Shown one piece after another: positions 1 to 64,000 of a stretch of 64,000 bases of DNA. The stretch is from Micromonospora sp. MP36 (GTDB lineage Bacteria; Actinomycetota; Actinomycetes; Mycobacteriales; Micromonosporaceae). The DNA is taken from assembly GCF_008119785.1 (NCBI RefSeq), contig NZ_VSFA01000031.1:1-64000 (forward strand), in the 5' to 3' direction. Position numbers and translations under genes: made by a program. The stretch's first letter is position 1; each line of letters opens with the position of its first letter. The notes under the pieces were generated by a model. It was not told the DNA's origin and made no database searches. It worked only from the letters and a program-made list of their open reading frames with translations.

Positions 1-3000
1 CGGAGGCCGCGCAGGCGCTGCTCGCCGCTGCGGACCGGACGCTGGCGCGCGGCCGCGTCCACCTTGCCGTTGCCGGTCAGCGGCAGCGCGTCGAGGAAGA
101 CGAACGCGCCGGGAACCATATAGGACGGCAGCTCGGCCGAGAGGGACGCCCGCAGGACGGCACTGTCGTGGTCGGTGCCCGCGGCGCCCGCCACGTACGC
201 GACGAGCTGCGGGTCGTCGGGGTCGTCCCGGCGCAGCTGGACCGTCACGTCGCTCTCCGGCAGGTGCCGCCGGGCGGCCGCCTCGATCTCGCCGCACTCG
301 ATGCGGTAGCCGCGCAGCTTGACCTGGTTGTCGGTGCGACCCAGGTATTCGAGGTGCCCGTCCGGGCGCAGGCGCACGAGGTCGCCGGTCCGGTACAGCC
401 GCGCGCCGGGGACGGACGAGAACGGGTCCGGAACGAACCGCTCGGCGGTCAATCTCGGCTGGTGCAGGTAGCCGCGCGCCACGCCGGCTCCGCCGACGTG
501 CAGCTCGCCCACCACTCCCGCCGGGACCGGGTTCCCCCACCCGTCGAGCACGTACAGCTCGGTGTTGGCGATCGGCCGGCCGATGGGGACCGAGCCGTCG
601 GCCGGCGTGGCCGCGTCGACCTCGTACGCGGCGCAACCGACCACGGTCTCCGTCGGCCCGTACTCGTTGACCAGCGCGGTGGCGGGGGAGTGGGTCCGCC
701 AGGGCGCCACCTGGTCGGCGCGCAGGTTCTCGCCGCCGATGACGAAGCACCGGGTGCGGTCGGCCAGCTCGGCGGGGCGGAGCTGGTGGTTGACCAGGTC
801 GAGCTGGGCCGGGGTGATCTTCACCAGCGCGAACGGCGTCCGCTGTTGGCGCAGCGCCTCGCCCAGCGCCTCCGGGCCGAGGTGTTCGCCGACCATCAGA
901 ACGGTGGCCCCGCTGGTCAGCGGGACCAGCAGGCTCGTCACGGTCAGGTCGAACCCGATCGACGAGTGCAGCGGGACCGTGTCCCCGGGCTGCAGCCGGT
1001 AGGCCTGGGCCGCCCAGCGCACGTAGTTGCACACGCCGCGGTGGGTGACCATCACGCCCTTGGGGCGGCCCGTCGACCCGGAGGTGTAGATGACGTACGC
1101 CAAATCCTCCGCCGACGGCGACGGCCGTCGGCGCGGCCGTCGCCGCGGCCCGCCGCCCGAGCTTCCGTTGCCACGACCGGGGTCGGCCTGGGTGACCGGC
1201 GTGTCCAGACCCGGCATCAGCAGCGCCGTGTCGTCGGGCACCAGGTGCGCCAGCTCGGCGCAGGTGAGCACGACCGGGGCGGCCGTGTCGTCGAGCAGGT
1301 AACGCAGCCGGGCGGGTGGATTGGCCGGATCCATCGGTACGTAGGCCGCGCCGGTCTTCAGCACCGCGAGGACCGCCACGGCGAACGGAACGGCGCGCGG
1401 CAGGAGCACCCCCACCAGGCCGCCGATCCCGACGCCCCGCTGGCGCAGCGTCTCCGCCAGCGCCTCGGCCCGCGTGTGCAGCTCGTGGTAGGTCAGCGCG
1501 GTGTCGCCGTCGGTCACCGCCACACCGTCGGGGGTACGCCGGGCCTGCTGCTCGATCAGCACGTGGACCAGCTCGTCCGGCGCCTCGGGGGTGGCGGTGC
1601 CGTTCCACTCCGCGACAAGCTGCCGGTGCTCGTCGGGGGTCAGCATCGCGGCGGAGCCGACCGGCGCGCCCGGGTCGGCCAGCAGCGACCGCAGCAGCGT
1701 CTGGAAGTGCCCGGCGAGGCGGACCATCGTGTCCTCGTCGAACAGGTCGGTGCGGTACTCCAGCACGGTCCGCACGCCGTCGGCATTCTCCCGCACCGAG
1801 ACGGTGAGGTCGAACTTGGCGGTGCTGCCGGGTACGTCGAGCGAGGTGACGTCGAGGCCGTCGAGGCGCGGCGGCGCCGCCTCCCGGCCGTACACGAACA
1901 TCACCTGAAACAGCGGGGTGAAGCCGGGCTGGCGGGCCGGGCGCAGCGACTCCAGCAGCGCCTCGAAGGGCAGCTCCTCGTTGCTCAGCGCCTCGAGAGC
2001 GGCGGTGCGTACCCGCTCGAGCAGCGCCTCGAACGACGGGTTGTCGTCCAGCCGGGCGCGGATGGCGACGGTGTTCAGCAGCAGCCCGACGAGCTTCTGC
2101 GCCTCGGCCCGCTGCCGGTTGGCCGTGGGCGTGCCCACCACGATGTCGCGCTGCCCCGTCCACCGCGCCAGCAGCACCTGCAGCGCGGCGAGCAGCACCA
2201 TGTACGGGGACACACCCATCCGGTGGCACAGCGCCATCAGCGCCTCGGTGGACACGTCCAGCGGGACCGACAGGGTGGCCCCCGCGCTGGACGGCACGGT
2301 GGGCCGCGGCCCCCGGGTGGGCAGCTCCAGGACGTCGGGCGCGTCCGCGAGCTGCGCGCGCCAGTAGTCGCGCTGGGCGGCCGCCTCCGCGCCGCCGAGC
2401 CAGTCGTGCTGCCACGCCGCGTGGTCGCGGTAGTCGACGTCGACCGGGTCGAGGTCCGCCGGCCGGCCCGTGCGGTGTGCGGTGTAGAGCCGTTCCCACT
2501 CGTCGTGCAGGATGCCGAGCGACCACTCGTCGACGGCGACGTGGTGCAGGGTCAGCAGGAGCAGGTGCTCCTCCGGCCCGCAGCGCAGCAGGCTGACACG
2601 CAGCAGCGGCCCGCGTTCCAGGTCCATCGGGGTGCGCGCCTCGGTCTGGATCCGGGCCTGCAACTCCTGGTCGCGTTGCCACGCGGGCAGCCCGCTCAGA
2701 TCGTGCACCCGCAACAGCCCGGGGCGCGGATCGTGCACCACCTGGACCACGCGCTGCGCCACACCGTCCGGATCGGACGGCCCAGCCGGGCCGTCCGCCG
2801 CTGGCGCGAGCGTGGTACGCAGTGCGGTGTGCCGGGCCACCAGCCCGTCGAGCGCCGCCGACAACGCCGCCACGTCCAGCGGTCCGCGCAGCCGGTAGGC
2901 CAGCGGCACCAGGTAGGTGGCCGCGTCGGGGTCGAGGCGGCTCAAATACCACATCTGGCGCTGCGCGTACGAGGCCGCGACCGGGCCAACAGCAGGAAAA

Positions 3001-3068
3001 GCGCCTGCGGCATCGGCCCGGAACGGCGCGACGGGCGTCGCTCGCCGGGAACTCAGGACGTCGGTCAT
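1..3068 (-). CDS. Nonribosomal peptide synthetase, C-A module, 3' end outside the window
   Basis: The first 1022 residues of an NRPS are visible and the gene runs off the left edge. The protein opens directly with a condensation domain: C1-like [10 protein letters not shown] near residue 35, then HHVAVDEWS (HHxxxDxWS) near residue 174. There is no carrier domain before it, so it should accept a chain from another protein's carrier. An adenylation domain follows, with [11 protein letters not shown] near residue 657, NEYGPTE near 800, YRTGDLVRL and [10 protein letters not shown] near 994. The expected PCP would lie beyond base 1. Specificity positions read D-L-T-K-V-G-E-V-G (by eye, GrsA numbering), which matches known asparagine codes. 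A short Arg/Pro/Gly-rich stretch precedes the A3 motif. The ATG at 3066-3068 has AGAAGG upstream. The product is unknown, because no other NRPS gene is in the window. Confidence 0.93.
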
Positions 3069-3528
3069 CGCGTTTGCCTTCTATGTGCCAGCACCGGCCG
3101 GAGGAACGCCGTCAACGCGCCGGCCCGTTCGATCGTTGCTCGTGGTCCAGTGGGCCGAACCTGTCGCTGGCGGCCGGTCGACCTGGGGTCGGCTCGGCCT
3201 GGTGGAACACGGTCACGGGTACGGCACCGGATGCGGTGACGCGACCGGCCAGCGGGATGATCCCGCAGGTCGGAGGGTGCCCGTGACAGCCCCCGTGATC
3301 AGCCCACTCATACGACAGATGTAGATCCTTGAGAGGAAAAGCCCGTCGACATCATGGCACTGATGATCTTGGCTGCGGGATCCCCGGAATGTGTCGGCTG
3401 TCGATGCTTTCGGTGTCGACGTCGTTGCACGTTCGTCTATTTTTCTGTCGGCGGCAAGATCTATGACGCGGAAGGTGTCGCAACGACGATTGACTGAAAC
3501 ATCCGGGGGCACCGTAGGAGGGTGAGGT
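3069..3528. other. Intergenic region upstream of the NRPS
   Basis: About 460 bases without a convincing gene, lying upstream of the NRPS (minus) and of the broken acetyltransferase (plus). Reading frames here lack coding character. Composition is lower in GC than the neighbours, especially around 3300-3500. A TTGACT hexamer at 3490-3495 has only a weak downstream -10 (CGTAGG or GTAGGA near 3513), so I do not call a promoter. The NRPS promoter should lie somewhere in this block, but I cannot place it. Confidence 0.5.
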
Positions 3529-3957
3529 GAGGGCGCTGGCCGGGCCGCAGTTGCCTTCGTACCCGGATCGCGCGGCCAGGTGTGCGAGGCCGCGGCGCTG
3601 CACACCCAGGACAGCGATTTCCTGGTGGTTCGGGAAGTCACTACCTCGGCCTGGCTGGGCATCGAACACCAGGGCAAGGGCTACGGAGCCGAAGCTCGCA
3701 CCGGTCTGCTCACGCTGGCGTTCGACCACCTGGACGCACGCGCCGCGCTCACCGAGGTGTTCCAGGACAACCACGCCTCTCAAGGCGTGTCCCGCAAGCT
3801 CGGCTACGAGCACGACGGCATCTCTGTTGACGCCCGCGATGGCGAGGCCGTCGTATCCGACCGCCTACGGCTCACCAGAGAGAAGTGGGCCCAGGAGAAG
3901 CTACCGACGGCGACGGTCGACGGATTTCCGGCCTGCCGCCCGATGTTCGGCCTCTGA
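3529..3957 (+). pseudogene. GNAT acetyltransferase remnant, N-terminus missing
   Basis: The open frame encodes only the C-terminal two thirds of a RimJ/RimL-like GNAT N-acetyltransferase. It has the acetyl-CoA loop HQGKGYGAEAR, then the DNHAS and SRKLGYEHDG elements typical of the last strands of the fold. The N-terminal strands and helices are absent: an in-frame stop lies at 3523-3525, and the only possible starts (for example GTG at 3580) fall inside the domain. Full-length relatives have about 170-200 residues, whereas about 142 codons are open here. Either the gene is decayed, or a short protein starts at GTG 3580 (125 residues). No clear ribosome site precedes that GTG. Confidence 0.6.
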
Positions 3958-4064
3958 ACCGCCTCCGACCGAAGAGCACCAGGCGCTCCCAGAACAGCGG
4001 ACCCGACGCGGGCAGGGCACCTGGGAGTTGGAAGCGCCAGAGACGCCTCGCCCTATCAGATGTC

Positions 4065-4439
4065 CTAGTTCTGGAGCTCCTGGACAGGACGTGACAGCAG
4101 GCAGAACTCGTTGCCTTCAGGATCAGCAAGCACGACCCAGCTCACATCGGACGGCTGGCCCACGTCGACGCGTCGCGCACCGAGGGTGAGCAACCGGTCA
4201 AGCTCCTCCGCGGTGGACACGCCGTCGGCACGCAGGTCGAAATGCAAGCGGTTCTTGATCACCTTGCCCTCAGGCACAGCAACCACGTCGATCATCGGCC
4301 CGGAACGGTCGGAGGCGGCGATGGTGATCACCTCATCATCCTCATCAACAACCTGCCAGCCCAGAACCGAGCACCAGAAGTCGGCGATCAATTGTGGTCG
4401 GATGGCGTCGATGGCGATGACGGCAAGACGGCTCGGCAT
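4065..4439 (-). CDS. VOC (glyoxalase-like) family protein
   Basis: A 124-residue single-domain protein of the vicinal oxygen chelate fold. It shows the N-terminal beta strand with IAIDAIRPQLIADFWCSVLGW, the central RLHFDLRADG strand and a C-terminal DPEGNEFCLLS signature with the usual metal-position Glu. Actinobacterial relatives are mostly annotated as glyoxalase-like or bleomycin-resistance-like, and the substrate cannot be told from sequence. I prefer the ATG at 4439 because GGTGAG lies upstream. A GTG at 4457 in the same frame would add six residues. It sits alone, convergent with the acetyltransferase remnant and divergent from the PabC-like gene. Confidence 0.82.
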   Translation of the reverse strand: MPSRLAVIAIDAIRPQLIADFWCSVLGWQVVDEDDEVITIAASDRSGPMIDVVAVPEGKVIKNRLHFDLRADGVSTAEELDRLLTLGARRVDVGQPSDVSWVVLADPEGNEFCLLSRPVQELQN

Positions 4440-4537
4440 GCCGTTATTCTCACCCACCCGCGACGATGCACCAGCCCCAGCGCGGCGCTCGTGGCCCCGG
4501 AACGGCTCGCCGACGCGGATGCCAGGATGGGACGGTG

Positions 4538-5326
4538 ATGGAGCTCGACGGCGTGCCCGCGACGGCCGACGACCTGGCGGCGCTGGCGCTGGTCAACTAC
4601 GGCCACTTCACCACCGTCCGGCTGGAGCGGGGTGGGGTGCGCGGATTCGGCCTGCACCTCGACCGGCTGGCCCGGGACTGCGACGCGCTGTTCGGCGTGC
4701 CCCTGGACATCGACCGCATACGCGGGCTGGCGCGGCGGCTGGCCGTACGGGTGGATCCGCCGGCGATGTTGCGGATCAGCGTGTTCGACCCGGATCTCTC
4801 CGTCGCCCACCCCGCCAGGGATGCGCGGCCCCGCGTGTTGATCAACGTGCGGCCGGCCGAGCCGGCGGCGTCGTCCCCAATGCGCCTGCACGCTGTGTGC
4901 CACCGGCGGGACCTGCCCGGAGTCAAGCACGTCGGCCTGTTCGGCGCCGTGCGCGAGCGTCGCCTGGCCCAGCGCGCCGGCTTCGACGACGTGCTCTTCG
5001 TCGACCCGGACGGCCGGGTCAGCGAGGGGGCCACCTGGAACATCGGCTTCGTCGTAGCCGGTGAGGTGTGGTGGCCCGTGGCGGACTGCCTGCCCGGGGT
5101 CACCGCCCGCCTGCTCGACGGGGTGCTCGCGGGGATCGGCATGCCGCTCCGTCGGGAGCCGATTTGGCTCGGCAGCCTGCCCGCCGGCTGTGCGGCCTTC
5201 GTCACCAGTGCCGGCGTCGGAATCCGGCCGGTGGCCGCGATCGACGGCCACTCGCTCGCCGCCGAGCCGGCGCTGCTCGATCGGCTGCGGGCCGGGTACG
5301 AGGCCATCCCGCCCGAAGCCCTCTGA
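4538..5326 (+). CDS. Aminotransferase class IV (PabC-like) family protein
   Basis: A 262-residue fold-type IV PLP protein of the branched-chain aminotransferase / 4-amino-4-deoxychorismate lyase superfamily. The motif GVKHVGLF places the likely PLP lysine at residue 130. VSEGATWNIGFV (Glu near 163) is the usual cofactor-pocket segment, and FVTSAGVGIRPV is the C-terminal phosphate-side loop. Members make p-aminobenzoate or transaminate amino acids, and the exact reaction is not decided by these motifs. An open frame extends upstream to 4466, but the ATG at 4538 fits the family start (ELDGVPAT). AGGA lies about 12 bases upstream of it, and a GTG at 4535 is an alternative. No pab or folate genes are nearby. 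Confidence 0.75.
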   Translation: MELDGVPATADDLAALALVNYGHFTTVRLERGGVRGFGLHLDRLARDCDALFGVPLDIDRIRGLARRLAVRVDPPAMLRISVFDPDLSVAHPARDARPRVLINVRPAEPAASSPMRLHAVCHRRDLPGVKHVGLFGAVRERRLAQRAGFDDVLFVDPDGRVSEGATWNIGFVVAGEVWWPVADCLPGVTARLLDGVLAGIGMPLRREPIWLGSLPAGCAAFVTSAGVGIRPVAAIDGHSLAAEPALLDRLRAGYEAIPPEAL

Positions 5327-5440
5327 CCGTGCCGATGCTCGCGGAGCGGCGCGCCGGCCGAGCACATCCGGGGCCCGGCGGCGCGAGAGGCGGTCCCGAC
5401 GGGACCCCGCTCCGACAGGGGTCGGCGGCAGAATGGCTGC

Positions 5441-6721
5441 ATGGAGCAAGCGATGCGCGACGCCATCCGGAACGGTGACCTCGCCGCCATCCGCCGCTTC
5501 CTGTCCGCGTTGCCGAACGAGGCCCAGTGGCAGGACGAAGGCCGGGCGGTGGCCGCCGAGGTGATCCGCTCCGGCGGCCCAGGGCTCGCCCAACTGCTCT
5601 ACCCGGCTGGCGAGGTCGTGCCCTCCGGGCCCTGGGGCGATGTCGACCCGGTGGTGTGGGCGGCCGAGCACGGGGCCAGCGAGTTGGTGGAACACCTGCT
5701 GCACCGGTACCCGGCACCGGAAGCCACGCTGCGGACTGCGCTCAACGCGGCCCGGGCCTGGCTCGACGTCGATCCGGAGGCCGAGCTGCGCCGCCGGTCA
5801 AGGTTGGCGGACGACGACGACCTCACGGTGGTACGGGATCATGTCACCGTCGGCAAATACCTGCCCCGAGCGCTGCGGATCCGGTTGACCACCGCCGACG
5901 GCCGGCGAGCGGAGGTTCTCGCCGAACACCGGGCCGTTGTCACCGTCCTCGAAAAGTCGCTGGATCTCCCGGTCTCGCGCGACGAACTGCTGGCGCGTGC
6001 ACTGTGGTCGGCGGACCCGGAGTCGTGCGACTGGTGGGCGTCGCAGCACGCCGTCACGGTGCGATTCCCGGCAGAGGAGACGTTCCGGTGGGCGGTCGGG
6101 CGGCTCGCCGATCCGGAGGTGGCCGTGCGGCGATTCACCGCCGAACTGCTGCACTCGTCGACCGTGGACGGGGAGGCCGTCGACGCGCCGTACGCTGCCG
6201 AGGCCCTGGCGGTGCTGCGCGACCGTATGACGGCCGAGACCGACACCGAGACGCTGTGCAGCGTGCTCGGCGCGTACGCGGGCTTCAGCGAGATCGGCGC
6301 GATCCTCTACGAGTTCCTGCCCTTCGTCGCGGACGATCGCGCTCCGGTGCGCAGCCGCGTAGCCGCGGACGTGCTCAACGGCGTCGGCGGCCCTGCGGAC
6401 GACCCGCCGCCGCACGTCATGCGGGCGATGCTGAGCCTCGCCCGCGACCCGGACCCGACGGTACGCACGGTGGCGACGGCCGCGCTCATCCACTCCGTGA
6501 TCGACGCGCCCGCACTGCGGGAGCTGCTCACCACCCAGATGAACGGCGACGACAGGGAGGTGCAGGTTCGTGCGGCGGCCGGCCTGGCGATGCGCGGGGA
6601 CGTGCACGCCCTGGCGGAGCTGCGCCGGATGAGCGAGGAGGACGGATACGAGTCGCTCGCCTGGTGGGAGTTCGACCACGTGGAGCGTGTGCTCGCACAC
6701 GGCTGGCCATCCCTCGGTTGA
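5441..6721 (+). CDS. HEAT/ankyrin-type repeat protein of unknown function
   Basis: A 426-residue cytosolic protein without signal peptide or membrane segments. The N-terminal 110 residues have short helical-pair units resembling ankyrin-like repeats (AIRNGDLAAIRRFLSAL, VVWAAEHGASELVEHLL). The C-terminal half has alpha-helical units typical of HEAT/Armadillo repeats (APVRSRVAADVLNGV, DPTVRTVATAALIH, REVQVRAAAGLAMRGD). Such scaffolds bind other proteins, and no catalytic motif is visible. A similar repeat protein, unrelated in detail, lies at 12372-13949. I cannot assign a role. Confidence 0.65.
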   Translation: MEQAMRDAIRNGDLAAIRRFLSALPNEAQWQDEGRAVAAEVIRSGGPGLAQLLYPAGEVVPSGPWGDVDPVVWAAEHGASELVEHLLHRYPAPEATLRTALNAARAWLDVDPEAELRRRSRLADDDDLTVVRDHVTVGKYLPRALRIRLTTADGRRAEVLAEHRAVVTVLEKSLDLPVSRDELLARALWSADPESCDWWASQHAVTVRFPAEETFRWAVGRLADPEVAVRRFTAELLHSSTVDGEAVDAPYAAEALAVLRDRMTAETDTETLCSVLGAYAGFSEIGAILYEFLPFVADDRAPVRSRVAADVLNGVGGPADDPPPHVMRAMLSLARDPDPTVRTVATAALIHSVIDAPALRELLTTQMNGDDREVQVRAAAGLAMRGDVHALAELRRMSEEDGYESLAWWEFDHVERVLAHGWPSLG

Positions 6722-6773
6722 CCATCGTGCTGCCAGAGCGGGTCCTCGTTGAGTCGGCTTGGGCTTCGCGGTC

Positions 6774-8141
6774 ATGACGAAGGCGTCTGCGATGTCGATG
6801 TTCGCCGCGCTGCTGGACCGTTCGGTGGCGCGGATCGGGGAGCTGGCGGCTGATGGTCGTTGTTTCGATCGGCAGGCCGTCGTCGAGATCGCGGACGTCT
6901 GGGACAACCACACATTCCCGCTGGTCGGCGCGGCGGTCAGTCGTCCGGCGTGGTTGCGTGAGCGGCGGGCGCGGGCTGCGCTCGGATGGATGGCAGAGCC
7001 CGGACCGGCCCGCCGGGCGTGGATGGTCGAGCAAGCCGCAGTAGCTGGCCACCGGCTGGAGCCGCTGCTGCCTCCGCCCGCTCAGCGTGTCGTGCACTAC
7101 CGCGACTACCAGGGGGTGGTGCGGCCCGGCATCGTGCCGCTGACCGCGACGGCCGTCGCGAGCGTCGGCGAGGACTACGATCTGGCCCGTGCCCAGGTCC
7201 GCGGCGTGCGGGTGGAACGCGCCGGGCCGGAACTCTGCGGCTACGTAGCCCTGGCGGCGCCGCGCGGTTACCACGCGCCAGGCGATCATGAAGCGGTCGT
7301 GGAGTTGTTCCTCAGCGACGTCCAGGCAGTGGAGTTCGACAGCGGTGACAGGGCCGGCGCGACCTTGGCTGCCGATGCCGCTGGAGTCGAGGTCCGGGTG
7401 GGCGCCCAGGGACACCTCCGTGCGGCCTCGGCCACGGTCTGGTTCGACGATCGGTCGTGGCACCTGTCGCACGCTGGCCGGGCCGCGGACCCGTACACCC
7501 CACGCCGCCCGGCCGCGCCGCGCAAGCCTCCACGAACCCAGCTACGACCGGCGTGCGATGGGGCGTTGGACGCCGCCATGGTGCTCCACCAGGCGATGCT
7601 GGAGATCCGTTCGGTGCGCTACGCGAAGCTTGTCGGCCGGGTTCCGCTGCGGGAGCTGTGCGAGGCCCTCGCGGGCGCCGGCGACGGCGTGCTCACCGCC
7701 GCCGGTCAGCCTCCAGCGGCGCGCAACAACGCGTTCCGACGGCTGGCCGAGAAATGGATCACTGGGAGCCCCAGCTTGGCCCATCGGATCGCCGACCGGT
7801 TCGCCGACGTTCACTGGGCCCGAGCGTTGGTCCCGACCAGCTCACCCCGGCCCACGGTGACCGACCTACCAGCGCAAGCCCAGCTCACCTTGGCCGCGTA
7901 CACCGCCGCCCACACCGAGTTCGGCGCAGCGCGCGACGCCTCAGCGGTGGTCAACCTCGCCGTCTCGCAAGATGACGGCACGTGGGGACTGCGGGCGATC
8001 GAGTTCCCGCGCCCCGCGCATCTGTCGCTGGGCACAGCCGCACTCACCGCCCCGAATGCGGCCTCGTATACCGCCGGCGTCTCGCTGTCCCTTGGCGGCG
8101 ACTTCACCGTTACCTGCCGCGAGCGCGACCCCGGCTGTTGA
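6774..8141 (+). CDS. Hypothetical protein
   Basis: I do not recognise this 455-residue protein. It looks cytosolic (no signal peptide, no hydrophobic helices), is rich in Ala, Arg and Val, and has a Pro/Arg-rich linker near residue 245 that probably divides it into two parts. The N-terminal part is helical (FAALLDRSVARIGELAADGR). The middle appears beta-rich. The ATG at 6774 is preferred to the TTG at 6759 in the same frame. It follows the HEAT-repeat gene by about 50 bases on the same strand, and the next gene begins about 70 bases downstream. Confidence 0.6.
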   Translation: MTKASAMSMFAALLDRSVARIGELAADGRCFDRQAVVEIADVWDNHTFPLVGAAVSRPAWLRERRARAALGWMAEPGPARRAWMVEQAAVAGHRLEPLLPPPAQRVVHYRDYQGVVRPGIVPLTATAVASVGEDYDLARAQVRGVRVERAGPELCGYVALAAPRGYHAPGDHEAVVELFLSDVQAVEFDSGDRAGATLAADAAGVEVRVGAQGHLRAASATVWFDDRSWHLSHAGRAADPYTPRRPAAPRKPPRTQLRPACDGALDAAMVLHQAMLEIRSVRYAKLVGRVPLRELCEALAGAGDGVLTAAGQPPAARNNAFRRLAEKWITGSPSLAHRIADRFADVHWARALVPTSSPRPTVTDLPAQAQLTLAAYTAAHTEFGAARDASAVVNLAVSQDDGTWGLRAIEFPRPAHLSLGTAALTAPNAASYTAGVSLSLGGDFTVTCRERDPGC

Positions 8142-8210
8142 GTGCCTGGCTGGGTCGGCAGGCCGATCGGGGACAATGCAGCGCGGGTCACCTTTCGTAA
8201 GATCATCGTC

Positions 8211-8852
8211 ATGCAGCTGATCGAGCGGCCGTGGGGCGTCACCGCGTACGGTGCCGCGAGCGTGAAGTCGATGCCGGACATGGTCCGAGCGCGATTCCGG
8301 GTCGTGCGGGTGGAACAGACACCGTCGGACGCATTCGCCACCGCAGCTCAGGCAGTGCATTCGGTACGTCAGGCCCTGCGAAACCACGGCGTTGCTGACA
8401 GTGCGGTGGAGCGGTCACGGCTGGATCTCAAGAGCTCGTGGAGCGGCTACGGCCCAGATCGCGTCTTCCTCGGCTACGAGTGCCAGGCGTCGTTCGCGAT
8501 GGAGTCGGACCGCCTGGACATCGTTCAGCAGTTGCTCGATGACGTCGTGGCCGCCGGTGCGAACGAGATCGAGGCGGTTGACTTCGACGTCACGACGAAG
8601 GCCGAGATGCGTGCGGAAGCTCGGCGTCAAGCGGTGGCAGCTGCTCGACGGAAGGCCGAGCTGTACGCCGACGCGGCCGGCGTTCGGCTCGGTACTGTCG
8701 TGCACATCGACGATGTCGATCCAGAGAACGTCGGGCACGGCCGATTCCGCGGCCACGGTTCGGGCGGTGAGGCCTCCGCGCAGGACCTTGCACCCGGACA
8801 CGTGGTGGTGTCGGCTGCGGTGATCCTCGGTTTCTCGATCGCCCACGACTGA
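8211..8852 (+). CDS. SIMPL domain-containing protein (DUF541)
   Basis: A 213-residue protein with the SIMPL/DUF541 pattern: an N-terminal strand GVTAYGAASVKSMPDMVRARF, a helix with repeated Ala positions, a central YECQASFAMES strand, and the characteristic helix RAEARRQAVAAARRKAELYA. The C-terminus (VVSAAVILGFSIAHD) completes the sheet. SIMPL proteins are poorly understood; relatives are oligomeric periplasmic or cytosolic proteins linked to signalling or oxidative stress. No signal peptide is seen here, which suggests a cytosolic member. The ATG at 8211 marks the start of the domain; the open frame before it (from 8142) is unlikely to be translated. A strong terminator hairpin follows. Confidence 0.78.
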   Translation: MQLIERPWGVTAYGAASVKSMPDMVRARFRVVRVEQTPSDAFATAAQAVHSVRQALRNHGVADSAVERSRLDLKSSWSGYGPDRVFLGYECQASFAMESDRLDIVQQLLDDVVAAGANEIEAVDFDVTTKAEMRAEARRQAVAAARRKAELYADAAGVRLGTVVHIDDVDPENVGHGRFRGHGSGGEASAQDLAPGHVVVSAAVILGFSIAHD

Positions 8853-8908
8853 AACAGCGCCCGGGGGCGCCCGTGCGGACCGGCCCAACCTGGAATCAGG
8901 CCGGCAAC

Positions 8909-8954
8909 CACGGATGGCTGACCAGGCGAGCGCTCGCCTGACCAGCCATCCGTG
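8909..8954. terminator. Bidirectional hairpin terminator between convergent genes
   Basis: A near-perfect palindrome: the 12-base arm CACGGATGGCTG is repeated inverted at the other end, and the core AGGCGAGCGCTCGCCT is itself self-complementary. Only two mismatched pairs interrupt a stem of more than 20 bp. It lies between the SIMPL gene (plus) and the sigma-factor partner gene (minus) and can serve both. Confidence 0.8.
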
Positions 8955-9055
8955 ATCTTCTCGAACCGCCTCCGGTTGTCGCGCAGCGGTGTGAGCTGAT
9001 CCCGCTGAAGGTCACGCCACGACCGGTGCGTTCCCGGCTGACCCTCGATGCCGAG

Positions 9056-9901
9056 TCACTGCAGGTGGAACCGGTCGTCGACGGCGAGGGCGGCCAGCTG
9101 CGGCACGGAGAACGGCAGCGTTGCCAGCCCCGGACGGTCGCCGTCGAGCCTTGCACCTTGGGCGACGTAGGTGACGACGCCGTCCGGGTGCCGGTAGGCC
9201 GCCCACTGGTCGAGTCGATCGTCGCTGGCCGGTCGAACCACGACGCCGACCCGTGCCGCGCCGACGGTCACCACCTGGCAGTCGCCCTGCATGCCCCAGA
9301 ACTCGCGGGCCAGCGCGCACGGTTCGGCCGGTAGCTGATTGCCCGCGGAGTGCACTTCGACAAGTAGGCGCCCGATCCGTTCCTTCTGGGCCACGGCGGC
9401 CCAGGACATGTAGCTCCACACGTCGACGCCGTTCACCTTGTCCTCGAATTGCGCCTGGTGGGCACGCAGCGGCATCTGGTCAGCCGGCTGGTTCGCCGGG
9501 TTGTCCGGCGCGACGTAGCCAGCGGGCACGACGGAGACGATCTCGTCGAGGAGCCGGGCTCCCTGGTCGTACCTCGAACCCGCCCGCGCGGTCCGGTCTT
9601 CCTGCGGGCGGCCGTCCGGTCCGGTCGGCCACGGCTCCGCCGTGTCCTTGGCCGAGGGGTGCGGGATCGCCTGCGGCGCAGGACCCGCCGGGCGGAAGCC
9701 GCCGGCACCCGGGGTGCCGATGGCCGTGACAGCGGCGATCGCCAGCACCACGGCTGCGGATCCGCCGCAGGCCCACGTGGTACGGCGGCGGATGCGCGCC
9801 CGCCGGGCGGCGCCGAGGGCGGCGGCCGTACTCAACGGTGGCGGCGGCGTGACGGCCGTCATCTCGCTGCGCAGCGCGTCGCGCAGTTCTTCTCCGTTCA
9901 T
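9056..9901 (-). CDS. Membrane-anchored partner of a SigE-type sigma factor (anti-sigma-like)
   Basis: A 281-residue protein with a short N-terminal cytosolic part (about 40 residues, MNGEELRDALRSEM), one transmembrane helix near residues 43-62 and a large outer domain. The start codon overlaps the stop of the upstream sigma-factor gene by four bases (ATGA), so the two are co-translated. That arrangement is the hallmark of an ECF sigma factor with its membrane regulator. The cytosolic part lacks a zinc-binding HxxxCxxC motif, so it is not a classic ZAS anti-sigma factor. The outer domain has no recognised ligand-binding motif. The role as a regulator is inferred from context. Confidence 0.65.
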   Translation of the reverse strand: MNGEELRDALRSEMTAVTPPPPLSTAAALGAARRARIRRRTTWACGGSAAVVLAIAAVTAIGTPGAGGFRPAGPAPQAIPHPSAKDTAEPWPTGPDGRPQEDRTARAGSRYDQGARLLDEIVSVVPAGYVAPDNPANQPADQMPLRAHQAQFEDKVNGVDVWSYMSWAAVAQKERIGRLLVEVHSAGNQLPAEPCALAREFWGMQGDCQVVTVGAARVGVVVRPASDDRLDQWAAYRHPDGVVTYVAQGARLDGDRPGLATLPFSVPQLAALAVDDRFHLQ

Positions 9902-10407
9902 CGTTCCCCCTGTGCGATCCCACTGTGCGCGGGCTCCAGCAGGCCGCGCAGCGTATCCAGGCCACGGGCCGCTTGGCTCTTGACCGTCCCCGGCGAGCAC
10001 CCCAGCAAGGCCGCCACCTCGTCGACCGACAGGTCCTCCCAGTAGCGGAGGACCAGAACGGCCCGCTGGCGCGGCGGCACGGCGGCCAGCGCCTGGAGCA
10101 TCACCAGCCGGCCTTCCGGCGAGTCGGGCGGCGCCGGCCGCTCAGCCTCATCACCGCCCACCCGCTCCCGCCGCCACCAGCCGCGGCGCCGCTCGTCGAG
10201 GAAGGACCGGATCAGGATCTGGCGTACGTAGGCGTCGAGCACCTCGTGCCGAGAGACCCGGTTCCAGACCAGGTAGAGCTTCGTGAACGCCGTCTGGACC
10301 AGGTCCTCAGCGCGGTGCCAGTCGCCGCAGAGCAGGTACGCGGTGCCACGCATCGCGTCCGATCTCGCCGCGAAATACTCTGCGAACGCCGCGTCGCGAT
10401 CGCCCAT
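9898..10407 (-). CDS. RNA polymerase sigma factor, SigE family (ECF type)
   Basis: A 169-residue ECF sigma factor with two regions. Region 2 (residues about 8-72) includes AEDLVQTAFTKLYLVW. Region 4 (about 105-155) includes LSVDEVAALLGCSPGTVKSQ, the helix-turn-helix that reads the -35 element. Length and motifs fit the actinobacterial SigE/SigL-like family often named SigE family sigma-70. It is co-transcribed and translationally coupled with the membrane protein at 9056-9901, which probably controls it. The regulon is unknown. I see no certain autoregulated promoter in the 257 bases upstream. Confidence 0.9.
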   Translation of the reverse strand: MGDRDAAFAEYFAARSDAMRGTAYLLCGDWHRAEDLVQTAFTKLYLVWNRVSRHEVLDAYVRQILIRSFLDERRRGWWRRERVGGDEAERPAPPDSPEGRLVMLQALAAVPPRQRAVLVLRYWEDLSVDEVAALLGCSPGTVKSQAARGLDTLRGLLEPAHSGIAQGER

Positions 10408-10664
10408 CCGACCCTCCGATCCGCCGATTCGAGATAGTCACGCGGGGTCCCGCTCGGAGGGTTGCCTCGCGGAGCGAATTCCTCGTGGCACACGACTCCG
10501 CGGCTCACGAGACGGACCCGCCCGCTGTTAAACGGCGGTGGATGTCGATGGTCATGGCTGGGCTGGACGGCGATGCGGGGCGTGCTTCCGCGTGAGGTCG
10601 CAGGAGGACCCGACCTGCCATGGCAGCCGCAGGTTGTTGTCGCCGTCCTGCCGGGCCTCGGTGG

Positions 10665-11267
10665 CTAGCTGATCTTGCCGGCGAACTTGACGACCCGTTC
10701 GGCAAGGTGGTCGAGCGCCGCGTACTGGGCTTCGGTCAGCGGGTCGGTGTTGTTGCCGCCGGTGACGTGGGAGACGCCGTACGGGTTGCCGTCCACGAAC
10801 TTCAGCGGATCGGTGTAGCCGGGCGGCACGATGATGCCGCCGAAGTGGTAGATCGTGTTGTACAGGGCCATGAGCGTCGTCTCCTGGCCGCCGTGCGCGG
10901 TCTGTGAGGCGGTGAAGCCGGCGTAGGCCTTGTCGGCCAGCAGGCCCTGCGCCCACTGCGGTCCGAGCGTGTCCAGGAACTGTTTGAGCTGGCTGGCGAT
11001 GTTGCCGTACCGGGTGGGGGAGCCGAAGATCACCGCGTCGGCCCAGACGATGTCGTCCGCCGTCGCCTTCGGCTCGTTCTTGGTGCGGTCGAAGTGCTGG
11101 CTCCAGGCCGCGTTCGACGCGATGGCCTCCGGGGGCGCGAGTTCCGGGACTTGGCGCAGGCGCACTTCCGCACCCGCCTTCTGCGCGGCCTCGACCACCC
11201 GCTCCGACATGGCGTGGATGGTGCCCGTGGCCGAGTAGTAGATGACGGACAGTTTGACCTGTGCCAT
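10665..11267 (-). CDS. wrbA: NAD(P)H:quinone oxidoreductase, type IV (WrbA)
   Basis: A 200-residue flavodoxin-like FMN protein. The FMN phosphate loop YYSATGTIHAMSE is near residue 12. The flavin ring segment SPTRYGNIASQLKQFLD, the HGGQETTLMALYNTIYHFGG segment and the C-terminal YGVSHVTGG follow as in WrbA. It reduces quinones by two electrons and is linked to oxidative stress defence. The second Met (11267) is preferred over the one at 11276 because AAGGGA lies at a proper distance. It is a single gene, divergent from the SapA-like secreted protein. Confidence 0.9.
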   Translation of the reverse strand: MAQVKLSVIYYSATGTIHAMSERVVEAAQKAGAEVRLRQVPELAPPEAIASNAAWSQHFDRTKNEPKATADDIVWADAVIFGSPTRYGNIASQLKQFLDTLGPQWAQGLLADKAYAGFTASQTAHGGQETTLMALYNTIYHFGGIIVPPGYTDPLKFVDGNPYGVSHVTGGNNTDPLTEAQYAALDHLAERVVKFAGKIS

Positions 11268-11619
11268 CGAGGTCATCCCTTCGTCGTTCCCGGGGAGGAC
11301 CCGCGGGATGTTTGCGTGATCAATAATCTCGGCACTCTGGTTACCCGGACAATCGCGGTCGAAACGACCTCGCCCTACCCGGTGCCGCCGCGGCTTCCGG
11401 ACGGACTGCGCCGGTTCGATCCCTGGCCGGGCTGCTGGCTCATGATCGAAGGCAGCGGGCCGCGCGCCCGCGCCGGCGATGGTGCTGGCCGGCCTCGCGG
11501 CGCGGCTGCGCCATGCCGCCGTTGACCGGATTTGGGCACTGTGTACTGTTGATCATCTGTTATGGATCACTGGCGCCAGACACGTGCGTGATCTTCGCGC
11601 CGGAGCTTTGGAGGACCGT
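11268..11619. other. Divergent intergenic region, wrbA / sapA-like
   Basis: About 350 bases between two divergent genes. It includes an AT-richer part at 11310-11350 and another at 11530-11580, the likely promoter zones. I cannot identify convincing -35/-10 pairs or operators. The central GC-rich part (11380-11525) is open in one frame but has no recognisable protein. Confidence 0.45.
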
Positions 11620-12075
11620 GTGCGCGTACTAGCGCGACGACTGTCGATCTCGATTCTCTCGGTTACTGTGGCGGTGGCGACGTTCGGGTCGCCGGCCCGT
11701 GCCGCGACGAATCCGTTCACCCCGGCACAAGCCTGCAACAACGACTTCGGCGGCTCCTGGGCCCAGGCCTCCGACGGCCACCGGTCGATCTACTCGGGCA
11801 GCACCAAGGTGGGCGACGTCTACCTGATGTACAACAGCGCGACCGGGTACAACTGCGTCGCCACCCTCAAGGCGGTGGCCGTCGGATCGACGACCGGGGT
11901 TGCCGCCAGCCTGCGGGTTGAGGGCGGTTCCTGGGTCACCGACTCGGGCAACTACAAGTACTACGCCGCGAAGCAGCGCTCTGCGCGGGACACCTGCGTC
12001 ATGTACGAGGGTGAGGTCCTGTACGGCACGATGTGGCAGGCCGCCGGCAGGTACACCTGGGGTAACTGCGGCTGA
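11620..12075 (+). CDS. Small secreted protein, SapA (spore-associated protein A)-like
   Basis: A 151-residue exported protein. The N-terminus has an Arg-rich start, a hydrophobic core (SISILSVTVAVATFG) and a cleavage region SPARA-AT near residues 27-29. The mature part begins NPFTPAQACNNDFG and has four cysteines (ACNN, YNCV, DTCV, GNCG), which suggests two disulfides. The pattern YLMYNSATGYNCVATLKA with a C-terminal WGNCG resembles the spore-associated protein A family of streptomycetes, whose biochemical role is unknown. The GTG start at 11620 has GGAGG five bases upstream; an upstream open stretch is not needed. A perfect hairpin terminator follows. Confidence 0.7.
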   Translation: MRVLARRLSISILSVTVAVATFGSPARAATNPFTPAQACNNDFGGSWAQASDGHRSIYSGSTKVGDVYLMYNSATGYNCVATLKAVAVGSTTGVAASLRVEGGSWVTDSGNYKYYAAKQRSARDTCVMYEGEVLYGTMWQAAGRYTWGNCG

Positions 12076-12088
12076 CGAGCCACGAGCT

Positions 12089-12118
12089 GCGGGTACGCGG
12101 CTGCAGCCGCGTACCCGC
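12089..12118. terminator. Perfect palindromic terminator after the SapA-like gene
   Basis: A 30-base perfect palindrome with arm GCGGGTACGCGGCTG followed directly by its reverse complement. It starts 13 bases after the stop codon of the secreted-protein gene. No U tract follows, as is common in high-GC actinobacteria. Confidence 0.82.
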
Positions 12119-12371
12119 TCTCCGAGTGGGTCATTGCTCGTCGCCCCCTTCGGCGCTGACCGACCTTTTCGGCAAGCGCCTACAGCGCCGAACCCGGTAG
12201 GCCGACCCAGGACACCCCGCGCCTGCCGGTTGCGAGGCCGCGGGCGCTGAGGCGCCAGTTCGTGACGTGGCGCGGCCTACGTGTGGCCGCAGGCCGCAAC
12301 TTGATCCCACCGCCCCCCGGCGCGGGGAATTCTCGTTCGATCAAGCTTGATGGGTCGGGCAGGATGGCGGG

Positions 12372-13949
12372 GTGATCTGGGGGAGCAGCCGGGTGCGGCC
12401 GCCGGCGATGGGGGAGGACGGGCCTCTCGGAGCCGTGCGGGACGCGGTTGACCGCGCCACCGCGGGCCGGTGGGAGGCGCTGAACGACCTGGTCGAGGTT
12501 CTGGCCGACGTTGATGCCGACGGTGACGAGGTGGTGGCGCGGTCGGCGTTGACGCTGCTGGCTGGTGTTCCAGGGCTGGTGGCCCGTTTGGACGGGCATG
12601 CCCGGCAGCCGCCGTGGTATGGCCCGTACCAAGAGCCCGCGTTGCGGCGGGTCGGGGCGCGCTTTTCGGTCGGGACGTCCGGGCCGGTCGCGATGGCGCT
12701 GGCGAGCATGCACGGCGATGGGCGGATCCGGGAACGCGCGGTCGCGGCGATGGCCACGCGGCCCTGCCCGGAGGTGACGCCCTTTCTGGTGTTGCGTACC
12801 GGTGACTGGGTCAAGCCGGTGCGGGATCGGGCGCGATCCGCGCTGGCGTTGCTGCTCGCCGACGATCCAGGCACCTACCTGGCGGCGGCGTTGCCGACCG
12901 CGTTGCGCCTCGACGCATGGTTGCGGGGTGGTTTCGCCGTAACCCAGGTACAGGCCGCCTTGCGGTCGGCGCCGGCGGAGGTGTGGCGCGGGCTGCTGGG
13001 CTCAGGTGGGCGCCGGCAGCGGCGGTTGGTCTTCGAGGTCGTCCTGGCCCAGGGCCGGCTGCGTCTGAACGACCTCGTGACGTGCGCCGAGACGGATCCG
13101 GATGTGCGGATCCGGGCCCGGGCGGCCGAAGCCGCCTGCCGCGAGGCGGTCTGGACCCGCCGCGTTGACCTCCTGCGCCGCCTGGCCCGGTCCGTTCGTG
13201 CCGAGGTCCGGGTCGTCGCACTGATCGGGCTGGTCCGGGCCGGTCAGGACCGCGATGTGGTGGCCTACCTGGACGACGACGCGCCCCTGGCCCGGGCCGT
13301 CGCCCGGGACACGGCCCGCCGCCTCGACATCGACGCCGGGGAGCACTATCGGAATGCGGTCAGCTCGGAAGGGCCGGTGCTGGGTGCGATCGCGGGACTT
13401 GCCGAGACCGGTTCGGCGGCGGACGCCCCGCTGCTGCGGCCGCTGCTGAGCCACCCGCAGGCCCGTGTCCGTGCCCAGGCAGTGCGGGCACTGCGCCTAC
13501 TTGAGTCGGTCGTCCCGGAGGAGCTGCTTCCGCTGTTGCGGGATCCGTCGCTGGCAGTGGTCCGGGAGGTGACCGCCGCGCTGCGGCCCATGACCGATGC
13601 CCTGCCACCGGACCTGCCGTGGGAGTTGCTCGGGGAAGACCGGGTCGAGCTGCGCCGGGCCGGCTACCGCCTCCTGTCTGGCCAGGGCGTCGCCGTGCGG
13701 CTGCGCGTTGCCCTGATGCTCGCCCTCGACCCGGAGGCTCGCCTTGCCGAACGCGGCAAGGCCGACGCCACCCGCCTCGCCCGCAACGGTGCACGGACCA
13801 CCTGGCGCCGCAGCCCCCGACCCGAGCTGCCGGTCACCGTTGCAGAACATGACCAGCTCGCCGAGTTGACGGCACGAGCGGCGCCGGTGCTCGGCGAGGA
13901 CACCTCAGAGAAGCTGACCACCTGGCTGACGGAAGCTCGCCCCAGGTGA
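12372..13949 (+). CDS. HEAT-repeat protein of unknown function
   Basis: A 525-residue soluble alpha-helical protein made mostly of HEAT-like repeats. Units such as VKPVRDRARSALALLLADD, VRIRARAAEAACREAV, AEVRVVALIGLVRAGQD, ARVRAQAVRALRLLES and SLAVVREVTAALRPMTD recur about every 35-40 residues. No enzymatic motif, signal peptide or membrane helix is seen. Such proteins usually act as binding scaffolds. Start at GTG 12372; an ATG at 12408 is an alternative that would remove a poorly structured N-terminus. The following gene starts 44 bases downstream and may be in the same transcript. Confidence 0.65.
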   Translation: MIWGSSRVRPPAMGEDGPLGAVRDAVDRATAGRWEALNDLVEVLADVDADGDEVVARSALTLLAGVPGLVARLDGHARQPPWYGPYQEPALRRVGARFSVGTSGPVAMALASMHGDGRIRERAVAAMATRPCPEVTPFLVLRTGDWVKPVRDRARSALALLLADDPGTYLAAALPTALRLDAWLRGGFAVTQVQAALRSAPAEVWRGLLGSGGRRQRRLVFEVVLAQGRLRLNDLVTCAETDPDVRIRARAAEAACREAVWTRRVDLLRRLARSVRAEVRVVALIGLVRAGQDRDVVAYLDDDAPLARAVARDTARRLDIDAGEHYRNAVSSEGPVLGAIAGLAETGSAADAPLLRPLLSHPQARVRAQAVRALRLLESVVPEELLPLLRDPSLAVVREVTAALRPMTDALPPDLPWELLGEDRVELRRAGYRLLSGQGVAVRLRVALMLALDPEARLAERGKADATRLARNGARTTWRRSPRPELPVTVAEHDQLAELTARAAPVLGEDTSEKLTTWLTEARPR

Positions 13950-13993
13950 CGACCTCTTCACCGCGTGCGGTCCCGTCGGGAGGATGAACGACC

Positions 13994-15097
13994 ATGCCTG
14001 ACCTGCTGTGGGATGACATCTGGGAGTTCCTGGACCTCGATCTCAATGGGAGATTGCCGGATGGCCACGTCTCCCATACGACGGCTGCTGATTGGCGGGC
14101 GGTGGTGGCACTCAGCCGCTGCCGGGGCTGGGGCGTGGAACTGTTCGAGGGTGGCGAGCCTGTCCCGCTGCCCGAGGGTGACGAGCTACCGTTCCACCGG
14201 GTCCGCGACGTGTGCGTGACGATGTCCGTCTCGCCGGTCCCGGACATCCACGTCAACTTCTTCCTCAACTCGCCTCGCTCGATCGACTTTGATGTCGACC
14301 TGCGGGAGGTGCAGACTCAGGAGCGGCTCGACCAGCTCTGCGACTTCCTCCGCGAAGTGGGACGAGAGCTGGGCAAGCGTGTGTTGATCACGCCTGAGGG
14401 TGCCTCGAACTACTTTCACCCATTCATGGGCTACGACCCGGAGGTCGACCGCGTCGTGGCGATGTCCGGTACCGCTGACCGGGAGACCGCCGTGGGCGAT
14501 GCTGCCGCCTTTACTCTCGCCGACAACTGGCATGGCGGCTTCTACGAGCTCGCCTTGGAACTCGGTGGCGCCGGCGACGACGAGCGTCTCAGGCGAGCGC
14601 TGGTCGCCGTCTGGCGGATCGCCGGCGTGGTGGGTTGCTACGCCAACCGCCAGTCGGAGCCGTCCGCGCAGGACGTGGTGCCGTGCACGGTGGAGTCCCT
14701 GGAGCGTTTCGGGCACCTACGCGGCGTCGTCGAGTTGCCGTCCGGCGACCGGTTGGTCTGCGGAGCAGTGGCGGTACGCGAAGAACACGGTGCCGATTGG
14801 CTGGACTTCTACCTGCCTCTGGGTGCCCTCGGCCGGGTCGACGGGCGGGTGGGTGGGTATCCGTTCCTGCCCGACGACGACGATTCGCTGGCCTGGCGTC
14901 GGCCGGTCGACGACTGGTTGGCGAGCGTCGGCCGCCGGGTGTACGACGAGGTCGACTTCCGCCTCGGTCTCATCGGATTCGAGGTCTCCGGTGACACCTC
15001 GGCCGAGAAGTTGGGCCGCGGGCCCACGTCGCCGCGGCGTATCGCCTACCTCGTGCCTGACGGGGAGGGGCTCCGCTACCTGCCCGCTGAGCGGTAG
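13994..15097 (+). CDS. Hypothetical protein
   Basis: I do not recognise this 367-residue acidic, soluble protein. The first 45 residues are helical and Trp-rich (LLWDDIWEFLDLDLNGRL). The middle contains an alternating alpha/beta pattern with DDERLRRALVAVWRIAGVV. The last third has the features of a separate small domain (LDFYLPLGALGRVD to the end). GGGAGGA upstream of the ATG supports the start. It follows the HEAT-repeat gene on the same strand and converges on the ROK kinase gene. An immunity-protein or SMI1-like role could be imagined from size and acidity, but I have no motif for it. Confidence 0.6.
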   Translation: MPDLLWDDIWEFLDLDLNGRLPDGHVSHTTAADWRAVVALSRCRGWGVELFEGGEPVPLPEGDELPFHRVRDVCVTMSVSPVPDIHVNFFLNSPRSIDFDVDLREVQTQERLDQLCDFLREVGRELGKRVLITPEGASNYFHPFMGYDPEVDRVVAMSGTADRETAVGDAAAFTLADNWHGGFYELALELGGAGDDERLRRALVAVWRIAGVVGCYANRQSEPSAQDVVPCTVESLERFGHLRGVVELPSGDRLVCGAVAVREEHGADWLDFYLPLGALGRVDGRVGGYPFLPDDDDSLAWRRPVDDWLASVGRRVYDEVDFRLGLIGFEVSGDTSAEKLGRGPTSPRRIAYLVPDGEGLRYLPAER

Positions 15098-15209
15098 CTC
15101 GGGCGCGACCGTCTCGCCTCACCCGCGACCAGGGCACGGGCGCGCTGAGTGATCTTGCTCCCCGGGCGGACCTTTCGCCGACGGCTGACCCGGGACGGCC
15201 GGCCCGCGG

Positions 15210-16175
15210 TCACGCGACAGGCGGCACGGGTTCGGGTGCGCCCCAGCCGTCCGGAACGGGCAGGCCGGCTTCCCGTCGGGCCAGGACGGCGGCGCCGACC
15301 TGTGCGGCCTGGGCGCCGAACGCGGAGCGCAGCACCGGGGGCGGGGTCCGCCAGGCGAGGGCCGCGCGCAGGGCGTCGCGTACCGGGTCGAAGAACAGCG
15401 CGCCCGCGTCGGCGAGCCCCCCACCGAGGACGATGCGGGCCGGGTCGAGGGTCAGGGTGAGGGTGGCCAGGGCAGTCCCGAGAGCCTGGGTGGCGTCGTC
15501 CCAGACGGTGCGGGCCACCGGATCGGTGACCACCGCGTCGGCGATGGCCCGGCTGTCCAACCCGGGGGTCCCGCCGAGTCGGCCATAGCGGCGGGCCAGC
15601 CCGCCGGCGGAGGCGTACACCTCCAGGCATCCCCGCTGCCCGCAACTGCACGGCTCCCCGCCGGGGTAGACCGGCATGTGGCCGACCTCGCCGGCCGAGT
15701 CGGTCGCGCCCGGCACGGGCGCGCCGTGCACCACCACCGCCGCGGCGATGCCGGTGCCCAGCGGTAGCAGCAGGAAGTTGTCCAGTCCACCGGCCGCGCC
15801 AGCCACCGCCTCGGCGACGCCGGCCGCCCGGGCGTCGTGCCCGACCGCCACCGGCAGCCCGAGGTCGTCCCCGATGAGGGCGCGGAGCGGCACGTTGCGG
15901 AACCTGAGGTTGGCGGCGTACCGCACCACCCCGTTGATCTCGTCGACGAGGCCCGGTGTGACCACGCCGATCGCGGCGGGTGAGGTGCCGAGGGCGAGCG
16001 CGTCCTCGCGCAACTGGAGGCACAGGGACCGGACGGCCTTGACCGGGTCGTCGTCCGCCCGCGACGGCGCGGTCAGCGAGTGCCGGAACTGGCCGTCCTC
16101 GCCGACCACGACGCCCTTGATGGTCGTTCCGCCGACGTCGACGGCGAGGACGCACTGGCCTTCGGGTTGCGTCAC
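15210..16175 (-). CDS. ROK family sugar kinase
   Basis: A 321-residue ROK-family protein without a DNA-binding N-terminus, hence a probable sugar kinase (glucokinase or N-acetylmannosamine/glucosamine kinase type). It begins with the ATP phosphate loop VDVGGTTIKGVVVG, has LPLGTGIAAAVVVHG in the middle, and the zinc signature GHMPVYPGG..CSCGQRGCLE, which is the ROK hallmark. The substrate is not determined. The GTG start at 16175 lies 4 bases after the stop of the M81 peptidase gene, so both are in one operon with the ROK regulator upstream. A ROK kinase beside a peptidase and peptide importer suggests a substrate with both sugar and peptide parts, such as muropeptides; this is inference. Confidence 0.85.
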   Translation of the reverse strand: MTQPEGQCVLAVDVGGTTIKGVVVGEDGQFRHSLTAPSRADDDPVKAVRSLCLQLREDALALGTSPAAIGVVTPGLVDEINGVVRYAANLRFRNVPLRALIGDDLGLPVAVGHDARAAGVAEAVAGAAGGLDNFLLLPLGTGIAAAVVVHGAPVPGATDSAGEVGHMPVYPGGEPCSCGQRGCLEVYASAGGLARRYGRLGGTPGLDSRAIADAVVTDPVARTVWDDATQALGTALATLTLTLDPARIVLGGGLADAGALFFDPVRDALRAALAWRTPPPVLRSAFGAQAAQVGAAVLARREAGLPVPDGWGAPEPVPPVA

Positions 16176-16179
16176 GCGA

Positions 16180-17649
16180 TCACCCGGTCACCACGGTGAG
16201 GTCCGCGGTGAAGTCGCGGTCCAGGGGAAACACCGGTCGCACCACATTCTGGTACGGCAGCCGCGCGAGGTCCTGGTCGACGCCGCCCGGGGTCAGCGCG
16301 AGCAGCCAGTCGCCGGCCGCGTCGAACAGTTCGGGTTCGAGATAGCCGATCTTCACCACGACGAGATCCATCTCGTCGACCGCGATGCCCAGCCGAGCGT
16401 AGGAATCCAGCAGGCGGTACTGCATCCGGCGGGACGTGACGAGGACGCTGAGCCCGCCGACCCGTACGCTGACGCACCGTCCGCCGTCGGGATCGTCGGC
16501 GACCGCCTCCAGGATCCCGTCGAGTGCCAGCGGGCCCGGATCGCGGGGGTCGATCCGTCCGCCGACGGTCACCCGGACCGGTGAGCCGAGCGGCTGGTCG
16601 GCGATCTGCGTGACGGCCTGCGGGTCGACGAGCGAGGCGAACACGGCACGGCGCGCGCCGTCGCGGATCTCGGGGCGGGCCAGCATCCGTTCGAGGGCGA
16701 AGGTGACGTCGTCGGCGCCGCCGGCGCCGGGGTTGTCGCCCGAGTCACTGATGAAGAACGGTCGCCGGGCCGGGTCGGCGACCGCAGCCAGGGCGGTGTC
16801 GAGGCACTCGTCCATGGAGCCGGTGGGGGCGACGAAGGCGAACTCGTCGCGGGCCGCCCAGAAGTGCCCGCCGAGGTCACGGGCAGCCTCGGCGGTGGCG
16901 GTGGCGTCGGTACCGGTGACGACGACCGCGCCCCGGCAGCGCGGCTGGTCGGCCCAGGCGAAGCCGATCCAGATCGCCGCGTCGACGATGCCGTCCCGGG
17001 CCTCGACCTCGGGGATCCGCGCGTAGAGGCCCCGGGCCGGCTCCTCGCGGGTGCTGGTCATCTCGCCGGGCAGCAGGATCGGCACGTGGACCAGAGCCTT
17101 GTGCGGGCGCTGCTGTCGGCGCAGCGCCTCGATCAGGTTCCGGGCGGCGCGCTCACGGGTCTCCCACACGTCGATGTGCGGAGCGGTGCGATAGCAGGTG
17201 AGCAGGTCGCAGGCGTCGAAGAGCACCTGCGAGACGTTGCCGTGCAGGTCCATCGCCGCGGAGATGAACGGCTCCGGCCCGATCACGGACCGGATGGCGG
17301 TGACCAGTTCGCCCTCCGCGTCGTCACCTCCGACGACGGTCATCGCGCCGTGGATGTCCAGCAGCATGCCGTCCAGCGGACCCGCCGCAGCGAGCTTCTC
17401 CACCATCTCGGTGGCCCAGGCCTCGTACGTTGCCCGGTCCACCGCCCCGCCGGGCAGGGCCCGGGCGTGCACGAGCGGGATCCACTCGACGTCAGCGGCC
17501 CAGGGCTGGGCGGGGGAGAGCCAGTCGTATCGCGCCAGCAGCGCATCGCCTCGGGTGACCTCGAAGTCGTCGGCGGTGCTCAGGTGGGGCGAGAAGGTGC
17601 TGGACTCGATGTGGATGCCGCCGATGGCGACGCGGAGGGGACGGGGCAC
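16180..17649 (-). CDS. M81 family metallopeptidase (MlrC-like)
   Basis: A 489-residue protein of the M81/MlrC family, first known for microcystin linear-peptide breakdown. The N-terminus VAIGGIHIESSTFSPH carries the family His/Glu signature. MLLDIHGAMTVVGGDDAEGE and ISAAMDLHGNVSQ supply the conserved Asp/His metal-ligand motifs, and SDSGDNPGAGGADD is the conserved central loop. A separate C-terminal domain (about residues 340-489) completes it. No signal peptide, so it acts inside the cell, probably on peptides brought in by the divergent Dpp-type importer. The GTG start has GAGGAGC upstream, and the gene lies 12 bases after the regulator gene. The natural substrate is unknown. Confidence 0.85.
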   Translation of the reverse strand: MPRPLRVAIGGIHIESSTFSPHLSTADDFEVTRGDALLARYDWLSPAQPWAADVEWIPLVHARALPGGAVDRATYEAWATEMVEKLAAAGPLDGMLLDIHGAMTVVGGDDAEGELVTAIRSVIGPEPFISAAMDLHGNVSQVLFDACDLLTCYRTAPHIDVWETRERAARNLIEALRRQQRPHKALVHVPILLPGEMTSTREEPARGLYARIPEVEARDGIVDAAIWIGFAWADQPRCRGAVVVTGTDATATAEAARDLGGHFWAARDEFAFVAPTGSMDECLDTALAAVADPARRPFFISDSGDNPGAGGADDVTFALERMLARPEIRDGARRAVFASLVDPQAVTQIADQPLGSPVRVTVGGRIDPRDPGPLALDGILEAVADDPDGGRCVSVRVGGLSVLVTSRRMQYRLLDSYARLGIAVDEMDLVVVKIGYLEPELFDAAGDWLLALTPGGVDQDLARLPYQNVVRPVFPLDRDFTADLTVVTG

Positions 17650-17661
17650 GGGTGTTGCTCC

Positions 17662-18807
17662 TCAGGAGGGTCGTACGTCGGCCGTCGTGCGCAGCAGGTG
17701 CCCGAGGCCGACCAGGGCCGCGTCCGGGCCCGCTACGCTGGCTTCGATGGTCAGGGACTGGGTCATGGACGGTAGGCAGCGCTCGTAGAGCATTCCCCGG
17801 GTCGCGGCCACGTAGACGTCCAGGCTGGACAGCGCGCCGCCGATGACGACGGCGTCGGGGTTGAGGAAGTTGACCAGGCCGGAGAGCGCCACTCCGAGCA
17901 GCCGGCCGGCCTGGCGCACCATGGTCACCACGGTCGGGTCGGCGTCGCTGACCGCCGCCACGATGTCCCGGATCGTGGTCGCCGGCGAACCCTGCTCGGC
18001 CAGTTGGCGGGCGAGGGCGGCACCGCTGGCAACGGTCTCCAGGCAGCCGCGGCTGCCGCAGGAGCAGTGCCGCTCGCCGCTGTCCGCCACGCGTACGTGG
18101 GTGACGTCGCCGCTGAGGCCACGGCCGCCGCGGAAGATCTGTCCGCCGCTGACCAGGCAGGCGCCGATGCCGGTGCCGGCCTTGACATAGATCATGTCGT
18201 CGGACTCCCGGCCCCGGGTGGCGTACTCGCCGATCGCCGCCGCCTTGGCGTCGTTCTCGACGACCACCGGCACCTGGAAGCGTTCGGCGAGGTGGCCTTT
18301 CGCGTCGACGCCGCTCCAGCCGGGCATCCGGGCGGGGCCGACCAGCCGCCCGTCGGGGGACGCGACCGGGCCCGGTAGGGCGACGCCGACCCCGAGCAGC
18401 TCCTGGCCGGCTGCGGTCGCCGCCTGGAGCCGCGCGAACGTCGCCGCGACGACGTCGAACACCTCTTCAGGCCCGGCGGCGATGTCGATCGCCACTTCCT
18501 CGGTGGCGTGCAGCTCTCCGCCGGGCGCGCACAACCCCACCCGGGCGTGCCTGCCGCCCAGCTCTGCGACGGCGAGGACGCCCTTGGTCTCCCGCAGGCG
18601 CAGGATCCGGGGGCGCCGGCCTCCGGTGGACCGACCGACCCCCTCCTCCAGGATGACGCCCTCCTCCAGCAGCCGGCGTACCACGCTGGTGACGGTCGAC
18701 GGGGCGACCTGCAACGCCTCGATGAGGTCGGCGCGCGAGGTCGCCGCACCGCTGGACAGCAGGCTGAGGGTCTGGTCGCGCAGAGTGGCGGAGATCGATG
18801 GTTCCAA
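17662..18807 (-). CDS. ROK family transcriptional regulator
   Basis: A 381-residue regulator with an N-terminal winged helix-turn-helix (residues about 5-65, including TSRADLIEALQVAPSTVTSVVRRL) and a C-terminal ROK sugar-binding domain with YVKAGTGIGACLVSGG and the zinc motif HCSCGSRGCLE. The open frame reaches 19077, but the first part is poor protein. The TTG at 18807 with GGAGAG just upstream gives the usual length. It probably represses both its own operon (M81 peptidase, ROK kinase) and the divergent peptide importer. An 11-base inverted repeat in the shared promoter gap is a candidate operator. The inducer is presumably a sugar or sugar phosphate. Confidence 0.88.
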   Translation of the reverse strand: MEPSISATLRDQTLSLLSSGAATSRADLIEALQVAPSTVTSVVRRLLEEGVILEEGVGRSTGGRRPRILRLRETKGVLAVAELGGRHARVGLCAPGGELHATEEVAIDIAAGPEEVFDVVAATFARLQAATAAGQELLGVGVALPGPVASPDGRLVGPARMPGWSGVDAKGHLAERFQVPVVVENDAKAAAIGEYATRGRESDDMIYVKAGTGIGACLVSGGQIFRGGRGLSGDVTHVRVADSGERHCSCGSRGCLETVASGAALARQLAEQGSPATTIRDIVAAVSDADPTVVTMVRQAGRLLGVALSGLVNFLNPDAVVIGGALSSLDVYVAATRGMLYERCLPSMTQSLTIEASVAGPDAALVGLGHLLRTTADVRPS

Positions 18808-18908
18808 GATGTCTCTCCTTGTTCGGGCGGTCCTCCGGCGGGCCTCAGTCTGTCGCAGTTCCCGAGGCGGGGCGCTCCGGAGTCCACGCGAAGAGCATCG
18901 GAAGATGC

Positions 18909-18947
18909 TTCGCCGACTTAGATCGTACCCTGGCCGAAGTCGGCGAA
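18909..18947. promoter_or_regulatory. Inverted repeat, candidate operator of the ROK regulator
   Basis: The arm TTCGCCGACTT (18909-18919) is repeated inverted and perfectly as AAGTCGGCGAA (18937-18947), with 17 bases between. It lies in the divergent gap, 18 bases upstream of the -35 of the importer promoter. That is a position expected for a regulator site controlling both directions. It could also form a hairpin in the leader of the leftward transcript. Confidence 0.55.
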
Positions 18948-18965
18948 TAAAGAGGGTAAGTTTCG

Positions 18966-18994
18966 TTGACTCCAGACTTCGGCGCGGATACATT
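18966..18994 (+). promoter_or_regulatory. Sigma-70-type promoter of the peptide-importer operon
   Basis: TTGACT at 18966-18971 and TACATT at 18989-18994 are separated by exactly 17 bases, close to the housekeeping consensus of actinobacteria. Transcription would begin near 19001, giving a leader of about 90 bases before the ATG at 19090. GAGGAG precedes that ATG. Confidence 0.7.
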
Positions 18995-19089
18995 CTCCGC
19001 GTCGAACGTCGAGGAGCAGCACCAGGCGGCTGAACGAACGCCGGTAGCGCCCGGAGACGCGGGGCAGTGCACATCAATCGAGGAGATTC

Positions 19090-20895
19090 ATGACGAGCAG
19101 ATTTCCCCGGCGAGCCCTCCGCGGCGCGGTGGCGCTGGCCAGCGCGGTCGCCCTCGGGGCGGGCCTGGTCGCCTGCGGTGGCGGCAGCGGTTCATCGAAG
19201 AACGGCGGTAGTCAGGGCAAGGACACCGTGACCGTCGCCTTCCGTACCCCCAACTGGATCCTGCCGATCTCGGCACCCGGCTTCACGCAGGGCGAGAACG
19301 CCATCTTCGGCCAGGCGCTGTACCGGTCCCTCTACCAGTACAAGCTGGACGGCACCGCGCAGTACAACATCGACCCGCAGCGCTCGATGGCCGAGCCGCC
19401 GGTGGTGAGCGACGGCGGCAAGACGCTGACCATCACGCTGAAGGACAACACCTGGTCCGACGGCAAGCCCGTCACCACCAAGGACATCCAGTTCTGGTAC
19501 GACCTGGTCACCGCGAACAAGGACAAGTGGGCGTCCTACCGGGCCGGCGGCCTGCCGGACAACATCGCGCAGTGGTCGGTCAAGGACGACAAGACCTTCT
19601 CGATCACCACCACGAAGGTCTACAACACCGCCTGGTTCGTGGACAACCAGCTCAACAAGATCACCCCGATGCCGGAGCACGTCTGGGACAAGGACTCCGC
19701 CACCGCGGCCGTGAGCAACCTGGCCAGCACGCCGGAGGGCGCGAAGAAGGTCTTCGACTTCCTCACTGCGGCCGCCAAGGACCCCAAGACGTACGACTCC
19801 AACGAGCTGTGGAAGGTCAACAGCGGCCCGTGGAAGCTGGACAAGTACGTGCCGAACGGTGAGGTGACCCTCGCCGCCCAGCCGAACTACTCCGGCGTGG
19901 ACAAGCCGAAGCTGAAGAAGATCGTGCTCCGGCCGTTCACCGGCGACGACGCCGAGTTCAACGTGCTGCGCGCCGGTGACATCGACTACGGGTACGTGCC
20001 GGCGGCCAACCTGTCCCAGGAGAGCTACCTCAAGTCCAAGAACTACACGGTCTCACCGTGGTACGGCTGGTCGGTCACCTACCTGCAGCTGAACTTCAAC
20101 AACCCGAAGACCGGGGTGCTGTTCAAGCAGCCGTACCTGCGGCAGTCGCTGCAGATGCTCATCGACCAGCCGACCATCAGCAAGGTGATCTGGTCCGGCA
20201 CCGCCGCGCCGACCTGCGGCCCGGTGCCGGCCAAGCCGGGCACCAACGGCACCGACGCCGCCGGCTGCGCGTACTCCTTCGACCCGGCCAAGGCCAAGGA
20301 ACTGCTGGAGAGCCACGGCTGGAAGGTGACCCCGGACGGGCAGACCACCTGCCAGTCGCCGGGCACCGGACCGAACCAGTGCGGCGACGGCATCGCCGCC
20401 GGCGCGGCGCTGAACTTCACCGTGACCAGCCAGACCGGTTTCGCCGCCACGACCAAGATGTTCGCCGAGATCAAGTCGCAGATGGCCAAGCTCGGTATCC
20501 AGCTGACCATCAAGGAGGTGCCCGACTCGGTCGCGGTCACCCCGGCCTGCAAGCCGACGGAAGCCACCTGCTCGTGGGACATGTCCTTCTTCGGCTCGCA
20601 GGGCAGCTGGTACTACCCGGCGTTCGCCAGCGGCGAGCGGCTCTTCGCCACCGGCGCCCCGGTCAACCTGGGCAGCTACAGCAACCCCGAGGCCGACAAG
20701 CTCATCGAGGCCACGCAGTTCTCCGGCGACGAGAGCGCGCTCAAGGCGTACAACGACTTCCTCGCCAAGGACCTGCCGGTGCTCTGGATGCCGAACCCGG
20801 TGTTCCAGGTCTCGGCGTACCGGTCCGGCCTGCAGGGCGTCGAGCCGCAGGACCCGATGAACTTCATGTACTTCCAGGACTGGTCCTGGAAGTGA
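19090..20895 (+). CDS. Peptide ABC transporter substrate-binding lipoprotein (SBP family 5)
   Basis: A 601-residue lipoprotein. A signal peptide with Arg residues and a hydrophobic core ends in the lipobox LVAC at residues about 22-25, followed by a Gly/Ser-rich linker. The mature part is an SBP_bac_5 (OppA/DppA) domain: FGQALYRSLYQYKLDG, the family signature region SDGGKTLTITLKDNTWSDGKPVTTKDI, and the C-terminal AYNDFLAKDLPVLWM. Several Cys-containing insertions (APTCGPVPAKPG, CKPTEATCSWD) suggest disulfides in the binding lobes. It delivers oligopeptides or similar ligands to the permeases encoded next. It is the first gene of a five-gene rightward operon. Confidence 0.93.
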   Translation: MTSRFPRRALRGAVALASAVALGAGLVACGGGSGSSKNGGSQGKDTVTVAFRTPNWILPISAPGFTQGENAIFGQALYRSLYQYKLDGTAQYNIDPQRSMAEPPVVSDGGKTLTITLKDNTWSDGKPVTTKDIQFWYDLVTANKDKWASYRAGGLPDNIAQWSVKDDKTFSITTTKVYNTAWFVDNQLNKITPMPEHVWDKDSATAAVSNLASTPEGAKKVFDFLTAAAKDPKTYDSNELWKVNSGPWKLDKYVPNGEVTLAAQPNYSGVDKPKLKKIVLRPFTGDDAEFNVLRAGDIDYGYVPAANLSQESYLKSKNYTVSPWYGWSVTYLQLNFNNPKTGVLFKQPYLRQSLQMLIDQPTISKVIWSGTAAPTCGPVPAKPGTNGTDAAGCAYSFDPAKAKELLESHGWKVTPDGQTTCQSPGTGPNQCGDGIAAGAALNFTVTSQTGFAATTKMFAEIKSQMAKLGIQLTIKEVPDSVAVTPACKPTEATCSWDMSFFGSQGSWYYPAFASGERLFATGAPVNLGSYSNPEADKLIEATQFSGDESALKAYNDFLAKDLPVLWMPNPVFQVSAYRSGLQGVEPQDPMNFMYFQDWSWK

Positions 20896-20972
20896 CCGAT
20901 CACTGACCGTCCCGGCCCCGGCGGCGCCCACCGCGCCGCCGGGGCCCCGACCGGGGAGGAGGAACCGCCCAG

Positions 20973-21932
20973 GTGGTCCGGTACCTCATCACGCGCTTGG
21001 GCCAGGCCCTCATCGTCGTCGTGCTCGTCACGGTGATCGCGTTCCTCATCCTGCACCTGCTGCCCGGGGGCGCCGCACGGGCCACCCTCGGCAAGGAGGC
21101 GACGCTGGAGCAGTTGGCGGCGTTCAACCACGACATGGGCTACGACCGGCCCTGGATCCAGCAGTACGGCATGTACGTGCAGCGCCTGCTGCACGGCGAC
21201 CTCGGCTACTCGTACCAGCTCAACCAGTCGGTCGTCGAGGCGATCAGCCAGCGACTGCCGAAAACCATGGTGTTGTCGCTGCTGTCGACCCTGCTCGCCA
21301 TCGTGCTGGCGATCCCGCTCGGGGTGATCCAGGCGGTACGCCGCAACCGCTGGCCCGACTACGCCATCACCTCGCTGTCGCTGCTGGCGTACGCCACGCC
21401 CATCTTCTTCATGGGCCTCATGATGATCATCCTGTTCTCGCAGGTCTGGCCGATCCTGCCGCCGGAAGCGCCACAGGGGTTCACAGTGGCGGAGGTGCTC
21501 GCCGATCCGGCCGGGCTGATCCTGCCCACGGTCACCCTCGCCATCGTCACCATCGCGGTCTACTCGCGGTACGTACGCTCCGCCATGGTCGACAACCTCA
21601 ACGAGAACTACGTCCGCACCGCCCGCAGCAAGGGCCTCTCCGAGCGGCGGGTCGTGCTGCGGCACACGCTGCGCAACGGACTGTTCCCGGTCATCACGCT
21701 GCTCGGCATGTACCTGCCCGCGCTGTTCAGCGGGGCGCTGGTCGTCGAGTCGCTGTTCAACTTCCCCGGCATGGGGCAGCTGTTCTGGCAGGCGGCACTG
21801 AAGCGCGACTTCCCGATCCTGCTCGGGGTCACCGTCATCATCTCGATCGCGACGGTCGTCGGCGCCCTCGTCGCCGACCTGCTCTACGCCGCCGTCGATC
21901 CCCGGGTCCGACTCCGCGGGAGCACGTCATGA
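20973..21932 (+). CDS. Peptide ABC transporter permease, DppB-like
   Basis: A 319-residue inner membrane permease with six predicted helices. It starts with the family N-terminus VRYLITRLGQALIVVVLVTV, has the long loop with LGKEATLEQLAAF, and the BPD_transp_1 coupling region near residues 210-235 (RTARSKGLSERRVVLRHTLRNG, which contains the EAA-like loop that contacts the ATPase). The GTG start is preceded by GGGGAGGAGG. Its stop overlaps the start of the partner permease gene by four bases, showing translational coupling. Confidence 0.93.
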   Translation: MVRYLITRLGQALIVVVLVTVIAFLILHLLPGGAARATLGKEATLEQLAAFNHDMGYDRPWIQQYGMYVQRLLHGDLGYSYQLNQSVVEAISQRLPKTMVLSLLSTLLAIVLAIPLGVIQAVRRNRWPDYAITSLSLLAYATPIFFMGLMMIILFSQVWPILPPEAPQGFTVAEVLADPAGLILPTVTLAIVTIAVYSRYVRSAMVDNLNENYVRTARSKGLSERRVVLRHTLRNGLFPVITLLGMYLPALFSGALVVESLFNFPGMGQLFWQAALKRDFPILLGVTVIISIATVVGALVADLLYAAVDPRVRLRGSTS

Positions 21933-22852
21933 CCACACTCTCCGAGGCGGTCCGCCCAGGTGCCGCCCCCGACCAGCCGGCCGACGCGGCCGAGGCCCCG
22001 GTGCGCGGCCTCTGGCGGCAGGGACTGGTCGTCTTCTGCGAGAACCGGCTCGCCCTGGTCGGCCTGGGCCTGTTCGTCCTGCTGGCCGCGGTCTGCTTCC
22101 TCGGCCCGCTCTTCTACCACACCGACCAGGTGCACACGGACCTCACCGCCGTCCACCTGGCCCCGGGTGAGCAGGGGCATCCGCTCGGCACCGACGGGGT
22201 CGGCTACGACCAGCTGGGGCGGCTCATGCTCGGCGGTCAGACCTCGATCATCGTCGGGCTCGCGGCCGGGATCCTCGCCACCGCCCTGGGCACGCTCTGG
22301 GGCGCCGTCGCCGGGTTCGTCGGCGGATGGATGGACGCGGCGATGATGCGGGTGGTCGACGCGATGATGTCGATCCCGTCGCTGTTCCTGTTCATGCTGC
22401 TCGCCGCCATCGTCACCCCGAGCGTGCCGATGCTCATCCTCATCATCGGCGCCTTCGCCTGGCTGGGGCCGGCCCGGCTGGTCCGGGGCGAAGCACTGAC
22501 CCTGCGCTCCCGCGAGTACGTCCAGGCCATGCGGGGCATGGGCGGCACCGGCGGCCGGGCGGTGCGCCGGCACATCGTGCCGAACGCCATCGGGACCGTG
22601 ATCGTCAACGCGACCTTCCAGGTCGCCGACGCGATCCTCTACGTCGCGTACCTGTCCTTCCTCGGCCTCGGCGTCCCCCCGCCCGCGGCGAACTGGGGCG
22701 GGATGCTCTCCGACGGCCTCGCGGACACCTACAGCGGCCACTGGTGGCTGCTGTACCCGCCCGGAATCGCCATCATCCTCATCGTCCTCGCCTTCAACTT
22801 CATCGGCGACGGGCTGAGGGACGCCTTCGAGGTCCGCCTCCGGCGACGCTGA
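21929..22852 (+). CDS. Peptide ABC transporter permease, DppC-like
   Basis: A 307-residue second permease. An N-terminal OppC_N-type segment (ALVGLGLFVLLAAVCFLGPLF) is followed by the extracytoplasmic stretch HPLGTDGVGYDQLGRLMLGG characteristic of DppC, then the BPD_transp_1 domain with EYVQAMRGMGGTGGRAVRRH as the ATPase-coupling helix. About six helices. The ATG overlaps the DppB stop (ATGA). It forms the channel with the preceding permease. Confidence 0.93.
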   Translation: MTTLSEAVRPGAAPDQPADAAEAPVRGLWRQGLVVFCENRLALVGLGLFVLLAAVCFLGPLFYHTDQVHTDLTAVHLAPGEQGHPLGTDGVGYDQLGRLMLGGQTSIIVGLAAGILATALGTLWGAVAGFVGGWMDAAMMRVVDAMMSIPSLFLFMLLAAIVTPSVPMLILIIGAFAWLGPARLVRGEALTLRSREYVQAMRGMGGTGGRAVRRHIVPNAIGTVIVNATFQVADAILYVAYLSFLGLGVPPPAANWGGMLSDGLADTYSGHWWLLYPPGIAIILIVLAFNFIGDGLRDAFEVRLRRR

Positions 22853-22865
22853 GCAGGAGCAGAAA

Positions 22866-24989
22866 ATGAGCGAATCGACCGTTCGGAAGTCGTCGGCCGG
22901 GCAGCCGGCAGCGGTTCAGCCCTTGCTGGAACTGCGCGATCTCGACACCGACATCGCGCTGCGCCGCGGTACGGTGCACGCCCTCGACGGGGTCAGTCTC
23001 GAGGTCATGCCGGGGGAGACCCTCGGAGTCGTCGGCGAGTCGGGCAGCGGCAAGACGATGACGGCCCTGTCGATCATGGGTCTGCTGCCGCCCGGCGGCC
23101 GGGTCTCCGGCGGGCAGATCCTCTTCGAGGGCCGGGACCTGCGATCGTTGCCGGCCGACGAGGTACGCCGGACCCGTGGTGTCCGGATGGGCATGGTCTT
23201 CCAGGACCCGCTCACCTCGCTCAACCCGACCATGCGGATCGGGGTCCAGGTCGCCGAACCGCTGCGGGTGCACGAGCGAGTCGGCAGGGCGGAGGCCCGG
23301 GACCGGGCCATCGAGATCCTGCGCCGGGTCGGCATGCCGCGCCCGGAGCGGATCGTCGACAACTACCCGCACGAACTGTCCGGCGGGATGCGGCAACGGG
23401 TCGCCATCGCGATGGCGCTGGTCTGCTCCCCACGCCTGCTCATCGCCGACGAGCCGACCACGGCGCTCGACGTCACCACGCAACGGCAGATCCTCGAACT
23501 CATCGACGACCTGCGGGAAGAGTTCGGGATGGCCGTCATCCTGGTCACCCATGACCTGGGAGTGATCGCCGGCCGCGCCGACCGGGTCGCCGTCATGTAC
23601 GCCGGACGGGTGGTGGAGACCGCCGCGACCGAGCAGCTGTTCCGCTCGCCCCGGCACCGCTACACCGAGGCGTTGTTGGAGGCGCTCCCCGAGTCGGCGA
23701 TCCGGGAATCCGGCGCACACGCCCGGCTCTACAGCATCCCAGGACTGCCGCCGGACCTGTCCCGGCCCCTGACCGGCTGCCGGTTCGCGCCACGCTGCCG
23801 GCACGTCACCGACGAGTGCCGGACCACCGACGTGACCCTGTCGACCGGCGAGCACCAGCACGCCTGTCTGCACCCGGTGCCCGCGGCGCCCGCCGCACCG
23901 GTCACCCTGCCGGCCCCGGTACGGGTCGAGCCGGCGCCGGAGCCGGCAGCCACGACGGCCAAAGCGGGCCAGCCGGCGGCGACGCCGGTCCTGTCGGTGC
24001 GGGAACTGGTCAAGAACTACGCGGCGCACGGCGGTGGGCTGCTGCGCCGGACCGCCGGACAGGTGAGCGCCGTGGCAGGTGTCTCGTTCGAGGTAGGCCC
24101 GGGGGAGACCTTCGGGCTGGTCGGCGAGTCCGGCTGCGGCAAGTCCACCGTGGGACGGCTGGCCGTCGGGCTGGAGCGGCCGACCGCCGGGCAGATCATG
24201 CTGGACGGCGTGGACATCGCCAGCCTGACCGGGCGGGAACGCCGCCGGATGCACCGGCAGGTCCAACTGATGTTCCAGGACAGCTACGCCGCGATGAACC
24301 CACGGATGCGCGTCGACGCCATCCTCGCCGAACCGCTGGAAATCCAGAAGGTGGGCGACGGGACGGCCCGGCGGGCGCGGATCGCCACCCTCCTCGACCA
24401 GGTGGGACTGTCGCGGCGGGTCCTCGAGCGCTACCCCCACGAGTTCTCCGGCGGCCAGCTGCAGCGCATCGGGCTGGCCCGGTCGCTGGCCCTGCAACCC
24501 CGGCTGATCGTCGGGGACGAGCCGGTGAGCGCGTTGGACGTGTCGATCCAGGCGCAGGTCCTCAACCTCATGCGGGATCTGCAGCGTGAGCTTGGCCTGG
24601 CGTACGTCTTCATCAGCCACGACCTGTCCGTCGTCGACTACATGGCCGACCGGATCGGCGTCATGTACCTCGGCAAGCTCGTCGAGGTCGGTCCCGCCCG
24701 GGACGTGGTCCGAGCCGCCCGGCACCCGTACACGCAGGCGCTCATCGACGCCGTCCCCTCCATCACGCCGAACGCCACGGCCGCGCGCGACGGCGTCACC
24801 ATCCGAGGTGAGCTGCCCAGCGCGGTGAACCCGCCCACCGGGTGCCGATTCCGGACCCGCTGCCCCCTGGCGCAGGAGATCTGCGAGACGGAACCGCCGC
24901 TGGCCGGCGACGGGCACCAGGTGGCCTGCCACTTCCCGCTGCGGCCGGAGTCGAGCGAGGCGTCCGCCCGGGCCGGGGCGGCCGCATGA
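22866..24989 (+). CDS. Peptide ABC transporter ATP-binding protein, fused DppD-DppF
   Basis: A 707-residue protein holding both ATPases of the importer, which are normally two proteins. First half: Walker A GESGSGKTM near residue 57, signature LSGGMRQRVAIAMAL, Walker B LLIADEPTTALD, and an oligopeptide C-terminal domain with the Cys cluster GCRFAPRCRHVTDEC. An Ala/Pro linker covers about residues 340-375. Second half: GESGCGKSTVGR, FSGGQLQRIGLARSL, LIVGDEPVSALD, and a second Cys cluster TGCRFRTRCPLAQEIC that may bind an iron-sulfur or zinc site as in DppD. It powers uptake through the two preceding permeases. The stop codon lies inside a short repeat unit. Confidence 0.93.
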   Translation: MSESTVRKSSAGQPAAVQPLLELRDLDTDIALRRGTVHALDGVSLEVMPGETLGVVGESGSGKTMTALSIMGLLPPGGRVSGGQILFEGRDLRSLPADEVRRTRGVRMGMVFQDPLTSLNPTMRIGVQVAEPLRVHERVGRAEARDRAIEILRRVGMPRPERIVDNYPHELSGGMRQRVAIAMALVCSPRLLIADEPTTALDVTTQRQILELIDDLREEFGMAVILVTHDLGVIAGRADRVAVMYAGRVVETAATEQLFRSPRHRYTEALLEALPESAIRESGAHARLYSIPGLPPDLSRPLTGCRFAPRCRHVTDECRTTDVTLSTGEHQHACLHPVPAAPAAPVTLPAPVRVEPAPEPAATTAKAGQPAATPVLSVRELVKNYAAHGGGLLRRTAGQVSAVAGVSFEVGPGETFGLVGESGCGKSTVGRLAVGLERPTAGQIMLDGVDIASLTGRERRRMHRQVQLMFQDSYAAMNPRMRVDAILAEPLEIQKVGDGTARRARIATLLDQVGLSRRVLERYPHEFSGGQLQRIGLARSLALQPRLIVGDEPVSALDVSIQAQVLNLMRDLQRELGLAYVFISHDLSVVDYMADRIGVMYLGKLVEVGPARDVVRAARHPYTQALIDAVPSITPNATAARDGVTIRGELPSAVNPPTGCRFRTRCPLAQEICETEPPLAGDGHQVACHFPLRPESSEASARAGAAA

Positions 24990-25055
24990 CCGAGCGGAGC
25001 GAGGTCATCAACAGACTCAGCCCCACGGGTCAGGCCGATGACGAGCGAAGCGAGG
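24986..25055. repeat. Two short GAGCGRAGCGAGG repeat units at the dppDF/cutC junction
   Basis: ATGACCGAGCGGAGCGAGG (from 24986) and ATGACGAGCGAAGCGAGG (25038-25055) are two related copies about 52 bases apart. The first ends GGTCAT, giving 6-base inverted ends (ATGACC/GGTCAT). It supplies the stop codon of the ATPase gene, and the second copy places GAGGAGG in front of cutC. Such GAGCGAAGCGAGG elements look like a dispersed REP-type family in this kind of genome; that they are dispersed is recalled and not tested here. Confidence 0.55.
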
Positions 25056-25062
25056 AGGCGGC

Positions 25063-25761
25063 ATGACCACGGTGGAGATCTGTGTGAGTGACGTGCCGAC
25101 CGCGCTGGTGGCCGAGACGGCCGGGGCCGACCGGGTGGAACTCTGTGCCGATCTCGGGCAGGGCGGCACCACCCCCAGCCTGGGGACCGTCGAGGTCGCC
25201 CTGCGGACGTTGCGCAGGGTGGGGGTACGGGTCATGGTCCGTCCCCGGGGCGGCGACTTCCGGGTGAGCGAGATCGAGGAGCAGGTCATGCTCGCCGACA
25301 TCGCGGCCATCCGCGGCCTGCCCAATCCGTACGGTCTCGCGGTCGGGGTGGTGGTCGGTGCGGTCACCGCCGACGGTGGCCTTGACCTGACGGTGCTGCG
25401 GCGCCTGGTCGAGGCGGCGGGGCCGCTGCCGGTGACCGTGCACAAGGCCTTCGACGAGGTCGGCGACCAGCTGAAGGCGATCGAGGAGATCATCGATCTC
25501 GGGGCCGACGCGGTGCTCACCTCGGGCGCGGCGCCCACCGCGCTGGCCGGCGCCGCGCGGATCGCCGCGCTGCGGCAGCGGGCCGGCGACCGGTTGCGGG
25601 TGATCGCCGGCGGCGGCATCCGATCGCACAACGTCCGGCAGGTGCTCGCGGAGACCGGGGCGCGGGAGGTGCACCTGCGGGCACCGGTGCGGCGCGACGG
25701 ACGCGAGGCCACGGACGGCGACGAGGTTCGCCGGGTCGTCGCCGCCACGCGTGCCCGTTGA
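25063..25761 (+). CDS. cutC: Copper homeostasis protein CutC family
   Basis: A 232-residue TIM-barrel protein of the CutC family. It begins VEICVSDVPTALVAETAGADRVELCADLGQGG and contains the conserved segments VRVMVRPRGGDF, VTVHKAFDEV, LGADAVLTSG and VIAGGGIR. The family was linked to copper tolerance, but its enzymatic reaction is unsettled. It is the last gene of the importer operon, which suggests a role tied to the imported substrate rather than to copper. A ribosome site GCGAGGAGG, supplied by a repeat unit, precedes the ATG. Confidence 0.9.
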   Translation: MTTVEICVSDVPTALVAETAGADRVELCADLGQGGTTPSLGTVEVALRTLRRVGVRVMVRPRGGDFRVSEIEEQVMLADIAAIRGLPNPYGLAVGVVVGAVTADGGLDLTVLRRLVEAAGPLPVTVHKAFDEVGDQLKAIEEIIDLGADAVLTSGAAPTALAGAARIAALRQRAGDRLRVIAGGGIRSHNVRQVLAETGAREVHLRAPVRRDGREATDGDEVRRVVAATRAR

Positions 25762-25881
25762 CGGGTCTGCCCAGCGGAGTGGCCGACCCCGGGCCAGCGG
25801 CCCATGGCGGCGCGGCGATCACGAGTTGACCGGTCAGGAGTGGGGTCATCGGTCCTTCGTGCCGGGCGGCGGGTGCCCTGC

Positions 25882-25915
25882 GCTCCGCCCGGCCGCCGGG
25901 GCGGCCGAGCGGAGC
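25882..25915. terminator. Hairpin terminator between convergent cutC and alcohol dehydrogenase genes
   Basis: The 15-base arms GCTCCGCCCGGCCGC and GCGGCCGAGCGGAGC pair with one mismatch across a loop of four bases. The stem sits between two convergent genes and can end both transcripts. Confidence 0.72.
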
Positions 25916-25932
25916 CGGTGCGGGGACCTCGG

Positions 25933-26973
25933 TCAGCCGAGGGTGGCGGTGTCGATGACGAATCGGTAGCGGACGTCGGAGGCGAGCACCCGCTCGTAGG
26001 CGTCGTTGATCTTGTCGGCGGAGATGAGTTCGATGTCGGCGCCGATGTGGTGTTCGGTGCAGAAGTCGAGCATCTCCTGAGTCTCGCGGATGCCCCCGAT
26101 CATCGAGCCGGCGTAGGAGCGTCGAGCGCCGATCAGGGAGAAGACGTTGAGGGTCAGCGGTTCGGCCGGGGCGCCGACGTTGACGAGCGTGCCGTCGACC
26201 GCGAGCAGGCCGAGGTAGGCGTCGACGTCGATGTGCGCGCTGACCGTGTTGATGATCAGGTCGAACCGGCCGGCGAGCTGCTCGAAGGTGTCCGGGTCGC
26301 TGGTGGCGTGGTAGTGGTTGGCGCCCAGGCGGAGTCCGTCCTCCTGCTTCTTCAGCGACTGGGACAGCACGGTCACCTCGGCGCCCAGGGCGTGGGCGAT
26401 CTTGACCGCCAGGTGCCCCAGCCCGCCGAGGCCGACGACGGCGACCTTCTTGCCCGGGCCGGCGCCCGAGCGGCGCAGCGGTGAGTAGGTGGTGATGCCC
26501 GCACACAGCAGCGGAGCGGCGGCCGCGAGGTCGATCCCCTCCGGCACCGACAGGACGAAGTCGGCATCGACCACGACGTGGGTGGCGTAGCCGCCCTGGG
26601 TGACGGTGCCGTCCCGGTCGACGCCTCCGTAGGTGGGCACCATGCCGTTGAGGCAGTACTGCTCGTCGCCGTTGCGGCAGTTCACGCAGTCCCGGCAGGC
26701 GTTCACCATGCAGCCGACCCCGACCCGGTCGCCGGCCTGGTGCCGGGTGACCTCGGAGCCGACCTCGGTGACGATGCCGACGATCTCGTGGCCGGGCACC
26801 AGCGGGTAGGGCTGGGGTCCCCAGTCACCGCGGACGGTGTGGATGTCGGAGTGGCAGATGCCCGCGTACTTGATCTCGATGAGCACGTCGTTGGGGCCGA
26901 CCTCGCGCCGCTCGATGAGCGTGGGGGCCAGCGGCTCGGACGGGCCGGGTGCTGCGTAGGCGTGAACACGCAC
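25933..26973 (-). CDS. Zinc-dependent alcohol dehydrogenase (YahK/CAD type), NADP-linked
   Basis: A 346-residue medium-chain dehydrogenase. The catalytic zinc ligands are in [17 protein letters not shown] and PGHEIVGIV, and the structural zinc has four cysteines in [15 protein letters not shown]. The nucleotide-binding motif is [20 protein letters not shown]. The pattern fits the cinnamyl-alcohol-dehydrogenase-like group (YahK, AdhC), which reduces many aldehydes with NADPH. The open frame extends to 27105 but the family start is [11 protein letters not shown], so I use GTG 26973, which has AGGAGC upstream. It lies downstream of the XRE regulator on the same strand, separated by about 200 bases. 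Confidence 0.9.
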
Positions 26974-27174
26974 GAGGTGTTGCTCCTGTTCTTCGTGGTC
27001 GAGCAGATGGGTGTGTGCGCCGTCGTGACGGCGGGACCGCCATCCAGGGAACCTCGTCGGCGAACTGCCGGGGAGCCTCTGATGAAAGGTGTACTGGCAG
27101 AGCACCCCACAGCAAGCCGTGGCAGGTACGGGACAGGGGATCCGACCGAGCTGCCAGCTCGGCCGGCGGGTGGA

Positions 27175-28086
27175 TCACTCCGTGAAGACGTTTTGTGCGT
27201 CGGCATCCGTTTCCTGGGAGGCGGCCCAGGAGGCGAGCAGGCGTAGTGCGTCCTCGGAGGGGGAGTTGGGTTCGGCGGTGTAGATGGTGAGGGTGAGGCC
27301 GGGTTCGGCGACCATTTCCAGCGCTTCGTAGGCGAGGGTCAGGTCGCCGACGATGTGGTGGCGGAAGTTCTTGGCGCCGGTGCCGTGGTGTCGGACGTTG
27401 TGGGCTCCCCAGCGTTTCCGGAACTCGTCGCTGCAGGTGGAGAGTTCACCCACGAGGTCGTGGAGGTCCTTGTCGTGGGGGTCGCGGCCGGCTTCCGTGC
27501 GGAGAATGGCGACGCAGATGTCGGCGGCGACGTCCCATTCCGGGTAGAAGCGGTGCGCTTTCTCGTCGAGGAAGGTGTGTCGTGCGATGTTGGCGGGGCG
27601 CTGTGGCTGGGCGTACACCTCGGCGTAGAACGCTCGGGCGAGCCGGTTCGCGGCGAGCAGGTCCATGCGGCCGTTGCGCACGAACGCGGGACCTTGGGTG
27701 ACGGCGTCGAGGGCCCATTGCAGGCTGGGGCGCACCGACCATTGCCGCGCGGTGCGCCGGCGGGGCCGCATGAGGGCGCTGCTGCCTTCCGCGGCGCGGG
27801 CGAGGTCGAACAGGTGGGCCCGTTCTGCATCGTCGAGTTGGAGCGCTCGTGCGATGGCGTTCAGCACACTCGGCGACACTCCGGCGAGGGAGCCTCGTTC
27901 GAGTTTCGAGTAGTACTCGATGCTCACGCCGGCCAGCAACGCGACTTCGCTGCGGCGCAGTCCCGGGACCCGCCGGTTCGTGCCGGCGGGCAGGCCCGCC
28001 TGCTCCGGGCTGATCTTGGCGCGCCGCGAGACGAGGAACTCGCGGACCTCCGTGCGGTTGTCCACGTCTTCGACGGTACGTGTCAC
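27175..28086 (-). CDS. XRE-type transcriptional regulator with MmyB-like sensor domain
   Basis: A 303-residue regulator. Residues about 10-85 form an XRE helix-turn-helix (RVPGLRRSEVALLAGVSIEYYSKLERG). The rest is the MmyB-type ligand domain, with ALDAVTQGPAFVRNGRMDLLAANRLARAF and the C-terminal YEALEMVAEPGLTLTIYTAEPNSPSEDALRLLASW, which in relatives binds a fatty-acid-like ligand. Such regulators commonly sit divergent to short-chain or medium-chain dehydrogenases and control them. Here it is divergent from the zinc dehydrogenase/cupin/decarboxylase group and upstream of another dehydrogenase, so it may control both sides. Confidence 0.9.
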   Translation of the reverse strand: MTRTVEDVDNRTEVREFLVSRRAKISPEQAGLPAGTNRRVPGLRRSEVALLAGVSIEYYSKLERGSLAGVSPSVLNAIARALQLDDAERAHLFDLARAAEGSSALMRPRRRTARQWSVRPSLQWALDAVTQGPAFVRNGRMDLLAANRLARAFYAEVYAQPQRPANIARHTFLDEKAHRFYPEWDVAADICVAILRTEAGRDPHDKDLHDLVGELSTCSDEFRKRWGAHNVRHHGTGAKNFRHHIVGDLTLAYEALEMVAEPGLTLTIYTAEPNSPSEDALRLLASWAASQETDADAQNVFTE

Positions 28087-28316
28087 GGCTGGCCGATGGG
28101 GTGCCCTGTCAGTACACCTTCCAGGAGAAACTCCCTGAACGGGCGCTGCCGCGGTTTGCTGGACGGCGAGGAACGCGCCGCCGCGTCCGGTGCGAATGAC
28201 TCTCGTCGTCGAAGACGGGAAGCAGGCCCGGATGGCGGCATCATCACGGCTTGCCCGGGTAGGCCGGAGAGGATAACAGGCCGGATCGCGGCCGGGCTTT
28301 CGGAAAGGAAGAACCT

Positions 28317-29339
28317 ATGCGTGGTGTCGTCATGCACGCCCCCGGCGACGTCCGGGTGGAAACGCGGGAGGATCCCCGGATCCTGCTCCCGACCGACGCG
28401 ATCATTCGCCTGTCCGCGACCTGTGTCTGCGGTTCGGACCTGTGGCCGTACCGGGGCATCGAAGCGGTCAAGGGGCCGTCCCCGATGGGCCACGAGTACG
28501 TCGGCGTCGTCCAGGAGGTCGGCAGCGAGGTCAGGAACATCAAGCCGGGCCAGTTCGTCATCGGCTCGTTCTTCGCCTCCGACAACACCTGCGTCATCTG
28601 CCAGGCCGGCTACCAGTCCTCGTGCATCCACCGGGAACTCGTCGGTGGGCTCGGCGCCCAGGCCGAGTACCTACGCGTACCCCTGGCCGACGGCACCCTG
28701 GTCGCCACGCCGGACACTCCCTCGGACGACCTGATCCCCAGCTTCCTCGCCGCCTCCGACGTGCTCGGCACCGGCTGGTTCGGCGCGGTGGCCGCCGAGG
28801 TCGGCCCGGGCAAGACCGTCGCGGTGGTCGGTGACGGGGCGGTCGGGTTGCTCGCCGTGCTGGCGGCCAAGCAACTCGGCGCGGAACGCATCATCGCGAT
28901 GAGCCGGCACGAGCCGCGCCAGAAGCTCGCGGCGCAGTACGGCGCGACCCATATCGTCACCGAGCGCGGCGATGACGGCGTGGCACGGATCAAGGACCTC
29001 ACCGACGGCCTCGGGGCGCACTCGGTCATCGAGGCGGTCGGCACCCAGGAGTCGATGATGCAGTCCATCCGCGCCACCCGGCCCGGCGGCCACGTCGGCT
29101 ACGTCGGCGTCGCCCACGGAGTCGAACTGCCCGGCGAGGAGTTGTTCTTCTCCCACGTGCACCTGCACGGCGGCCCCGCACCGGTACGCCGGTTCCTGCC
29201 CGAGCTGATCGATCTGATCTGGAACCGGCAGATCGACCCCGGCAAGGTCTTCGACCTCACCCTCCCCCTTGAGCAGGCCGCCGAGGGGTACCAGGCCATG
29301 GATGAGCGTCGCGCCATCAAGGTCCTCCTCAATCCTTGA
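28317..29339 (+). CDS. Zinc-dependent alcohol dehydrogenase family protein
   Basis: A 340-residue medium-chain dehydrogenase of the threonine-dehydrogenase-like branch. Catalytic zinc ligands lie in ATCVCGSDLWPYRG and MGHEYVGVV; the structural zinc region (NTCVICQAGYQSSC) has only three Cys in the usual cluster, a deviation from the four-Cys pattern. The Rossmann motif is VAVVGDGAVGLLAVLAAKQLGA. Substrate unknown. GGAAAGGAAG precedes the ATG. It heads a rightward group with a cupin and a carboxymuconolactone decarboxylase, a combination common in bacterial quinone or aldehyde detoxification clusters. Confidence 0.88.
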   Translation: MRGVVMHAPGDVRVETREDPRILLPTDAIIRLSATCVCGSDLWPYRGIEAVKGPSPMGHEYVGVVQEVGSEVRNIKPGQFVIGSFFASDNTCVICQAGYQSSCIHRELVGGLGAQAEYLRVPLADGTLVATPDTPSDDLIPSFLAASDVLGTGWFGAVAAEVGPGKTVAVVGDGAVGLLAVLAAKQLGAERIIAMSRHEPRQKLAAQYGATHIVTERGDDGVARIKDLTDGLGAHSVIEAVGTQESMMQSIRATRPGGHVGYVGVAHGVELPGEELFFSHVHLHGGPAPVRRFLPELIDLIWNRQIDPGKVFDLTLPLEQAAEGYQAMDERRAIKVLLNP

Positions 29340-29505
29340 CGACCTGCGCCACGCGGAGCGGGTGGCCGCCCTGGCGGCGCACACGCGGCTGATCGACCTG
29401 GAACCCGGAAGGAATCAGCATTGGGCGCGACGGCTGACGGCAGCTTCGGTCACGCCCTGGTCGTCGACGGCGGCCAGACCGCCTGATTCCACACAGGAGG
29501 AAACC

Positions 29506-29916
29506 TTGGAGATTCTGACCAGGCAGCCGTCGGTCAAGGGGCCGGCCGAGTGGTTCACCGGGGACGTCTGGTTCGACCAGATCGTTCCGATGACCGGACC
29601 GTCCATCGGCCGGTGCAACGCCGTGCACTTCGCCCCCGGCGCGCGCACCGCATGGCACCGGCACGCCAACGGGCAGTTGCTGCACGTCACCGAGGGCGTT
29701 GGGCTGACCCAGTCCCGCGGCGGCGAGGTCGTCGTCATTCGCCCGGGCGACACCGTCTGGTGTCCGCCCGGCGAGTGGCACTGGCACGGTGCCGCCCCTG
29801 ACCACTTCATGACCCACCTGGCCATCTGGGACGGCCTCATCCCAGGGCAGGACGGGCCGGAAACGCAGTGGGGCGAGCACGTGACCGACGACGAGTACCG
29901 CCGGCAGCCCGCGTGA
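29506..29916 (+). CDS. Cupin domain-containing protein
   Basis: A 136-residue single-domain cupin. Motif 1 is HFAPGARTAWHRHANGQLLHVTEG (two His and a Glu-type metal site) and motif 2 is IRPGDTVWCPPGEWHWHG. It resembles the YhhW/quercetinase-like or manganese-cupin hydroxynitrile-lyase-type proteins that often accompany carboxymuconolactone decarboxylases. The reaction is not known. A long open frame upstream overlaps the dehydrogenase gene, but the TTG at 29506 with ACAGGAGG just before it is clearly the start (EILTRQPSVKGPAEWFTG). Confidence 0.85.
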   Translation: MEILTRQPSVKGPAEWFTGDVWFDQIVPMTGPSIGRCNAVHFAPGARTAWHRHANGQLLHVTEGVGLTQSRGGEVVVIRPGDTVWCPPGEWHWHGAAPDHFMTHLAIWDGLIPGQDGPETQWGEHVTDDEYRRQPA

Positions 29917-29982
29917 CCACCTGCCGCCGGCCTCGTCCCGCGGCCGGTTGCCCGTCTATCGACCACCAGGAGGAGTGCGGAC

Positions 29983-30306
29983 ATGTCCGAGACCACTCAG
30001 CAGAGCTCCGCCCGGAAGATGCTCGGCACCTTCGCGCCGAAGCTCGTCTCCCTCACCGACGACGTGCTCTTCGCCGACGTCTGGGAGCGGGCCGACCTCG
30101 CGCCCCGCGACCGCAGCCTGATCACCATCGCGGCCCTGGTCGCCGGTGGCAACACCGAGCAGTTGCCGTTCCACCTCAACCTCGGCAAGCAGAACGGCCT
30201 CACGCAGGCCGAGATCGTCGAGGCGATCACCCACCTGGCGTTCTACACCGGGTGGCCCCGGGCCATGTCCGCCATCGCAGTGGCCAAGCAGACCTTCGAG
30301 GGCTGA
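29983..30306 (+). CDS. Carboxymuconolactone decarboxylase family protein
   Basis: A 107-residue all-helical protein with the CMD fold: VWERADLAPRDRSLITIAALVAGG, then LPFHLNLGKQNGLTQAEIVEAITHLAFYTGWPRAMSA. It lacks the CxxC of AhpD-type peroxidase members, so a decarboxylase or lactonase-like role is more likely than peroxide reduction. It is third in the dehydrogenase/cupin group. CCAGGAGGAG precedes the ATG. Confidence 0.9.
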   Translation: MSETTQQSSARKMLGTFAPKLVSLTDDVLFADVWERADLAPRDRSLITIAALVAGGNTEQLPFHLNLGKQNGLTQAEIVEAITHLAFYTGWPRAMSAIAVAKQTFEG

Positions 30307-30441
30307 CCGTAGCGCCAGCCAGCGGTGTGCCGTCCAGCGTGGTCGACGTCCCCGAAGGTGCGCCGGGTGCCGTCTCCGCCACCCTCCTGTCATCGTGCGC
30401 GGGACAAGGAAGCGACGGTGCCCCGGTGACACGTGCCTGGT

Positions 30442-31656
30442 TCACCTGGCCGACTGTGCCGGGATTCTGACCTCCGGATCGGCGCGGAGCACGTCGACGG
30501 CCAGGGCTCGCACCGCGGCTTCGTCCACGTCGACGCCCAGGCCGGGTCCGGTGGGCACCGCGGCGACCCCGTCGCATACCTCGACGGTGTGCCCTCCCGT
30601 ATAGGTGGACTCGATGAACTGTCGGCCGTTGAGGTCGACCGGCGTGTCGATGCCGAAGGCCGAGAACAGATGCAGCGACGCGGCGAAGCCGAGGTCGGAG
30701 TCGGTGAGGCCGGAGCCCATCAGGCGCACCCCGCTGTCCTCGGCGAGGGCGCACATCCGCCGGGAGAGCGCGAGGCCGCCGCTGCGCTGGACCTTGGCGA
30801 TCGCGACATCGACCGCATCCAGGCGTACGAAGGTGGCGAGGTCGCTGGGGTGCCGCAGGCTCTCGTCGAGCGCGACCGGCACGGGGGAGTGCTCCCGCAG
30901 CCGCCGTAGGCCGGTGATCTGGTTGGCCGGCAGCGGCTGCTCGAAGGCGGTGACGTCGAGTTCGGCGAGCCGGCGGGCCACCTGTAGTGCCTGGTCGACC
31001 TGGTACGCCTGGTTGGCGTCCACCCAGATCGCCGCGCTCGGCGCCGCTCGGCGTACCGCCTCGACGAACGCGATGTCCTGCTCGATCCCGGCCAGCCCGA
31101 TCTTGACCTTGAAAGCGGTGTATCCGAGGGCGTGGCCCTCGGTGACGCTGTCGGCGACCGCCTCGGGGGTCTTGGCGGAAATGATCCAGCCGAGTGGGAT
31201 CCGTTCGGTGCGACGTTGCCCCCAGAGCGCTCCGAGCGGGACGCCGACCGCCCGTCCGATGAGGTCGTGCAGGGCGATGTCGAGGGCCGACTTCGCGATC
31301 GGCGCACCGATCGTGAAGCCGCGGTTGATGACCCGGTCGAACGTGGACGTCATCGCGTCGAGGTTCCACGCCTGGACGCCGAGGACCGCGGGCGCCAGGT
31401 AGCGGTCGATCGTGGTGACGATGCTCTCGGTGGTTTCGTAGGTCCACGACGGTGTCGGAGTGGCTTCACCCCAGCCGACGACGCCGCCCGCGGTCACCTT
31501 CACCAGCACCCGCCGGCTGGGCTGCCCGACCGTCGCGACGGTCCCCCCGGCGATCTCGAACGAACGGATCGTCGGGAGTTCGACCACGAAGGTCTCCACC
31601 CGCTCCACGACGAGACCGTCCAGTGCCCCGGCGTGCTCGGGCCCATGAGTCGGCAT
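30442..31656 (-). CDS. Mandelate racemase / muconate lactonizing enzyme family (enolase superfamily)
   Basis: A 404-residue enolase-superfamily protein. The capping domain covers residues about 1-125. The barrel carries the KxK motif FKVKIG, metal ligands in WVDANQAY, EQPLPANQ and LDESLRHPSD, and the opposite base region AIAKVQRSGG. This layout fits the MLE/dipeptide-epimerase subgroup (paired lysines) more than sugar-acid dehydratases of the D-galactonate type. The neighbouring glycan locus nevertheless suggests action on a sugar-derived acid. The ATG at 31656 has GGAAGAGGTGG upstream; an ATG at 31677 lies at the expected transcription start. It is divergent from the GntR/LacI regulator and shares its operator-containing gap. 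Confidence 0.82.
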   Translation of the reverse strand: MPTHGPEHAGALDGLVVERVETFVVELPTIRSFEIAGGTVATVGQPSRRVLVKVTAGGVVGWGEATPTPSWTYETTESIVTTIDRYLAPAVLGVQAWNLDAMTSTFDRVINRGFTIGAPIAKSALDIALHDLIGRAVGVPLGALWGQRRTERIPLGWIISAKTPEAVADSVTEGHALGYTAFKVKIGLAGIEQDIAFVEAVRRAAPSAAIWVDANQAYQVDQALQVARRLAELDVTAFEQPLPANQITGLRRLREHSPVPVALDESLRHPSDLATFVRLDAVDVAIAKVQRSGGLALSRRMCALAEDSGVRLMGSGLTDSDLGFAASLHLFSAFGIDTPVDLNGRQFIESTYTGGHTVEVCDGVAAVPTGPGLGVDVDEAAVRALAVDVLRADPEVRIPAQSAR

Positions 31657-31683
31657 GCCGTACCCCACCTCTTCCATGGCATC

Positions 31684-31711
31684 TATTTAGGAATGAATTC
31701 ATTCCCTGCAA
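31684..31711 (-). promoter_or_regulatory. Promoter of the enolase-superfamily gene with operator in the spacer
   Basis: On the minus strand TTGCAG (31711-31706) and TAAATA (31689-31684) are 16 bases apart, and those 16 bases are exactly the perfect palindrome GGAATGAATTCATTCC. Transcription would start near 31677. A repressor bound there would block RNA polymerase directly. The -10 is a weak match. Confidence 0.5.
31690..31705. promoter_or_regulatory. Perfect 16-bp palindrome, candidate GntR/LacI-hybrid operator
   Basis: GGAATGAATTCATTCC, a perfect inverted repeat in the gap between the enolase-superfamily gene and the regulator gene. A related half-site, GGATTCATTCCCT, recurs inside the start of the regulator gene (31840-31852). 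Confidence 0.62.
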
Positions 31712-31819
31712 TCGCTGGTATCCGGAAGCTTACCGCCGGAACGAGCCGCGTAAAGCAGGGAAAATTCTTGTCCGGAGAGGATTGACGCAGGGACATCTAC
31801 TGCTCAAGAATCGTCAGCC

Positions 31820-32935
31820 ATGACCGGCAACGATGGTTTGGATTCATTCCCTCAAGGGACGAAATTCCGAGCCCTGGCAGCCCACCTCCGGCAGCAGATC
31901 GCCGAAGGTCGGTGGTCGGTCGACGCGCGCCTGCCCACCGAGCAGGAGTTCGCGCAGACCCACGAGGTAGGGATCAACACGGTCCGCCGCGCGATCAACC
32001 TGCTGGTGGACGAGGGGTTGGTCCGCCGTCGCCAGGGCTCCGGCACCTACGTGGTGGCGATACCGGCGCAGGCCGGGCGCAGCGCCCGCTTCGTCGGCGT
32101 GCTCGTACCGTCCACCTCGTACTTCTACCCGCGCGTGATCGAGGGGATCGAGCGGGTGATGACCGCTGCCGGCGTCCGGATCGTCCTCTCCAGCTCCGAG
32201 TACGACCCGGACCTGGAGGCGCAGCAGATCAACCAACTGCTCGCCGCGGACGTCGACGGCCTGCTGCTCGTGCCCAACCTGCACCTGATCGAGAACCCGC
32301 AACGGTACGTCGACCGGCTGCACCGGCTGCCGGTCCCCTACGTGCTGGTCGAACGGCGACCCCCGGAGCCGGCACCCGACGACGCCACACCGTACGTGTG
32401 CACCAACCACCTCGGCGGGGGCTACGCGGCGGTACGGCACTTCGTCGAGTTGGGGCACCAGCGGATCGGGCACCTCGGCCGGATCCGGACCGCGACCGCC
32501 GACATGGTGGCCGGGGGCTTCGACCGCGCGGTCAGGGACCTCAACCTGCCGCAGATCCCGGCCGCGGTCGTGCGGCGCGAGGAGTGGTCCCCTGACGAAC
32601 TCGCGGCCTACGCACAGATCTGCCAGGACAACGAGATCACCGCGGTGTTCTGCCTCGGCGACCGGGACGCCGCGGGACTACTGCCACACGCGCGCCGGCT
32701 CGGACTGACCGTGCCCGACCGGCTGGCGGTGATCGCCTACGACGACGAGGTCGCGGACCTCGGCGAGGTGCCACTCACCGCCATCTCCCCGCCGAAGACC
32801 GAGGTGGGCAAGCTCGCCGCCGAGGTCCTGCTGCGACGCATCGAGCAGGGCGTCTCGGCGCCCGTCCACCAGATCCAACTGCAACCACGCCTGGCGATCC
32901 GGGCCTCGTGCGGCGCCGCCGCGCGCGACCGGTAG
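31820..32935 (+). CDS. GntR-type regulator with LacI-like sugar-sensing domain
   Basis: A 371-residue hybrid regulator. Residues about 10-80 are a GntR winged helix (LAAHLRQQIAEGRWSVDARL, GINTVRRAINLLVDEGLVRRRQGSGTYV). Residues about 90-370 are a periplasmic-binding-protein-like sensor as in LacI/AraR (VGVLVPSTSYFYPRVIEG, VDGLLLVPNLH, HLGGGYAAVRHFVELGHQRIGHLG, VIAYDDEVADLGEVPLTAI). AraR of Bacillus has the same architecture and responds to a sugar. It heads the glycan locus and probably represses it until a sugar is bound. The candidate operator lies in the upstream gap, and a half-site inside its own first codons suggests autoregulation. Confidence 0.92.
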   Translation: MTGNDGLDSFPQGTKFRALAAHLRQQIAEGRWSVDARLPTEQEFAQTHEVGINTVRRAINLLVDEGLVRRRQGSGTYVVAIPAQAGRSARFVGVLVPSTSYFYPRVIEGIERVMTAAGVRIVLSSSEYDPDLEAQQINQLLAADVDGLLLVPNLHLIENPQRYVDRLHRLPVPYVLVERRPPEPAPDDATPYVCTNHLGGGYAAVRHFVELGHQRIGHLGRIRTATADMVAGGFDRAVRDLNLPQIPAAVVRREEWSPDELAAYAQICQDNEITAVFCLGDRDAAGLLPHARRLGLTVPDRLAVIAYDDEVADLGEVPLTAISPPKTEVGKLAAEVLLRRIEQGVSAPVHQIQLQPRLAIRASCGAAARDR

Positions 32936-33017
32936 GCCGTGACCGGCCGAAGGCCGGGCGGAGACACCGTTCAGCCGAGACCGCTGCCCGCCGGGCGACC
33001 AACAAAGGAGATCCACG

Positions 33018-34337
33018 ATGAGGATGCAACGCTTCTCGCCGGGCCGGCGTCTCGTCGCCCTGGCAGGTGTCGCGGCGCTCGCGGCGACGATGTTCGGTTG
33101 TGGCGCGGGCTCCGCGGAGAGCGACGGCCGGGTGACCATCAGGCTGGGCTACTACGCCGAGGCGGGCGGCCCCGCCGACAAGACGATGCGCTCGCTCGCC
33201 GACGAGTTCATGAAAGCGAACTCCGGCATCAAGCTGGAGCTGGAGTCGGCGCCGTACACGGACTTCTTCAAGCGGCTGCGCACCCAGCTCGCGGGCGGTC
33301 GGGGGCCCGACGTGTGGCTCTCCGACGGCGTGCTGGTGCAGGAGTACGCCGGCCGCAACAGCCTGCGCGACCTCAGCGACTTCGTGAAGACGATCAACAC
33401 CGACGACTACTACGGCGTGGACCTCAACCGCGACTCCGACGGCCACGTCTACGGCTTCCCCCAGGGCGCGCAGACCCCGGTGCTCTTCTACAACAAGAAG
33501 ATGTTCGCGGACGCGGGTGTCGCGGAGCCGACCGGCGACTGGACGTACGACGATCTCACCGCCGCCGCGAAGAAGCTGACCCGGGACACCAACGGTGACG
33601 GCAAGCCCGACGTGTGGGGGATGCGCGTCTACTCGCCCGGCTTCACCGAGAGCTGGTGGCCGATGATCAAGGCCTTCGGCGGCGACATCGTCGCCGACGG
33701 GGGGCACAAGGTCGTCATCGACAGCCCGCAGAGCCGCGCGGGGCTGGACTGGATGCTGAACGCGATGTACACCGAGAAGGCCGGCCCGGACGTGGTCACG
33801 ACCAAGGCGCTGGGCAGCCCGCACACGATGTTCGCCAGCAACCGCGTGGCCATGCAGTTCGGCATCTACGCCCGTACCATCCCGGCGAACGCGGCGAAGA
33901 TCGACTTGGGTGTGGCGCCGATGCCGAAGGGTCCGGCGGGTCGGGGCCACGTGGCGATCGCGAACTCCTGGGTGGTCAACAAGGCCGCGAACCAGCGGAA
34001 GGCCGAGGCCGCCTGGAAGTGGATCACGTACTTCGCCTCCGAGAAGCCGCAGACCAACTGGGCCGGGATCGGCGAGGCGATCCCGATCAACAAGAAGGTG
34101 GCCGCGTCCGACGTGTTCCTGAAGCCGGGTACCCCGCCGGCCAACCGGCAGGCGTTCCTCGACGCTCTCGCCGAGGCCGACGACCTCGGGCTCAACCCGG
34201 TGTGGACCGAGTACACCACGGCCGTGGCGAACCAGATCGACCGAGCGCTGGCCAAGGAGAAGCCCGTCGGTGACGCGCTGACCGACGCCCAACGGGATGC
34301 CCAGCAGATCATCGACCGGTTCTACGCGAACAAATGA
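33018..34337 (+). CDS. Sugar ABC transporter substrate-binding lipoprotein
   Basis: A 439-residue SBP of the sugar family 1 type (MalE/UgpB-like). The signal peptide ends in the lipobox FGCG (Cys near residue 28). The mature protein begins VTIRLGYYAEAGGPADKTMRSLADEF and contains AGGRGPDVWLSDG and VYGFPQGAQTPVLFYNKKMF, both typical of oligosaccharide binders, and a C-terminal EAAWKWITYFAS helix. AAAGGAGAT precedes the ATG. The next genes encode the two permeases. No ATPase gene is in the locus, so a shared MsiK-like ATPase elsewhere probably drives it, as is usual in actinobacteria. Confidence 0.93.
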   Translation: MRMQRFSPGRRLVALAGVAALAATMFGCGAGSAESDGRVTIRLGYYAEAGGPADKTMRSLADEFMKANSGIKLELESAPYTDFFKRLRTQLAGGRGPDVWLSDGVLVQEYAGRNSLRDLSDFVKTINTDDYYGVDLNRDSDGHVYGFPQGAQTPVLFYNKKMFADAGVAEPTGDWTYDDLTAAAKKLTRDTNGDGKPDVWGMRVYSPGFTESWWPMIKAFGGDIVADGGHKVVIDSPQSRAGLDWMLNAMYTEKAGPDVVTTKALGSPHTMFASNRVAMQFGIYARTIPANAAKIDLGVAPMPKGPAGRGHVAIANSWVVNKAANQRKAEAAWKWITYFASEKPQTNWAGIGEAIPINKKVAASDVFLKPGTPPANRQAFLDALAEADDLGLNPVWTEYTTAVANQIDRALAKEKPVGDALTDAQRDAQQIIDRFYANK

Positions 34338-34374
34338 GTCAGCCCCGCCAGGCCGAGGGAGGAGGTGGCGCGCT

Positions 34375-35343
34375 GTGACGACCATCGAGGATCGAGTGGA
34401 ACAGGGGCGTCGCCCCTCCCTCGGTGACGGAAGGAGAGACGGGGGCGAGCGGCCGGGCTTCGGTCAGCGGGCTTGGGCGACCGTGTTCGCCTTCCCGTAC
34501 CTGGCACACCTGGTGGTGCTGACCGCGTGGCCCGTACTGGCGCTGGCCTACTTCAGCCTCACCGACTACGACACGCTCTCCTCCCCGAGATGGGTGGGGC
34601 TGGACAACTTCCGCCGCCTGTTCGGCGACGAGGCGTTCTGGCGATCACTGCTCAACACCGCCTACTTCGCGGTGCTGTTCGTGCCCACCCAGACGATCCT
34701 CGCGCTGCTGCTCGCGGTCGCGCTGAATCAGCGCCTGCGCTGGATTTCGTGGCTCCGCAGCGCGTACTTCGTGCCGGTCGTCTCGTCCTGGGTCGTCGTG
34801 GGGTACGTCGCCGACGCGGTCTTCAACCCGCAGTTCGGGATGGCCAACACCGTCCTGGGGTGGCTCGGCCTGCCCCCGGCGACCTGGCTGCAGAGCCCGG
34901 TGCTCGTCATCCCCACGCTCGCCCTCGTCGCGGTGTGGAAGGGCGTCGGCTACATGATGGTGCTCTTCCTCGCCGGACTGCAGAACATCCCGGAGGAGCT
35001 GTACGAGGCCGCCAAGATCGACGGCGCGTCGGCCTGGCAGCGGTTCCGCCGGGTCACCCTGCCCGGCATTTCCGGAACGACGTTCCTCGTCCTGGTCCTC
35101 TCGACGATCACCACCCTGCAGGCCTTCGAGCAGGTCTACGTGATGACCGGACCGATGCGGGGCCAGCCCGCCGGTCAGCCGAACGGGGCGAGCGAGATGA
35201 CGGTGCTCTTCATGTACCAGCAGGGTTTCGAGTTCTTCAACATGGGCTACGCGTCCGCGGTGGCGTGGGTGCTGTTCGCGCTGATCTTCATCCTGACGAT
35301 GGTCCAGCTCCGGCTGCAGAAGAAGTGGGTGCACTATGCCTGA
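34375..35343 (+). CDS. Sugar ABC transporter permease (MalF-like)
   Basis: A 322-residue permease with six helices. After a polar N-terminus it has FAFPYLAHLVVLTAWPVLALAYFSLTDYDT, and the ATPase-coupling loop EELYEAAKIDGASAWQRFRRVTLPGI (EAA motif). The GTG at 34375, preceded by GAGGGAGGAGG, gives a sensible length; the open frame starts earlier within the previous gene. The stop overlaps the start of the next permease gene by 8 bases. Confidence 0.93.
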   Translation: MTTIEDRVEQGRRPSLGDGRRDGGERPGFGQRAWATVFAFPYLAHLVVLTAWPVLALAYFSLTDYDTLSSPRWVGLDNFRRLFGDEAFWRSLLNTAYFAVLFVPTQTILALLLAVALNQRLRWISWLRSAYFVPVVSSWVVVGYVADAVFNPQFGMANTVLGWLGLPPATWLQSPVLVIPTLALVAVWKGVGYMMVLFLAGLQNIPEELYEAAKIDGASAWQRFRRVTLPGISGTTFLVLVLSTITTLQAFEQVYVMTGPMRGQPAGQPNGASEMTVLFMYQQGFEFFNMGYASAVAWVLFALIFILTMVQLRLQKKWVHYA

Positions 35344-36196
35344 CACCGGTCAGCGAGGCCGGGCCCGGCAGCGCCGCAACCGGCCGGGCCGTTGGCTCGC
35401 CTACCTGTTCCTCGGCCTCGGCGCGGCGGTGATGGTCGTCCCGTTCGTCGCCTCCGTCGCGAACTCGTTGAAGAACTTCGCGCAGTACGTCGCGGTGCCG
35501 CCGATCTGGGTCCCCGATCCGCCAGCCTGGTCCAACTACAGCCAGGTGTGGGAACGTGCGCCGTTCGGCCTGTACGCCTGGAACAGCTTTCTCATCGCGA
35601 CCCTCGCCGTGGTCGGCAACGTGGTCACCAGCGCGATGGTGGGTCACGCGCTGGCCCGGATGAAACTGCCGGGCAAGGAGGTGCTGCTCGCCGCGGCGCT
35701 CGGCACCCTGATGCTGCCCACCGTTGTGACGATCATCCCCAACTTCATCCTGTACAAGCACCTCGGTTGGCTCGACACCATGCTGCCGCTGGTGGTGCCG
35801 TACTGGCTGGCGACGCCGTTCGGGATCTTCCTGATGCGCCAGACGTTCCTCGCGATCCCGCGCGACTTCGAGGAGGCGGCGGCGCTCGACGGGGCCAACC
35901 CGTGGCAGGTGTTCTGGCGGGTCCACATGCCACTCGCCAAGCCGGCGCTCGCGACCCTCGGCGTCTTCACGTTCATGGCGTCCTGGGGTGCCGTGCTCGA
36001 GCCCACGATCTACCTCACCTCGCCGGAGAAGTACACCCTGCCCATCGGGGTGATGAGCCTGCAGGGCCAGTTCATGGGCAACGACCAGCTCGTCACCGCC
36101 GCCGCGCTGATGTCGCTCGTGCCCATGCTGCTGCTGTTCCTGCTCGCCCAGCGCTACTTCGTCCGCGGCGCGATGGCCAGCGGCCTCAAGGGCTGA
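35336..36196 (+). CDS. Sugar ABC transporter permease (MalG-like)
   Basis: A 286-residue second permease, six helices, with WLAYLFLGLGAAVMVVPFVA at the N-terminus and the coupling motif DFEEAAALDGANPWQVFWRV. It pairs with the upstream permease to form the sugar channel. Translationally coupled (8-base overlap). Confidence 0.93.
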   Translation: MPDTGQRGRARQRRNRPGRWLAYLFLGLGAAVMVVPFVASVANSLKNFAQYVAVPPIWVPDPPAWSNYSQVWERAPFGLYAWNSFLIATLAVVGNVVTSAMVGHALARMKLPGKEVLLAAALGTLMLPTVVTIIPNFILYKHLGWLDTMLPLVVPYWLATPFGIFLMRQTFLAIPRDFEEAAALDGANPWQVFWRVHMPLAKPALATLGVFTFMASWGAVLEPTIYLTSPEKYTLPIGVMSLQGQFMGNDQLVTAAALMSLVPMLLLFLLAQRYFVRGAMASGLKG

Positions 36197-36310
36197 CGGT
36201 CGCCTGCCGCCCTGCTGCCAACGACGGCGCGCGGGCAGGAGACCGCCCCGAGCGGCCCGGTCCGCCCTCGTCCTACCGACAACACCTGTCCTGATCGAAA
36301 GGAACGTGCA

Positions 36311-37339
36311 GTGACCGAAACATGGGGGAACCGACCATTCCGCGTCGGGGTGGTCGGCGCGGGCAGCGTCGCCGCGCTGCACCTCGACGCGGCCGCCGGC
36401 CTGCCCGAGGTCGAGGTCGCCGCGGTCTGCGACGTGCGGCTGCCCGCCGCCGAGCAACTCGCGGCCGGGTTCGGGGCCCGCGCGTACGCCGACCACACCG
36501 CGATGTTCGCCGCCGGCGGCCTCGACGGGGTGCTGGTCACCGCGCCGCACTCGCTGCACGCACCGATCACCGTGGACGCCGCCGCAGCCGGGCTGCACGT
36601 CCTGGTGGAAAAGCCGATGGCCACCACCCTCGAGGACGGCCAGCGGATGATCGACGCCTGCGCCACCCACGGGGTACGGCTCGCCGTGGGGCACGTGCTG
36701 CACTTCCTGCCGACCGTACGCGAGGCGTGGCGGATCCTGCGGTCGGGAAGCCTCGGCCGGCCAGTGGTGATCACCGAGCGGCGTACCGCGCGGTACGAAC
36801 GCGGATCCCGGCCGGACTGGTTCTTCGACCCGGTGCTCGCCGGCGGCGGCATCCTGATGAACGTCGGCACCCACAGCATCGACAAGGCCCAGTGGCTCGG
36901 CGACGCACCCGCCACCAGCGTGCACGGGTACGTCTGGAACCGGCCGGGCGCCGAGGTCGAAACCGAGTCGGTCGGCCTGCTGGAGCTGGCCAACGGGGTA
37001 CGGGTCGTGCTCTCGGTCACCGGCACCGGCCTGCCGTTCCGGGACGAGACCGAGGTGGTGTGCGAGCACGGCGCGCTGCGGCTGTCCCGGAGCGACGGCC
37101 TGTGGACGTACCGGGGGGACGACGCGGTGCAGGTGGTCACGCCCGAGCAGGACGACATCGTAGTGGCGTTCCGGGAGCAGCTGGCGGACTTCGTCGCGAG
37201 CTGCCGCGACGGCCGTACGCCGGCGGTCGACGCGGCGTACGGGCAGTCGGTCGTGGCCACCGCGCTCGCGCTGTACGAGTCGGCCCAACGCGTCGACCCC
37301 GTACGGATCCCGCGGTTCACCGTGGAGGCGGCGGCATGA
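36311..37339 (+). CDS. Gfo/Idh/MocA family oxidoreductase
   Basis: A 342-residue NAD(P)-dependent sugar oxidoreductase. N-terminal Rossmann fold with VGVVGAGSVAALHLDAAAGLP, the family signature HVLVEKPMATT (Lys-Pro), and a C-terminal GFO/IDH/MocA domain with GGGILMNVGTHSIDKAQWL holding the catalytic His position. Members oxidise or reduce sugars, inositols and amino sugars. GTG start with GAAAGGAACG upstream. The stop is embedded in the start of the next gene (ATGA), so the two proteins probably act in one pathway. Confidence 0.92.
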   Translation: MTETWGNRPFRVGVVGAGSVAALHLDAAAGLPEVEVAAVCDVRLPAAEQLAAGFGARAYADHTAMFAAGGLDGVLVTAPHSLHAPITVDAAAAGLHVLVEKPMATTLEDGQRMIDACATHGVRLAVGHVLHFLPTVREAWRILRSGSLGRPVVITERRTARYERGSRPDWFFDPVLAGGGILMNVGTHSIDKAQWLGDAPATSVHGYVWNRPGAEVETESVGLLELANGVRVVLSVTGTGLPFRDETEVVCEHGALRLSRSDGLWTYRGDDAVQVVTPEQDDIVVAFREQLADFVASCRDGRTPAVDAAYGQSVVATALALYESAQRVDPVRIPRFTVEAAA

Positions 37340-38154
37340 GCGGCGTCGACACCGTACCGGCATGGGCGGCGGGCCGGCTCGCGTTCAGCACCCTCGGCTG
37401 TGCCGCAGAGCCGGTGGAATCGGTGCTGGAACTGGCCCGGCGTACCGGCTGCCACGGGGTGGAGCTTCGCTGCGCCGAGGGTGAGCCGGTCGCGCCCGAC
37501 ACCCCGGCCGCGACGCTGCGGGAGATCGGGAAGCGGTTCGCGGACGCGGGCGTCGAGCCGATCTGCGTCGCCTCCTACGTGCGCATCGCGGCACCGGACG
37601 GAGATCCGGTCACCGACCTGCTCCACCACGTCGAGATCGCCGAGCAACTCGGCGCCCGCTACGTGCGGGTCTTCGGCGGCCGGGACGGGCAGGCCGACCC
37701 GCATCCGGCGGCGGTGCGGCGGCTCGGCGAAGTGGCCCGGAGGATCGAGGGTGGGCCGGTGACGGTCCTGCTGGAGACCCACGACGTGTTCTGCTCGGCG
37801 CGCGCCGTCGCGGCGGTGCTGGCCGAGGTCGGTTCGCCCGCGGTGGCCGCCCTGTGGGACGCGGTGAACCCGTGGCGGGTGGGGGAGAGCCCCCGAGAGG
37901 CGGCCGACGCGCTGGCGCCGTGGCTGCGGCACGTACAGCTCAAGGACGTCCGCGCGACCGACGACCTGGCCCCGGTGCTGCCGGGGCACGGCACGGTCCC
38001 GCTTGGCCAGATCCTCACCGAGCTCGACCGCCTCGACTACCGGGCCTGGCTGTCCCTGGAGTGGGAACGGGCCTGGTTCCCGGAGGCGCCGCCGCTGGAC
38101 GAGGCGCTCGGCGCGTTCCGGGCGGTGCTCGCGGCGCACCAGGCGGCGCAATGA
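37336..38154 (+). CDS. Sugar phosphate isomerase/epimerase (xylose-isomerase-like TIM barrel)
   Basis: A 272-residue AP-endonuclease-family-2 fold protein. It starts LAFSTLGCAAEPVESVLELA and carries GCHGVELRCAEG, ARYVRVFGGRDG, VTVLLETHD (metal-binding Glu), ALWDAVNPWR (Asp), HVQLKDVR and LSLEWER (last metal Glu). These are the metal-site positions of inosose isomerase, hydroxypyruvate isomerase and similar enzymes. Its tight coupling with the Gfo/Idh/MocA gene upstream resembles keto-sugar handling pairs. It overlaps both neighbours by four bases. Confidence 0.88.
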   Translation: MSGVDTVPAWAAGRLAFSTLGCAAEPVESVLELARRTGCHGVELRCAEGEPVAPDTPAATLREIGKRFADAGVEPICVASYVRIAAPDGDPVTDLLHHVEIAEQLGARYVRVFGGRDGQADPHPAAVRRLGEVARRIEGGPVTVLLETHDVFCSARAVAAVLAEVGSPAVAALWDAVNPWRVGESPREAADALAPWLRHVQLKDVRATDDLAPVLPGHGTVPLGQILTELDRLDYRAWLSLEWERAWFPEAPPLDEALGAFRAVLAAHQAAQ

Positions 38155-39689
38155 CCTCGTTGATCCCGTATCCCGCGGCGATCCGCCAGCACCCCGGTAC
38201 GCTGCGCGTCGCCGGACCGGTGCCGGTCGCCGCCGGGCCGGAGGCCGAGGGGGTCGCCGACTGGCTCGCGGAGCTGCCCGGGTTCACCCGCGCGGCGGTG
38301 TCCGACGCCCCGGTACGCCTGGCCGTCGACGACCGCCTGACCCCGGAGGGCTACCGGCTCACCATCGACGAGCGTGGGGTGGAGATCACCGGAGGGGCAC
38401 CTGCCGGGGTGTTCTACGGCGCCCAGACGCTGCGCCAGCTGATGCCGGACGGCGGCCGGAGCGTCAGCCTCCCGTACCTCGAGGTCACCGACGCCCCCCG
38501 GTTCGGCTGGCGCGGCGCGATGCTCGACGTGGCGCGGCACTTCATGCCCAAGGAGTTCGTGCTGCGCTTCATCGACATGCTCGCGCTGCACAAGCTCAAC
38601 GTGCTGCACCTGCACCTCACCGACGACCAGGGCTGGCGGCTGGAGATCCCGCGCTACCCGCGGCTGACCGAGATCGGGGCGTGGCGCGCCGCGACCCTGG
38701 TCGGACACGCCCGGCAGACTCCCCGCCGCTACGACGGGGTACGGCACGGCGGCTACTACACGCAGCAGGACATCCGGGAAATCGTGGCGTACGCCGCGAC
38801 GCGGTTCGTCACCGTCGTCCCGGAGATCGAGGGCCCCGGCCACTCGCAGGCGGCGATAGCGGCGTACCCGCAGCTCGGCAACACCCGCCGCCAGCTCGAC
38901 GTCTGGACCGTCTGGGGGATCAGCGAGCACGTGCTCGACATCTCCGAGACGACGCTCGGGTTCTACCGCGACGTGCTCGACGACGTGATGGCCCTGTTCC
39001 CCGGGAACTACGTGCACCTCGGCGGCGACGAGTGCCCCACCGGGCAGTGGCGGGCCAACCCGGCCGCCATGGCGCGCCTGGCCGAGCTGGGACTGCCCGA
39101 CGAGCGGGCCCTGCTCGGCTGGTACGTGGGGCAGCTCGCCAGCCTCGTCACCGCCCGTGGCCGCCGCCCGGTCTTCTGGTACGACACCGACACCGCGCTG
39201 CGGGTGCCGAATGCGATCGCGATGCCGTGGCGGGGCGACGGCGCGGCAACGGCGGCACACCAGGACGGCCACGACGTGGTGCTCGCCTCCCACGAGCACC
39301 TCTACCTCGACTACTACCAGAGCCAGGACCAGGACACCGAACCGCTCGCGATCGGCGGGCACACGCCGCTGGAGCGGGTGTACGAGTTCGACGCCGACCG
39401 ACCCGCCGGGGCGCTCGGCGCCCAGTGCCAACTGTGGACCGAGTACATGCCGCGGCCGCAGGACGTGGAGCGCATGGCGTTTCCCCGGCTCTGTGCGTTC
39501 AGCGAGACCGTGTGGTCGACCGCGCCCCGGCACTCCTTCGCCAGCTTCCGCGACCGGCTCACGGCGCACCTGCCCCGCCTCGCCGCGGCGGGCGTGAGGT
39601 ACCGGCCGCTCGACGCCATCCCATCGCCCCGCACCGAGCCACAGCCATCCCTCAAGGAGGCACCGACCGATGCCCACTTACGCGGGTGA
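38151..39689 (+). CDS. Beta-N-acetylhexosaminidase, glycoside hydrolase family 20
   Basis: A 512-residue GH20 enzyme. Residues about 1-110 are the GH20b domain (SLIPYPAAIRQHPGTLRV, GVEITGGAPAGVFYGAQTLRQLM). The barrel starts at FGWRGAMLDVARHFM with LHKLNVLHLHLTDDQGWRLEI, contains PEIEGPGHSQAAIAAYP, and the catalytic pair in VHLGGDECPTGQW near residues 288-296 (Asp polarises the N-acetyl group, Glu is the acid). The C-terminus has GAQCQLWTEYM. No signal peptide is seen, so it probably cleaves imported N-acetylhexosaminides inside the cell. It links the locus to a hexosamine-containing glycan. ATGA overlap with the gene before, 20-base overlap with the next. Confidence 0.95.
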   Translation: MTSLIPYPAAIRQHPGTLRVAGPVPVAAGPEAEGVADWLAELPGFTRAAVSDAPVRLAVDDRLTPEGYRLTIDERGVEITGGAPAGVFYGAQTLRQLMPDGGRSVSLPYLEVTDAPRFGWRGAMLDVARHFMPKEFVLRFIDMLALHKLNVLHLHLTDDQGWRLEIPRYPRLTEIGAWRAATLVGHARQTPRRYDGVRHGGYYTQQDIREIVAYAATRFVTVVPEIEGPGHSQAAIAAYPQLGNTRRQLDVWTVWGISEHVLDISETTLGFYRDVLDDVMALFPGNYVHLGGDECPTGQWRANPAAMARLAELGLPDERALLGWYVGQLASLVTARGRRPVFWYDTDTALRVPNAIAMPWRGDGAATAAHQDGHDVVLASHEHLYLDYYQSQDQDTEPLAIGGHTPLERVYEFDADRPAGALGAQCQLWTEYMPRPQDVERMAFPRLCAFSETVWSTAPRHSFASFRDRLTAHLPRLAAAGVRYRPLDAIPSPRTEPQPSLKEAPTDAHLRG

Positions 39690-40713
39690 CGCCCCGCCGC
39701 GCAGCCTGGCCGCCCTCCGGGAGGCCCTCGCGACGCCCAGCCAGGAGGTGGTGGAGAGCCTGGCGCGGGTGGACGGCGACCTGATGCTCCTCGGCGTCGC
39801 CGGAAAGCTGGGACCCGAGCTGGCCCTGATGGCGCGGCGCGCCCTGGACCGGGCAGGCCGGCCGGCCCGGGTCATCGGGGTGGCCCGCAATCCCGGGCCC
39901 GAGCTGGTCGAGCGGTTGCGCGGCGGGGGCGTGGAGCTGCTGCGCGCCGACCTGCTCGACGACGCGGCGCTCGCCGGCCTGCCCGACGCGGCGAACATCG
40001 TCTACCTGGCCGGCCGGAAGTTCGGCACCGACGGCGCCGAGCACCAGACCTGGGCGCTCAACACCTACCTTCCCGGGCGGGTCGCCGAGCGGTTCCGTGA
40101 CTCGCGGATCGTCGCCTTCTCCACCGGCAACGTCTATCCCCTGATGCCGGTGGTGAGCGGCGGCGCCGACGAGGCGACGCCACCGGGCCCCGTCGGCGAG
40201 TACGCACAGTCGTGTCTGGGCCGGGAGCGGGTGTTCGAGCACTTCTCACACCGGTATGGCACCCGGATGGCGATCGTACGGCTGAACTACGCGGTCGAAC
40301 TCCGGTACGGAGTGCTGTTGGAGATCGCGCGTGCCGTGTATCGGGGCGAGCCCGTCGACCTGCGGATGGGCAACGTCAACGTGATCTGGCAGGGCGACGT
40401 CAACGCCGCCACTCTCCGGCTCTTCGAGCACTGCACGGCGCCGCCGTTGGTGCTCAACCTGGCCGGCCCCGAGACCGCGTCCGTGCGCTGGATCGCGCAG
40501 CGTTTCGGCGAGCTGTTCGGGGTGCCCCCGGCATTCACCGGGGCAGCGGAGCCCACCGCGTTGCTCTCCAACGCCGCGCGGGCGAACGAGCTGTTCGGCT
40601 ACCCCAGCGTTCCGCTGCGCACGCTGATCGAGTGGACCGCCGAATGGGTGCTCGGCGGCGGCGAAACCCACGGCAAGGACACCCACTTTCAGGAGCGGGA
40701 GGGGCGTTTCTAA
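39670..40713 (+). CDS. NAD-dependent epimerase/dehydratase family protein
   Basis: A 347-residue extended short-chain dehydrogenase. The usual GxxGxxG is modified (LMLLGVAGKLGPELALMARRA). Other signatures are NIVYLAGRKFG, FSTGNVYPLM and a YAQSCLGRERVFEHF active-site-like stretch in which the Lys of YxxxK is not conserved. LNLAGPETASVRWIAQRFGELFG is the C-terminal substrate part. The altered catalytic motif (YAQSC in place of YxxxK) makes epimerase activity uncertain. AAGGAGG, lying inside the GH20 gene, precedes the ATG. Confidence 0.8.
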   Translation: MPTYAGDAPPRSLAALREALATPSQEVVESLARVDGDLMLLGVAGKLGPELALMARRALDRAGRPARVIGVARNPGPELVERLRGGGVELLRADLLDDAALAGLPDAANIVYLAGRKFGTDGAEHQTWALNTYLPGRVAERFRDSRIVAFSTGNVYPLMPVVSGGADEATPPGPVGEYAQSCLGRERVFEHFSHRYGTRMAIVRLNYAVELRYGVLLEIARAVYRGEPVDLRMGNVNVIWQGDVNAATLRLFEHCTAPPLVLNLAGPETASVRWIAQRFGELFGVPPAFTGAAEPTALLSNAARANELFGYPSVPLRTLIEWTAEWVLGGGETHGKDTHFQEREGRF

Positions 40714-41771
40714 TGTCGGCAGCACTACCGGTGGACGTCGGCTCGGCGCTGCGCGAGGGCGTCGTCATCCCGGCCCACCCGCTCGCGCTCGACGCCACCG
40801 GGCGGCTCGACGAGCGCCGACAGCGCGCGCTGAGCCGGTACTACCTGGAGGCCGGGGCGGGCGGCCTGGCGGTCGGGGTGCACACCACCCAGTTCGCGAT
40901 CCGGGAGGCCGGGCTACTCGAACCGGTGCTACGGATCGCCGCGGACACCGTGCGGGAGGCGCCACGCGACCGGCCGGTGGTGCTGGTCGCCGGGGTCTCC
41001 GGCACCACCGACCAGGCGGTCGCCGAGGCGAAGCTCGCCGCCGACCACGGCTACCACCTCGCCATGGTGATCCTTCGCGGATTGGCGGAGCTGACGGACG
41101 ACGAACTCATCGCACACATCGCGGCAGTCGGCGAAGTGCTCCCGGTCTTCGGCTTCTACCTCCAGCCCGCGGTCGGCGGCCGGACGCTCGGATACGACTT
41201 CTGGGCTCGCCTCGCCGAACTGCCCTGCCTGGCGGCGATCAAGATCGCGCCGTTCGACCGGTACCGCACCCTCGACGTGGTCCGGGCGGTGTGCGAGTCC
41301 TCACGAGCGGCGGAGATCGCGCTCTACACCGGCAACGACGACAACATCATCGTCGACCTGCTCACCACGTACCGCTTCCCGGTGAATGGCGGCCATGTCA
41401 GCAAGCGGATCGTGGGCGGGCTGCTCGGCCAGTACGCCGTGTGGACCCACCGCGCAGTGGAGCTGTTCGAACGGGCCCGCGAGGCGGCACGGACCGGACA
41501 GCTCGACGAGGAACTGCTCACGACGGCCGCGACGTTGACCGACGCCAACGCCGCCGTCTTCGACGTCGCCCACGGCTTCGCCGGCTGCGTCGCCGGCATC
41601 CATGAGGTGCTGCGGCGCCAGGGCCTGCTGGACAACGTCCGGCTGCTCGACGAGCAGGAGCGGCTCTCCCCGGGGCAGGCGGCGGAACTTGACCGTGTGA
41701 TCGGGGCGTACCCCGACCTGCAGGACGACGCGTTCGTCGCCGCGCACCTGGACCGCTGGCTCGACACATAG
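40713..41771 (+). CDS. DapA / N-acetylneuraminate lyase family aldolase
   Basis: A 352-residue class I aldolase-like TIM barrel. Schiff-base Lys in LAAIKIAPFDRY (near residue 176) and the Tyr-bearing segment FGFYLQPAVGG (near 147) match the DapA/NAL/KDPG-aldolase superfamily. GGAGGLAVGVHTTQF is a variant of the usual G(T/A)TGE(F/A) pyruvate-binding loop, with VHTTQ in place of TGE. The substrate may not be a simple pyruvate aldol. The longer frame to 40212 overlaps the epimerase gene and is not used. The ATG shares one base with the preceding stop (TAATG). Confidence 0.88.
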   Translation: MSAALPVDVGSALREGVVIPAHPLALDATGRLDERRQRALSRYYLEAGAGGLAVGVHTTQFAIREAGLLEPVLRIAADTVREAPRDRPVVLVAGVSGTTDQAVAEAKLAADHGYHLAMVILRGLAELTDDELIAHIAAVGEVLPVFGFYLQPAVGGRTLGYDFWARLAELPCLAAIKIAPFDRYRTLDVVRAVCESSRAAEIALYTGNDDNIIVDLLTTYRFPVNGGHVSKRIVGGLLGQYAVWTHRAVELFERAREAARTGQLDEELLTTAATLTDANAAVFDVAHGFAGCVAGIHEVLRRQGLLDNVRLLDEQERLSPGQAAELDRVIGAYPDLQDDAFVAAHLDRWLDT

Positions 41772-41782
41772 CAGGAGCAGCC

Positions 41783-43180
41783 ATGATCCTCCCCCACGCA
41801 CTCCTGGCCGCCGTGCTGGCGGTGGCCTCGGTCCCGCCGGCGGTGCCACCGTCCGGGGCGCACCCGGCGCAGACGCGCACCGCCGCGGTGCCGCAGGAGT
41901 TCTTCGACGACTTCAGCTACACCGGTCCCGCGGATCCGGCGTTCGCCGGGTTCGGTTGGACCGCGCGCACCGGCGGTGGCGGGCCCGGGGTGTCGGGTGC
42001 CACGTGGAGCGCCGACAACGTCTCCATGGTGGGCTCCGGCGCCGACCGGGTGATGCGGCTCGCCGCCACCAGCCAGGGCACCGGCCAGACGACCACCCAG
42101 GCGTCGGTTGCCCAGGGGCAGCGGTTCTTCGAGGGCACGTACGCGACCCGGATCCGGTTCACCGACGCGCCGGAGAGCGGGCCGGACGGCGATCAGGTGG
42201 TCCAGACCTTCTACACCATCTCGCAGCTCAACCACCCACTGGATCCGAACTACAGCGAACTCGACTACGAATACGTCCCCAACGGGGGCCTCGGGTCGGC
42301 CGGCACCGCGTTGCAGATGGTGACCTGGGAGACGTATCAGGACAGCCCGTGGGATCCCCGGGCGCTCGAAACCGTCCTGTCCCGGAGCCACGACGGATGG
42401 CACCTGCTCAAACTCGACGTGACCGGCGGCGAGGTGCGGTACTACATCGACGGCGTGCTGGTCGCCAGTCACGGCGGTGACTACGCCCCCGAGGCGTTCA
42501 TGTTCCTGAAGTACGCCGTGTGGTTCGCCAACGGTGGCCTGGTCTCCTCGTCGACGTCCCGCAGGTACGTCCTCGACGTCGACTGGGTCTACCACGCCCG
42601 GGATTCCTCGCTCACCACCACCGAGGTGCAGTCCGCGGTCGCCGGGTTCCGGGCGGGGGGCATCCCGCGCAGGGACACCCTGGTGCCGCGGACCGTGGTC
42701 GCCGCGGATGCACACGTGCGCAGCGGCACGTACGCCGACACGAACTTCGGGCCGGCCACCGCGCTGGAGGTCAAGGACGCCCCCAACGCCGCCGACCCCA
42801 ACGTGGATCGGTTGACCTACCTGAAGGCCGGCCTACCCGGCGTGCCGGCCAGTTCCGCCCGGCTCCATCTGCACGTCAGTTCGGTCGCTCCGGGGGCCGG
42901 TCCGGTCCCGATCGCCGTCCGCGTGCTCACCGACGACAGTTGGTCGGAGTCGACGATCACGTGGAACAACCGGCCCACCGCGGGAGCCACCCTGCTGGGC
43001 ACGCTGCAGGTGACGGCACCCGGGTGGTACGCGATCGACGTCACCAGTGCCGTGAACAGCAATCTCAACGACGGTCAGATCAGCTTCCGACTCGGTGACG
43101 ACTCGGTCGCCGATCGGCTGGTGGTCATCGATTCCCGCGAGTACGGCGCGGGCACCGAGCCGTACCTCCTCATCTCCTGA
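41783..43180 (+). CDS. Secreted GH16-like protein with DNRLRE domain
   Basis: A 465-residue exported protein. The signal peptide covers about residues 1-27 (HALLAAVLAVASVPPAV). Residues about 37-275 look like a concanavalin-like jelly roll: EFFDDFSYTGPADPAFAGFGW, FEGTYATRIRFTDAP, then YSELDYEYVP near residue 158. The latter matches the GH16 catalytic E-x-D-x-E, and VRYYIDGVLVA follows. Residues about 305-465 are a DNRLRE-type beta domain (ADAHVRSGTYADTNFGPATA, WSESTITWNNRP, WYAIDVTSAVN), nearly repeated in the next protein. It probably acts on the extracellular polysaccharide feeding this locus. Linkage specificity is unknown. GCAGGAGCAGCC precedes the ATG. Confidence 0.82.
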   Translation: MILPHALLAAVLAVASVPPAVPPSGAHPAQTRTAAVPQEFFDDFSYTGPADPAFAGFGWTARTGGGGPGVSGATWSADNVSMVGSGADRVMRLAATSQGTGQTTTQASVAQGQRFFEGTYATRIRFTDAPESGPDGDQVVQTFYTISQLNHPLDPNYSELDYEYVPNGGLGSAGTALQMVTWETYQDSPWDPRALETVLSRSHDGWHLLKLDVTGGEVRYYIDGVLVASHGGDYAPEAFMFLKYAVWFANGGLVSSSTSRRYVLDVDWVYHARDSSLTTTEVQSAVAGFRAGGIPRRDTLVPRTVVAADAHVRSGTYADTNFGPATALEVKDAPNAADPNVDRLTYLKAGLPGVPASSARLHLHVSSVAPGAGPVPIAVRVLTDDSWSESTITWNNRPTAGATLLGTLQVTAPGWYAIDVTSAVNSNLNDGQISFRLGDDSVADRLVVIDSREYGAGTEPYLLIS

Positions 43181-43202
43181 CCCCCTGAGAGGAGCACTCC
43201 CC

Positions 43203-45962
43203 GTGTCCCTGATCCGACGCAGGTCGTGGCCATCCGGGCTGGCGCTGTCCGCCGCCGTGCTGGCCGCTCTGCTGCTGCCGCCCGGGCAGCCCGCCTCCGC
43301 CGCCGCGCCCTCGGTCACCATCGACTCGCATACCAGCGGCGACGCGGTGCCGGCCGGGACCGTCCGCCTGTCCGGCAGCTACACCGACGCGTACGAACTG
43401 AGCATCGTGCTCGACGGACGCACCACCCCGCCGGTGCACACCGTCGACCCGGACGGTGACGACACCGGCACCTGGTACTACGACCTGAACACCACCGGCG
43501 TGGACGGTGAGATCGAGGTCGCGGTGCGCGCCAAGCGAACCGACACCCGCTACGGTGTCTGGTCCCCGTTCGTCACGCTGCGGGTGGACAACCCCGCCGC
43601 CAACGTCCCGGTCGTGGCGGTGACCAGCCCCGACGACGGCGGCACGGTGCGGCAGCCGACGCCGATCCGCGTCTCGGTCGCCGCGCGCAACGCCGTACGC
43701 GAGGTGTCGGTGCGCGTCAACGGCGGCGCCTGGCTGCGGGCGCTCGGGGCGAAGGGCACCTACACCTATCTGTGGGATCCCCGCGAACTCGGCGACGCCA
43801 TGGCAAGCATCGAGGCCAGAGCGGTCGACGCGTACGGCAACACCGGGTACAGCCCGACCGTCTACGTCAGGGCCGGTAAGGGCGCTGCCGAGCCGGTACG
43901 GGTCGGCCCGCAGGACCGGGCGATGTGGATCTGGGAGCGGGCGTCGTACGGCCTGATCCTGAACCCCGGATCCCGCCGGCTGCTCGCGACCACGGCGCGC
44001 GACACCGACACCTTCGGCTCGCGGCCGATCACCACCCTCTATGTCGGCGTGGACCGGTACGGCGACCTGGACATGCTCTACGACAAGCGCGCCGAGGTGC
44101 GGGACTTCCTGAGCTGGGCCCACGCGCAGGGCTTCACGGTCTACGCCACGATCGCCGGCGGCACCCAACCACCGTTCCTCGGCGGGCTGGAGCGCTACCA
44201 TCCCCGCGCGGTCCGGGAAATGGAGAAGATCCTCAACTACAACCTCGCCTCCCCGCCGGGGGAACGGTTCGACGGGGTCAACGTGGACATCGAACCCTAC
44301 ATCTATCCCGGGTTCGCGGCCGAGAAGCCGGCCCTGCAACTGCAGTGGCTCGAGGTCCTGGAGCAGATGATCCAGCGCAGGAACGCGGCGGGTTCGTCGC
44401 TGGCATTCGGCCCGGCGATCCCGCGCTGGCTGGACGTCAACACGTGCTGCACCGACATCACCTGGAAGGGCGCCACCAAACCGCTCAGCGAACACATCCA
44501 GGACCTGACCGACTACATCTCGATCATGGACTACCGGGACACCGCGGAGGGTTCGGTCGGCATCATCGCCCAGGCGCAGTCCGAGATCGCGTACGCCGAG
44601 GCGATCGGCAAACCGAACTCGGTGGTGATCGGGGTGGAGACGCTCGACATCGCCTGGAGCGGCGACCCGGAGACCATCACCTTCCGCGAGGAGGGCCGCG
44701 CCGTCGCCGAGCGCGAGCTGCGGAAGGTGTACGACGCCTTCGCCGGCAGCCCGGCATTCGGCGGCATCGCGATGCACCACTACGACTCCATCCGCTGGCT
44801 GCCGTCGGTGTGGGGACCCAACGCCGAGTACACGCCGATGCCGGCCGACACCGGCCCGCCCACTGCGGTCGGCTCGCCGCCGACGGCGAACACCTTCGAC
44901 CACCAGAGCATCGACCTCGCCTACGGCCGGGCCTTCGACGACACCGAGGTGGAGCAGTACAACATCTACCGGTCCACCGACCCGGGCTTCACACCCGGCC
45001 CGGAGAACCTCGCCGGGCAGTCGCGCGGCCTCAGCTTCACCGACTCCGGACTGCTGCCGGACACCACCTACCACTACCGGGTCGCCGCCGTGGACGTACG
45101 CGGCAACGTCGGGCCGGCCTCGCCGCCTGTCTCCGCCACCACCGCCGGCACCGACCTGCGGCCGCTGATCGTCTCCGAGCTGACGGTGACCGCCGCGGGT
45201 GGTCCGGCGACCGTGCGGATCCGGGTGACCGACCTGGTCACCGGGAAGCCGGTCGCGGCAGCGGTACATGGCCGGTTCACCAAGATGGCGGGCCGGTACC
45301 TGACGATGAACGCGAACTCGGACGGCCAGGCGTCCGGCGCGTCGGAGGCGATCGGCTCCCCGGCCGGCGAGGTGGGCTTCCAACCGCTGCGGATCACCGC
45401 CCCGGGCTACTACTGGGCATCCGCTCACGACCGGGCCCGGAACGTGGAGACCAGGTGGCAGACCACGACGCCGGTGACCGCCGACACCTTCGTACGCGCC
45501 GGCGCGTACGCGGACACCACCCACGGATCCGCGCGCGAACTGGAGGTCGCTGACCTCCCCGACGCGCACAGCCCGGACGACGACCGGATGGCCTACCTGA
45601 AGGCCGGACTCGGCGGCTATCCGGGCACCGCGACTGTCTCCGCCCGGCTGTACTTCCACGTCAGCTCGGTGGCGCCGGGCAGTGGCGCCGTACCGGTGAC
45701 GGTGCGGGCACTGGCCGACGACTCATGGTCCGAGGAGGGTGTGAGCTGGAACAGCCGCCCGTCCAGCGCGGGCGCAAGCGTGCTCGGGACCGTCCGGGTG
45801 GAGCGCCCCGGCTGGTATTCGGTCGACGTCACCGGCGCGGTCAACGCCAACCTGGCCGACGGAGCCCTGACGCTGCGACTCTCCGACGACACGACTGCCG
45901 GGCGACCACTCGCCCTGGACAGCCGGGAAAGCGACCAGCAGCCTTACCTGATCATCTACTGA
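43203..45962 (+). CDS. Large secreted protein: Ig-like domains, GH18-like barrel, FN3, DNRLRE domain
   Basis: A 919-residue exported protein. Signal peptide about residues 1-33 (ALSAAVLAALLLPPGQPASA). Two Ig-like domains cover about 34-235. A barrel-like domain spans about 238-545: RAMWIWERASYGLILNPG, ITTLYVGVDRYGDLD, HAQGFTVYATIAGG, then FDGVNVDIEPY near residue 357. That is a GH18-like DxxDxDxE with the second Asp replaced by Asn. LTDYISIMDYRDTA and FGGIAMHHYDSI follow. A fibronectin III domain covers about 560-655, an unassigned beta domain about 656-755, and a DNRLRE domain 757-919 like that of the previous protein. I do not recognise the barrel family. GAGAGGAGC precedes the GTG. Confidence 0.8.
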   Translation: MSLIRRRSWPSGLALSAAVLAALLLPPGQPASAAAPSVTIDSHTSGDAVPAGTVRLSGSYTDAYELSIVLDGRTTPPVHTVDPDGDDTGTWYYDLNTTGVDGEIEVAVRAKRTDTRYGVWSPFVTLRVDNPAANVPVVAVTSPDDGGTVRQPTPIRVSVAARNAVREVSVRVNGGAWLRALGAKGTYTYLWDPRELGDAMASIEARAVDAYGNTGYSPTVYVRAGKGAAEPVRVGPQDRAMWIWERASYGLILNPGSRRLLATTARDTDTFGSRPITTLYVGVDRYGDLDMLYDKRAEVRDFLSWAHAQGFTVYATIAGGTQPPFLGGLERYHPRAVREMEKILNYNLASPPGERFDGVNVDIEPYIYPGFAAEKPALQLQWLEVLEQMIQRRNAAGSSLAFGPAIPRWLDVNTCCTDITWKGATKPLSEHIQDLTDYISIMDYRDTAEGSVGIIAQAQSEIAYAEAIGKPNSVVIGVETLDIAWSGDPETITFREEGRAVAERELRKVYDAFAGSPAFGGIAMHHYDSIRWLPSVWGPNAEYTPMPADTGPPTAVGSPPTANTFDHQSIDLAYGRAFDDTEVEQYNIYRSTDPGFTPGPENLAGQSRGLSFTDSGLLPDTTYHYRVAAVDVRGNVGPASPPVSATTAGTDLRPLIVSELTVTAAGGPATVRIRVTDLVTGKPVAAAVHGRFTKMAGRYLTMNANSDGQASGASEAIGSPAGEVGFQPLRITAPGYYWASAHDRARNVETRWQTTTPVTADTFVRAGAYADTTHGSARELEVADLPDAHSPDDDRMAYLKAGLGGYPGTATVSARLYFHVSSVAPGSGAVPVTVRALADDSWSEEGVSWNSRPSSAGASVLGTVRVERPGWYSVDVTGAVNANLADGALTLRLSDDTTAGRPLALDSRESDQQPYLIIY

Positions 45963-45969
45963 CACCGGC

Positions 45970-46010
45970 GGTTCTGGCGCCCGTCCCTCCCATCGACAGG
46001 CGCCAGAACC
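45970..46010. terminator. Perfect stem terminator ending the glycan locus
   Basis: The 12-base arm GGTTCTGGCGCC (45970-45981) pairs perfectly with GGCGCCAGAACC (45999-46010) across a 17-base loop. It starts eight bases after the last gene's stop codon and faces the convergent P-loop protein gene. Confidence 0.82.
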
Positions 46011-46086
46011 TTGCCGCGAGCTGAGCACCGTCAGCCCACGGCGGGGGCATCCGCAGCACCGCGCGGCCTGGCGGCGATGGCATCGG

Positions 46087-47391
46087 CTACGGCAGCTGGC
46101 CCAGCCACCCGGTTCGGGCAACCACCATGTCGGTGAGTTCCGCGATCGTGCGCCCGTCGGTGTCGATTCGATGGCCGATCGCGGCTCGTTCCAGCGCCTC
46201 CGCCTCGTGCGCCGCCTGGTCGGCGACGCTCAGCAGGTGCGCGGCCGGCTTGCCGACCAGTGGGTCGCCCGGCTGCGGCCAGCTGCCACGACCTTGGCCG
46301 CGAAGCATGATCCGGCTGGTCAGCGTGTCACGTCCGGCGTGCAGGCGACACACGGTCACCGTCGATGCGGGCAGCGCGTCGCCGTACCCACCCAGGGTGG
46401 CTTCGTCCTCTGCCGGGCCGACCATGACCAAGGCCTGAGCCCCGGCGTCCCGGTAGGTACGCCACAGCGCCGCGAGGTTGCGAGCCTTGAGGCGATGACC
46501 GGCGGGCACAGGGCCGCAGAAGCCGATCTGGTCCAGATCGATGTAGGCCGCCGTCAGCCCGGCGCCGAGAACCTTCAGGTAGACCTGGAAACCGATGGTG
46601 GACTTGCCGACACCGGTGGCGCCACACAGCCACAGCACGCGCCCACCACGGTCCACGCCGGCTCCGGCGCCGTCCCCGACCGGGTGGCCGTCGACGGGTT
46701 CGGCGGCGGACAACGGCCGTTGCGGGTCGCTCAGCACGGGCCAACCGTTGAGGCGGTCACGCACCCGCCGCGCCACGTCGGCCACCGTGAGCCCCGTGGT
46801 GTCCACGCAGACCTCGGCAACAGCGCCGGCATCCAGCTGTACCGCCTCCCGCAACGCCTGCGCCAGACCGCCGTCGTGCCCTTGCCGGCCGACGAACCGC
46901 TGCGCCAGTTGCTCCTCGTCGGCGCGCAACCGGCAGACCGTCAACGCCACCTGCGTCAGCTCATCGCGGTGTACGCCTGGGCGGGCGTCGACAACACCCG
47001 AGACCACCACGCACCGGGCTCCGGCCGCCCGGTACCCGGCGATGACAGCATTGAGATTGCGTGCCTTCATCCGGTGCCGACCGGGATCGCCGGCTGGCTC
47101 CGGATAGCACATCCCGAGCTGATCCACATCGACGTAGCCGGTCCGGACACCAGACCGGATCAACTCCGTGTAGATCTCCCAGCCGACCGCGGTCTTGCCG
47201 ACACCGGGAGGGCCACACAGCCACAGGACAGGAACCACCTCGCCGGTCGCCACCTTCGGGTGGACCGTGTCCCACACCATGGCCAAAGATCCTTGCGTCC
47301 ACGGTCCGGCCCGTCGAGTCGTTTCCCGAACCTGAAGCCAAGGCGGGAAGTCAGCCGTCGAAGCCGTGAACCCCGAAAGCTCAAGGGGCAT
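46087..47391 (-). CDS. Duplicated P-loop nucleotide-binding protein
   Basis: A 434-residue protein made of two homologous halves. Half one has VLWLCGPPGVGKTAVGWEIY (Walker A at residues 60-67), GYVDVDQLGMCYPEP and MKARNLNAVIAGYRAAGA. Half two has VLWLCGATGVGKSTIGFQVY (Walker A near 255), AYIDLDQIGFCGPVP and LKARNLAALWRTYRDAGA. Each half also has a VCRL...R strand and a helix near the end. The fold is that of small nucleotide or substrate kinases (ASKHA-unrelated, P-loop), and single-domain relatives exist in actinobacteria. Substrate unknown; a linker separates the halves near residue 215-240. An ATG at 47280 is an alternative start that would remove a variable N-terminus. Confidence 0.78.
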   Translation of the reverse strand: MPLELSGFTASTADFPPWLQVRETTRRAGPWTQGSLAMVWDTVHPKVATGEVVPVLWLCGPPGVGKTAVGWEIYTELIRSGVRTGYVDVDQLGMCYPEPAGDPGRHRMKARNLNAVIAGYRAAGARCVVVSGVVDARPGVHRDELTQVALTVCRLRADEEQLAQRFVGRQGHDGGLAQALREAVQLDAGAVAEVCVDTTGLTVADVARRVRDRLNGWPVLSDPQRPLSAAEPVDGHPVGDGAGAGVDRGGRVLWLCGATGVGKSTIGFQVYLKVLGAGLTAAYIDLDQIGFCGPVPAGHRLKARNLAALWRTYRDAGAQALVMVGPAEDEATLGGYGDALPASTVTVCRLHAGRDTLTSRIMLRGQGRGSWPQPGDPLVGKPAAHLLSVADQAAHEAEALERAAIGHRIDTDGRTIAELTDMVVARTGWLGQLP

Positions 47392-47464
47392 ACCGTGGTA
47401 CGAGGCCGGAGTTGATACCGAGGAGCGACGCGAATCCCGCGACCCTCCTCCTACCGTTCGGCGC

Positions 47465-47716
47465 GTGAAGAAATTTCTCGTGGGTTTCGGGATCCTGCTC
47501 GGGCTCTATCTGATCGCTCGTGCGGCCGCCGAGCCGTTCGTGATCAACATGACCGATCCTGCCAGCTACCGGCTGGACTGGGGTGGCCCGAGTCTGGCCG
47601 GCGTGCTGCTGGTTCACTGCGGGCCGGGCCTGGTGTCCGCGGCGCTGATCGGGCGGGGGCTGCATTCGTGGTGGCGACGCCGGACGGCAGCGACGCTCAG
47701 CCGGGACGGCCGGTGA
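47465..47716 (+). CDS. Small membrane protein of unknown function
   Basis: An 83-residue protein with two predicted hydrophobic stretches: VKKFLVGFGILLGLYLIARA at the N-terminus and GPSLAGVLLVHCGPGLVSAALIG in the middle, with a basic tail HSWWRRR. The GTG at 47465 gives a compact membrane protein; the open frame before it is not convincing. No family is recognised. It lies upstream of the SPFH gene with about 200 bases between. Confidence 0.55.
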   Translation: MKKFLVGFGILLGLYLIARAAAEPFVINMTDPASYRLDWGGPSLAGVLLVHCGPGLVSAALIGRGLHSWWRRRTAATLSRDGR

Positions 47717-47914
47717 GGCAACTGTCGGCGAGACCGGCCCCGACTCCGGTTGGGTCAGCTCGGTCAGAAAGCCGACTCCCGGGGCGCCCGGCAGGCAAAC
47801 GGTACAGCTCACCCTGGCGCAGCGCCGGCATTGGCGCGGAGACTGCGGGTGGCGAGCAGTTGTTACCGTCGCCGCGACGCCGATGACCTCGGCACTGAGG
47901 GGGAGGGGGACGCG

Positions 47915-49039
47915 GTGGGGCTGATGGACAAGCTCCGGGGCGAGTTCGTCGACATCGTGGAGTGGCTGGACGACAGCCGGGACACGATCGTCTGGCGCTT
48001 CCCCCGATACCAGAACGAGATCAAGATGGGCGCCCAGCTGGTCGTCCGCGAGTCCCAGGCGGCGGTGTTCGTCAACGAGGGGCAGATCGCCGACGCGTTC
48101 GGCCCCGGCACGTACACGCTGGAAACCCGGAACCTGCCCATCCTGTCCACCCTCAAGGGCTGGAAGTACGGGTTCAACTCGCCGTTCAAGGCCGAGGTGT
48201 ACTTCGTCAATACCCGGCAGTTCACCGACCTGAAGTGGGGCACCCAGAACCCGGTGATCGTGCGGGACGCCGAGTTCGGCGTGGTCCGGCTGCGGGCGTT
48301 CGGTGCCTACGCGGCCCGGGTGGTGGACGCGCAGCAGCTCCTGCGGGAGCTGGTCGGCACGGATCCGCAGTTCCGCACCGAGGAGGTGCAGGAATATCTG
48401 CGCCAGCTCATCGTGGGGCGGCTCGGCGGTGCGCTGGCCACGGCGGGGGTGCCGCTGCTGGACCTCGCGGCGCACCAGGACGCGATCGGCCGGCGGCTGG
48501 CCGCCGTGCTGACCGAGGAACTGGCCGAGGTCGGCATCGCGATCCCCAAGTTCGTCATCGAGAACGTCTCCGTGCCGCCAGAGGTGGAGCGGGCGCTGGA
48601 CAAGCGGACCGGCATCGGCGCGGTCGGGGACCTGGACCGCTTCACCCGCTACCAGGCGGCCACCGCGCTGGAGGACGCGGCGAAGAACCCGGGCGGCGGC
48701 GCGGGCGCCGGCATTGGGCTGGGCATGGGCATGGCCGTGGGCCAGCAGGTGGCCAGGTCCATGTCGGGTAACGCCGGGACGCCGGCGCCGGCTGCCGCGC
48801 AGCCGGGTGGCACCGAGCCGCCGCCGCTGCCGAACCAGACCCAGTGGTACGTCGGCGTCGCCGGGCAGCGGCAGGGCCCGTACGACGTCGGTGGCCTGGC
48901 CGAGCAGGTGGGTGCGGGCACGCTGGGCCCGGACACGCTGGTGTGGCGCGCCGGCATGGCGCAGTGGCAACCGGCCGGGCAGGTGCCGGAGCTCGCGTCG
49001 GTGCTGGCCAGCGTCCCACCGCCGCTGCCGCCGCAATGA
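47915..49039 (+). CDS. SPFH domain protein (virion-core-like) with C-terminal GYF_2 domain
   Basis: A 374-residue protein. Residues about 15-230 form an SPFH/band 7-like domain of the YdjI/virion core protein type (MDKLRGEFVDIVEWLDDSRDTIVWRFP, FGPGTYTLETRNLPIL, WKYGFNSPFKAEVYFVNTRQF). A Gly-rich stretch (residues about 265-285) follows, then a GYF_2-type module near 310-362 (WYVGVAGQRQGPYDVGGL, LVWRAGMAQWQPA). GYF_2 modules bind Pro-rich peptides. GGGAGGGGG precedes the GTG start. The stop overlaps the zinc-ribbon gene start, so the two proteins act together, probably at the membrane. The family's function is largely unknown. Confidence 0.85.
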   Translation: MGLMDKLRGEFVDIVEWLDDSRDTIVWRFPRYQNEIKMGAQLVVRESQAAVFVNEGQIADAFGPGTYTLETRNLPILSTLKGWKYGFNSPFKAEVYFVNTRQFTDLKWGTQNPVIVRDAEFGVVRLRAFGAYAARVVDAQQLLRELVGTDPQFRTEEVQEYLRQLIVGRLGGALATAGVPLLDLAAHQDAIGRRLAAVLTEELAEVGIAIPKFVIENVSVPPEVERALDKRTGIGAVGDLDRFTRYQAATALEDAAKNPGGGAGAGIGLGMGMAVGQQVARSMSGNAGTPAPAAAQPGGTEPPPLPNQTQWYVGVAGQRQGPYDVGGLAEQVGAGTLGPDTLVWRAGMAQWQPAGQVPELASVLASVPPPLPPQ

Positions 49040-50127
49040 GCGAGACGGCTGTTTCTCCTCCGTCGTACCGGTGCGGGGGCTGCGGCGCCCGGGTGGAGTA
49101 CGCGCCGGGCACGACGGTGCTGCGCTGCCCGTACTGCGGGCACCGACAGCAGATCGCCGGCGCCGGCCGGGAGGTGCGCGAGCACGCGTACGCCGAACTG
49201 GCCACGCTGCCCCGCAAGCCGGTGGCCAGCGTCGGCGCGCACACGTTCGTCTGCCCGGGCTGCGGCGCCCGGACCGAGAGCGACGCGCTCGCTCAGCGCT
49301 GCCAGTTCTGCGCCACGCCGCTGGTGGCGGACGCCGCGGCGGGCGAGCTGATCGCGCCGGAGGCGGTGCTGCCGTTCACGGTGGACCAGGCCGGCGTGCG
49401 TACCGCCCTGGGCCAGTGGTGCCGGAGCCGCTGGTTCGCGCCGAACAGCTTGAAGAAGGTCAGCGAGGCGGAGACGCTCAAGGGCACCTACCTGCCGCAC
49501 TGGACGTTCGACGCGCGGACCGTCTCGGACTACCAGGGTCAGCGCGGCGAGTACTACTACGTCACCGAGACGTACACGGTGACGGTGAACGGCAGGCAGG
49601 AGACGCGGACCCGGCGGGTGCGGCGCACCCGGTGGTACCCGGCGAGCGGCACGGTGCGCCGGGACTTCGACGACGTGCTGGTGCCCGCCACCACCCACCT
49701 GCCAGAGAAGCAGCTGGATCAGCTGGCCCCGTGGCCGCTGGCCGAGGCGGTCGCGTATCACGGGGACTACCTGGCCGGCTATCACGCGCTGCGGTACGAC
49801 ACCGAGCCCGAGGCGGGGCTGGCCGAGGCGAAGACCCGGATGGCGCCGGTCATCGATCGGGACTGCCGGTCGGACATCGGCGGCGACGAGCAGCGGGTCA
49901 CCGCCGTGGACACCACCTACTCGGACGTGACGTACAAGCTGCTCCTGCTGCCGGTGTGGATCGCCGCGTACCTGCACGCCGGCCGGTCGTACCAGGTCCT
50001 GGTCAACGCGCGGACCGGGGAGGTCATCGGCGAGCGCCCGTACAGCGCCGCGAAGATCACGGCGGCGGTGCTGGCCGCGTTGGCGCTGGTCGCGGCGATC
50101 GTGATGGCCTACCTGATGAGCCGCTGA
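49036..50127 (+). CDS. Zinc-ribbon membrane protein coupled to the SPFH protein
   Basis: A 363-residue protein with two zinc ribbons at the N-terminus: CGGCGARVEY..CPYCGHRQQ near residues 13-34 and CPGCGARTES..CQFCATPL near 72-95. A large middle domain with a repeated YLPHWTFDARTVSDYQGQRG-type segment (residues about 150-330) follows, and one C-terminal helix (TAAVLAALALVAAIVMAYL). Its start overlaps the SPFH gene stop by four bases. The pairing of SPFH and zinc-ribbon genes recurs across actinobacteria; I infer a membrane-associated scaffold role. No catalytic motif is seen. Confidence 0.78.
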   Translation: MSETAVSPPSYRCGGCGARVEYAPGTTVLRCPYCGHRQQIAGAGREVREHAYAELATLPRKPVASVGAHTFVCPGCGARTESDALAQRCQFCATPLVADAAAGELIAPEAVLPFTVDQAGVRTALGQWCRSRWFAPNSLKKVSEAETLKGTYLPHWTFDARTVSDYQGQRGEYYYVTETYTVTVNGRQETRTRRVRRTRWYPASGTVRRDFDDVLVPATTHLPEKQLDQLAPWPLAEAVAYHGDYLAGYHALRYDTEPEAGLAEAKTRMAPVIDRDCRSDIGGDEQRVTAVDTTYSDVTYKLLLLPVWIAAYLHAGRSYQVLVNARTGEVIGERPYSAAKITAAVLAALALVAAIVMAYLMSR

Positions 50128-50140
50128 CGCGGTGGTGAGG

Positions 50141-52189
50141 TCACGCCGTCGGCAGCCAACCGAGGGTCTTCATGGTGGCGATGTCGGTCGCCCGGAGGCC
50201 GGCGTCGGAGACGGTCCAGAGGACTCCGTCGACCACCAGTGACCGGCGGATCGGCGCCTGATCCTGGGGACGCCCCGTGGCCAGCGGGTGGTCGACCGTG
50301 CCCACCTGGGTGAACCCGCCGTCGCCGACCCGCAGGGCCAGCGCCACGTTGCTCGGCGGACCGGGGCGGGTCACGGCGCCCGCGGCGTGGACGGTCAGCG
50401 GGACCACGACGAGGCGTTCGGCCGGCCAGTAGAGGAACGCGTGCGGGTCGAACTCCGCCTCGGAGTGCCCCTGCTTGACGTGATACTGGGCGATCCGGGT
50501 CGGCTTGGCCGGGTCGGAGACGTCGAAGAGCGAGAGCTGGGTGCCCTGGACCCGGCCCTGGTCCGACGCCTCCTGCCCGACGCCGAGGAGCCGCCCGTCG
50601 CCGGCCGGGTGCAGGTACGCCGAATACCCGGTGATCTTCAGTTCGCCGCTCACCTTCGGCGCCGTCGGATCACGCAGGTCGACGGTGTAGAGCGGGTCGG
50701 TCTGCCGGAAGGTGACCACGTATCCGGTGCTGCCGGCGAACCGTACCGCGTGGATGCGTTCTCCCTTGCCCAGTCCGGTGACCTTGCCGACCTGCTTCAG
50801 GGTCGTGCCGTCGGCGCGCAGGACGTACACGCTGGAGGTCGAGTTGGGCTTGGCGCCCCAGGTGCGGCCGCTGGTGGTGGCCACCCGCAGGTGCTCGTCC
50901 CACTCCGACATGGCGTACTGGTTGATCAGCCAGCCCGGTACGGACGCGGCGGCGACGTACCGCGGAGCGCCCGCGCCGGAGGTGTCGAACTGGTAGATCT
51001 CGGTGGTCTCGTCCTTCGGATCGGGTGCACGGTTGCCCGTGGTCAGCATCGGCAGCACCCGCCAGCGCTGGTCGTTGGCGACGTACAGCCGGGATGCGGT
51101 GCTGTAGACGGTGTCGCCATCGGCGAGCACGGTGACCGGGTCGCCGGCGCCGAGGGTGGCCGCAGCCAGGTCGAAGCTGAGCACGGTCACCAGGGACGTG
51201 CCGGAGTAGCTGGCCGGCCGGCTCACCCGGTCGCAGCCGACCCGTCCGGTGCTGGTCCGCCCGCCGGCGGTGACCTCGTACCGGGGCAGCCAGTCGTCGG
51301 CGGTGGCGTCGTCGATGATCTGGCGGTTGGTGGCGGTGCGCTGCTCGTCGGTGACCTTCTCGCGGTAGGGGAAGGTCAGTCGGGGCGCGGAGCGGACCAC
51401 GACACGGATCCTCGTACCCACCTGGCGGGCGTCCACCAGGTTGCCGTCGATGCGGTACTCGCCGATGATCTTCGGCGTGCCGGAGAGGTCCACCATGATC
51501 AGGCGGGGACCGACGATGTCCTCCGGCGTCGGGGCGGAGCGACCGTCTGCCGGCATGGCACGGCCGCCGGGGACGGCGGGCTTCGCCATCGGGGCCCACC
51601 CTTCGCGCAGCAGCAGCAGCGCCCGGTCGCCCTGTAGCAGCAGGCTGGCGTCGGCGCCGCCGAACCCATCGGGCGTCAGGTCCAGTTCCCCAACAACGCG
51701 GCGGTCCGCCGGATCGATCACGTACAGCTTGCCCCGGTTGACGGTGACGATCCGCTTGCCGTCGGTCTTGACCAGGTCCGGCTCGTCGACCCCGGCCTCG
51801 TGGGTGTTGGTACCCGAGTAGTCGGCGGTGCCGGCCCCGGGTGCGGCGTCTGCTTGCTTCGCTGCGGCCGGTGCTCCGGCGGCCTGTTCCGCGCCGCCCA
51901 AGGTACGGATGTCCCGGTTCGGCCCGAAACCCCAGGGCCCGACGTACGCCTTGGCCGCCGTCTTCAGCTGCTGCAGCGCCTCTGTGCAGGAGCGGTAGGC
52001 GACCAGCCGGAACTCGCCGGCCGGCACACCCCGGTCACGTGGTGGGGCGCTGGCCGGCTCCGCAGTGCAGCCGGCCACCAGGGACAGGCCGACGACCAGG
52101 ACCACTGGCACGACTCGAGCCCGAGTCATGACGCGGAGGACGCCGGTGGCGGCGGTGCGCTGGGGTACGTGGACGCTGCTGTCCGTCAT
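50141..52189 (-). CDS. Beta-propeller domain secreted lipoprotein
   Basis: A 682-residue protein of the secreted beta-propeller family (PF09826 type). The N-terminus has a hydrophobic segment VVPVVLVVGLSLVAGC that ends in a lipobox, so it is a cell-surface lipoprotein. The blade units include EPDLVKTDGKRIVTVNRG, LIMVDLSGTPKIIGEYRI, GSTGYVVTFRQTDPLYTVDL and TQLSLFDVSDPAKPTRIAQY. An ATG at 52189 has TAGGACC close upstream; an ATG at 52129 would shorten the n-region to a typical length. Function unknown; such propellers bind proteins or ligands outside the cell. Confidence 0.85.
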   Translation of the reverse strand: MTDSSVHVPQRTAATGVLRVMTRARVVPVVLVVGLSLVAGCTAEPASAPPRDRGVPAGEFRLVAYRSCTEALQQLKTAAKAYVGPWGFGPNRDIRTLGGAEQAAGAPAAAKQADAAPGAGTADYSGTNTHEAGVDEPDLVKTDGKRIVTVNRGKLYVIDPADRRVVGELDLTPDGFGGADASLLLQGDRALLLLREGWAPMAKPAVPGGRAMPADGRSAPTPEDIVGPRLIMVDLSGTPKIIGEYRIDGNLVDARQVGTRIRVVVRSAPRLTFPYREKVTDEQRTATNRQIIDDATADDWLPRYEVTAGGRTSTGRVGCDRVSRPASYSGTSLVTVLSFDLAAATLGAGDPVTVLADGDTVYSTASRLYVANDQRWRVLPMLTTGNRAPDPKDETTEIYQFDTSGAGAPRYVAAASVPGWLINQYAMSEWDEHLRVATTSGRTWGAKPNSTSSVYVLRADGTTLKQVGKVTGLGKGERIHAVRFAGSTGYVVTFRQTDPLYTVDLRDPTAPKVSGELKITGYSAYLHPAGDGRLLGVGQEASDQGRVQGTQLSLFDVSDPAKPTRIAQYHVKQGHSEAEFDPHAFLYWPAERLVVVPLTVHAAGAVTRPGPPSNVALALRVGDGGFTQVGTVDHPLATGRPQDQAPIRRSLVVDGVLWTVSDAGLRATDIATMKTLGWLPTA

Positions 52190-52345
52190 GGGTCCTACGA
52201 CGTGGCTGTCCCGGGCTGGGTTCCCGCCGAACTGCGCCCGTTCGCCGCGGTATCCGGCGCGACGGCGTCGGGGAGAAGGTCGCACAGGTCACCGACCGAC
52301 CGCGGTGTCGGGCTTGACCTGCGGCGGCACGATAGCGTCGGGGCG

Positions 52346-53275
52346 ATGCTCACGCCCACCGAACCAGCCGCCCTGACCACTGCCGAACGCGCGATCGATG
52401 ACCGCTTCCGCGCGATCCTGGCCCGGCTGCCCCGGCGCGGACCGGTCGGCTGGCTGATCGAGTTCGCGGTCTTCGGGCTCAAACAGGCCTGGGCATGCGT
52501 GTTCGGTGGGGCGATGCTGGCGGTCATCTTCGCGGCGCATCTCTGGTACCCGAAGGACGCGGCATTCGCTCGCAACGACTTCCTGACGCTCGCCGCGGTC
52601 GCCATCCAGATCGCGATGGTGGCCGGGCGCCTGGAAACCCTGCGTGAGTTGCGGGTGGTGGTCCTGTTCCATGTCGTCGGCACGGTCATGGAGTTGTTCA
52701 AGACGCACATCGGCTCGTGGTCCTACGAGCCCGACGGGGTGCTGCGGCTCGGCGCGGTGCCCCTCTTCAGCGGATTCATGTATGCCGCGGTCGGCTCCTA
52801 CCTGGTCCGGGTCAACCGGCTGTTCGACCTGCGTTTCGTGCGCTACCCGAGGCGCTGGGCGACCGCTGTCGTGGCCGCCGCCATCTATGCCAACTTCTTC
52901 ACCAACCACTACGTCCCGGACATCCGGTGGCTGCTCATCGCTGTCGTCGCCCTCGTGTTCGGGCGCTGTGTCATGCAGTTCCGCATCTTCCGGTTCCGGT
53001 GGCGCATGCCGCTCCTGTTGGCCTTCCTGCTCGTCGCTTTCTTCATCTGGCTCGCCGAGAACATCGCCACCTGGTCGAATGCCTGGCTCTATCCCAGCCA
53101 GGTGGGCGGTTGGCACCCGGTTTCACCGGCGAAGCTCGCGTCGTGGTTCCTCCTCATGATCATCTCGGTCGTGCTGGTCACGTGGATCTCGCCGCCGCAG
53201 CCGCCAGTGGACCCGCAGCCGGACGCAGCGATGGACGCGGACGAGGCGGTGTCATCGAACAGCCTCAGGTCTTGA
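52346..53275 (+). CDS. DUF817 family membrane protein
   Basis: A 309-residue integral membrane protein with about eight hydrophobic helices. The DUF817 signature includes EFAVFGLKQAWACVFGG, HVVGTVMELFKTHIGSWSY, FSGFMYAAVGSYL and FFTNHYVPDIRW, with conserved His and Glu positions in helices. Function unknown. The ATG at 52346 gives the family start; the longer frame overlaps the propeller gene. Its last 24 bases overlap the end of the convergent YCII gene. Confidence 0.88.
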   Translation: MLTPTEPAALTTAERAIDDRFRAILARLPRRGPVGWLIEFAVFGLKQAWACVFGGAMLAVIFAAHLWYPKDAAFARNDFLTLAAVAIQIAMVAGRLETLRELRVVVLFHVVGTVMELFKTHIGSWSYEPDGVLRLGAVPLFSGFMYAAVGSYLVRVNRLFDLRFVRYPRRWATAVVAAAIYANFFTNHYVPDIRWLLIAVVALVFGRCVMQFRIFRFRWRMPLLLAFLLVAFFIWLAENIATWSNAWLYPSQVGGWHPVSPAKLASWFLLMIISVVLVTWISPPQPPVDPQPDAAMDADEAVSSNSLRS

Positions 53276-53821
53276 CGGTCGCCCGCCGAACGCCCAGTTG
53301 TGCACCTCGATGTCGGCGTATCGGTCCGCGGTGAGGACGGCGCGCGCCTGGTCCGGGGCCGGTGCCCGGACCAGCGCCGCGGTGCCCAGCCAGGTGGCGC
53401 CGTCGTCGGACAGCAGCGGCCCGTACGCGATCAGGTCCTCCCGGTCGGGCGGCGCGGCGAGGTCGGTGGCCTGCCCCGCGCCGAGGCCGAGCACCAGGTA
53501 CCGGTTGCCGCCGGTCCGGCCGCCGGGGAAGTCCCACATGGTGCGCCCCAGCGTGTTGCGCCACCGGCGCAGCAGCACGTCCCGGTATGCGCCGGCCTGG
53601 TAGTTGGGCTCGTCGAAGGCGAACGCCCGGGCGGCGGCGGGATCGGGCAGGTCGACGATGTGCACGCTGCCGGTGGGCGTGTCGCCGTCGTCGGCGAAGG
53701 TCGGACCGCGGGCGATCATCTCCGCCGCGTACCGGTCCATGTAGGACCAGTGCTCTTCCAGTAGTTGGCGGCGCAGTGCCACGGAGCCGGGCCGGTCGCG
53801 GTGGTAGCAGAAGAACTCCAT
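53252..53821 (-). CDS. Double YCII-related domain protein
   Basis: A 189-residue protein with two YCII-like ferredoxin-fold halves. The first is MEFFCYHRDRPGSVALRRQLL with HIVDLPDPAAARAFAFDEPNYQAG. The second is RYLVLGLGAG with ALVRAPAPDQARAVLTADRY. YCII proteins are small, often dimeric, and may be hydrolases or lyases acting on aromatic or chloro compounds, so the fused form mimics a dimer. The ATG at 53821 is the family start. It is divergent from the haem-enzyme cassette, and its end overlaps the DUF817 gene by 24 bases. Confidence 0.8.
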   Translation of the reverse strand: MEFFCYHRDRPGSVALRRQLLEEHWSYMDRYAAEMIARGPTFADDGDTPTGSVHIVDLPDPAAARAFAFDEPNYQAGAYRDVLLRRWRNTLGRTMWDFPGGRTGGNRYLVLGLGAGQATDLAAPPDREDLIAYGPLLSDDGATWLGTAALVRAPAPDQARAVLTADRYADIEVHNWAFGGRPSRPEAVR

Positions 53822-53885
53822 GCACCTAATCCTGACCGCCCTGCCGGACGCCGTCGGCACGGGGTGGTCAGGTGACGAATCGTCC

Positions 53886-53923
53886 GACGTTAATGCGGGC
53901 CGAGTATAGTAAGACGTCAATGC
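53886..53923. repeat. Two direct repeats in the YCII / TDO-like promoter gap
   Basis: GACGTTAATGC (53886-53896) and GACGTCAATGC (53913-53923) are the same 11-mer with one change, spaced 27 bases apart. They lie in an AT-rich patch containing TATACT on the minus strand (53908-53903). They are possible activator or repressor sites for one or both divergent genes. Confidence 0.4.
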
Positions 53924-54049
53924 TAATTCGACAATATGTTGGGCTTGTGAGTCACCTCGCGTCGTGAGCTCTGGTAGCCGAATGTGTTGTTTGCTTGACT
54001 GTGCGCCAGTGCCGTGGAGGAGTCGCGGCGTGACTGGAGGCTGTGCCGC

Positions 54050-54856
54050 GTGAGCAAACCGGATCCGGAAAACGCAGTCGGGAACGTGCACGAGGTGCTC
54101 GACCGGCCGCTGTTCAACCCGGTGTTGAAAGTGACGGTCGGCGAAGGAAAGCTCGACTACGAGGTATATCTGCGCACCGCCGATCTGCTGCGGCTACAGA
54201 CACCCAGGTCGGAGCTTGTCCATGCGGACGAACTCATGTTCCAGATCGTGCATCAGGCGCAGGAACTCTGGCTGAAACTCCTCGCCCACGAGGTGGCCGA
54301 GGTCGTCGACGAGCTCGATGGTGATCGCCTGTGGGAGGCGGCGGCTCGGCTGGACCGGGCGGTGCGGATCACCCACTGCCTGTCGAACGAGCTGCGGGTG
54401 CTGGAGACGCTCGCACCCGACACCTACCAGGTGATCCGCCGGCATCTCGGCAACGGCAGCGGGCAGGAGTCCCCCGGCTACAACGCCGTACGGGTGGCGG
54501 CGTCGTACGCCGCCGCGGCGCTGGACGGGCTCCTCGCGCGCCACGAGGTCGCGCTCGCCGAGGTCTACGCAGGTGCCCGGCCGGAATTGAAGCGAGTCTG
54601 CGAACTCCTCGTCGACCTGGACGAGGGCTATCAGACGTGGCTGTTCACCCATTACATGCTGGTGCGCCGGACGATCGGGGTGGGCCGGGACGTCGCGGCG
54701 CTGGACGGAATGCCCACCCAGATTCTCGTCGGTCGGATGACCCAGCCGCTGTTCCGCTCACTCTGGGCGGTCCGCAACCAGCTCACCGCCGAGTGGCGGC
54801 GGGAGGGTGGCCTGGTGCCCGGAGCGGATCGCCGCGAAGCGCGGGTGCCGGCGTGA
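54050..54856 (+). CDS. Tryptophan 2,3-dioxygenase-like haem protein
   Basis: A 268-residue all-helical protein of the TDO superfamily. FQIVHQAQELWLKLL near residue 65 matches the haem-pocket FxxxHQxxELWxK of tryptophan dioxygenases, and RVLETLAPD and WLFTHYMLVRRTIG follow in order. Two substrate-side elements differ from canonical TDO. The SGFQSxxYR segment reads GSGQESPGYNAVR, and the GTGGSSG loop is replaced by LDGMPTQIL. The enzyme may therefore use a modified tryptophan or do a different oxygenation, as MarE of maremycin does (known TDO-like enzyme). The GTG start has GGAGG nine bases upstream. The stop overlaps the next gene by GTGA. Confidence 0.85.
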   Translation: MSKPDPENAVGNVHEVLDRPLFNPVLKVTVGEGKLDYEVYLRTADLLRLQTPRSELVHADELMFQIVHQAQELWLKLLAHEVAEVVDELDGDRLWEAAARLDRAVRITHCLSNELRVLETLAPDTYQVIRRHLGNGSGQESPGYNAVRVAASYAAAALDGLLARHEVALAEVYAGARPELKRVCELLVDLDEGYQTWLFTHYMLVRRTIGVGRDVAALDGMPTQILVGRMTQPLFRSLWAVRNQLTAEWRREGGLVPGADRREARVPA

Positions 54857-55983
54857 CCTCGCGACTGCGGCACCACTTTCCCGTACTCGAGAACTGCGTG
54901 TACCTGAACAGCAACTCCACCGGAGCGGTGCCCCGCGGGGCCGAACCCGTGCTGCGCCGGTACTGGGAGACGCTGTGCGCCTGGCGCGACGACGTGTGGG
55001 ACGAGTGGCTCGGCGACCTGCGGGCCTACGGCGACGCCGTGGCACGGTTCATCGGCGGCCCCCCAGGCAGCGTGGTCACCGACGCCAACGTCAGCACCCT
55101 GCTGGGCCGCATCGCCTCCTGCTTCGACTACCGCCCGCCCCGCAACCGGGTGGTCACGACGCACCTGGAATTCCCCACGGTGCCGTTCATCTGGCGTGCG
55201 TTCGGCCGGTACGGCGCCCGACTCGACGTCGTCGGCGCCGACGCGCCCGGATTCGACGAAGATGCCCTGGAGCGGCGGATCGACGAACGTACGCTGCTGG
55301 TGTGCGTGCCGCACGCCAGCTACGCCACCGGCGCGATGATCGACCTTCCCCGGCTCGTCAAACGCGCACACGACGTTGGCGCACTCGTCGTCGTCGACGC
55401 CTTCCAGACCATCGGCACGGTCCCCTTCGACGTGGCGGCGCTCGATGTCGACTTCGTCCTCGGCGGCGCCCACAAATGGCTCTGCGGAGTCGGCACCGCG
55501 TTCCTGTACGTCCGTCCCGACCTGCTACCCGCCCTGCGACCGGCGGCGACGGGATGGTTCGCCGGCGACGCCGCGCTGACCTTCCGACCGTCGTCGGACT
55601 TGGCCGGCGACGCCCGCCGGTTCGCCGGTGGAACACCGTTCCCACTCAGCGCCCAGATCTCCAGAGTCGGGCTGGACCTGCTGGCCGGCGTCGGCATCGA
55701 CACCATCCGCGAGCACTCACTGAAGTGCACCGATCGGATACTGCACCGCGCCGCGGCCGCTGGCATCCCGGCGCTCGGCCCCACCACGCCCGCACAACGG
55801 GGCGGCGTCATCTGCCTCGCCGTCCCTGACGGTGAGGCGGTCAAACGCGGCCTCGCCCGGCGGCAGATGATCTGCAGCTGGCGAGGGGGCCTCCGGGTGG
55901 CTCCGCACATCTACAACACCATCGACGAGGTCGACGCGTTCATGGACGCGCTCGAACTGGAGCTTCAGCAGGCCGGACGATGA
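54853..55983 (+). CDS. Class V aminotransferase-fold PLP enzyme (kynureninase-like)
   Basis: A 376-residue fold-type I PLP protein. NCVYLNSNSTGAVPRGAEPV is the N-terminal signature, VLVVDAFQTIGTVPFDV-type Asp-binding strand lies mid-protein (VVVDAFQTIGT), and GGAHKWLCGVGTAFLYV carries the PLP Lys. LRVAPHIYNTIDEVDAFMDAL closes the protein. The Lys segment is closer to isopenicillin-epimerase/EgtE-type or cysteine-desulfurase-like members than to textbook kynureninase (which has a longer CSYKYLN segment). With the TDO-like gene beside it, cleavage of a kynurenine-type product is plausible, but a transamination or C-S lyase role is not excluded. It is translationally coupled on both sides. Confidence 0.82.
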   Translation: MTSRLRHHFPVLENCVYLNSNSTGAVPRGAEPVLRRYWETLCAWRDDVWDEWLGDLRAYGDAVARFIGGPPGSVVTDANVSTLLGRIASCFDYRPPRNRVVTTHLEFPTVPFIWRAFGRYGARLDVVGADAPGFDEDALERRIDERTLLVCVPHASYATGAMIDLPRLVKRAHDVGALVVVDAFQTIGTVPFDVAALDVDFVLGGAHKWLCGVGTAFLYVRPDLLPALRPAATGWFAGDAALTFRPSSDLAGDARRFAGGTPFPLSAQISRVGLDLLAGVGIDTIREHSLKCTDRILHRAAAAGIPALGPTTPAQRGGVICLAVPDGEAVKRGLARRQMICSWRGGLRVAPHIYNTIDEVDAFMDALELELQQAGR

Positions 55984-57002
55984 CCGCCACGCCGCTGTCC
56001 CCGCGAGCGCTCATGAGCCTGCTCGCCAACGGCGTCAAGGCCATGGACGTGCTGGAGACCGCCCTTGACCTCGGGCTGCTCGACGCTCTGGAACGAGGCC
56101 CGGTACGCCTAGGGCAGCTCAGCGTCCGCTTCGACCTGCGACCCGACCGGCTCTACAAGCTCCTCGACTGCCTGGAGAGCCTCGGTTTCGTGCACCGCGA
56201 CGAGCGGACCGACGACATCAACGACGCCGAGTACCGCGCCGTCCCGGGGCTCCAGGACGCCGCCGTCGCGGTAGTCGGACCCGACGCGATCGAACGCGAC
56301 CGCGACAAGTACCCGTGGCGACACCTGCACGGCAGGCTGGCGGACACCCTCCGCGGACGGCTCAGCATCACCGAGGACGACTTCGCCTGGCCGCCGAAGA
56401 CGGCCGCGCAGATCGCCGGCTTCGAGCAGAGCATGGCCGCCGGTCTGGGCCCGATCATCGAGGCGTTCCGCACCCACGCACCCCGGCTCTGGCCCGACCG
56501 TCACCGGCTGCTGGACGTCGGAGGCGGCGACGGCACCCTCGCCACGCACCTGCTCACCGATACGCCCGGCCTGACCATCGACGTCTACAACCTGCCCGCA
56601 GTCCAGCCCCTCGTGGACGAGACCCGCGCGCGGTCCGGCCACGGGCCTCGGCTCGGGTTCGTCGGCGGGGACTTCCTCACCGAACCGCTACCCACCGGCT
56701 ACGACGCCATGGCGTTCGTCCGCGTCCTGCACGACTGGCCGGCAGGCACCGCCCACCGCCTGATCGAGCAGGCCTACCACGCGCTGCCGGCCCGCGGCCG
56801 CCTGCTGATCTGCGAGGAGTTCCGCACCTCGGAGCGGCTGGCCATGCAGTTCTTCTGGTCCTACTTCCTGATCGGCGTCGACAGTTGCGCCAGCCGCCTG
56901 CGGGAGATCACCTTCTACACGAGCGCGCTGCGGCGGGCCGGATTCCACGAGATCGAGGTGCTACCCGGCCCGTTCGAACTGATCTCGGCGCGCAAGCCGT
57001 GA
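55980..57002 (+). CDS. SAM-dependent methyltransferase (O-methyltransferase family 2)
   Basis: A 340-residue methyltransferase with an N-terminal winged-helix dimerisation domain (VLETALDLGLLDALERGPV, DRLYKLLDCLESLGFV) and a C-terminal Rossmann domain. SAM motif I is LLDVGGGDGTLATHLL, followed by VGGDFLTEPLP and the catalytic-base segment FVRVLHDWPAGTAHRL, in which the His is kept. It belongs to the plant-type O-MT family; bacterial members also C-methylate aromatic rings, for example SibL and AcmL, which act on 3-hydroxykynurenine. Its place after the TDO-like and PLP genes (ATGA overlap) suggests methylation of a tryptophan/kynurenine-derived aromatic. Confidence 0.88.
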   Translation: MTATPLSPRALMSLLANGVKAMDVLETALDLGLLDALERGPVRLGQLSVRFDLRPDRLYKLLDCLESLGFVHRDERTDDINDAEYRAVPGLQDAAVAVVGPDAIERDRDKYPWRHLHGRLADTLRGRLSITEDDFAWPPKTAAQIAGFEQSMAAGLGPIIEAFRTHAPRLWPDRHRLLDVGGGDGTLATHLLTDTPGLTIDVYNLPAVQPLVDETRARSGHGPRLGFVGGDFLTEPLPTGYDAMAFVRVLHDWPAGTAHRLIEQAYHALPARGRLLICEEFRTSERLAMQFFWSYFLIGVDSCASRLREITFYTSALRRAGFHEIEVLPGPFELISARKP

Positions 57003-57252
57003 CCGGGATCATGGCTGGGGGTCGAGGTCGAGGCGGCGGGTGAACGGGTGACGGGCCGGCCGCAGTCGGCGCCGCCGCGGTGGTGACTGTGGTCAGTGGC
57101 TTCCCTGCCAAGTGGTCCCGCTTACTTGTTCGACTGAAGGAAACTTCCGCTCGACCTCTTGCGCGTGCCAATGCTTGCCGCCGACAGTCTGACCACCACC
57201 TAGCTTCGATATCCGTCGATGCGATTGTCCGGTGGGCAGCTGAGGAGGAAGC

Positions 57253-58098
57253 ATGGCACCCGTCGTCCCCCGCCGCAGAAGCCGCCTCGTCTCACTCGCG
57301 ATCGCCGCCCTCGCCGGCCTGGCGCCGGTCGCCCTGTGGGCGCTGCCCGCACAGGCGGCCGCCCCGCTCTACACCGCCCTGGGCGACTCGTACTCCTCGG
57401 GTGTCGGCACCCGCTCGTACTACTCCGACGGCACCAGCTGCTACCGCTCGCCGTACGCGTACCCCGTCCTCGACGCGAACCAGATCGGCGCCACCCTCAC
57501 ATTCGCCGCCTGCTCCGGCGCGCGGGTCGCCGACGTGTCCAACAACCAGCTCGGCAGCCTCAGCTCGTCGACCAACTACGTCACGCTCACCGTCGGCGGC
57601 AACGACGCCGGGTTCTCCTCCGTCATCACGCAGTGCGCCAAGCCCTGGCCGTACACCTGCTGGGGTGACATCGACAACGCCAACAACTACATCCGGAACA
57701 CCCTGCCCAGCACCCTGGACGCGCTCTACAACAAGATCCGCTCGCGGGCTCCGTACGCCCGGGTGGTGATCGTCGGGTATCCGCGCCTGTTCAACGAGAG
57801 CGACTGCCAGTCGCTGGCCCGGATCAGCCCGGGTGAGCAGGCGGCGCTGAACGACACCGCCGATCTGCTCAACGAGACCATCAAGGCCCGGGCGGTCGCC
57901 CACTCGTTCCCGTTCGTGGACCCACGTGCCGCGTTCACCGGGCACGCCGTCTGCGACTCGATCGAATGGGTCAACGGCCTGTCGAACCCCGTCATGGAGT
58001 CCTACCACCCGAACCGCACCGGCCAGTCGAGCGGCTACGCCCCGCTGGTGAAGAACGCCATGCTGGGTGCCACGACGGCGGCCGCCGGCAAGGCGTAG
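57253..58098 (+). CDS. Secreted GDSL/SGNH lipase
   Basis: A 281-residue exported SGNH hydrolase. A signal peptide with RRRSRLVSLAIAALAGLAPVALWALPAQAAA covers about residues 5-35. The mature part begins YTALGDSYSSGVGTRS (catalytic Ser in GDSYSSG). Oxyanion-hole Gly and Asn are in VTLTVGGNDAGFSS. The C-terminal DxxH region is MESYHPN. Four to six cysteines suggest disulfides, as in streptomycete secreted lipases. It probably cleaves esters or lipids outside the cell. GAGGAGGAAGC precedes the ATG. Confidence 0.92.
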   Translation: MAPVVPRRRSRLVSLAIAALAGLAPVALWALPAQAAAPLYTALGDSYSSGVGTRSYYSDGTSCYRSPYAYPVLDANQIGATLTFAACSGARVADVSNNQLGSLSSSTNYVTLTVGGNDAGFSSVITQCAKPWPYTCWGDIDNANNYIRNTLPSTLDALYNKIRSRAPYARVVIVGYPRLFNESDCQSLARISPGEQAALNDTADLLNETIKARAVAHSFPFVDPRAAFTGHAVCDSIEWVNGLSNPVMESYHPNRTGQSSGYAPLVKNAMLGATTAAAGKA

Positions 58099-58137
58099 CC
58101 ACCGGCAGGTCGGAGTACGTCAAAACGCCGATCAGCT

Positions 58138-58470
58138 TCAGATGCCGAGACCGCCAGCCATGGTCAGTTCCTGGCTGGTGAATTCGCCGGTGAGCATCGG
58201 CATGGCCCTGGCGATGGCAGCCCTGGTTTCTGGCAGGGTCAGCGAGGCGTCGTGGTGCTCCTTCGACTGCCACACCTCGCTGACCCAGATCGTGACGTCG
58301 TCCGTGTTGGACACGCCCACCGCGTAGAGCTCGCAACCCGCCTGACGAAGGCCATCGACGCCGCTGAGCAGGATGGCCACCACGTCGTCGCGGTGGCCGG
58401 GCTTGGCCTCCATCGATCCGATGTACCCGTACGACACGTCCGCCCCATCCGCTGCTCCGACAACCGCCAC
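58138..58470 (-). CDS. Antibiotic biosynthesis monooxygenase (ABM/YgiN) family protein
   Basis: A 110-residue ferredoxin-like protein: YGYIGSMEAKPGHRDDVVAILLSG, AVGVSNTDDVTIWVSEVWQSKEHHDASL, and a C-terminal helix with AIARAMPMLTGEF. The pattern matches the YgiN/ABM family (Pfam ABM), which contains quinol monooxygenases and haem-degrading or polyketide-modifying relatives. Function here is unknown. The GTG at 58470 has GGAGG five bases before it. It is convergent with the lipase gene. Confidence 0.88.
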   Translation of the reverse strand: MAVVGAADGADVSYGYIGSMEAKPGHRDDVVAILLSGVDGLRQAGCELYAVGVSNTDDVTIWVSEVWQSKEHHDASLTLPETRAAIARAMPMLTGEFTSQELTMAGGLGI

Positions 58471-58686
58471 AATCTACCTCCGCCCGGGCGAGCACTGGCT
58501 GTTCTCCAGAGGGTGCCCGGAACGAGGCCCGCAAACCCGAACGTGACCAGGAACCCCAACCCCTTTCACCCAGGCCGGGTGGTGATCGGCGCTAACCCCT
58601 GGCGGAGCTCACGGCGGGACGCTAAGCTCCGCCGCGATGAAACCTTCTCTCAGATTGGGGGTCCGGTTCGCGCAAGGTGAGTGCTG

Positions 58687-60078
58687 ATGCGCTCCCTGGC
58701 CGCGGATGCGGATTCCCGCCTTTCCCTCTGGCGGCGCGTGCGCGAGTACGCCGTGCCGCCCTCCATGATCAAGGTCGCGACGGCTCGTCGTCGTGTCGGT
58801 GACTGGGCCGGCGCGTGCGCTGCCGCTCGCGTCGATGTCGACCTCGACCTGCGCGCCGTGGCTCGCCAGCACGGCCGGGAACTGGCCGGCCGGCTCCGGG
58901 CTGACCTCCGGCACCTCGCGCCCGACCTGCTGCGCTGGCACATGCCGAGGATCGCCCCTGACGGGCTGCTGCGTCCGGGAGTGGCCGTCTCGCTTGCCCG
59001 GTACCGCGTGGCGGACCACGACGGTGCCGAGCCGGTGCATCTGGTCGCTCGAACGCCACCGGCCTGGGCGGATGCGGGCCAGCGATTCAGCCTGGCGCTG
59101 TGGGCCGGATCCCGCGAGGCGAGTTCCTGCCCTCATCCGCGTCCCGGTCCCGACCGTCGGTTCCGCCTCGACCTGCACCGTCACCTGTGGGACGCACGGA
59201 GAGCCGATGAGCTGCGAAGTCGGTCGGGCGCCGAGCAACTGCCCTGCGACGGCGCTGCCACGGCCCGCCCCGATCCACGATGGTCGGCACTGGGGGAGCG
59301 CGGTTACGCGCTGCACCGGTGGGCGGACGAGGCGAGGCTGCTGCTCCAGGCCGAAGGCCGGACCAGCGGTGCCGTGGCGGTCCGCCTCGGGCCGCGACGT
59401 CGGCTGGTGCTCGAGGTCGCTCCGGAAGGGGCCGACCTGCGGACGCCTGAGACAGGCGGCGTCCGGGCCGGCCACGTCGCCGCGCTGCCGGTGCTGCCCG
59501 ACGCGGCAACCTGGATGGCACCCGACCTGGAGCTGCTGCGCCGCGGGTTGATCGAGGTCGAGCGGCTTCACCCGCTGGTGGCGTCGGCGCTCGCGCCCGG
59601 TCATCCGGTGGCCGACACCCCGGCGGCTCCGGACCCGGCGGCACAGCCACGTCTCGTGGACTGCCGGGGCGCGTGGCACCGGATCGGGCTGGTGAACGGG
59701 GTGCTCGCACCCTTGGACCACGACCCGGCGGAGATCCGTCGGGAGGAACTGCTGGCCGCGCTGACCGGCACCCCGCTGCCGTGCCTGCGGGTGATCGACG
59801 AGGCACACCGCCGCCCGGAATGCCTCCCCGACATCCGCGCCCGCCTGGACCACGGAGACACCGCCGGCGCGCTGGCCACCGTCGAGGCCCTGCTCGGACC
59901 CGATGCGCTCCTGCGCCATGGGGATCTGCGCGAGGAACTGGACAACGCCGCGCTGCGGCGGATCACGTACGGCCTGTTCCGAGCCGGGCTGACCGGGCAC
60001 GCGCCACCCCCCTCCAGCCAGGAGCGGCAGACCAAGCGCGACCGCCGCTCCCACCCCCGCCACACGATCGCCCGCTGA
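58687..60078 (+). CDS. Unknown protein upstream of a MoxR/VWA pair
   Basis: A 463-residue protein I cannot assign. The N-terminal 100 residues are helical and Arg/Ala/Leu-rich (RVREYAVPPSMIKVATARRR, ARQHGRELAGRLRADLRHLAPDLLRW). The middle is alternating alpha/beta with RRLVLEVAPEGADLRT and TWMAPDLELLRRGLIEVERLHPLVA. The end is basic (RQTKRDRRSHPRHTI). No signal peptide, membrane helix or enzyme motif. The ATG at 58687 has AAGGTGA eight bases upstream; a GTG at 58681 is closer to it. It is the first gene of a co-directional set with the MoxR-like ATPase and VWA protein, and it may be their substrate or regulator by analogy with other MoxR/VWA systems. Confidence 0.6.
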   Translation: MRSLAADADSRLSLWRRVREYAVPPSMIKVATARRRVGDWAGACAAARVDVDLDLRAVARQHGRELAGRLRADLRHLAPDLLRWHMPRIAPDGLLRPGVAVSLARYRVADHDGAEPVHLVARTPPAWADAGQRFSLALWAGSREASSCPHPRPGPDRRFRLDLHRHLWDARRADELRSRSGAEQLPCDGAATARPDPRWSALGERGYALHRWADEARLLLQAEGRTSGAVAVRLGPRRRLVLEVAPEGADLRTPETGGVRAGHVAALPVLPDAATWMAPDLELLRRGLIEVERLHPLVASALAPGHPVADTPAAPDPAAQPRLVDCRGAWHRIGLVNGVLAPLDHDPAEIRREELLAALTGTPLPCLRVIDEAHRRPECLPDIRARLDHGDTAGALATVEALLGPDALLRHGDLREELDNAALRRITYGLFRAGLTGHAPPPSSQERQTKRDRRSHPRHTIAR

Positions 60079-60140
60079 CCAGCGGGACCTCTTCCTTCCG
60101 CGGCTTCAGGCCGCCCATCACAACCCACAGGTGATCTCAA

Positions 60141-61385
60141 ATGCTTCCCACGCGTACCTCGACCGACCCCAGCCCCGTGCCGCAGCTCGACGTCGCCGCC
60201 GAACTGGTTGCGCTGTTGTGCGACACCACCACCGAGACCCGCTCCGATCCGCAGTTGGAGGCACTGACCCTCGCCGTGGCCGCCGACCTGCCGGTGCTGC
60301 TCTGGGGCGAGCCGGGAATCGGCAAGACCGCCGCGTTGACGCAGCTCGCCGCCGCACTGGACCTGCCGCTCACCACGGTGATCGCCAGCGTCCACGAGCC
60401 GTCCGACTTCTCCGGGCTGCCGGTCGTCGGCGACGATCCCGCGACCCAGGGCGTTCCGATGGCGCCGCCGGACTGGGCCGTGCGCCTGGTACGCGCCGGT
60501 CGCGGACTGCTGTTCCTCGACGAGCTGTCGACCGCCCCGCCCGCCGTGCAGGCCGCCCTGCTCCGCCTCGTGCTCGAGCGGCGGATCGGCAGCCTGCGCC
60601 TGCCGGCCGGGGTCCGGATCGTGGCCGCCGCCAACCCACGATCCTCCGCCGCCGACGGCTGGGAGCTGAGCCCGCCGCTGGCCAACCGCTTCGTCCACCT
60701 GCAGTGGACCCACGACCACGAAGTCGTCGTACGCGGCCTCGGCGGGACCTGGCCCCGGGCGGCGCTGCCCCGGCTCGATCCGCGGCGGCTGCCGGAGGCC
60801 GTCGCCTTCGCCCGTCGCGCGGTGTGCGGGCTCCTGTCGGCCCGCCCGACGCTCGTGCACCGCCTGCCCACCAGTGAGGCCGGTCGCGGCGGCCCATGGC
60901 CGTCGCCCCGCAGCTGGGAGATGACCCTGCGCCTGATCGCCTTCGCCACCGCGGCCGACACCTCCCGGGAGGTCCTGTCGATGCTGGTCAGGGGCACCGT
61001 GGGCGACGGCCCGGGACTGGAGCTGCTGGCCAGCCTGGACCGGATGGATCTTCCCGACCCTGAGGTGCTGCTGGCCGACCCGGCCGCCGCCGTCCTGCCC
61101 GAGCGCGGCGACCTGCGCCAGGCCGTGCTGGACGGCGTGGTGGAGGCGGTGCGCCGGCGTCCGGAGCGGTCCCGCTGGGACGCGGCCTGGACGCTGCTGG
61201 TCCGGGCGTTGGACACGGGTGCACCGGACCTGGTGGTCGTCCCCGCGTCCACCCTCGCCCGGCTGCGCCGCGAGGACTGGGACGTGCCCGCATCGATCGA
61301 GCGGCTCGCGGGGGCGGTGTCCCTGTCCCGCCGGGCCGACCGGGCGGCGGCTCGGGTCGCGGCGGTCGCGGGGAGCGGCCGATGA
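60141..61385 (+). CDS. MoxR-like AAA ATPase
   Basis: A 414-residue AAA+ ATPase. LWGEPGIGKTAALTQLAAAL is the Walker A (near residue 57), GLLFLDELSTAPPAVQAALLRLVLE is the Walker B, and RIVAAANPRSSAADGWELSPPLANRF is the sensor/arginine region typical of MoxR proteins. A helical C-terminal part follows. MoxR ATPases act as chaperones that load metal or remodel a VWA partner, here encoded by the next gene, whose start overlaps this stop by four bases. The target is unknown; the unknown gene upstream is the best candidate. Confidence 0.9.
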   Translation: MLPTRTSTDPSPVPQLDVAAELVALLCDTTTETRSDPQLEALTLAVAADLPVLLWGEPGIGKTAALTQLAAALDLPLTTVIASVHEPSDFSGLPVVGDDPATQGVPMAPPDWAVRLVRAGRGLLFLDELSTAPPAVQAALLRLVLERRIGSLRLPAGVRIVAAANPRSSAADGWELSPPLANRFVHLQWTHDHEVVVRGLGGTWPRAALPRLDPRRLPEAVAFARRAVCGLLSARPTLVHRLPTSEAGRGGPWPSPRSWEMTLRLIAFATAADTSREVLSMLVRGTVGDGPGLELLASLDRMDLPDPEVLLADPAAAVLPERGDLRQAVLDGVVEAVRRRPERSRWDAAWTLLVRALDTGAPDLVVVPASTLARLRREDWDVPASIERLAGAVSLSRRADRAAARVAAVAGSGR

Positions 61386-62632
61386 CGCCCGGTCAGGCCG
61401 GGACGCTGGACCGGGACAAGCTCTTCACCGCCCGGCTGCACGCCGCCCGGGTTCGCCCCTACCTGGCGACGGCACTGTTCGCCCTGCACGTGGTCGAGTC
61501 CCGGCGGGTGCCGACGATGGCCGTGGACCGGCACTGGCGGTGCTACGTCTCGCCCCTGTTCGTGGACCGGACCCCGGTGGAGGAACTGGCTGGAGTGTGG
61601 GTGCACGAGGTGTCGCATCTGCTGCGTGACCACCACGGGCGCGGCGACCGGGTCGCGCGGGAACGCGGGCTGACCGGGCCGGGGGAGCGGCTGCGGATGA
61701 ACATCGCCGCTGACTGCGAGATCAACGACGACGTCTTCGGCGATGGGCTGGCCCGCCCCGAAGGCGTCGTCGAGCCCTGCGACCTGCTGCTGCCCGCCGG
61801 ACAGTTGATGGAGGACTATCTGCGGCAGTTCCGGCTCGGACCGCGTACCCAGCACCTGGCCTGGCTGGACTGCGGCAGCGGCGCCGACGGGCTGGAGCGG
61901 GAGTGGGACCTTGGACCGGACGGCGCGCACGGGCTCAGCCCACAGGAACGGGACGCGGTGCGGTTCCGGGTGGCGGAAGGCATCACCGCCCGACCGGGAA
62001 ACGTCCCCCAGGGTTGGCGACGGTGGGCGGAGCGGGCGTTCCATCCACCGCAGCCGTGGCGGGAACTACTGGGAGCCGCGGTCCGCTCGGCGGTGTCCGC
62101 GCCGGGGGTGGGTGAGGACTACACCTACGGCCGACCGTCGAGGCGCTCCGCGGGAGTACCCGGCGTCGTCCTGCCGGCGCTGTGGCGCAGGCCCCCACGG
62201 GTCTGCGTCATCATCGACACCTCCGGCTCGGTCAGCGACGCCGAACTGGGCAGCGCGCTGCTCGAGGTCGCCGCGATCTCCCGGGCCGTGGGCGGCCGGC
62301 GCGACCTGGTCACCGTGCTGCCGTGCGACGCGGCGGCTGATGTCGTACGCCCCCTGTGCCGGACCGAGGACATCCCGCTGGTCGGCGGTGGCGGTACGGA
62401 TCTGCGCGCTGGTTTCGCCCGGGCGCTGCGGGACAGGCCGTGCCCGGACGTCATCGTCGTGCTGACCGACGGGCAGACACCCTGGCCGACCTCGCGGCCA
62501 CCCTGCCGGACCGTGGTCGGGTTGTTTCCCCGGGTCTCCCGGTGCTCGCAGGACGATCCCGACTACGTGCCGGACTCGCCGCCCGAGTGGGCGCGCGTGG
62601 TCACCATCGGATCCGCTTCCACCGCTCAGTGA
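61382..62632 (+). CDS. DUF2201-family metallopeptidase-like protein with VWA domain
   Basis: A 416-residue protein with two parts. The N-terminal part holds a zinc-peptidase-like HEVSHLLRDHHG (HExxH) near residues 78-89 and CEINDDVFGDGLA. The C-terminal part is a von Willebrand A domain with MIDAS motifs CVIIDTSGSVSDAE, GGGGTDLRAGF and VVLTDGQTPWP. Such MoxR/VWA pairs are widespread. The HExxH makes a protease or metal-dependent activity likely, with ATPase-controlled partner binding through the MIDAS. The stop overlaps the convergent glycan-protein gene by seven bases. Confidence 0.88.
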   Translation: MTPGQAGTLDRDKLFTARLHAARVRPYLATALFALHVVESRRVPTMAVDRHWRCYVSPLFVDRTPVEELAGVWVHEVSHLLRDHHGRGDRVARERGLTGPGERLRMNIAADCEINDDVFGDGLARPEGVVEPCDLLLPAGQLMEDYLRQFRLGPRTQHLAWLDCGSGADGLEREWDLGPDGAHGLSPQERDAVRFRVAEGITARPGNVPQGWRRWAERAFHPPQPWRELLGAAVRSAVSAPGVGEDYTYGRPSRRSAGVPGVVLPALWRRPPRVCVIIDTSGSVSDAELGSALLEVAAISRAVGGRRDLVTVLPCDAAADVVRPLCRTEDIPLVGGGGTDLRAGFARALRDRPCPDVIVVLTDGQTPWPTSRPPCRTVVGLFPRVSRCSQDDPDYVPDSPPEWARVVTIGSASTAQ

Positions 62633-64000
62633 GTGTCCGATGTCGCGCGAGAGACAGCCCCGCCATAGACGGCCAGCTCTTGGACATGGAGCGTATAGGG
62701 GTTCACGGTATTGCCGAACCCGGTCACGCGGACGTAGCGGTATGTGCCGGACACGTCGTACCGGTCACCCACGTCGCTCTGCGGCCGATGCTGGGTCTTG
62801 GCGGCGAGGAGCGCCCAGCTCTGCCCGTCCACGCTGCCCTCGATCCGATACAGATAGGACCGCCGGTCGGCGTAGTAGGGCGTCACCCGCACGCTCGTCA
62901 GCTCGTGCTGTGCCCCGAGGTCGACCTGGAGGTACGCGGGCTTGCCGTTGCACTCGGTTGGGTTGCAGAACCATCCGGTGCTCAGGTCCCCGTCCACCGC
63001 CTTGGCTGGCTCCCGCTTCGGTTCCTCGCTCGACGCGGTGGCGGGCTTGTTCTGGCTGAGCATCGTGGGCAGGGGTGCGTCGCAGGTGAGCGTCGGTACG
63101 GCGAACGAGACGGCGTCGAAGTAGCGGTTTACGTCGTACTGGTGGACCTGCAGCCGCAGCTGGTGGACACCGGTGACGTCTACGTGGAGGCGGACGGCTT
63201 CACTCCCGGTCTCCGCCAGGCCACTGCGCAAGACGTCGGATTCGTAGAGCTGCCGACCGTCGCCAAAGACCCGCACGACCACGTCTCCATCGGCCGTGTG
63301 GTTCATTGCGTCGTCGATGCCGACGACCGTGCTGAGCCCCTGACAATTGCCGCCCAGCTCGAACCGTACGTCGGCGTTCGAGTTCGTGCCCAGGCCCTTG
63401 CTGTAGCTGACACCATCCAGGCGGAGCGGCGCACCGTTTCCGGCGGGCGTCCCTGGCGTCACCGTGTCGCGGGCGATGGGGTAGATGCCGTCGTGGTTGC
63501 GCGATGACTCGAACGGCAGGTCACTTAGCTGGTGGCGTCCGGCACCGGTCACGGGCAGCACGGCGGTAGCCGTCCGGGTCAGGTGCTTACCGGCCTGGTC
63601 GAAGCCGACGATGACGCGGACCTCGGCCTCCGTGATGTCGGGTGGCATATGGTTCGTGCGCCGTAGGGCCCACGACTGCTCCAGCGTGGCGCCGGGCGGT
63701 ACCTCTTCCCTCGGCTCGTTGGTCGTCGCGCTGACCTCCAGCCCCGCGGGCGCCGTGATGTCGAAGGTCACTCCCGTCACCGGCGCGTAGTAGTTGGTAT
63801 TCGTCACCGAGGCAACCAGCCGAGCGGACGGCTGATCCGATACGGCACCCGCTGGGCGCAGGGTGAGGGGGAGGTCATAGGTGTCGTCGGCCAGCCGCTG
63901 AAGCGTGTGGACCGCCTCGGTCCACGTGTCGCCCGTCGGCATCGTCGGATAGGCCTTCCGATCGGTGGACCACCGCTCCGCCAGCGCATACCAGTCGATG
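62626..64000 (-). CDS. Secreted carbohydrate-active protein, C-terminal part (NEW3, NPCBM, F5/8C)
   Basis: The protein continues past the right edge, as the frame is open to base 64000 (before the Met at 63942 it reads WYALAERWSTDRKAYP). Visible parts: a NEW3-type beta domain (YYAPVTGVTFDITAPAGLEV, near 63800-63600), an NPCBM domain (LRLDGVSYSKGLGTNSNADV, VRVFGDGRQLYESDVL), and a C-terminal F5/8 type C (discoidin-like) domain (NKPATASSEEPKREPAKAVDGD, LQVDLGAQHELTSVRVTPYY, DVSGTYRYVRVTGFG). NEW3 and NPCBM are typical of alpha-galactosidase-like glycosidases. The catalytic domain, probably a glycosidase, would be further right. The ATG at 63942 is internal, not the start. Confidence 0.82.
   Translation of the reverse strand, partial: IDWYALAERWSTDRKAYPTMPTGDTWTEAVHTLQRLADDTYDLPLTLRPAGAVSDQPSARLVASVTNTNYYAPVTGVTFDITAPAGLEVSATTNEPREEVPPGATLEQSWALRRTNHMPPDITEAEVRVIVGFDQAGKHLTRTATAVLPVTGAGRHQLSDLPFESSRNHDGIYPIARDTVTPGTPAGNGAPLRLDGVSYSKGLGTNSNADVRFELGGNCQGLSTVVGIDDAMNHTADGDVVVRVFGDGRQLYESDVLRSGLAETGSEAVRLHVDVTGVHQLRLQVHQYDVNRYFDAVSFAVPTLTCDAPLPTMLSQNKPATASSEEPKREPAKAVDGDLSTGWFCNPTECNGKPAYLQVDLGAQHELTSVRVTPYYADRRSYLYRIEGSVDGQSWALLAAKTQHRPQSDVGDRYDVSGTYRYVRVTGFGNTVNPYTLHVQELAVYGGAVSRATSDTH

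Follow-up and report, generated by a model that had tools for sequence, protein, structure and literature searches.

Results

Gene content, spacing and predicted regulation of the locus

The window (the whole 64-kb stretch of DNA that was analysed) carries a compact locus in which a divergent enolase-superfamily gene and a predicted operator precede a run of genes on the opposite strand:

30442-31677, minus strand: MR/MLE enolase-superfamily gene, divergent (Pfam)
31690-31705, no strand: predicted operator GGAATGAATTCATTCC, a perfect palindrome between the divergent genes
31820-32935, plus strand: regulator, GntR with a LacI-type ligand domain (Pfam PF00392, PF13377)
33018-34337, plus strand: sugar-binding protein (SBP) of an ABC importer (SBP_bac_1, 139 bits)
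34360-35343, plus strand: ABC permease 1, exact start uncertain (BPD_transp_1)
35336-36196, plus strand: ABC permease 2 (BPD_transp_1)
36311-37339, plus strand: Gfo/Idh/MocA oxidoreductase (Pfam)
37336-38154, plus strand: xi, a xylose-isomerase-like TIM barrel (AP_endonuc_2, 98 bits, scanned as a longer open frame)
38151-39689, plus strand: GH20 beta-N-acetylhexosaminidase (PF00728, 352.5 bits; PF02838, 74 bits)
39670-40713, plus strand: SDR-fold protein with YxxxC (PF01370, 34 bits)
40719-41771, plus strand: DapA-type (DHDPS/NAL-family) protein (PF00701, 33 bits)
41783-43180, plus strand: s1, GH16-like domain and CBM96 (123 bits), probably secreted
43203-45962, plus strand: s2, Big_7, an unassigned domain with DGVNVDIE, an fn3-like domain and CBM96, probably secreted (Pfam)

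All the genes that an initial annotation had listed between 30442 and 45962 were recovered in place by Pfam matching, and its gene readings held, with the bounds of xi and GH20 revised to those given above and starts and domains corrected. The close coupling that it had described is borne out by the gaps, which, starting at the regulator and ending at s2, measure 82, 22, -8, 114, -4, -4, -20, 5, 11 and 22 bp (a range of -20 to +114 bp), those adjoining permease 1 and the DapA-type gene depending on the chosen starts at 34360 and 40719. The GH20 gene lies inside the back end of the locus (Gfo, TIM barrel, SDR, DapA, enolase), overlapping xi by 4 bp and the SDR gene by 20 bp. Given the gene families, the tight spacing and a divergent palindrome unique in the genome, the twelve genes appear to be regulated together as a unit. 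That they stand side by side by chance was considered and rejected on the overlaps, the operator and a backbone kept in Paractinoplanes.

At up to two mismatches the predicted operator is a single copy in the 9.17-Mb genome (reversed control, 0), no further sites of a wider regulon being found there at this threshold; a second operator-like copy with three mismatches lies at 31835-31850, within the start of the regulator gene. A related 14-bp palindrome stands 5' of the regulator in a Paractinoplanes locus (L072), where that protein is a 57% relative of the window regulator, and is one of five operator-like sites in that genome at up to three mismatches, a weak excess over the two of the reversed control. 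Since nine perfect 16-bp palindromes occur in the 64-kb window and such sequences are thus not rare, the case for the operator is built on its position, its uniqueness across the genome and the Paractinoplanes site.

Glycoside hydrolases and importer

The PF00728 score of the GH20 protein, against a curated cut-off of 22.3 bits, upholds the earlier pointer to N-acetylhexosamine (HexNAc). The best PDB match is 3rcn (E 2e-132), and a GGDE motif, whose Asp-Glu is the GH20 catalytic pair, stands at residue 291. The N-terminus, judged by eye, has no signal-like stretch, and the protein is probably cytosolic. Further GH20 matches are found on four other contigs of the genome, so the enzyme of this locus need not be its main one.

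Both s1 (465 aa) and s2 (919 aa) combine a signal-like N-terminus with a C-terminal CBM96. The description of s1 as GH16-like draws on its relatives, all five of those scanned (42-46% identical to the s1 domain) exceeding the GH16 cut-off, whereas s1 itself gives no Pfam GH16 match at E up to 10. Its ELDYE sequence conforms to ExDxE, the GH16 catalytic motif, with E, D and E invariant in 8/8 alignment rows; CBM3 accompanies two and CBM5/12 one of the five scanned relatives. For s2, the label GH18-like keeps its motif, DGVNVDIE, one D away from the GH18 consensus DGxDxDxE, but finds no GH18 among the Pfam matches at E up to 10, and is therefore a putative, purely motif-based assignment. The fn3 match of s2 falls below its cut-off, a search of the PDB gave a single sequence match, 10yv ('Putative GH97 from Cellulomonas fimi', E 2e-16), and an AlphaFold2 (AF2) model of the domain alone has a mean pLDDT of 38.9 and no confident fold. 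A 54% relative of s2 is encoded on contig C4 of the same genome, and none was seen in one viral-contig scan.

As had been annotated, the importer has no ATPase gene in the locus; two ATPases above the cut-off of the ugpC model NF008653 are encoded on contigs C304 and C1 of the same genome and are candidates for a shared MsiK-type ATPase that would power it from elsewhere. The NgcE model TIGR03851 is absent from the NCBIfam matches of the window SBP, and another SBP of the genome (locus L182) is NgcE-type at 567 bits against a cut-off of 400.

Back-end enzymes

Motifs are intact in the GH20, Gfo and enolase-superfamily proteins, as is the DapA lysine. The Gfo protein has EKP and GTHSIDK motifs; its best NCBIfam model, UDP-GlcNAc 3-dehydrogenase, scores 130 bits, below the cut-off of 450, and its best PDB match is 3q2k (E 2e-28). 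The enolase-superfamily protein (PF13378, 180 bits; PF02746, 68 bits) shows KxK, DAN, EQP, DES and KxQ, with mucon_cyclo as its best NCBIfam model at 222 bits, below the cut-off of 335. Neither it nor the DapA-type protein reached the cut-off of any matched NCBIfam model.

The best PDB match of xi is 3dx5, AsbF (E 3e-7); the E, D, H and E columns are kept in 5/5 aligned proteins, and in the window protein the second H of HxH is replaced by Q. Elsewhere, in locus L117, an open frame joining xi and NagB may be a true fusion or may come from the gene calling.

The altered YxxxK of the presumed epimerase proved to be a family-wide trait, with Y in 42/42, K in 0/42 and C in 36/42 alignment rows, and invariant K residues in a glycine-rich loop and in GxKFG. 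The AF2 model of the SDR (pLDDT 95.5) matches extended SDRs by Foldseek and VIA-align, with Z of 27-31 in the 50 rows shown; it shares its overall fold with TerB (6nd7/6d2v; Z 30.6, rmsd 2.6, 291 aligned), MoeE5 and UDP-GlcA/Glc 4-epimerases, but its family is, in all 42 rows, without the usual catalytic lysine, so that a redox role is only putative.

The DapA-type protein resembles the DHDPS/NAL superfamily at family level, in the lysine of IK.APFDRY and the tyrosine of GFYLQ; the lysine in IKIAPF and the HTTQF motif were read in an alignment of ten rows including the window protein. Within the order, further DHDPS-family matches share 24-41% identity with it over partial stretches. In the PDB, the window protein comes closest to an N-acetylneuraminate lyase (E 9e-7), and NanA is among the closest models and PDB entries, which would fit a nonulosonic (sialic-type) acid route with the DapA-type protein as lyase and the SDR as epimerase. 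We take the 2,7-anhydro-Neu5Ac enzyme of Ruminococcus gnavus to belong to the Gfo/Idh family. Its conversion of 2,7-anhydro-Neu5Ac to Neu5Ac, as given in the part of the source consulted (PMC7535918), counts on the same side. Such a route is nevertheless highly improbable: the NanA equivalog gives 22.4 bits against a cut-off of 382, the S-T-G-E of the best PDB match is H-T-T-Q in the window protein, and the locus genes show no NanE, NanK or sialidase match.

The SDR and DapA genes are genetically coupled. In a species-level genome set, at least 583 of 595 candidate stretches encode the DapA-type protein, and of the best 80 of these (not a random sample, some loci ending at contig ends), which come from several phyla, 73 have the SDR gene immediately upstream. 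No relative of the window GH20, s1 or s2 was found at E 1e-10 in the DNA covered for these 80 loci, so the pair is not tied to the glycan of this locus. A search of the titles and abstract openings of the papers available found no description of the pair; PMC10434189, which names both families, was set aside as unrelated to it, as far as the consulted part of that source goes.

Related loci and the histories of the two halves

Genes in relatives were called by codon log-odds at GC > 60% and otherwise as the longest ORF. Importer, GH20 and s1 occur together in three of the eight other s1 neighbourhoods read (L184, L186, L188), and two others have s1 with permeases and an SIS-type gene, one of these two also having an NgcE-type SBP (567 bits); in the genome's own s2-s1 copies the pair lies two genes from an NgcE-type importer. 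On the other side, Paractinoplanes L072 keeps the window order for regulator, gfo, xi (reduced to a remnant; 34 aa at 59%), SDR and DapA, and the surrounding 40 kb that was read has no importer or GH20. In Kribbella L070, whose SDR-DapA pair is the closest relative (75/77%), the pair sits behind GH3, NagA-like and NagB-like genes, the latter two below curated cut-offs. NagA-like genes lie near 7/89 and NagB-like genes near 4/89 loci, approximate tallies made on the 89 of 90 loci with a usable anchor with profiles built from the same loci.

The initial annotation had raised the possibility of separate loci in relatives. This holds in part, the glycan side (GH20, s1, s2, importer) and the SDR-DapA side being apart in the other loci examined, including those of the own genome. 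Two Paenibacillus loci, L078 and L091, carry a window-like importer (permease 1 at 58% and 56%, permease 2 at 50% to both, SBP at 42-43%), Gfo (36-37%) and TIM barrel (21-23%) with SDR-DapA. No locus with the same gene set was seen among those examined, in support of the initial annotation. Its halves recur separately elsewhere and have separate histories, so what is new in the locus is the combination and not the kind.

These data bear on whether two functionally separate units, a das-like HexNAc unit (importer, GH20, s1, s2) and a small-molecule unit (Gfo, TIM barrel, SDR, DapA, enolase), were joined by chance under one promoter and act on different substrates. The separation just described, the Paractinoplanes regulator, related operator and back end standing without importer or GH20, and the less similar importers of two further SDR-DapA loci in the own genome (C298, C276) all speak for it; the embedding of GH20 in the back end by its overlaps and the Paenibacillus arrangement speak against it, and we consider it unlikely.

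Discussion

We regard it as an even prospect that the locus is one self-regulated catabolic system, built from two modules, for a beta-linked N-acetylhexosamine-containing oligosaccharide. The polymer would be cut by the secreted GH16-like and GH18-like enzymes with their CBM96 domains, and fragments would be imported through the SBP, the two permeases and the shared MsiK-type ATPase, both transcripts being repressed at one operator, as the palindrome suggests, until imported sugar binds the regulator. The cytosolic GH20, whose family and catalytic pair are observed, would remove non-reducing HexNAc, which could pass to NagA encoded elsewhere in the genome (273 bits, cut-off 226). Either the imported sugar or the unit left over may be oxidised by the Gfo/Idh protein at a ring hydroxyl, C3 being the likeliest; the TIM barrel would isomerise or eliminate the 3-keto product, as in known oxidation-elimination routes. 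The YxxxC SDR might then prepare, and the Schiff-base DapA cleave or dehydrate, the resulting keto compound, while a side acid or lactone could conceivably be handled by the enolase-superfamily enzyme. Breakdown to a sugar acid followed by aldol cleavage, through putative enolase and DapA activities, is possible.

The substrate is probably a beta-HexNAc-bearing oligosaccharide and perhaps also carries uronate. Galactosaminogalactan and glycosaminoglycans, which the initial annotation had named, are possible candidates. The neighbours of s1 and s2 relatives (NgcE-type SBP, CBM5/12, CBM3) lean towards GlcNAc polymers; a uronate-containing chain is kept in view because of a heparinase II/III gene beside the two window-like Paenibacillus importers. 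Uronate oxidation can involve members of the enolase and DapA families, and the back end could in principle handle the uronate or unsaturated uronate of a glycosaminoglycan-like or other uronate-HexNAc chain. The Paenibacillus heparinase II/III proteins have no signal-like start, and a Hepar_II_III_C match is found in a 1293-aa protein beside the L072 backbone (Pfam scans cover the L078 and L072 proteins; the heparinase tally of 2 counts the L078/L091 type only, from which the profile was built, and leaves the L072 protein out); the L091 protein matches nothing in the PDB but four heparinase III chains. Set against this are the placing of s1/s2 copies with an NgcE-type SBP, the lack of any lyase, sulfatase, GH88 or KduI/KduD-type match among the locus genes, and scores of 23.2 bits for DapA with the KdgD (5-dehydro-4-deoxyglucarate dehydratase) equivalog (cut-off 373.95) and 54 bits for the enolase with glucarate dehydratase (cut-off 829). 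A chain of this kind is decidedly unlikely as the substrate.

The locus was compared with known systems. Chitobiose uptake by Streptomyces dasABC/ngcEFG uses an SBP, two permeases and the shared ATPase MsiK, the N-acetylglucosaminidase gene dasD belonging to the dasABC cluster (consulted part of PMC6167110). The window shares the SBP with two permeases, an N-acetylglucosaminidase-type gene and candidate ATPases outside the locus, but differs in its SBP, non-NgcE by model, in its hybrid GntR/LacI regulator and in having a Gfo/TIM/SDR/DapA/enolase back end, which goes unmentioned in that part of the source. A plain das/ngc chitin cluster was rejected on the SBP and the extra back end, and standard nan, glucarate or KdgD routes on scores far below cut-offs. 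The levoglucosan LgdA-B1-B2-C route has two barrel enzymes and two dehydrogenases (PMC7676230), and AtOGE of a 3-keto-glycoside route is a TIM barrel (PMC10628242); as far as the consulted parts of both sources go, the likeness lies in a dehydrogenase and Gfo/Idh/MocA beside 'sugar phosphate isomerase/epimerase' proteins, whereas the window has one Gfo and one barrel, plus GH20, SDR and DapA. The levoglucosan dehydrogenase equivalog scores 73 against a cut-off of 650.

Tentatively, and as something possible rather than probable, we propose that the YxxxC SDR and HTTQ-motif DapA form one undescribed two-enzyme step, conserved across many phyla and used in different sugar, amino-sugar and peptide uptake loci, which here would help to break down, by a non-canonical route, the sugar that GH20 leaves behind, in conjunction with C3 oxidation by Gfo and the TIM barrel. 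The candidate operator allows a direct induction test. The usual way to interpret a glycan-use locus is through its hydrolases; here the widely conserved part is the SDR-DapA back end; given this wide conservation, one biochemical result could annotate the pair in Actinomycetota, Bacillota, Bacteroidota, Planctomycetota and others.

Gene content and layout of the locus

The gene list that the initial annotation had given for 30442–45962 was borne out by open frames and domain scans of this genome (339 contigs, 9.17 Mb). From left to right, the locus comprises:

MR/MLE enolase-superfamily gene, leftmost, minus strand
GntR/LacI-type hybrid regulator
binding protein of a sugar importer
two permeases, no ATPase
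Gfo/Idh/MocA gene (Gfo)
AP_endonuc_2 TIM barrel, xylose-isomerase-like (xi)
GH20
SDR-fold "epimerase"
DHDPS-family protein (DapA)
s1, GH16-like, at the right end, with a signal-like start and a C-terminal CBM96
s2, at the right end, with a signal-like start and a C-terminal CBM96

Starting at the regulator, successive genes are spaced by 82, 22, -8, 114, -4, -4, -20, 5, 11 and 22 bp. The locus reads as one of the HexNAc type and of modular origin. The earlier reading of an N-acetylhexosamine-related glycan locus without a counterpart was partly right: it stood for the loci examined and the literature searched, and was amended with respect to origin.

A second catabolic-looking cluster is present at 15210–25761, comprising, in this order, a ROK kinase, an MlrC/M81 metallopeptidase, a ROK regulator and SBP_bac_5, followed by two putative permeases, a fused double ABC ATPase with oligo_HPY, and CutC.

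Candidate operator and probable shared history of the core genes

The locus would be controlled as a single unit. Its 142-bp divergent spacer contains a perfect 16-bp palindrome, GGAATGAATTCATTCC (31690–31705), as a candidate operator. It is the sole copy genome-wide at up to 2 mismatches (reversed control, 0), and a 3-mismatch copy lies within the start of the regulator gene (31835–31850). A related 14-bp palindrome is found upstream of the regulator (57% identical to that of the window) in a Paractinoplanes ovalisporus locus, L072. Because the window contains nine perfect 16-bp palindromes, and because the Paractinoplanes site differs by 3 mismatches in a search yielding 5 sites vs. 2 for the control, the palindrome alone is weak evidence for an operator.

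The L072 locus combines, in order, the regulator, gfo (48%), a 34-aa remnant of the xi C-terminus (59%), SDR (71%) and DapA (68%); a search of it for the window's importer, GH20, s1 and s2 gave no match. Based on this gene set and order, a common history is probable for the regulator, gfo, xi, SDR and DapA.

Glycan-directed genes and the candidate substrate

The GH20 protein (352.5 bits) has the GGDE pair, and other GH20 matches are located on four further contigs of this genome. All five scanned relatives of s1 score over the GH16 cut-off, the window s1 domain itself being below it, and the E, D and E of its ELDYE motif are invariant in 8/8 aligned rows. Among 298 genomes of the order, 21 have a domain of the s1 type (a count that takes in this genome and one weak match) and 8 match s2, with a full-domain match in this genome only (twice) and partial matches (31–44% identity) in the remaining genomes.

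Besides the window, eight s1 neighborhoods were read (L182–L188 and L190, with L189 left out). The combination of importer, GH20 and s1 recurs in three of them, two belonging to family f83 (L184, L186) and one to the same family as the window (L188); permeases with a SIS-type gene are seen in two (L182, scanned, and L185, by resemblance only), and the other three are without importer, GH20, permeases or SIS-type gene. In L182, on another contig (C4) of this genome, copies of s2 and s1 lie two genes away from an importer whose binding protein reaches 567 bits vs. the NgcE cut-off of 400; a SIS-domain protein is also encoded there, as is a BadF-type kinase (NagK score below cut-off). Two of the five scanned s1 relatives carry CBM3 and one CBM5/12. 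Because of this NgcE-type importer context and these binding modules, the putative substrate leans towards a GlcNAc-type polymer. As described in PMC6167110, Streptomyces takes up chitobiose by DasABC or NgcEFG with MsiK, and its dasABC cluster contains the N-acetylglucosaminidase gene dasD. Candidate ATPases and NagA are encoded elsewhere in this genome.

Active-site features and proposed chemistry

In the SDR alignment, Y178 is conserved in 42/42 sequences and the lysine four residues later is missing in all 42, being replaced by C (36), S (2), T (2) or V (2); K46, K117, N131, R185 and E186 are invariant. The predicted model (mean pLDDT 95.5) is of the SDR fold, its best solved match being TerB (Z 30.6, rmsd 2.6, 291 aligned). 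Further extended SDRs, many of them sugar-nucleotide epimerases, come next at Z 27–29. The motif lends no support to a redox role of the standard SDR kind. The window DapA has H-T-T-Q instead of S-T-G-E, with the lysine and tyrosine retained.

The window Gfo is nearest to the UDP-GlcNAc 3-dehydrogenase model of NCBIfam (below its cut-off) and, in the PDB, to 3q2k (WlbA). Since these are its nearest references, oxidation at C3 would be its likeliest step. The data directly show the gene content, the spacing, the family assignments, a candidate operator and the conservation of the SDR–DapA pair, whereas the substrate, the C3 oxidation, an elimination and the reaction of the pair are inferred. 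In known 3-keto routes (PMC7676230, PMC10628242), beta-elimination and hydration fall to "sugar phosphate isomerase/epimerase" proteins, which are combined with a Gfo-type reductase and a dehydrogenase acting at C3, whereas the window locus has one barrel and one Gfo only.

Nearest relatives of the SDR–DapA pair

In a midpoint-rooted tree of 76 SDR sequences, the window groups with L072 and a Kribbella locus, L070 (100/99), and these three group less strongly with a mostly Bacillota/Bacteroidota set (92/64). With a limit of E 1e-50, 42 of 350 family genomes have a member (this genome counted), among which only G786 is close (71%, on the same contig as L072), the others being at or below 60%. 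The Kribbella order is GH3, NagB-like, NagA-like, SDR, DapA, with the NagA-like and NagB-like proteins scoring below curated cut-offs. Two Paenibacillus loci (L078, L091) have a binding protein (42–43%) and permeases (50–58%) beside Gfo (36–37%), SDR and DapA, as well as a distant TIM barrel (21–23%) and a heparinase II/III protein whose start is not signal-like.

A separate 20-row actinobacterial set of the tree holds the copies of this genome on contigs C298 and C276. These two further SDR–DapA loci (L027 and L028; SDR 53–56%, DapA 61–63% vs. the window) each have their own ABC importer, and C298 also encodes a 2-hydroxyacid dehydrogenase, DegT, a second DHDPS-family gene and an amidohydrolase.

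Other arrangements were also observed. In Paenibacillus silvestris (L117:7294–8943), one open frame joins a xylose-isomerase-like barrel and NagB-like sequence directly upstream of SDR–DapA, which may be a fusion or a gene-calling effect. Genome G530 has a second SDR–DapA locus near a contig start (C1:1–19000, L062) with fragmented DapA and permease matches, reflecting decay or assembly error, and a whole copy towards the other end of that contig.

In 14 Paenibacillaceae loci (L073, L075–L078, L081, L087, L088, L093, L097, L101, L102, L115, L134; representatives scanned), the gene immediately after DapA is of the serine dehydratase beta type, and an alpha-type gene comes next in 12, L081 and L101 being the exceptions; this adjacency hints at a hydroxy-amino-acid product. 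An Nramp-family gene (one scanned) lies just upstream of SDR–DapA in 11 Bacteroidota loci (L074, L089, L090, L092, L096, L122, L135, L145–L148); in other phyla, an ABC importer is frequently encoded in this vicinity.

Distribution of the pair across bacteria

A DapA-type family protein is encoded in at least 583 of at least 595 candidate stretches of the GTDB species set. The best 80 of these at least 583 loci represent, by titles, Actinomycetota, Bacillota, Bacteroidota, Planctomycetota, Verrucomicrobiota, Acidobacteriota, Pseudomonadota and others, and 73 of the 80 have the SDR gene directly upstream of DapA. In the remaining seven, it is directly downstream (L121), separated by one gene (L140) or about 4 kb off and on the opposite strand (L099), while the last four gave no SDR match. 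Relatives of the window GH20, s1 and s2 at E 1e-10 were found in 0 of these best 80.

Neighbor families within six genes of DapA, named by Pfam on representatives, were tallied over 89 loci (the window, 79 of the best 80 of at least 583, and 9 others): Gfo 50, ABC permease 35, a 400–450-aa family with weak HTH or GGDEF_GdpP-like matches 35, binding protein 29, M20 17, serine dehydratase alpha 14 and beta 14, DegT 14, Nramp 12, xi-type barrel 9, Amidohydro_2 8, NagA-like 7, NagB-like 4, heparinase II/III (one type only) 2, and GH20 1 (the window). The SDR–DapA pair is the part of the locus worth bench work, and the variety of its neighbors suggests that its reaction is a general one, not bound to one glycan.
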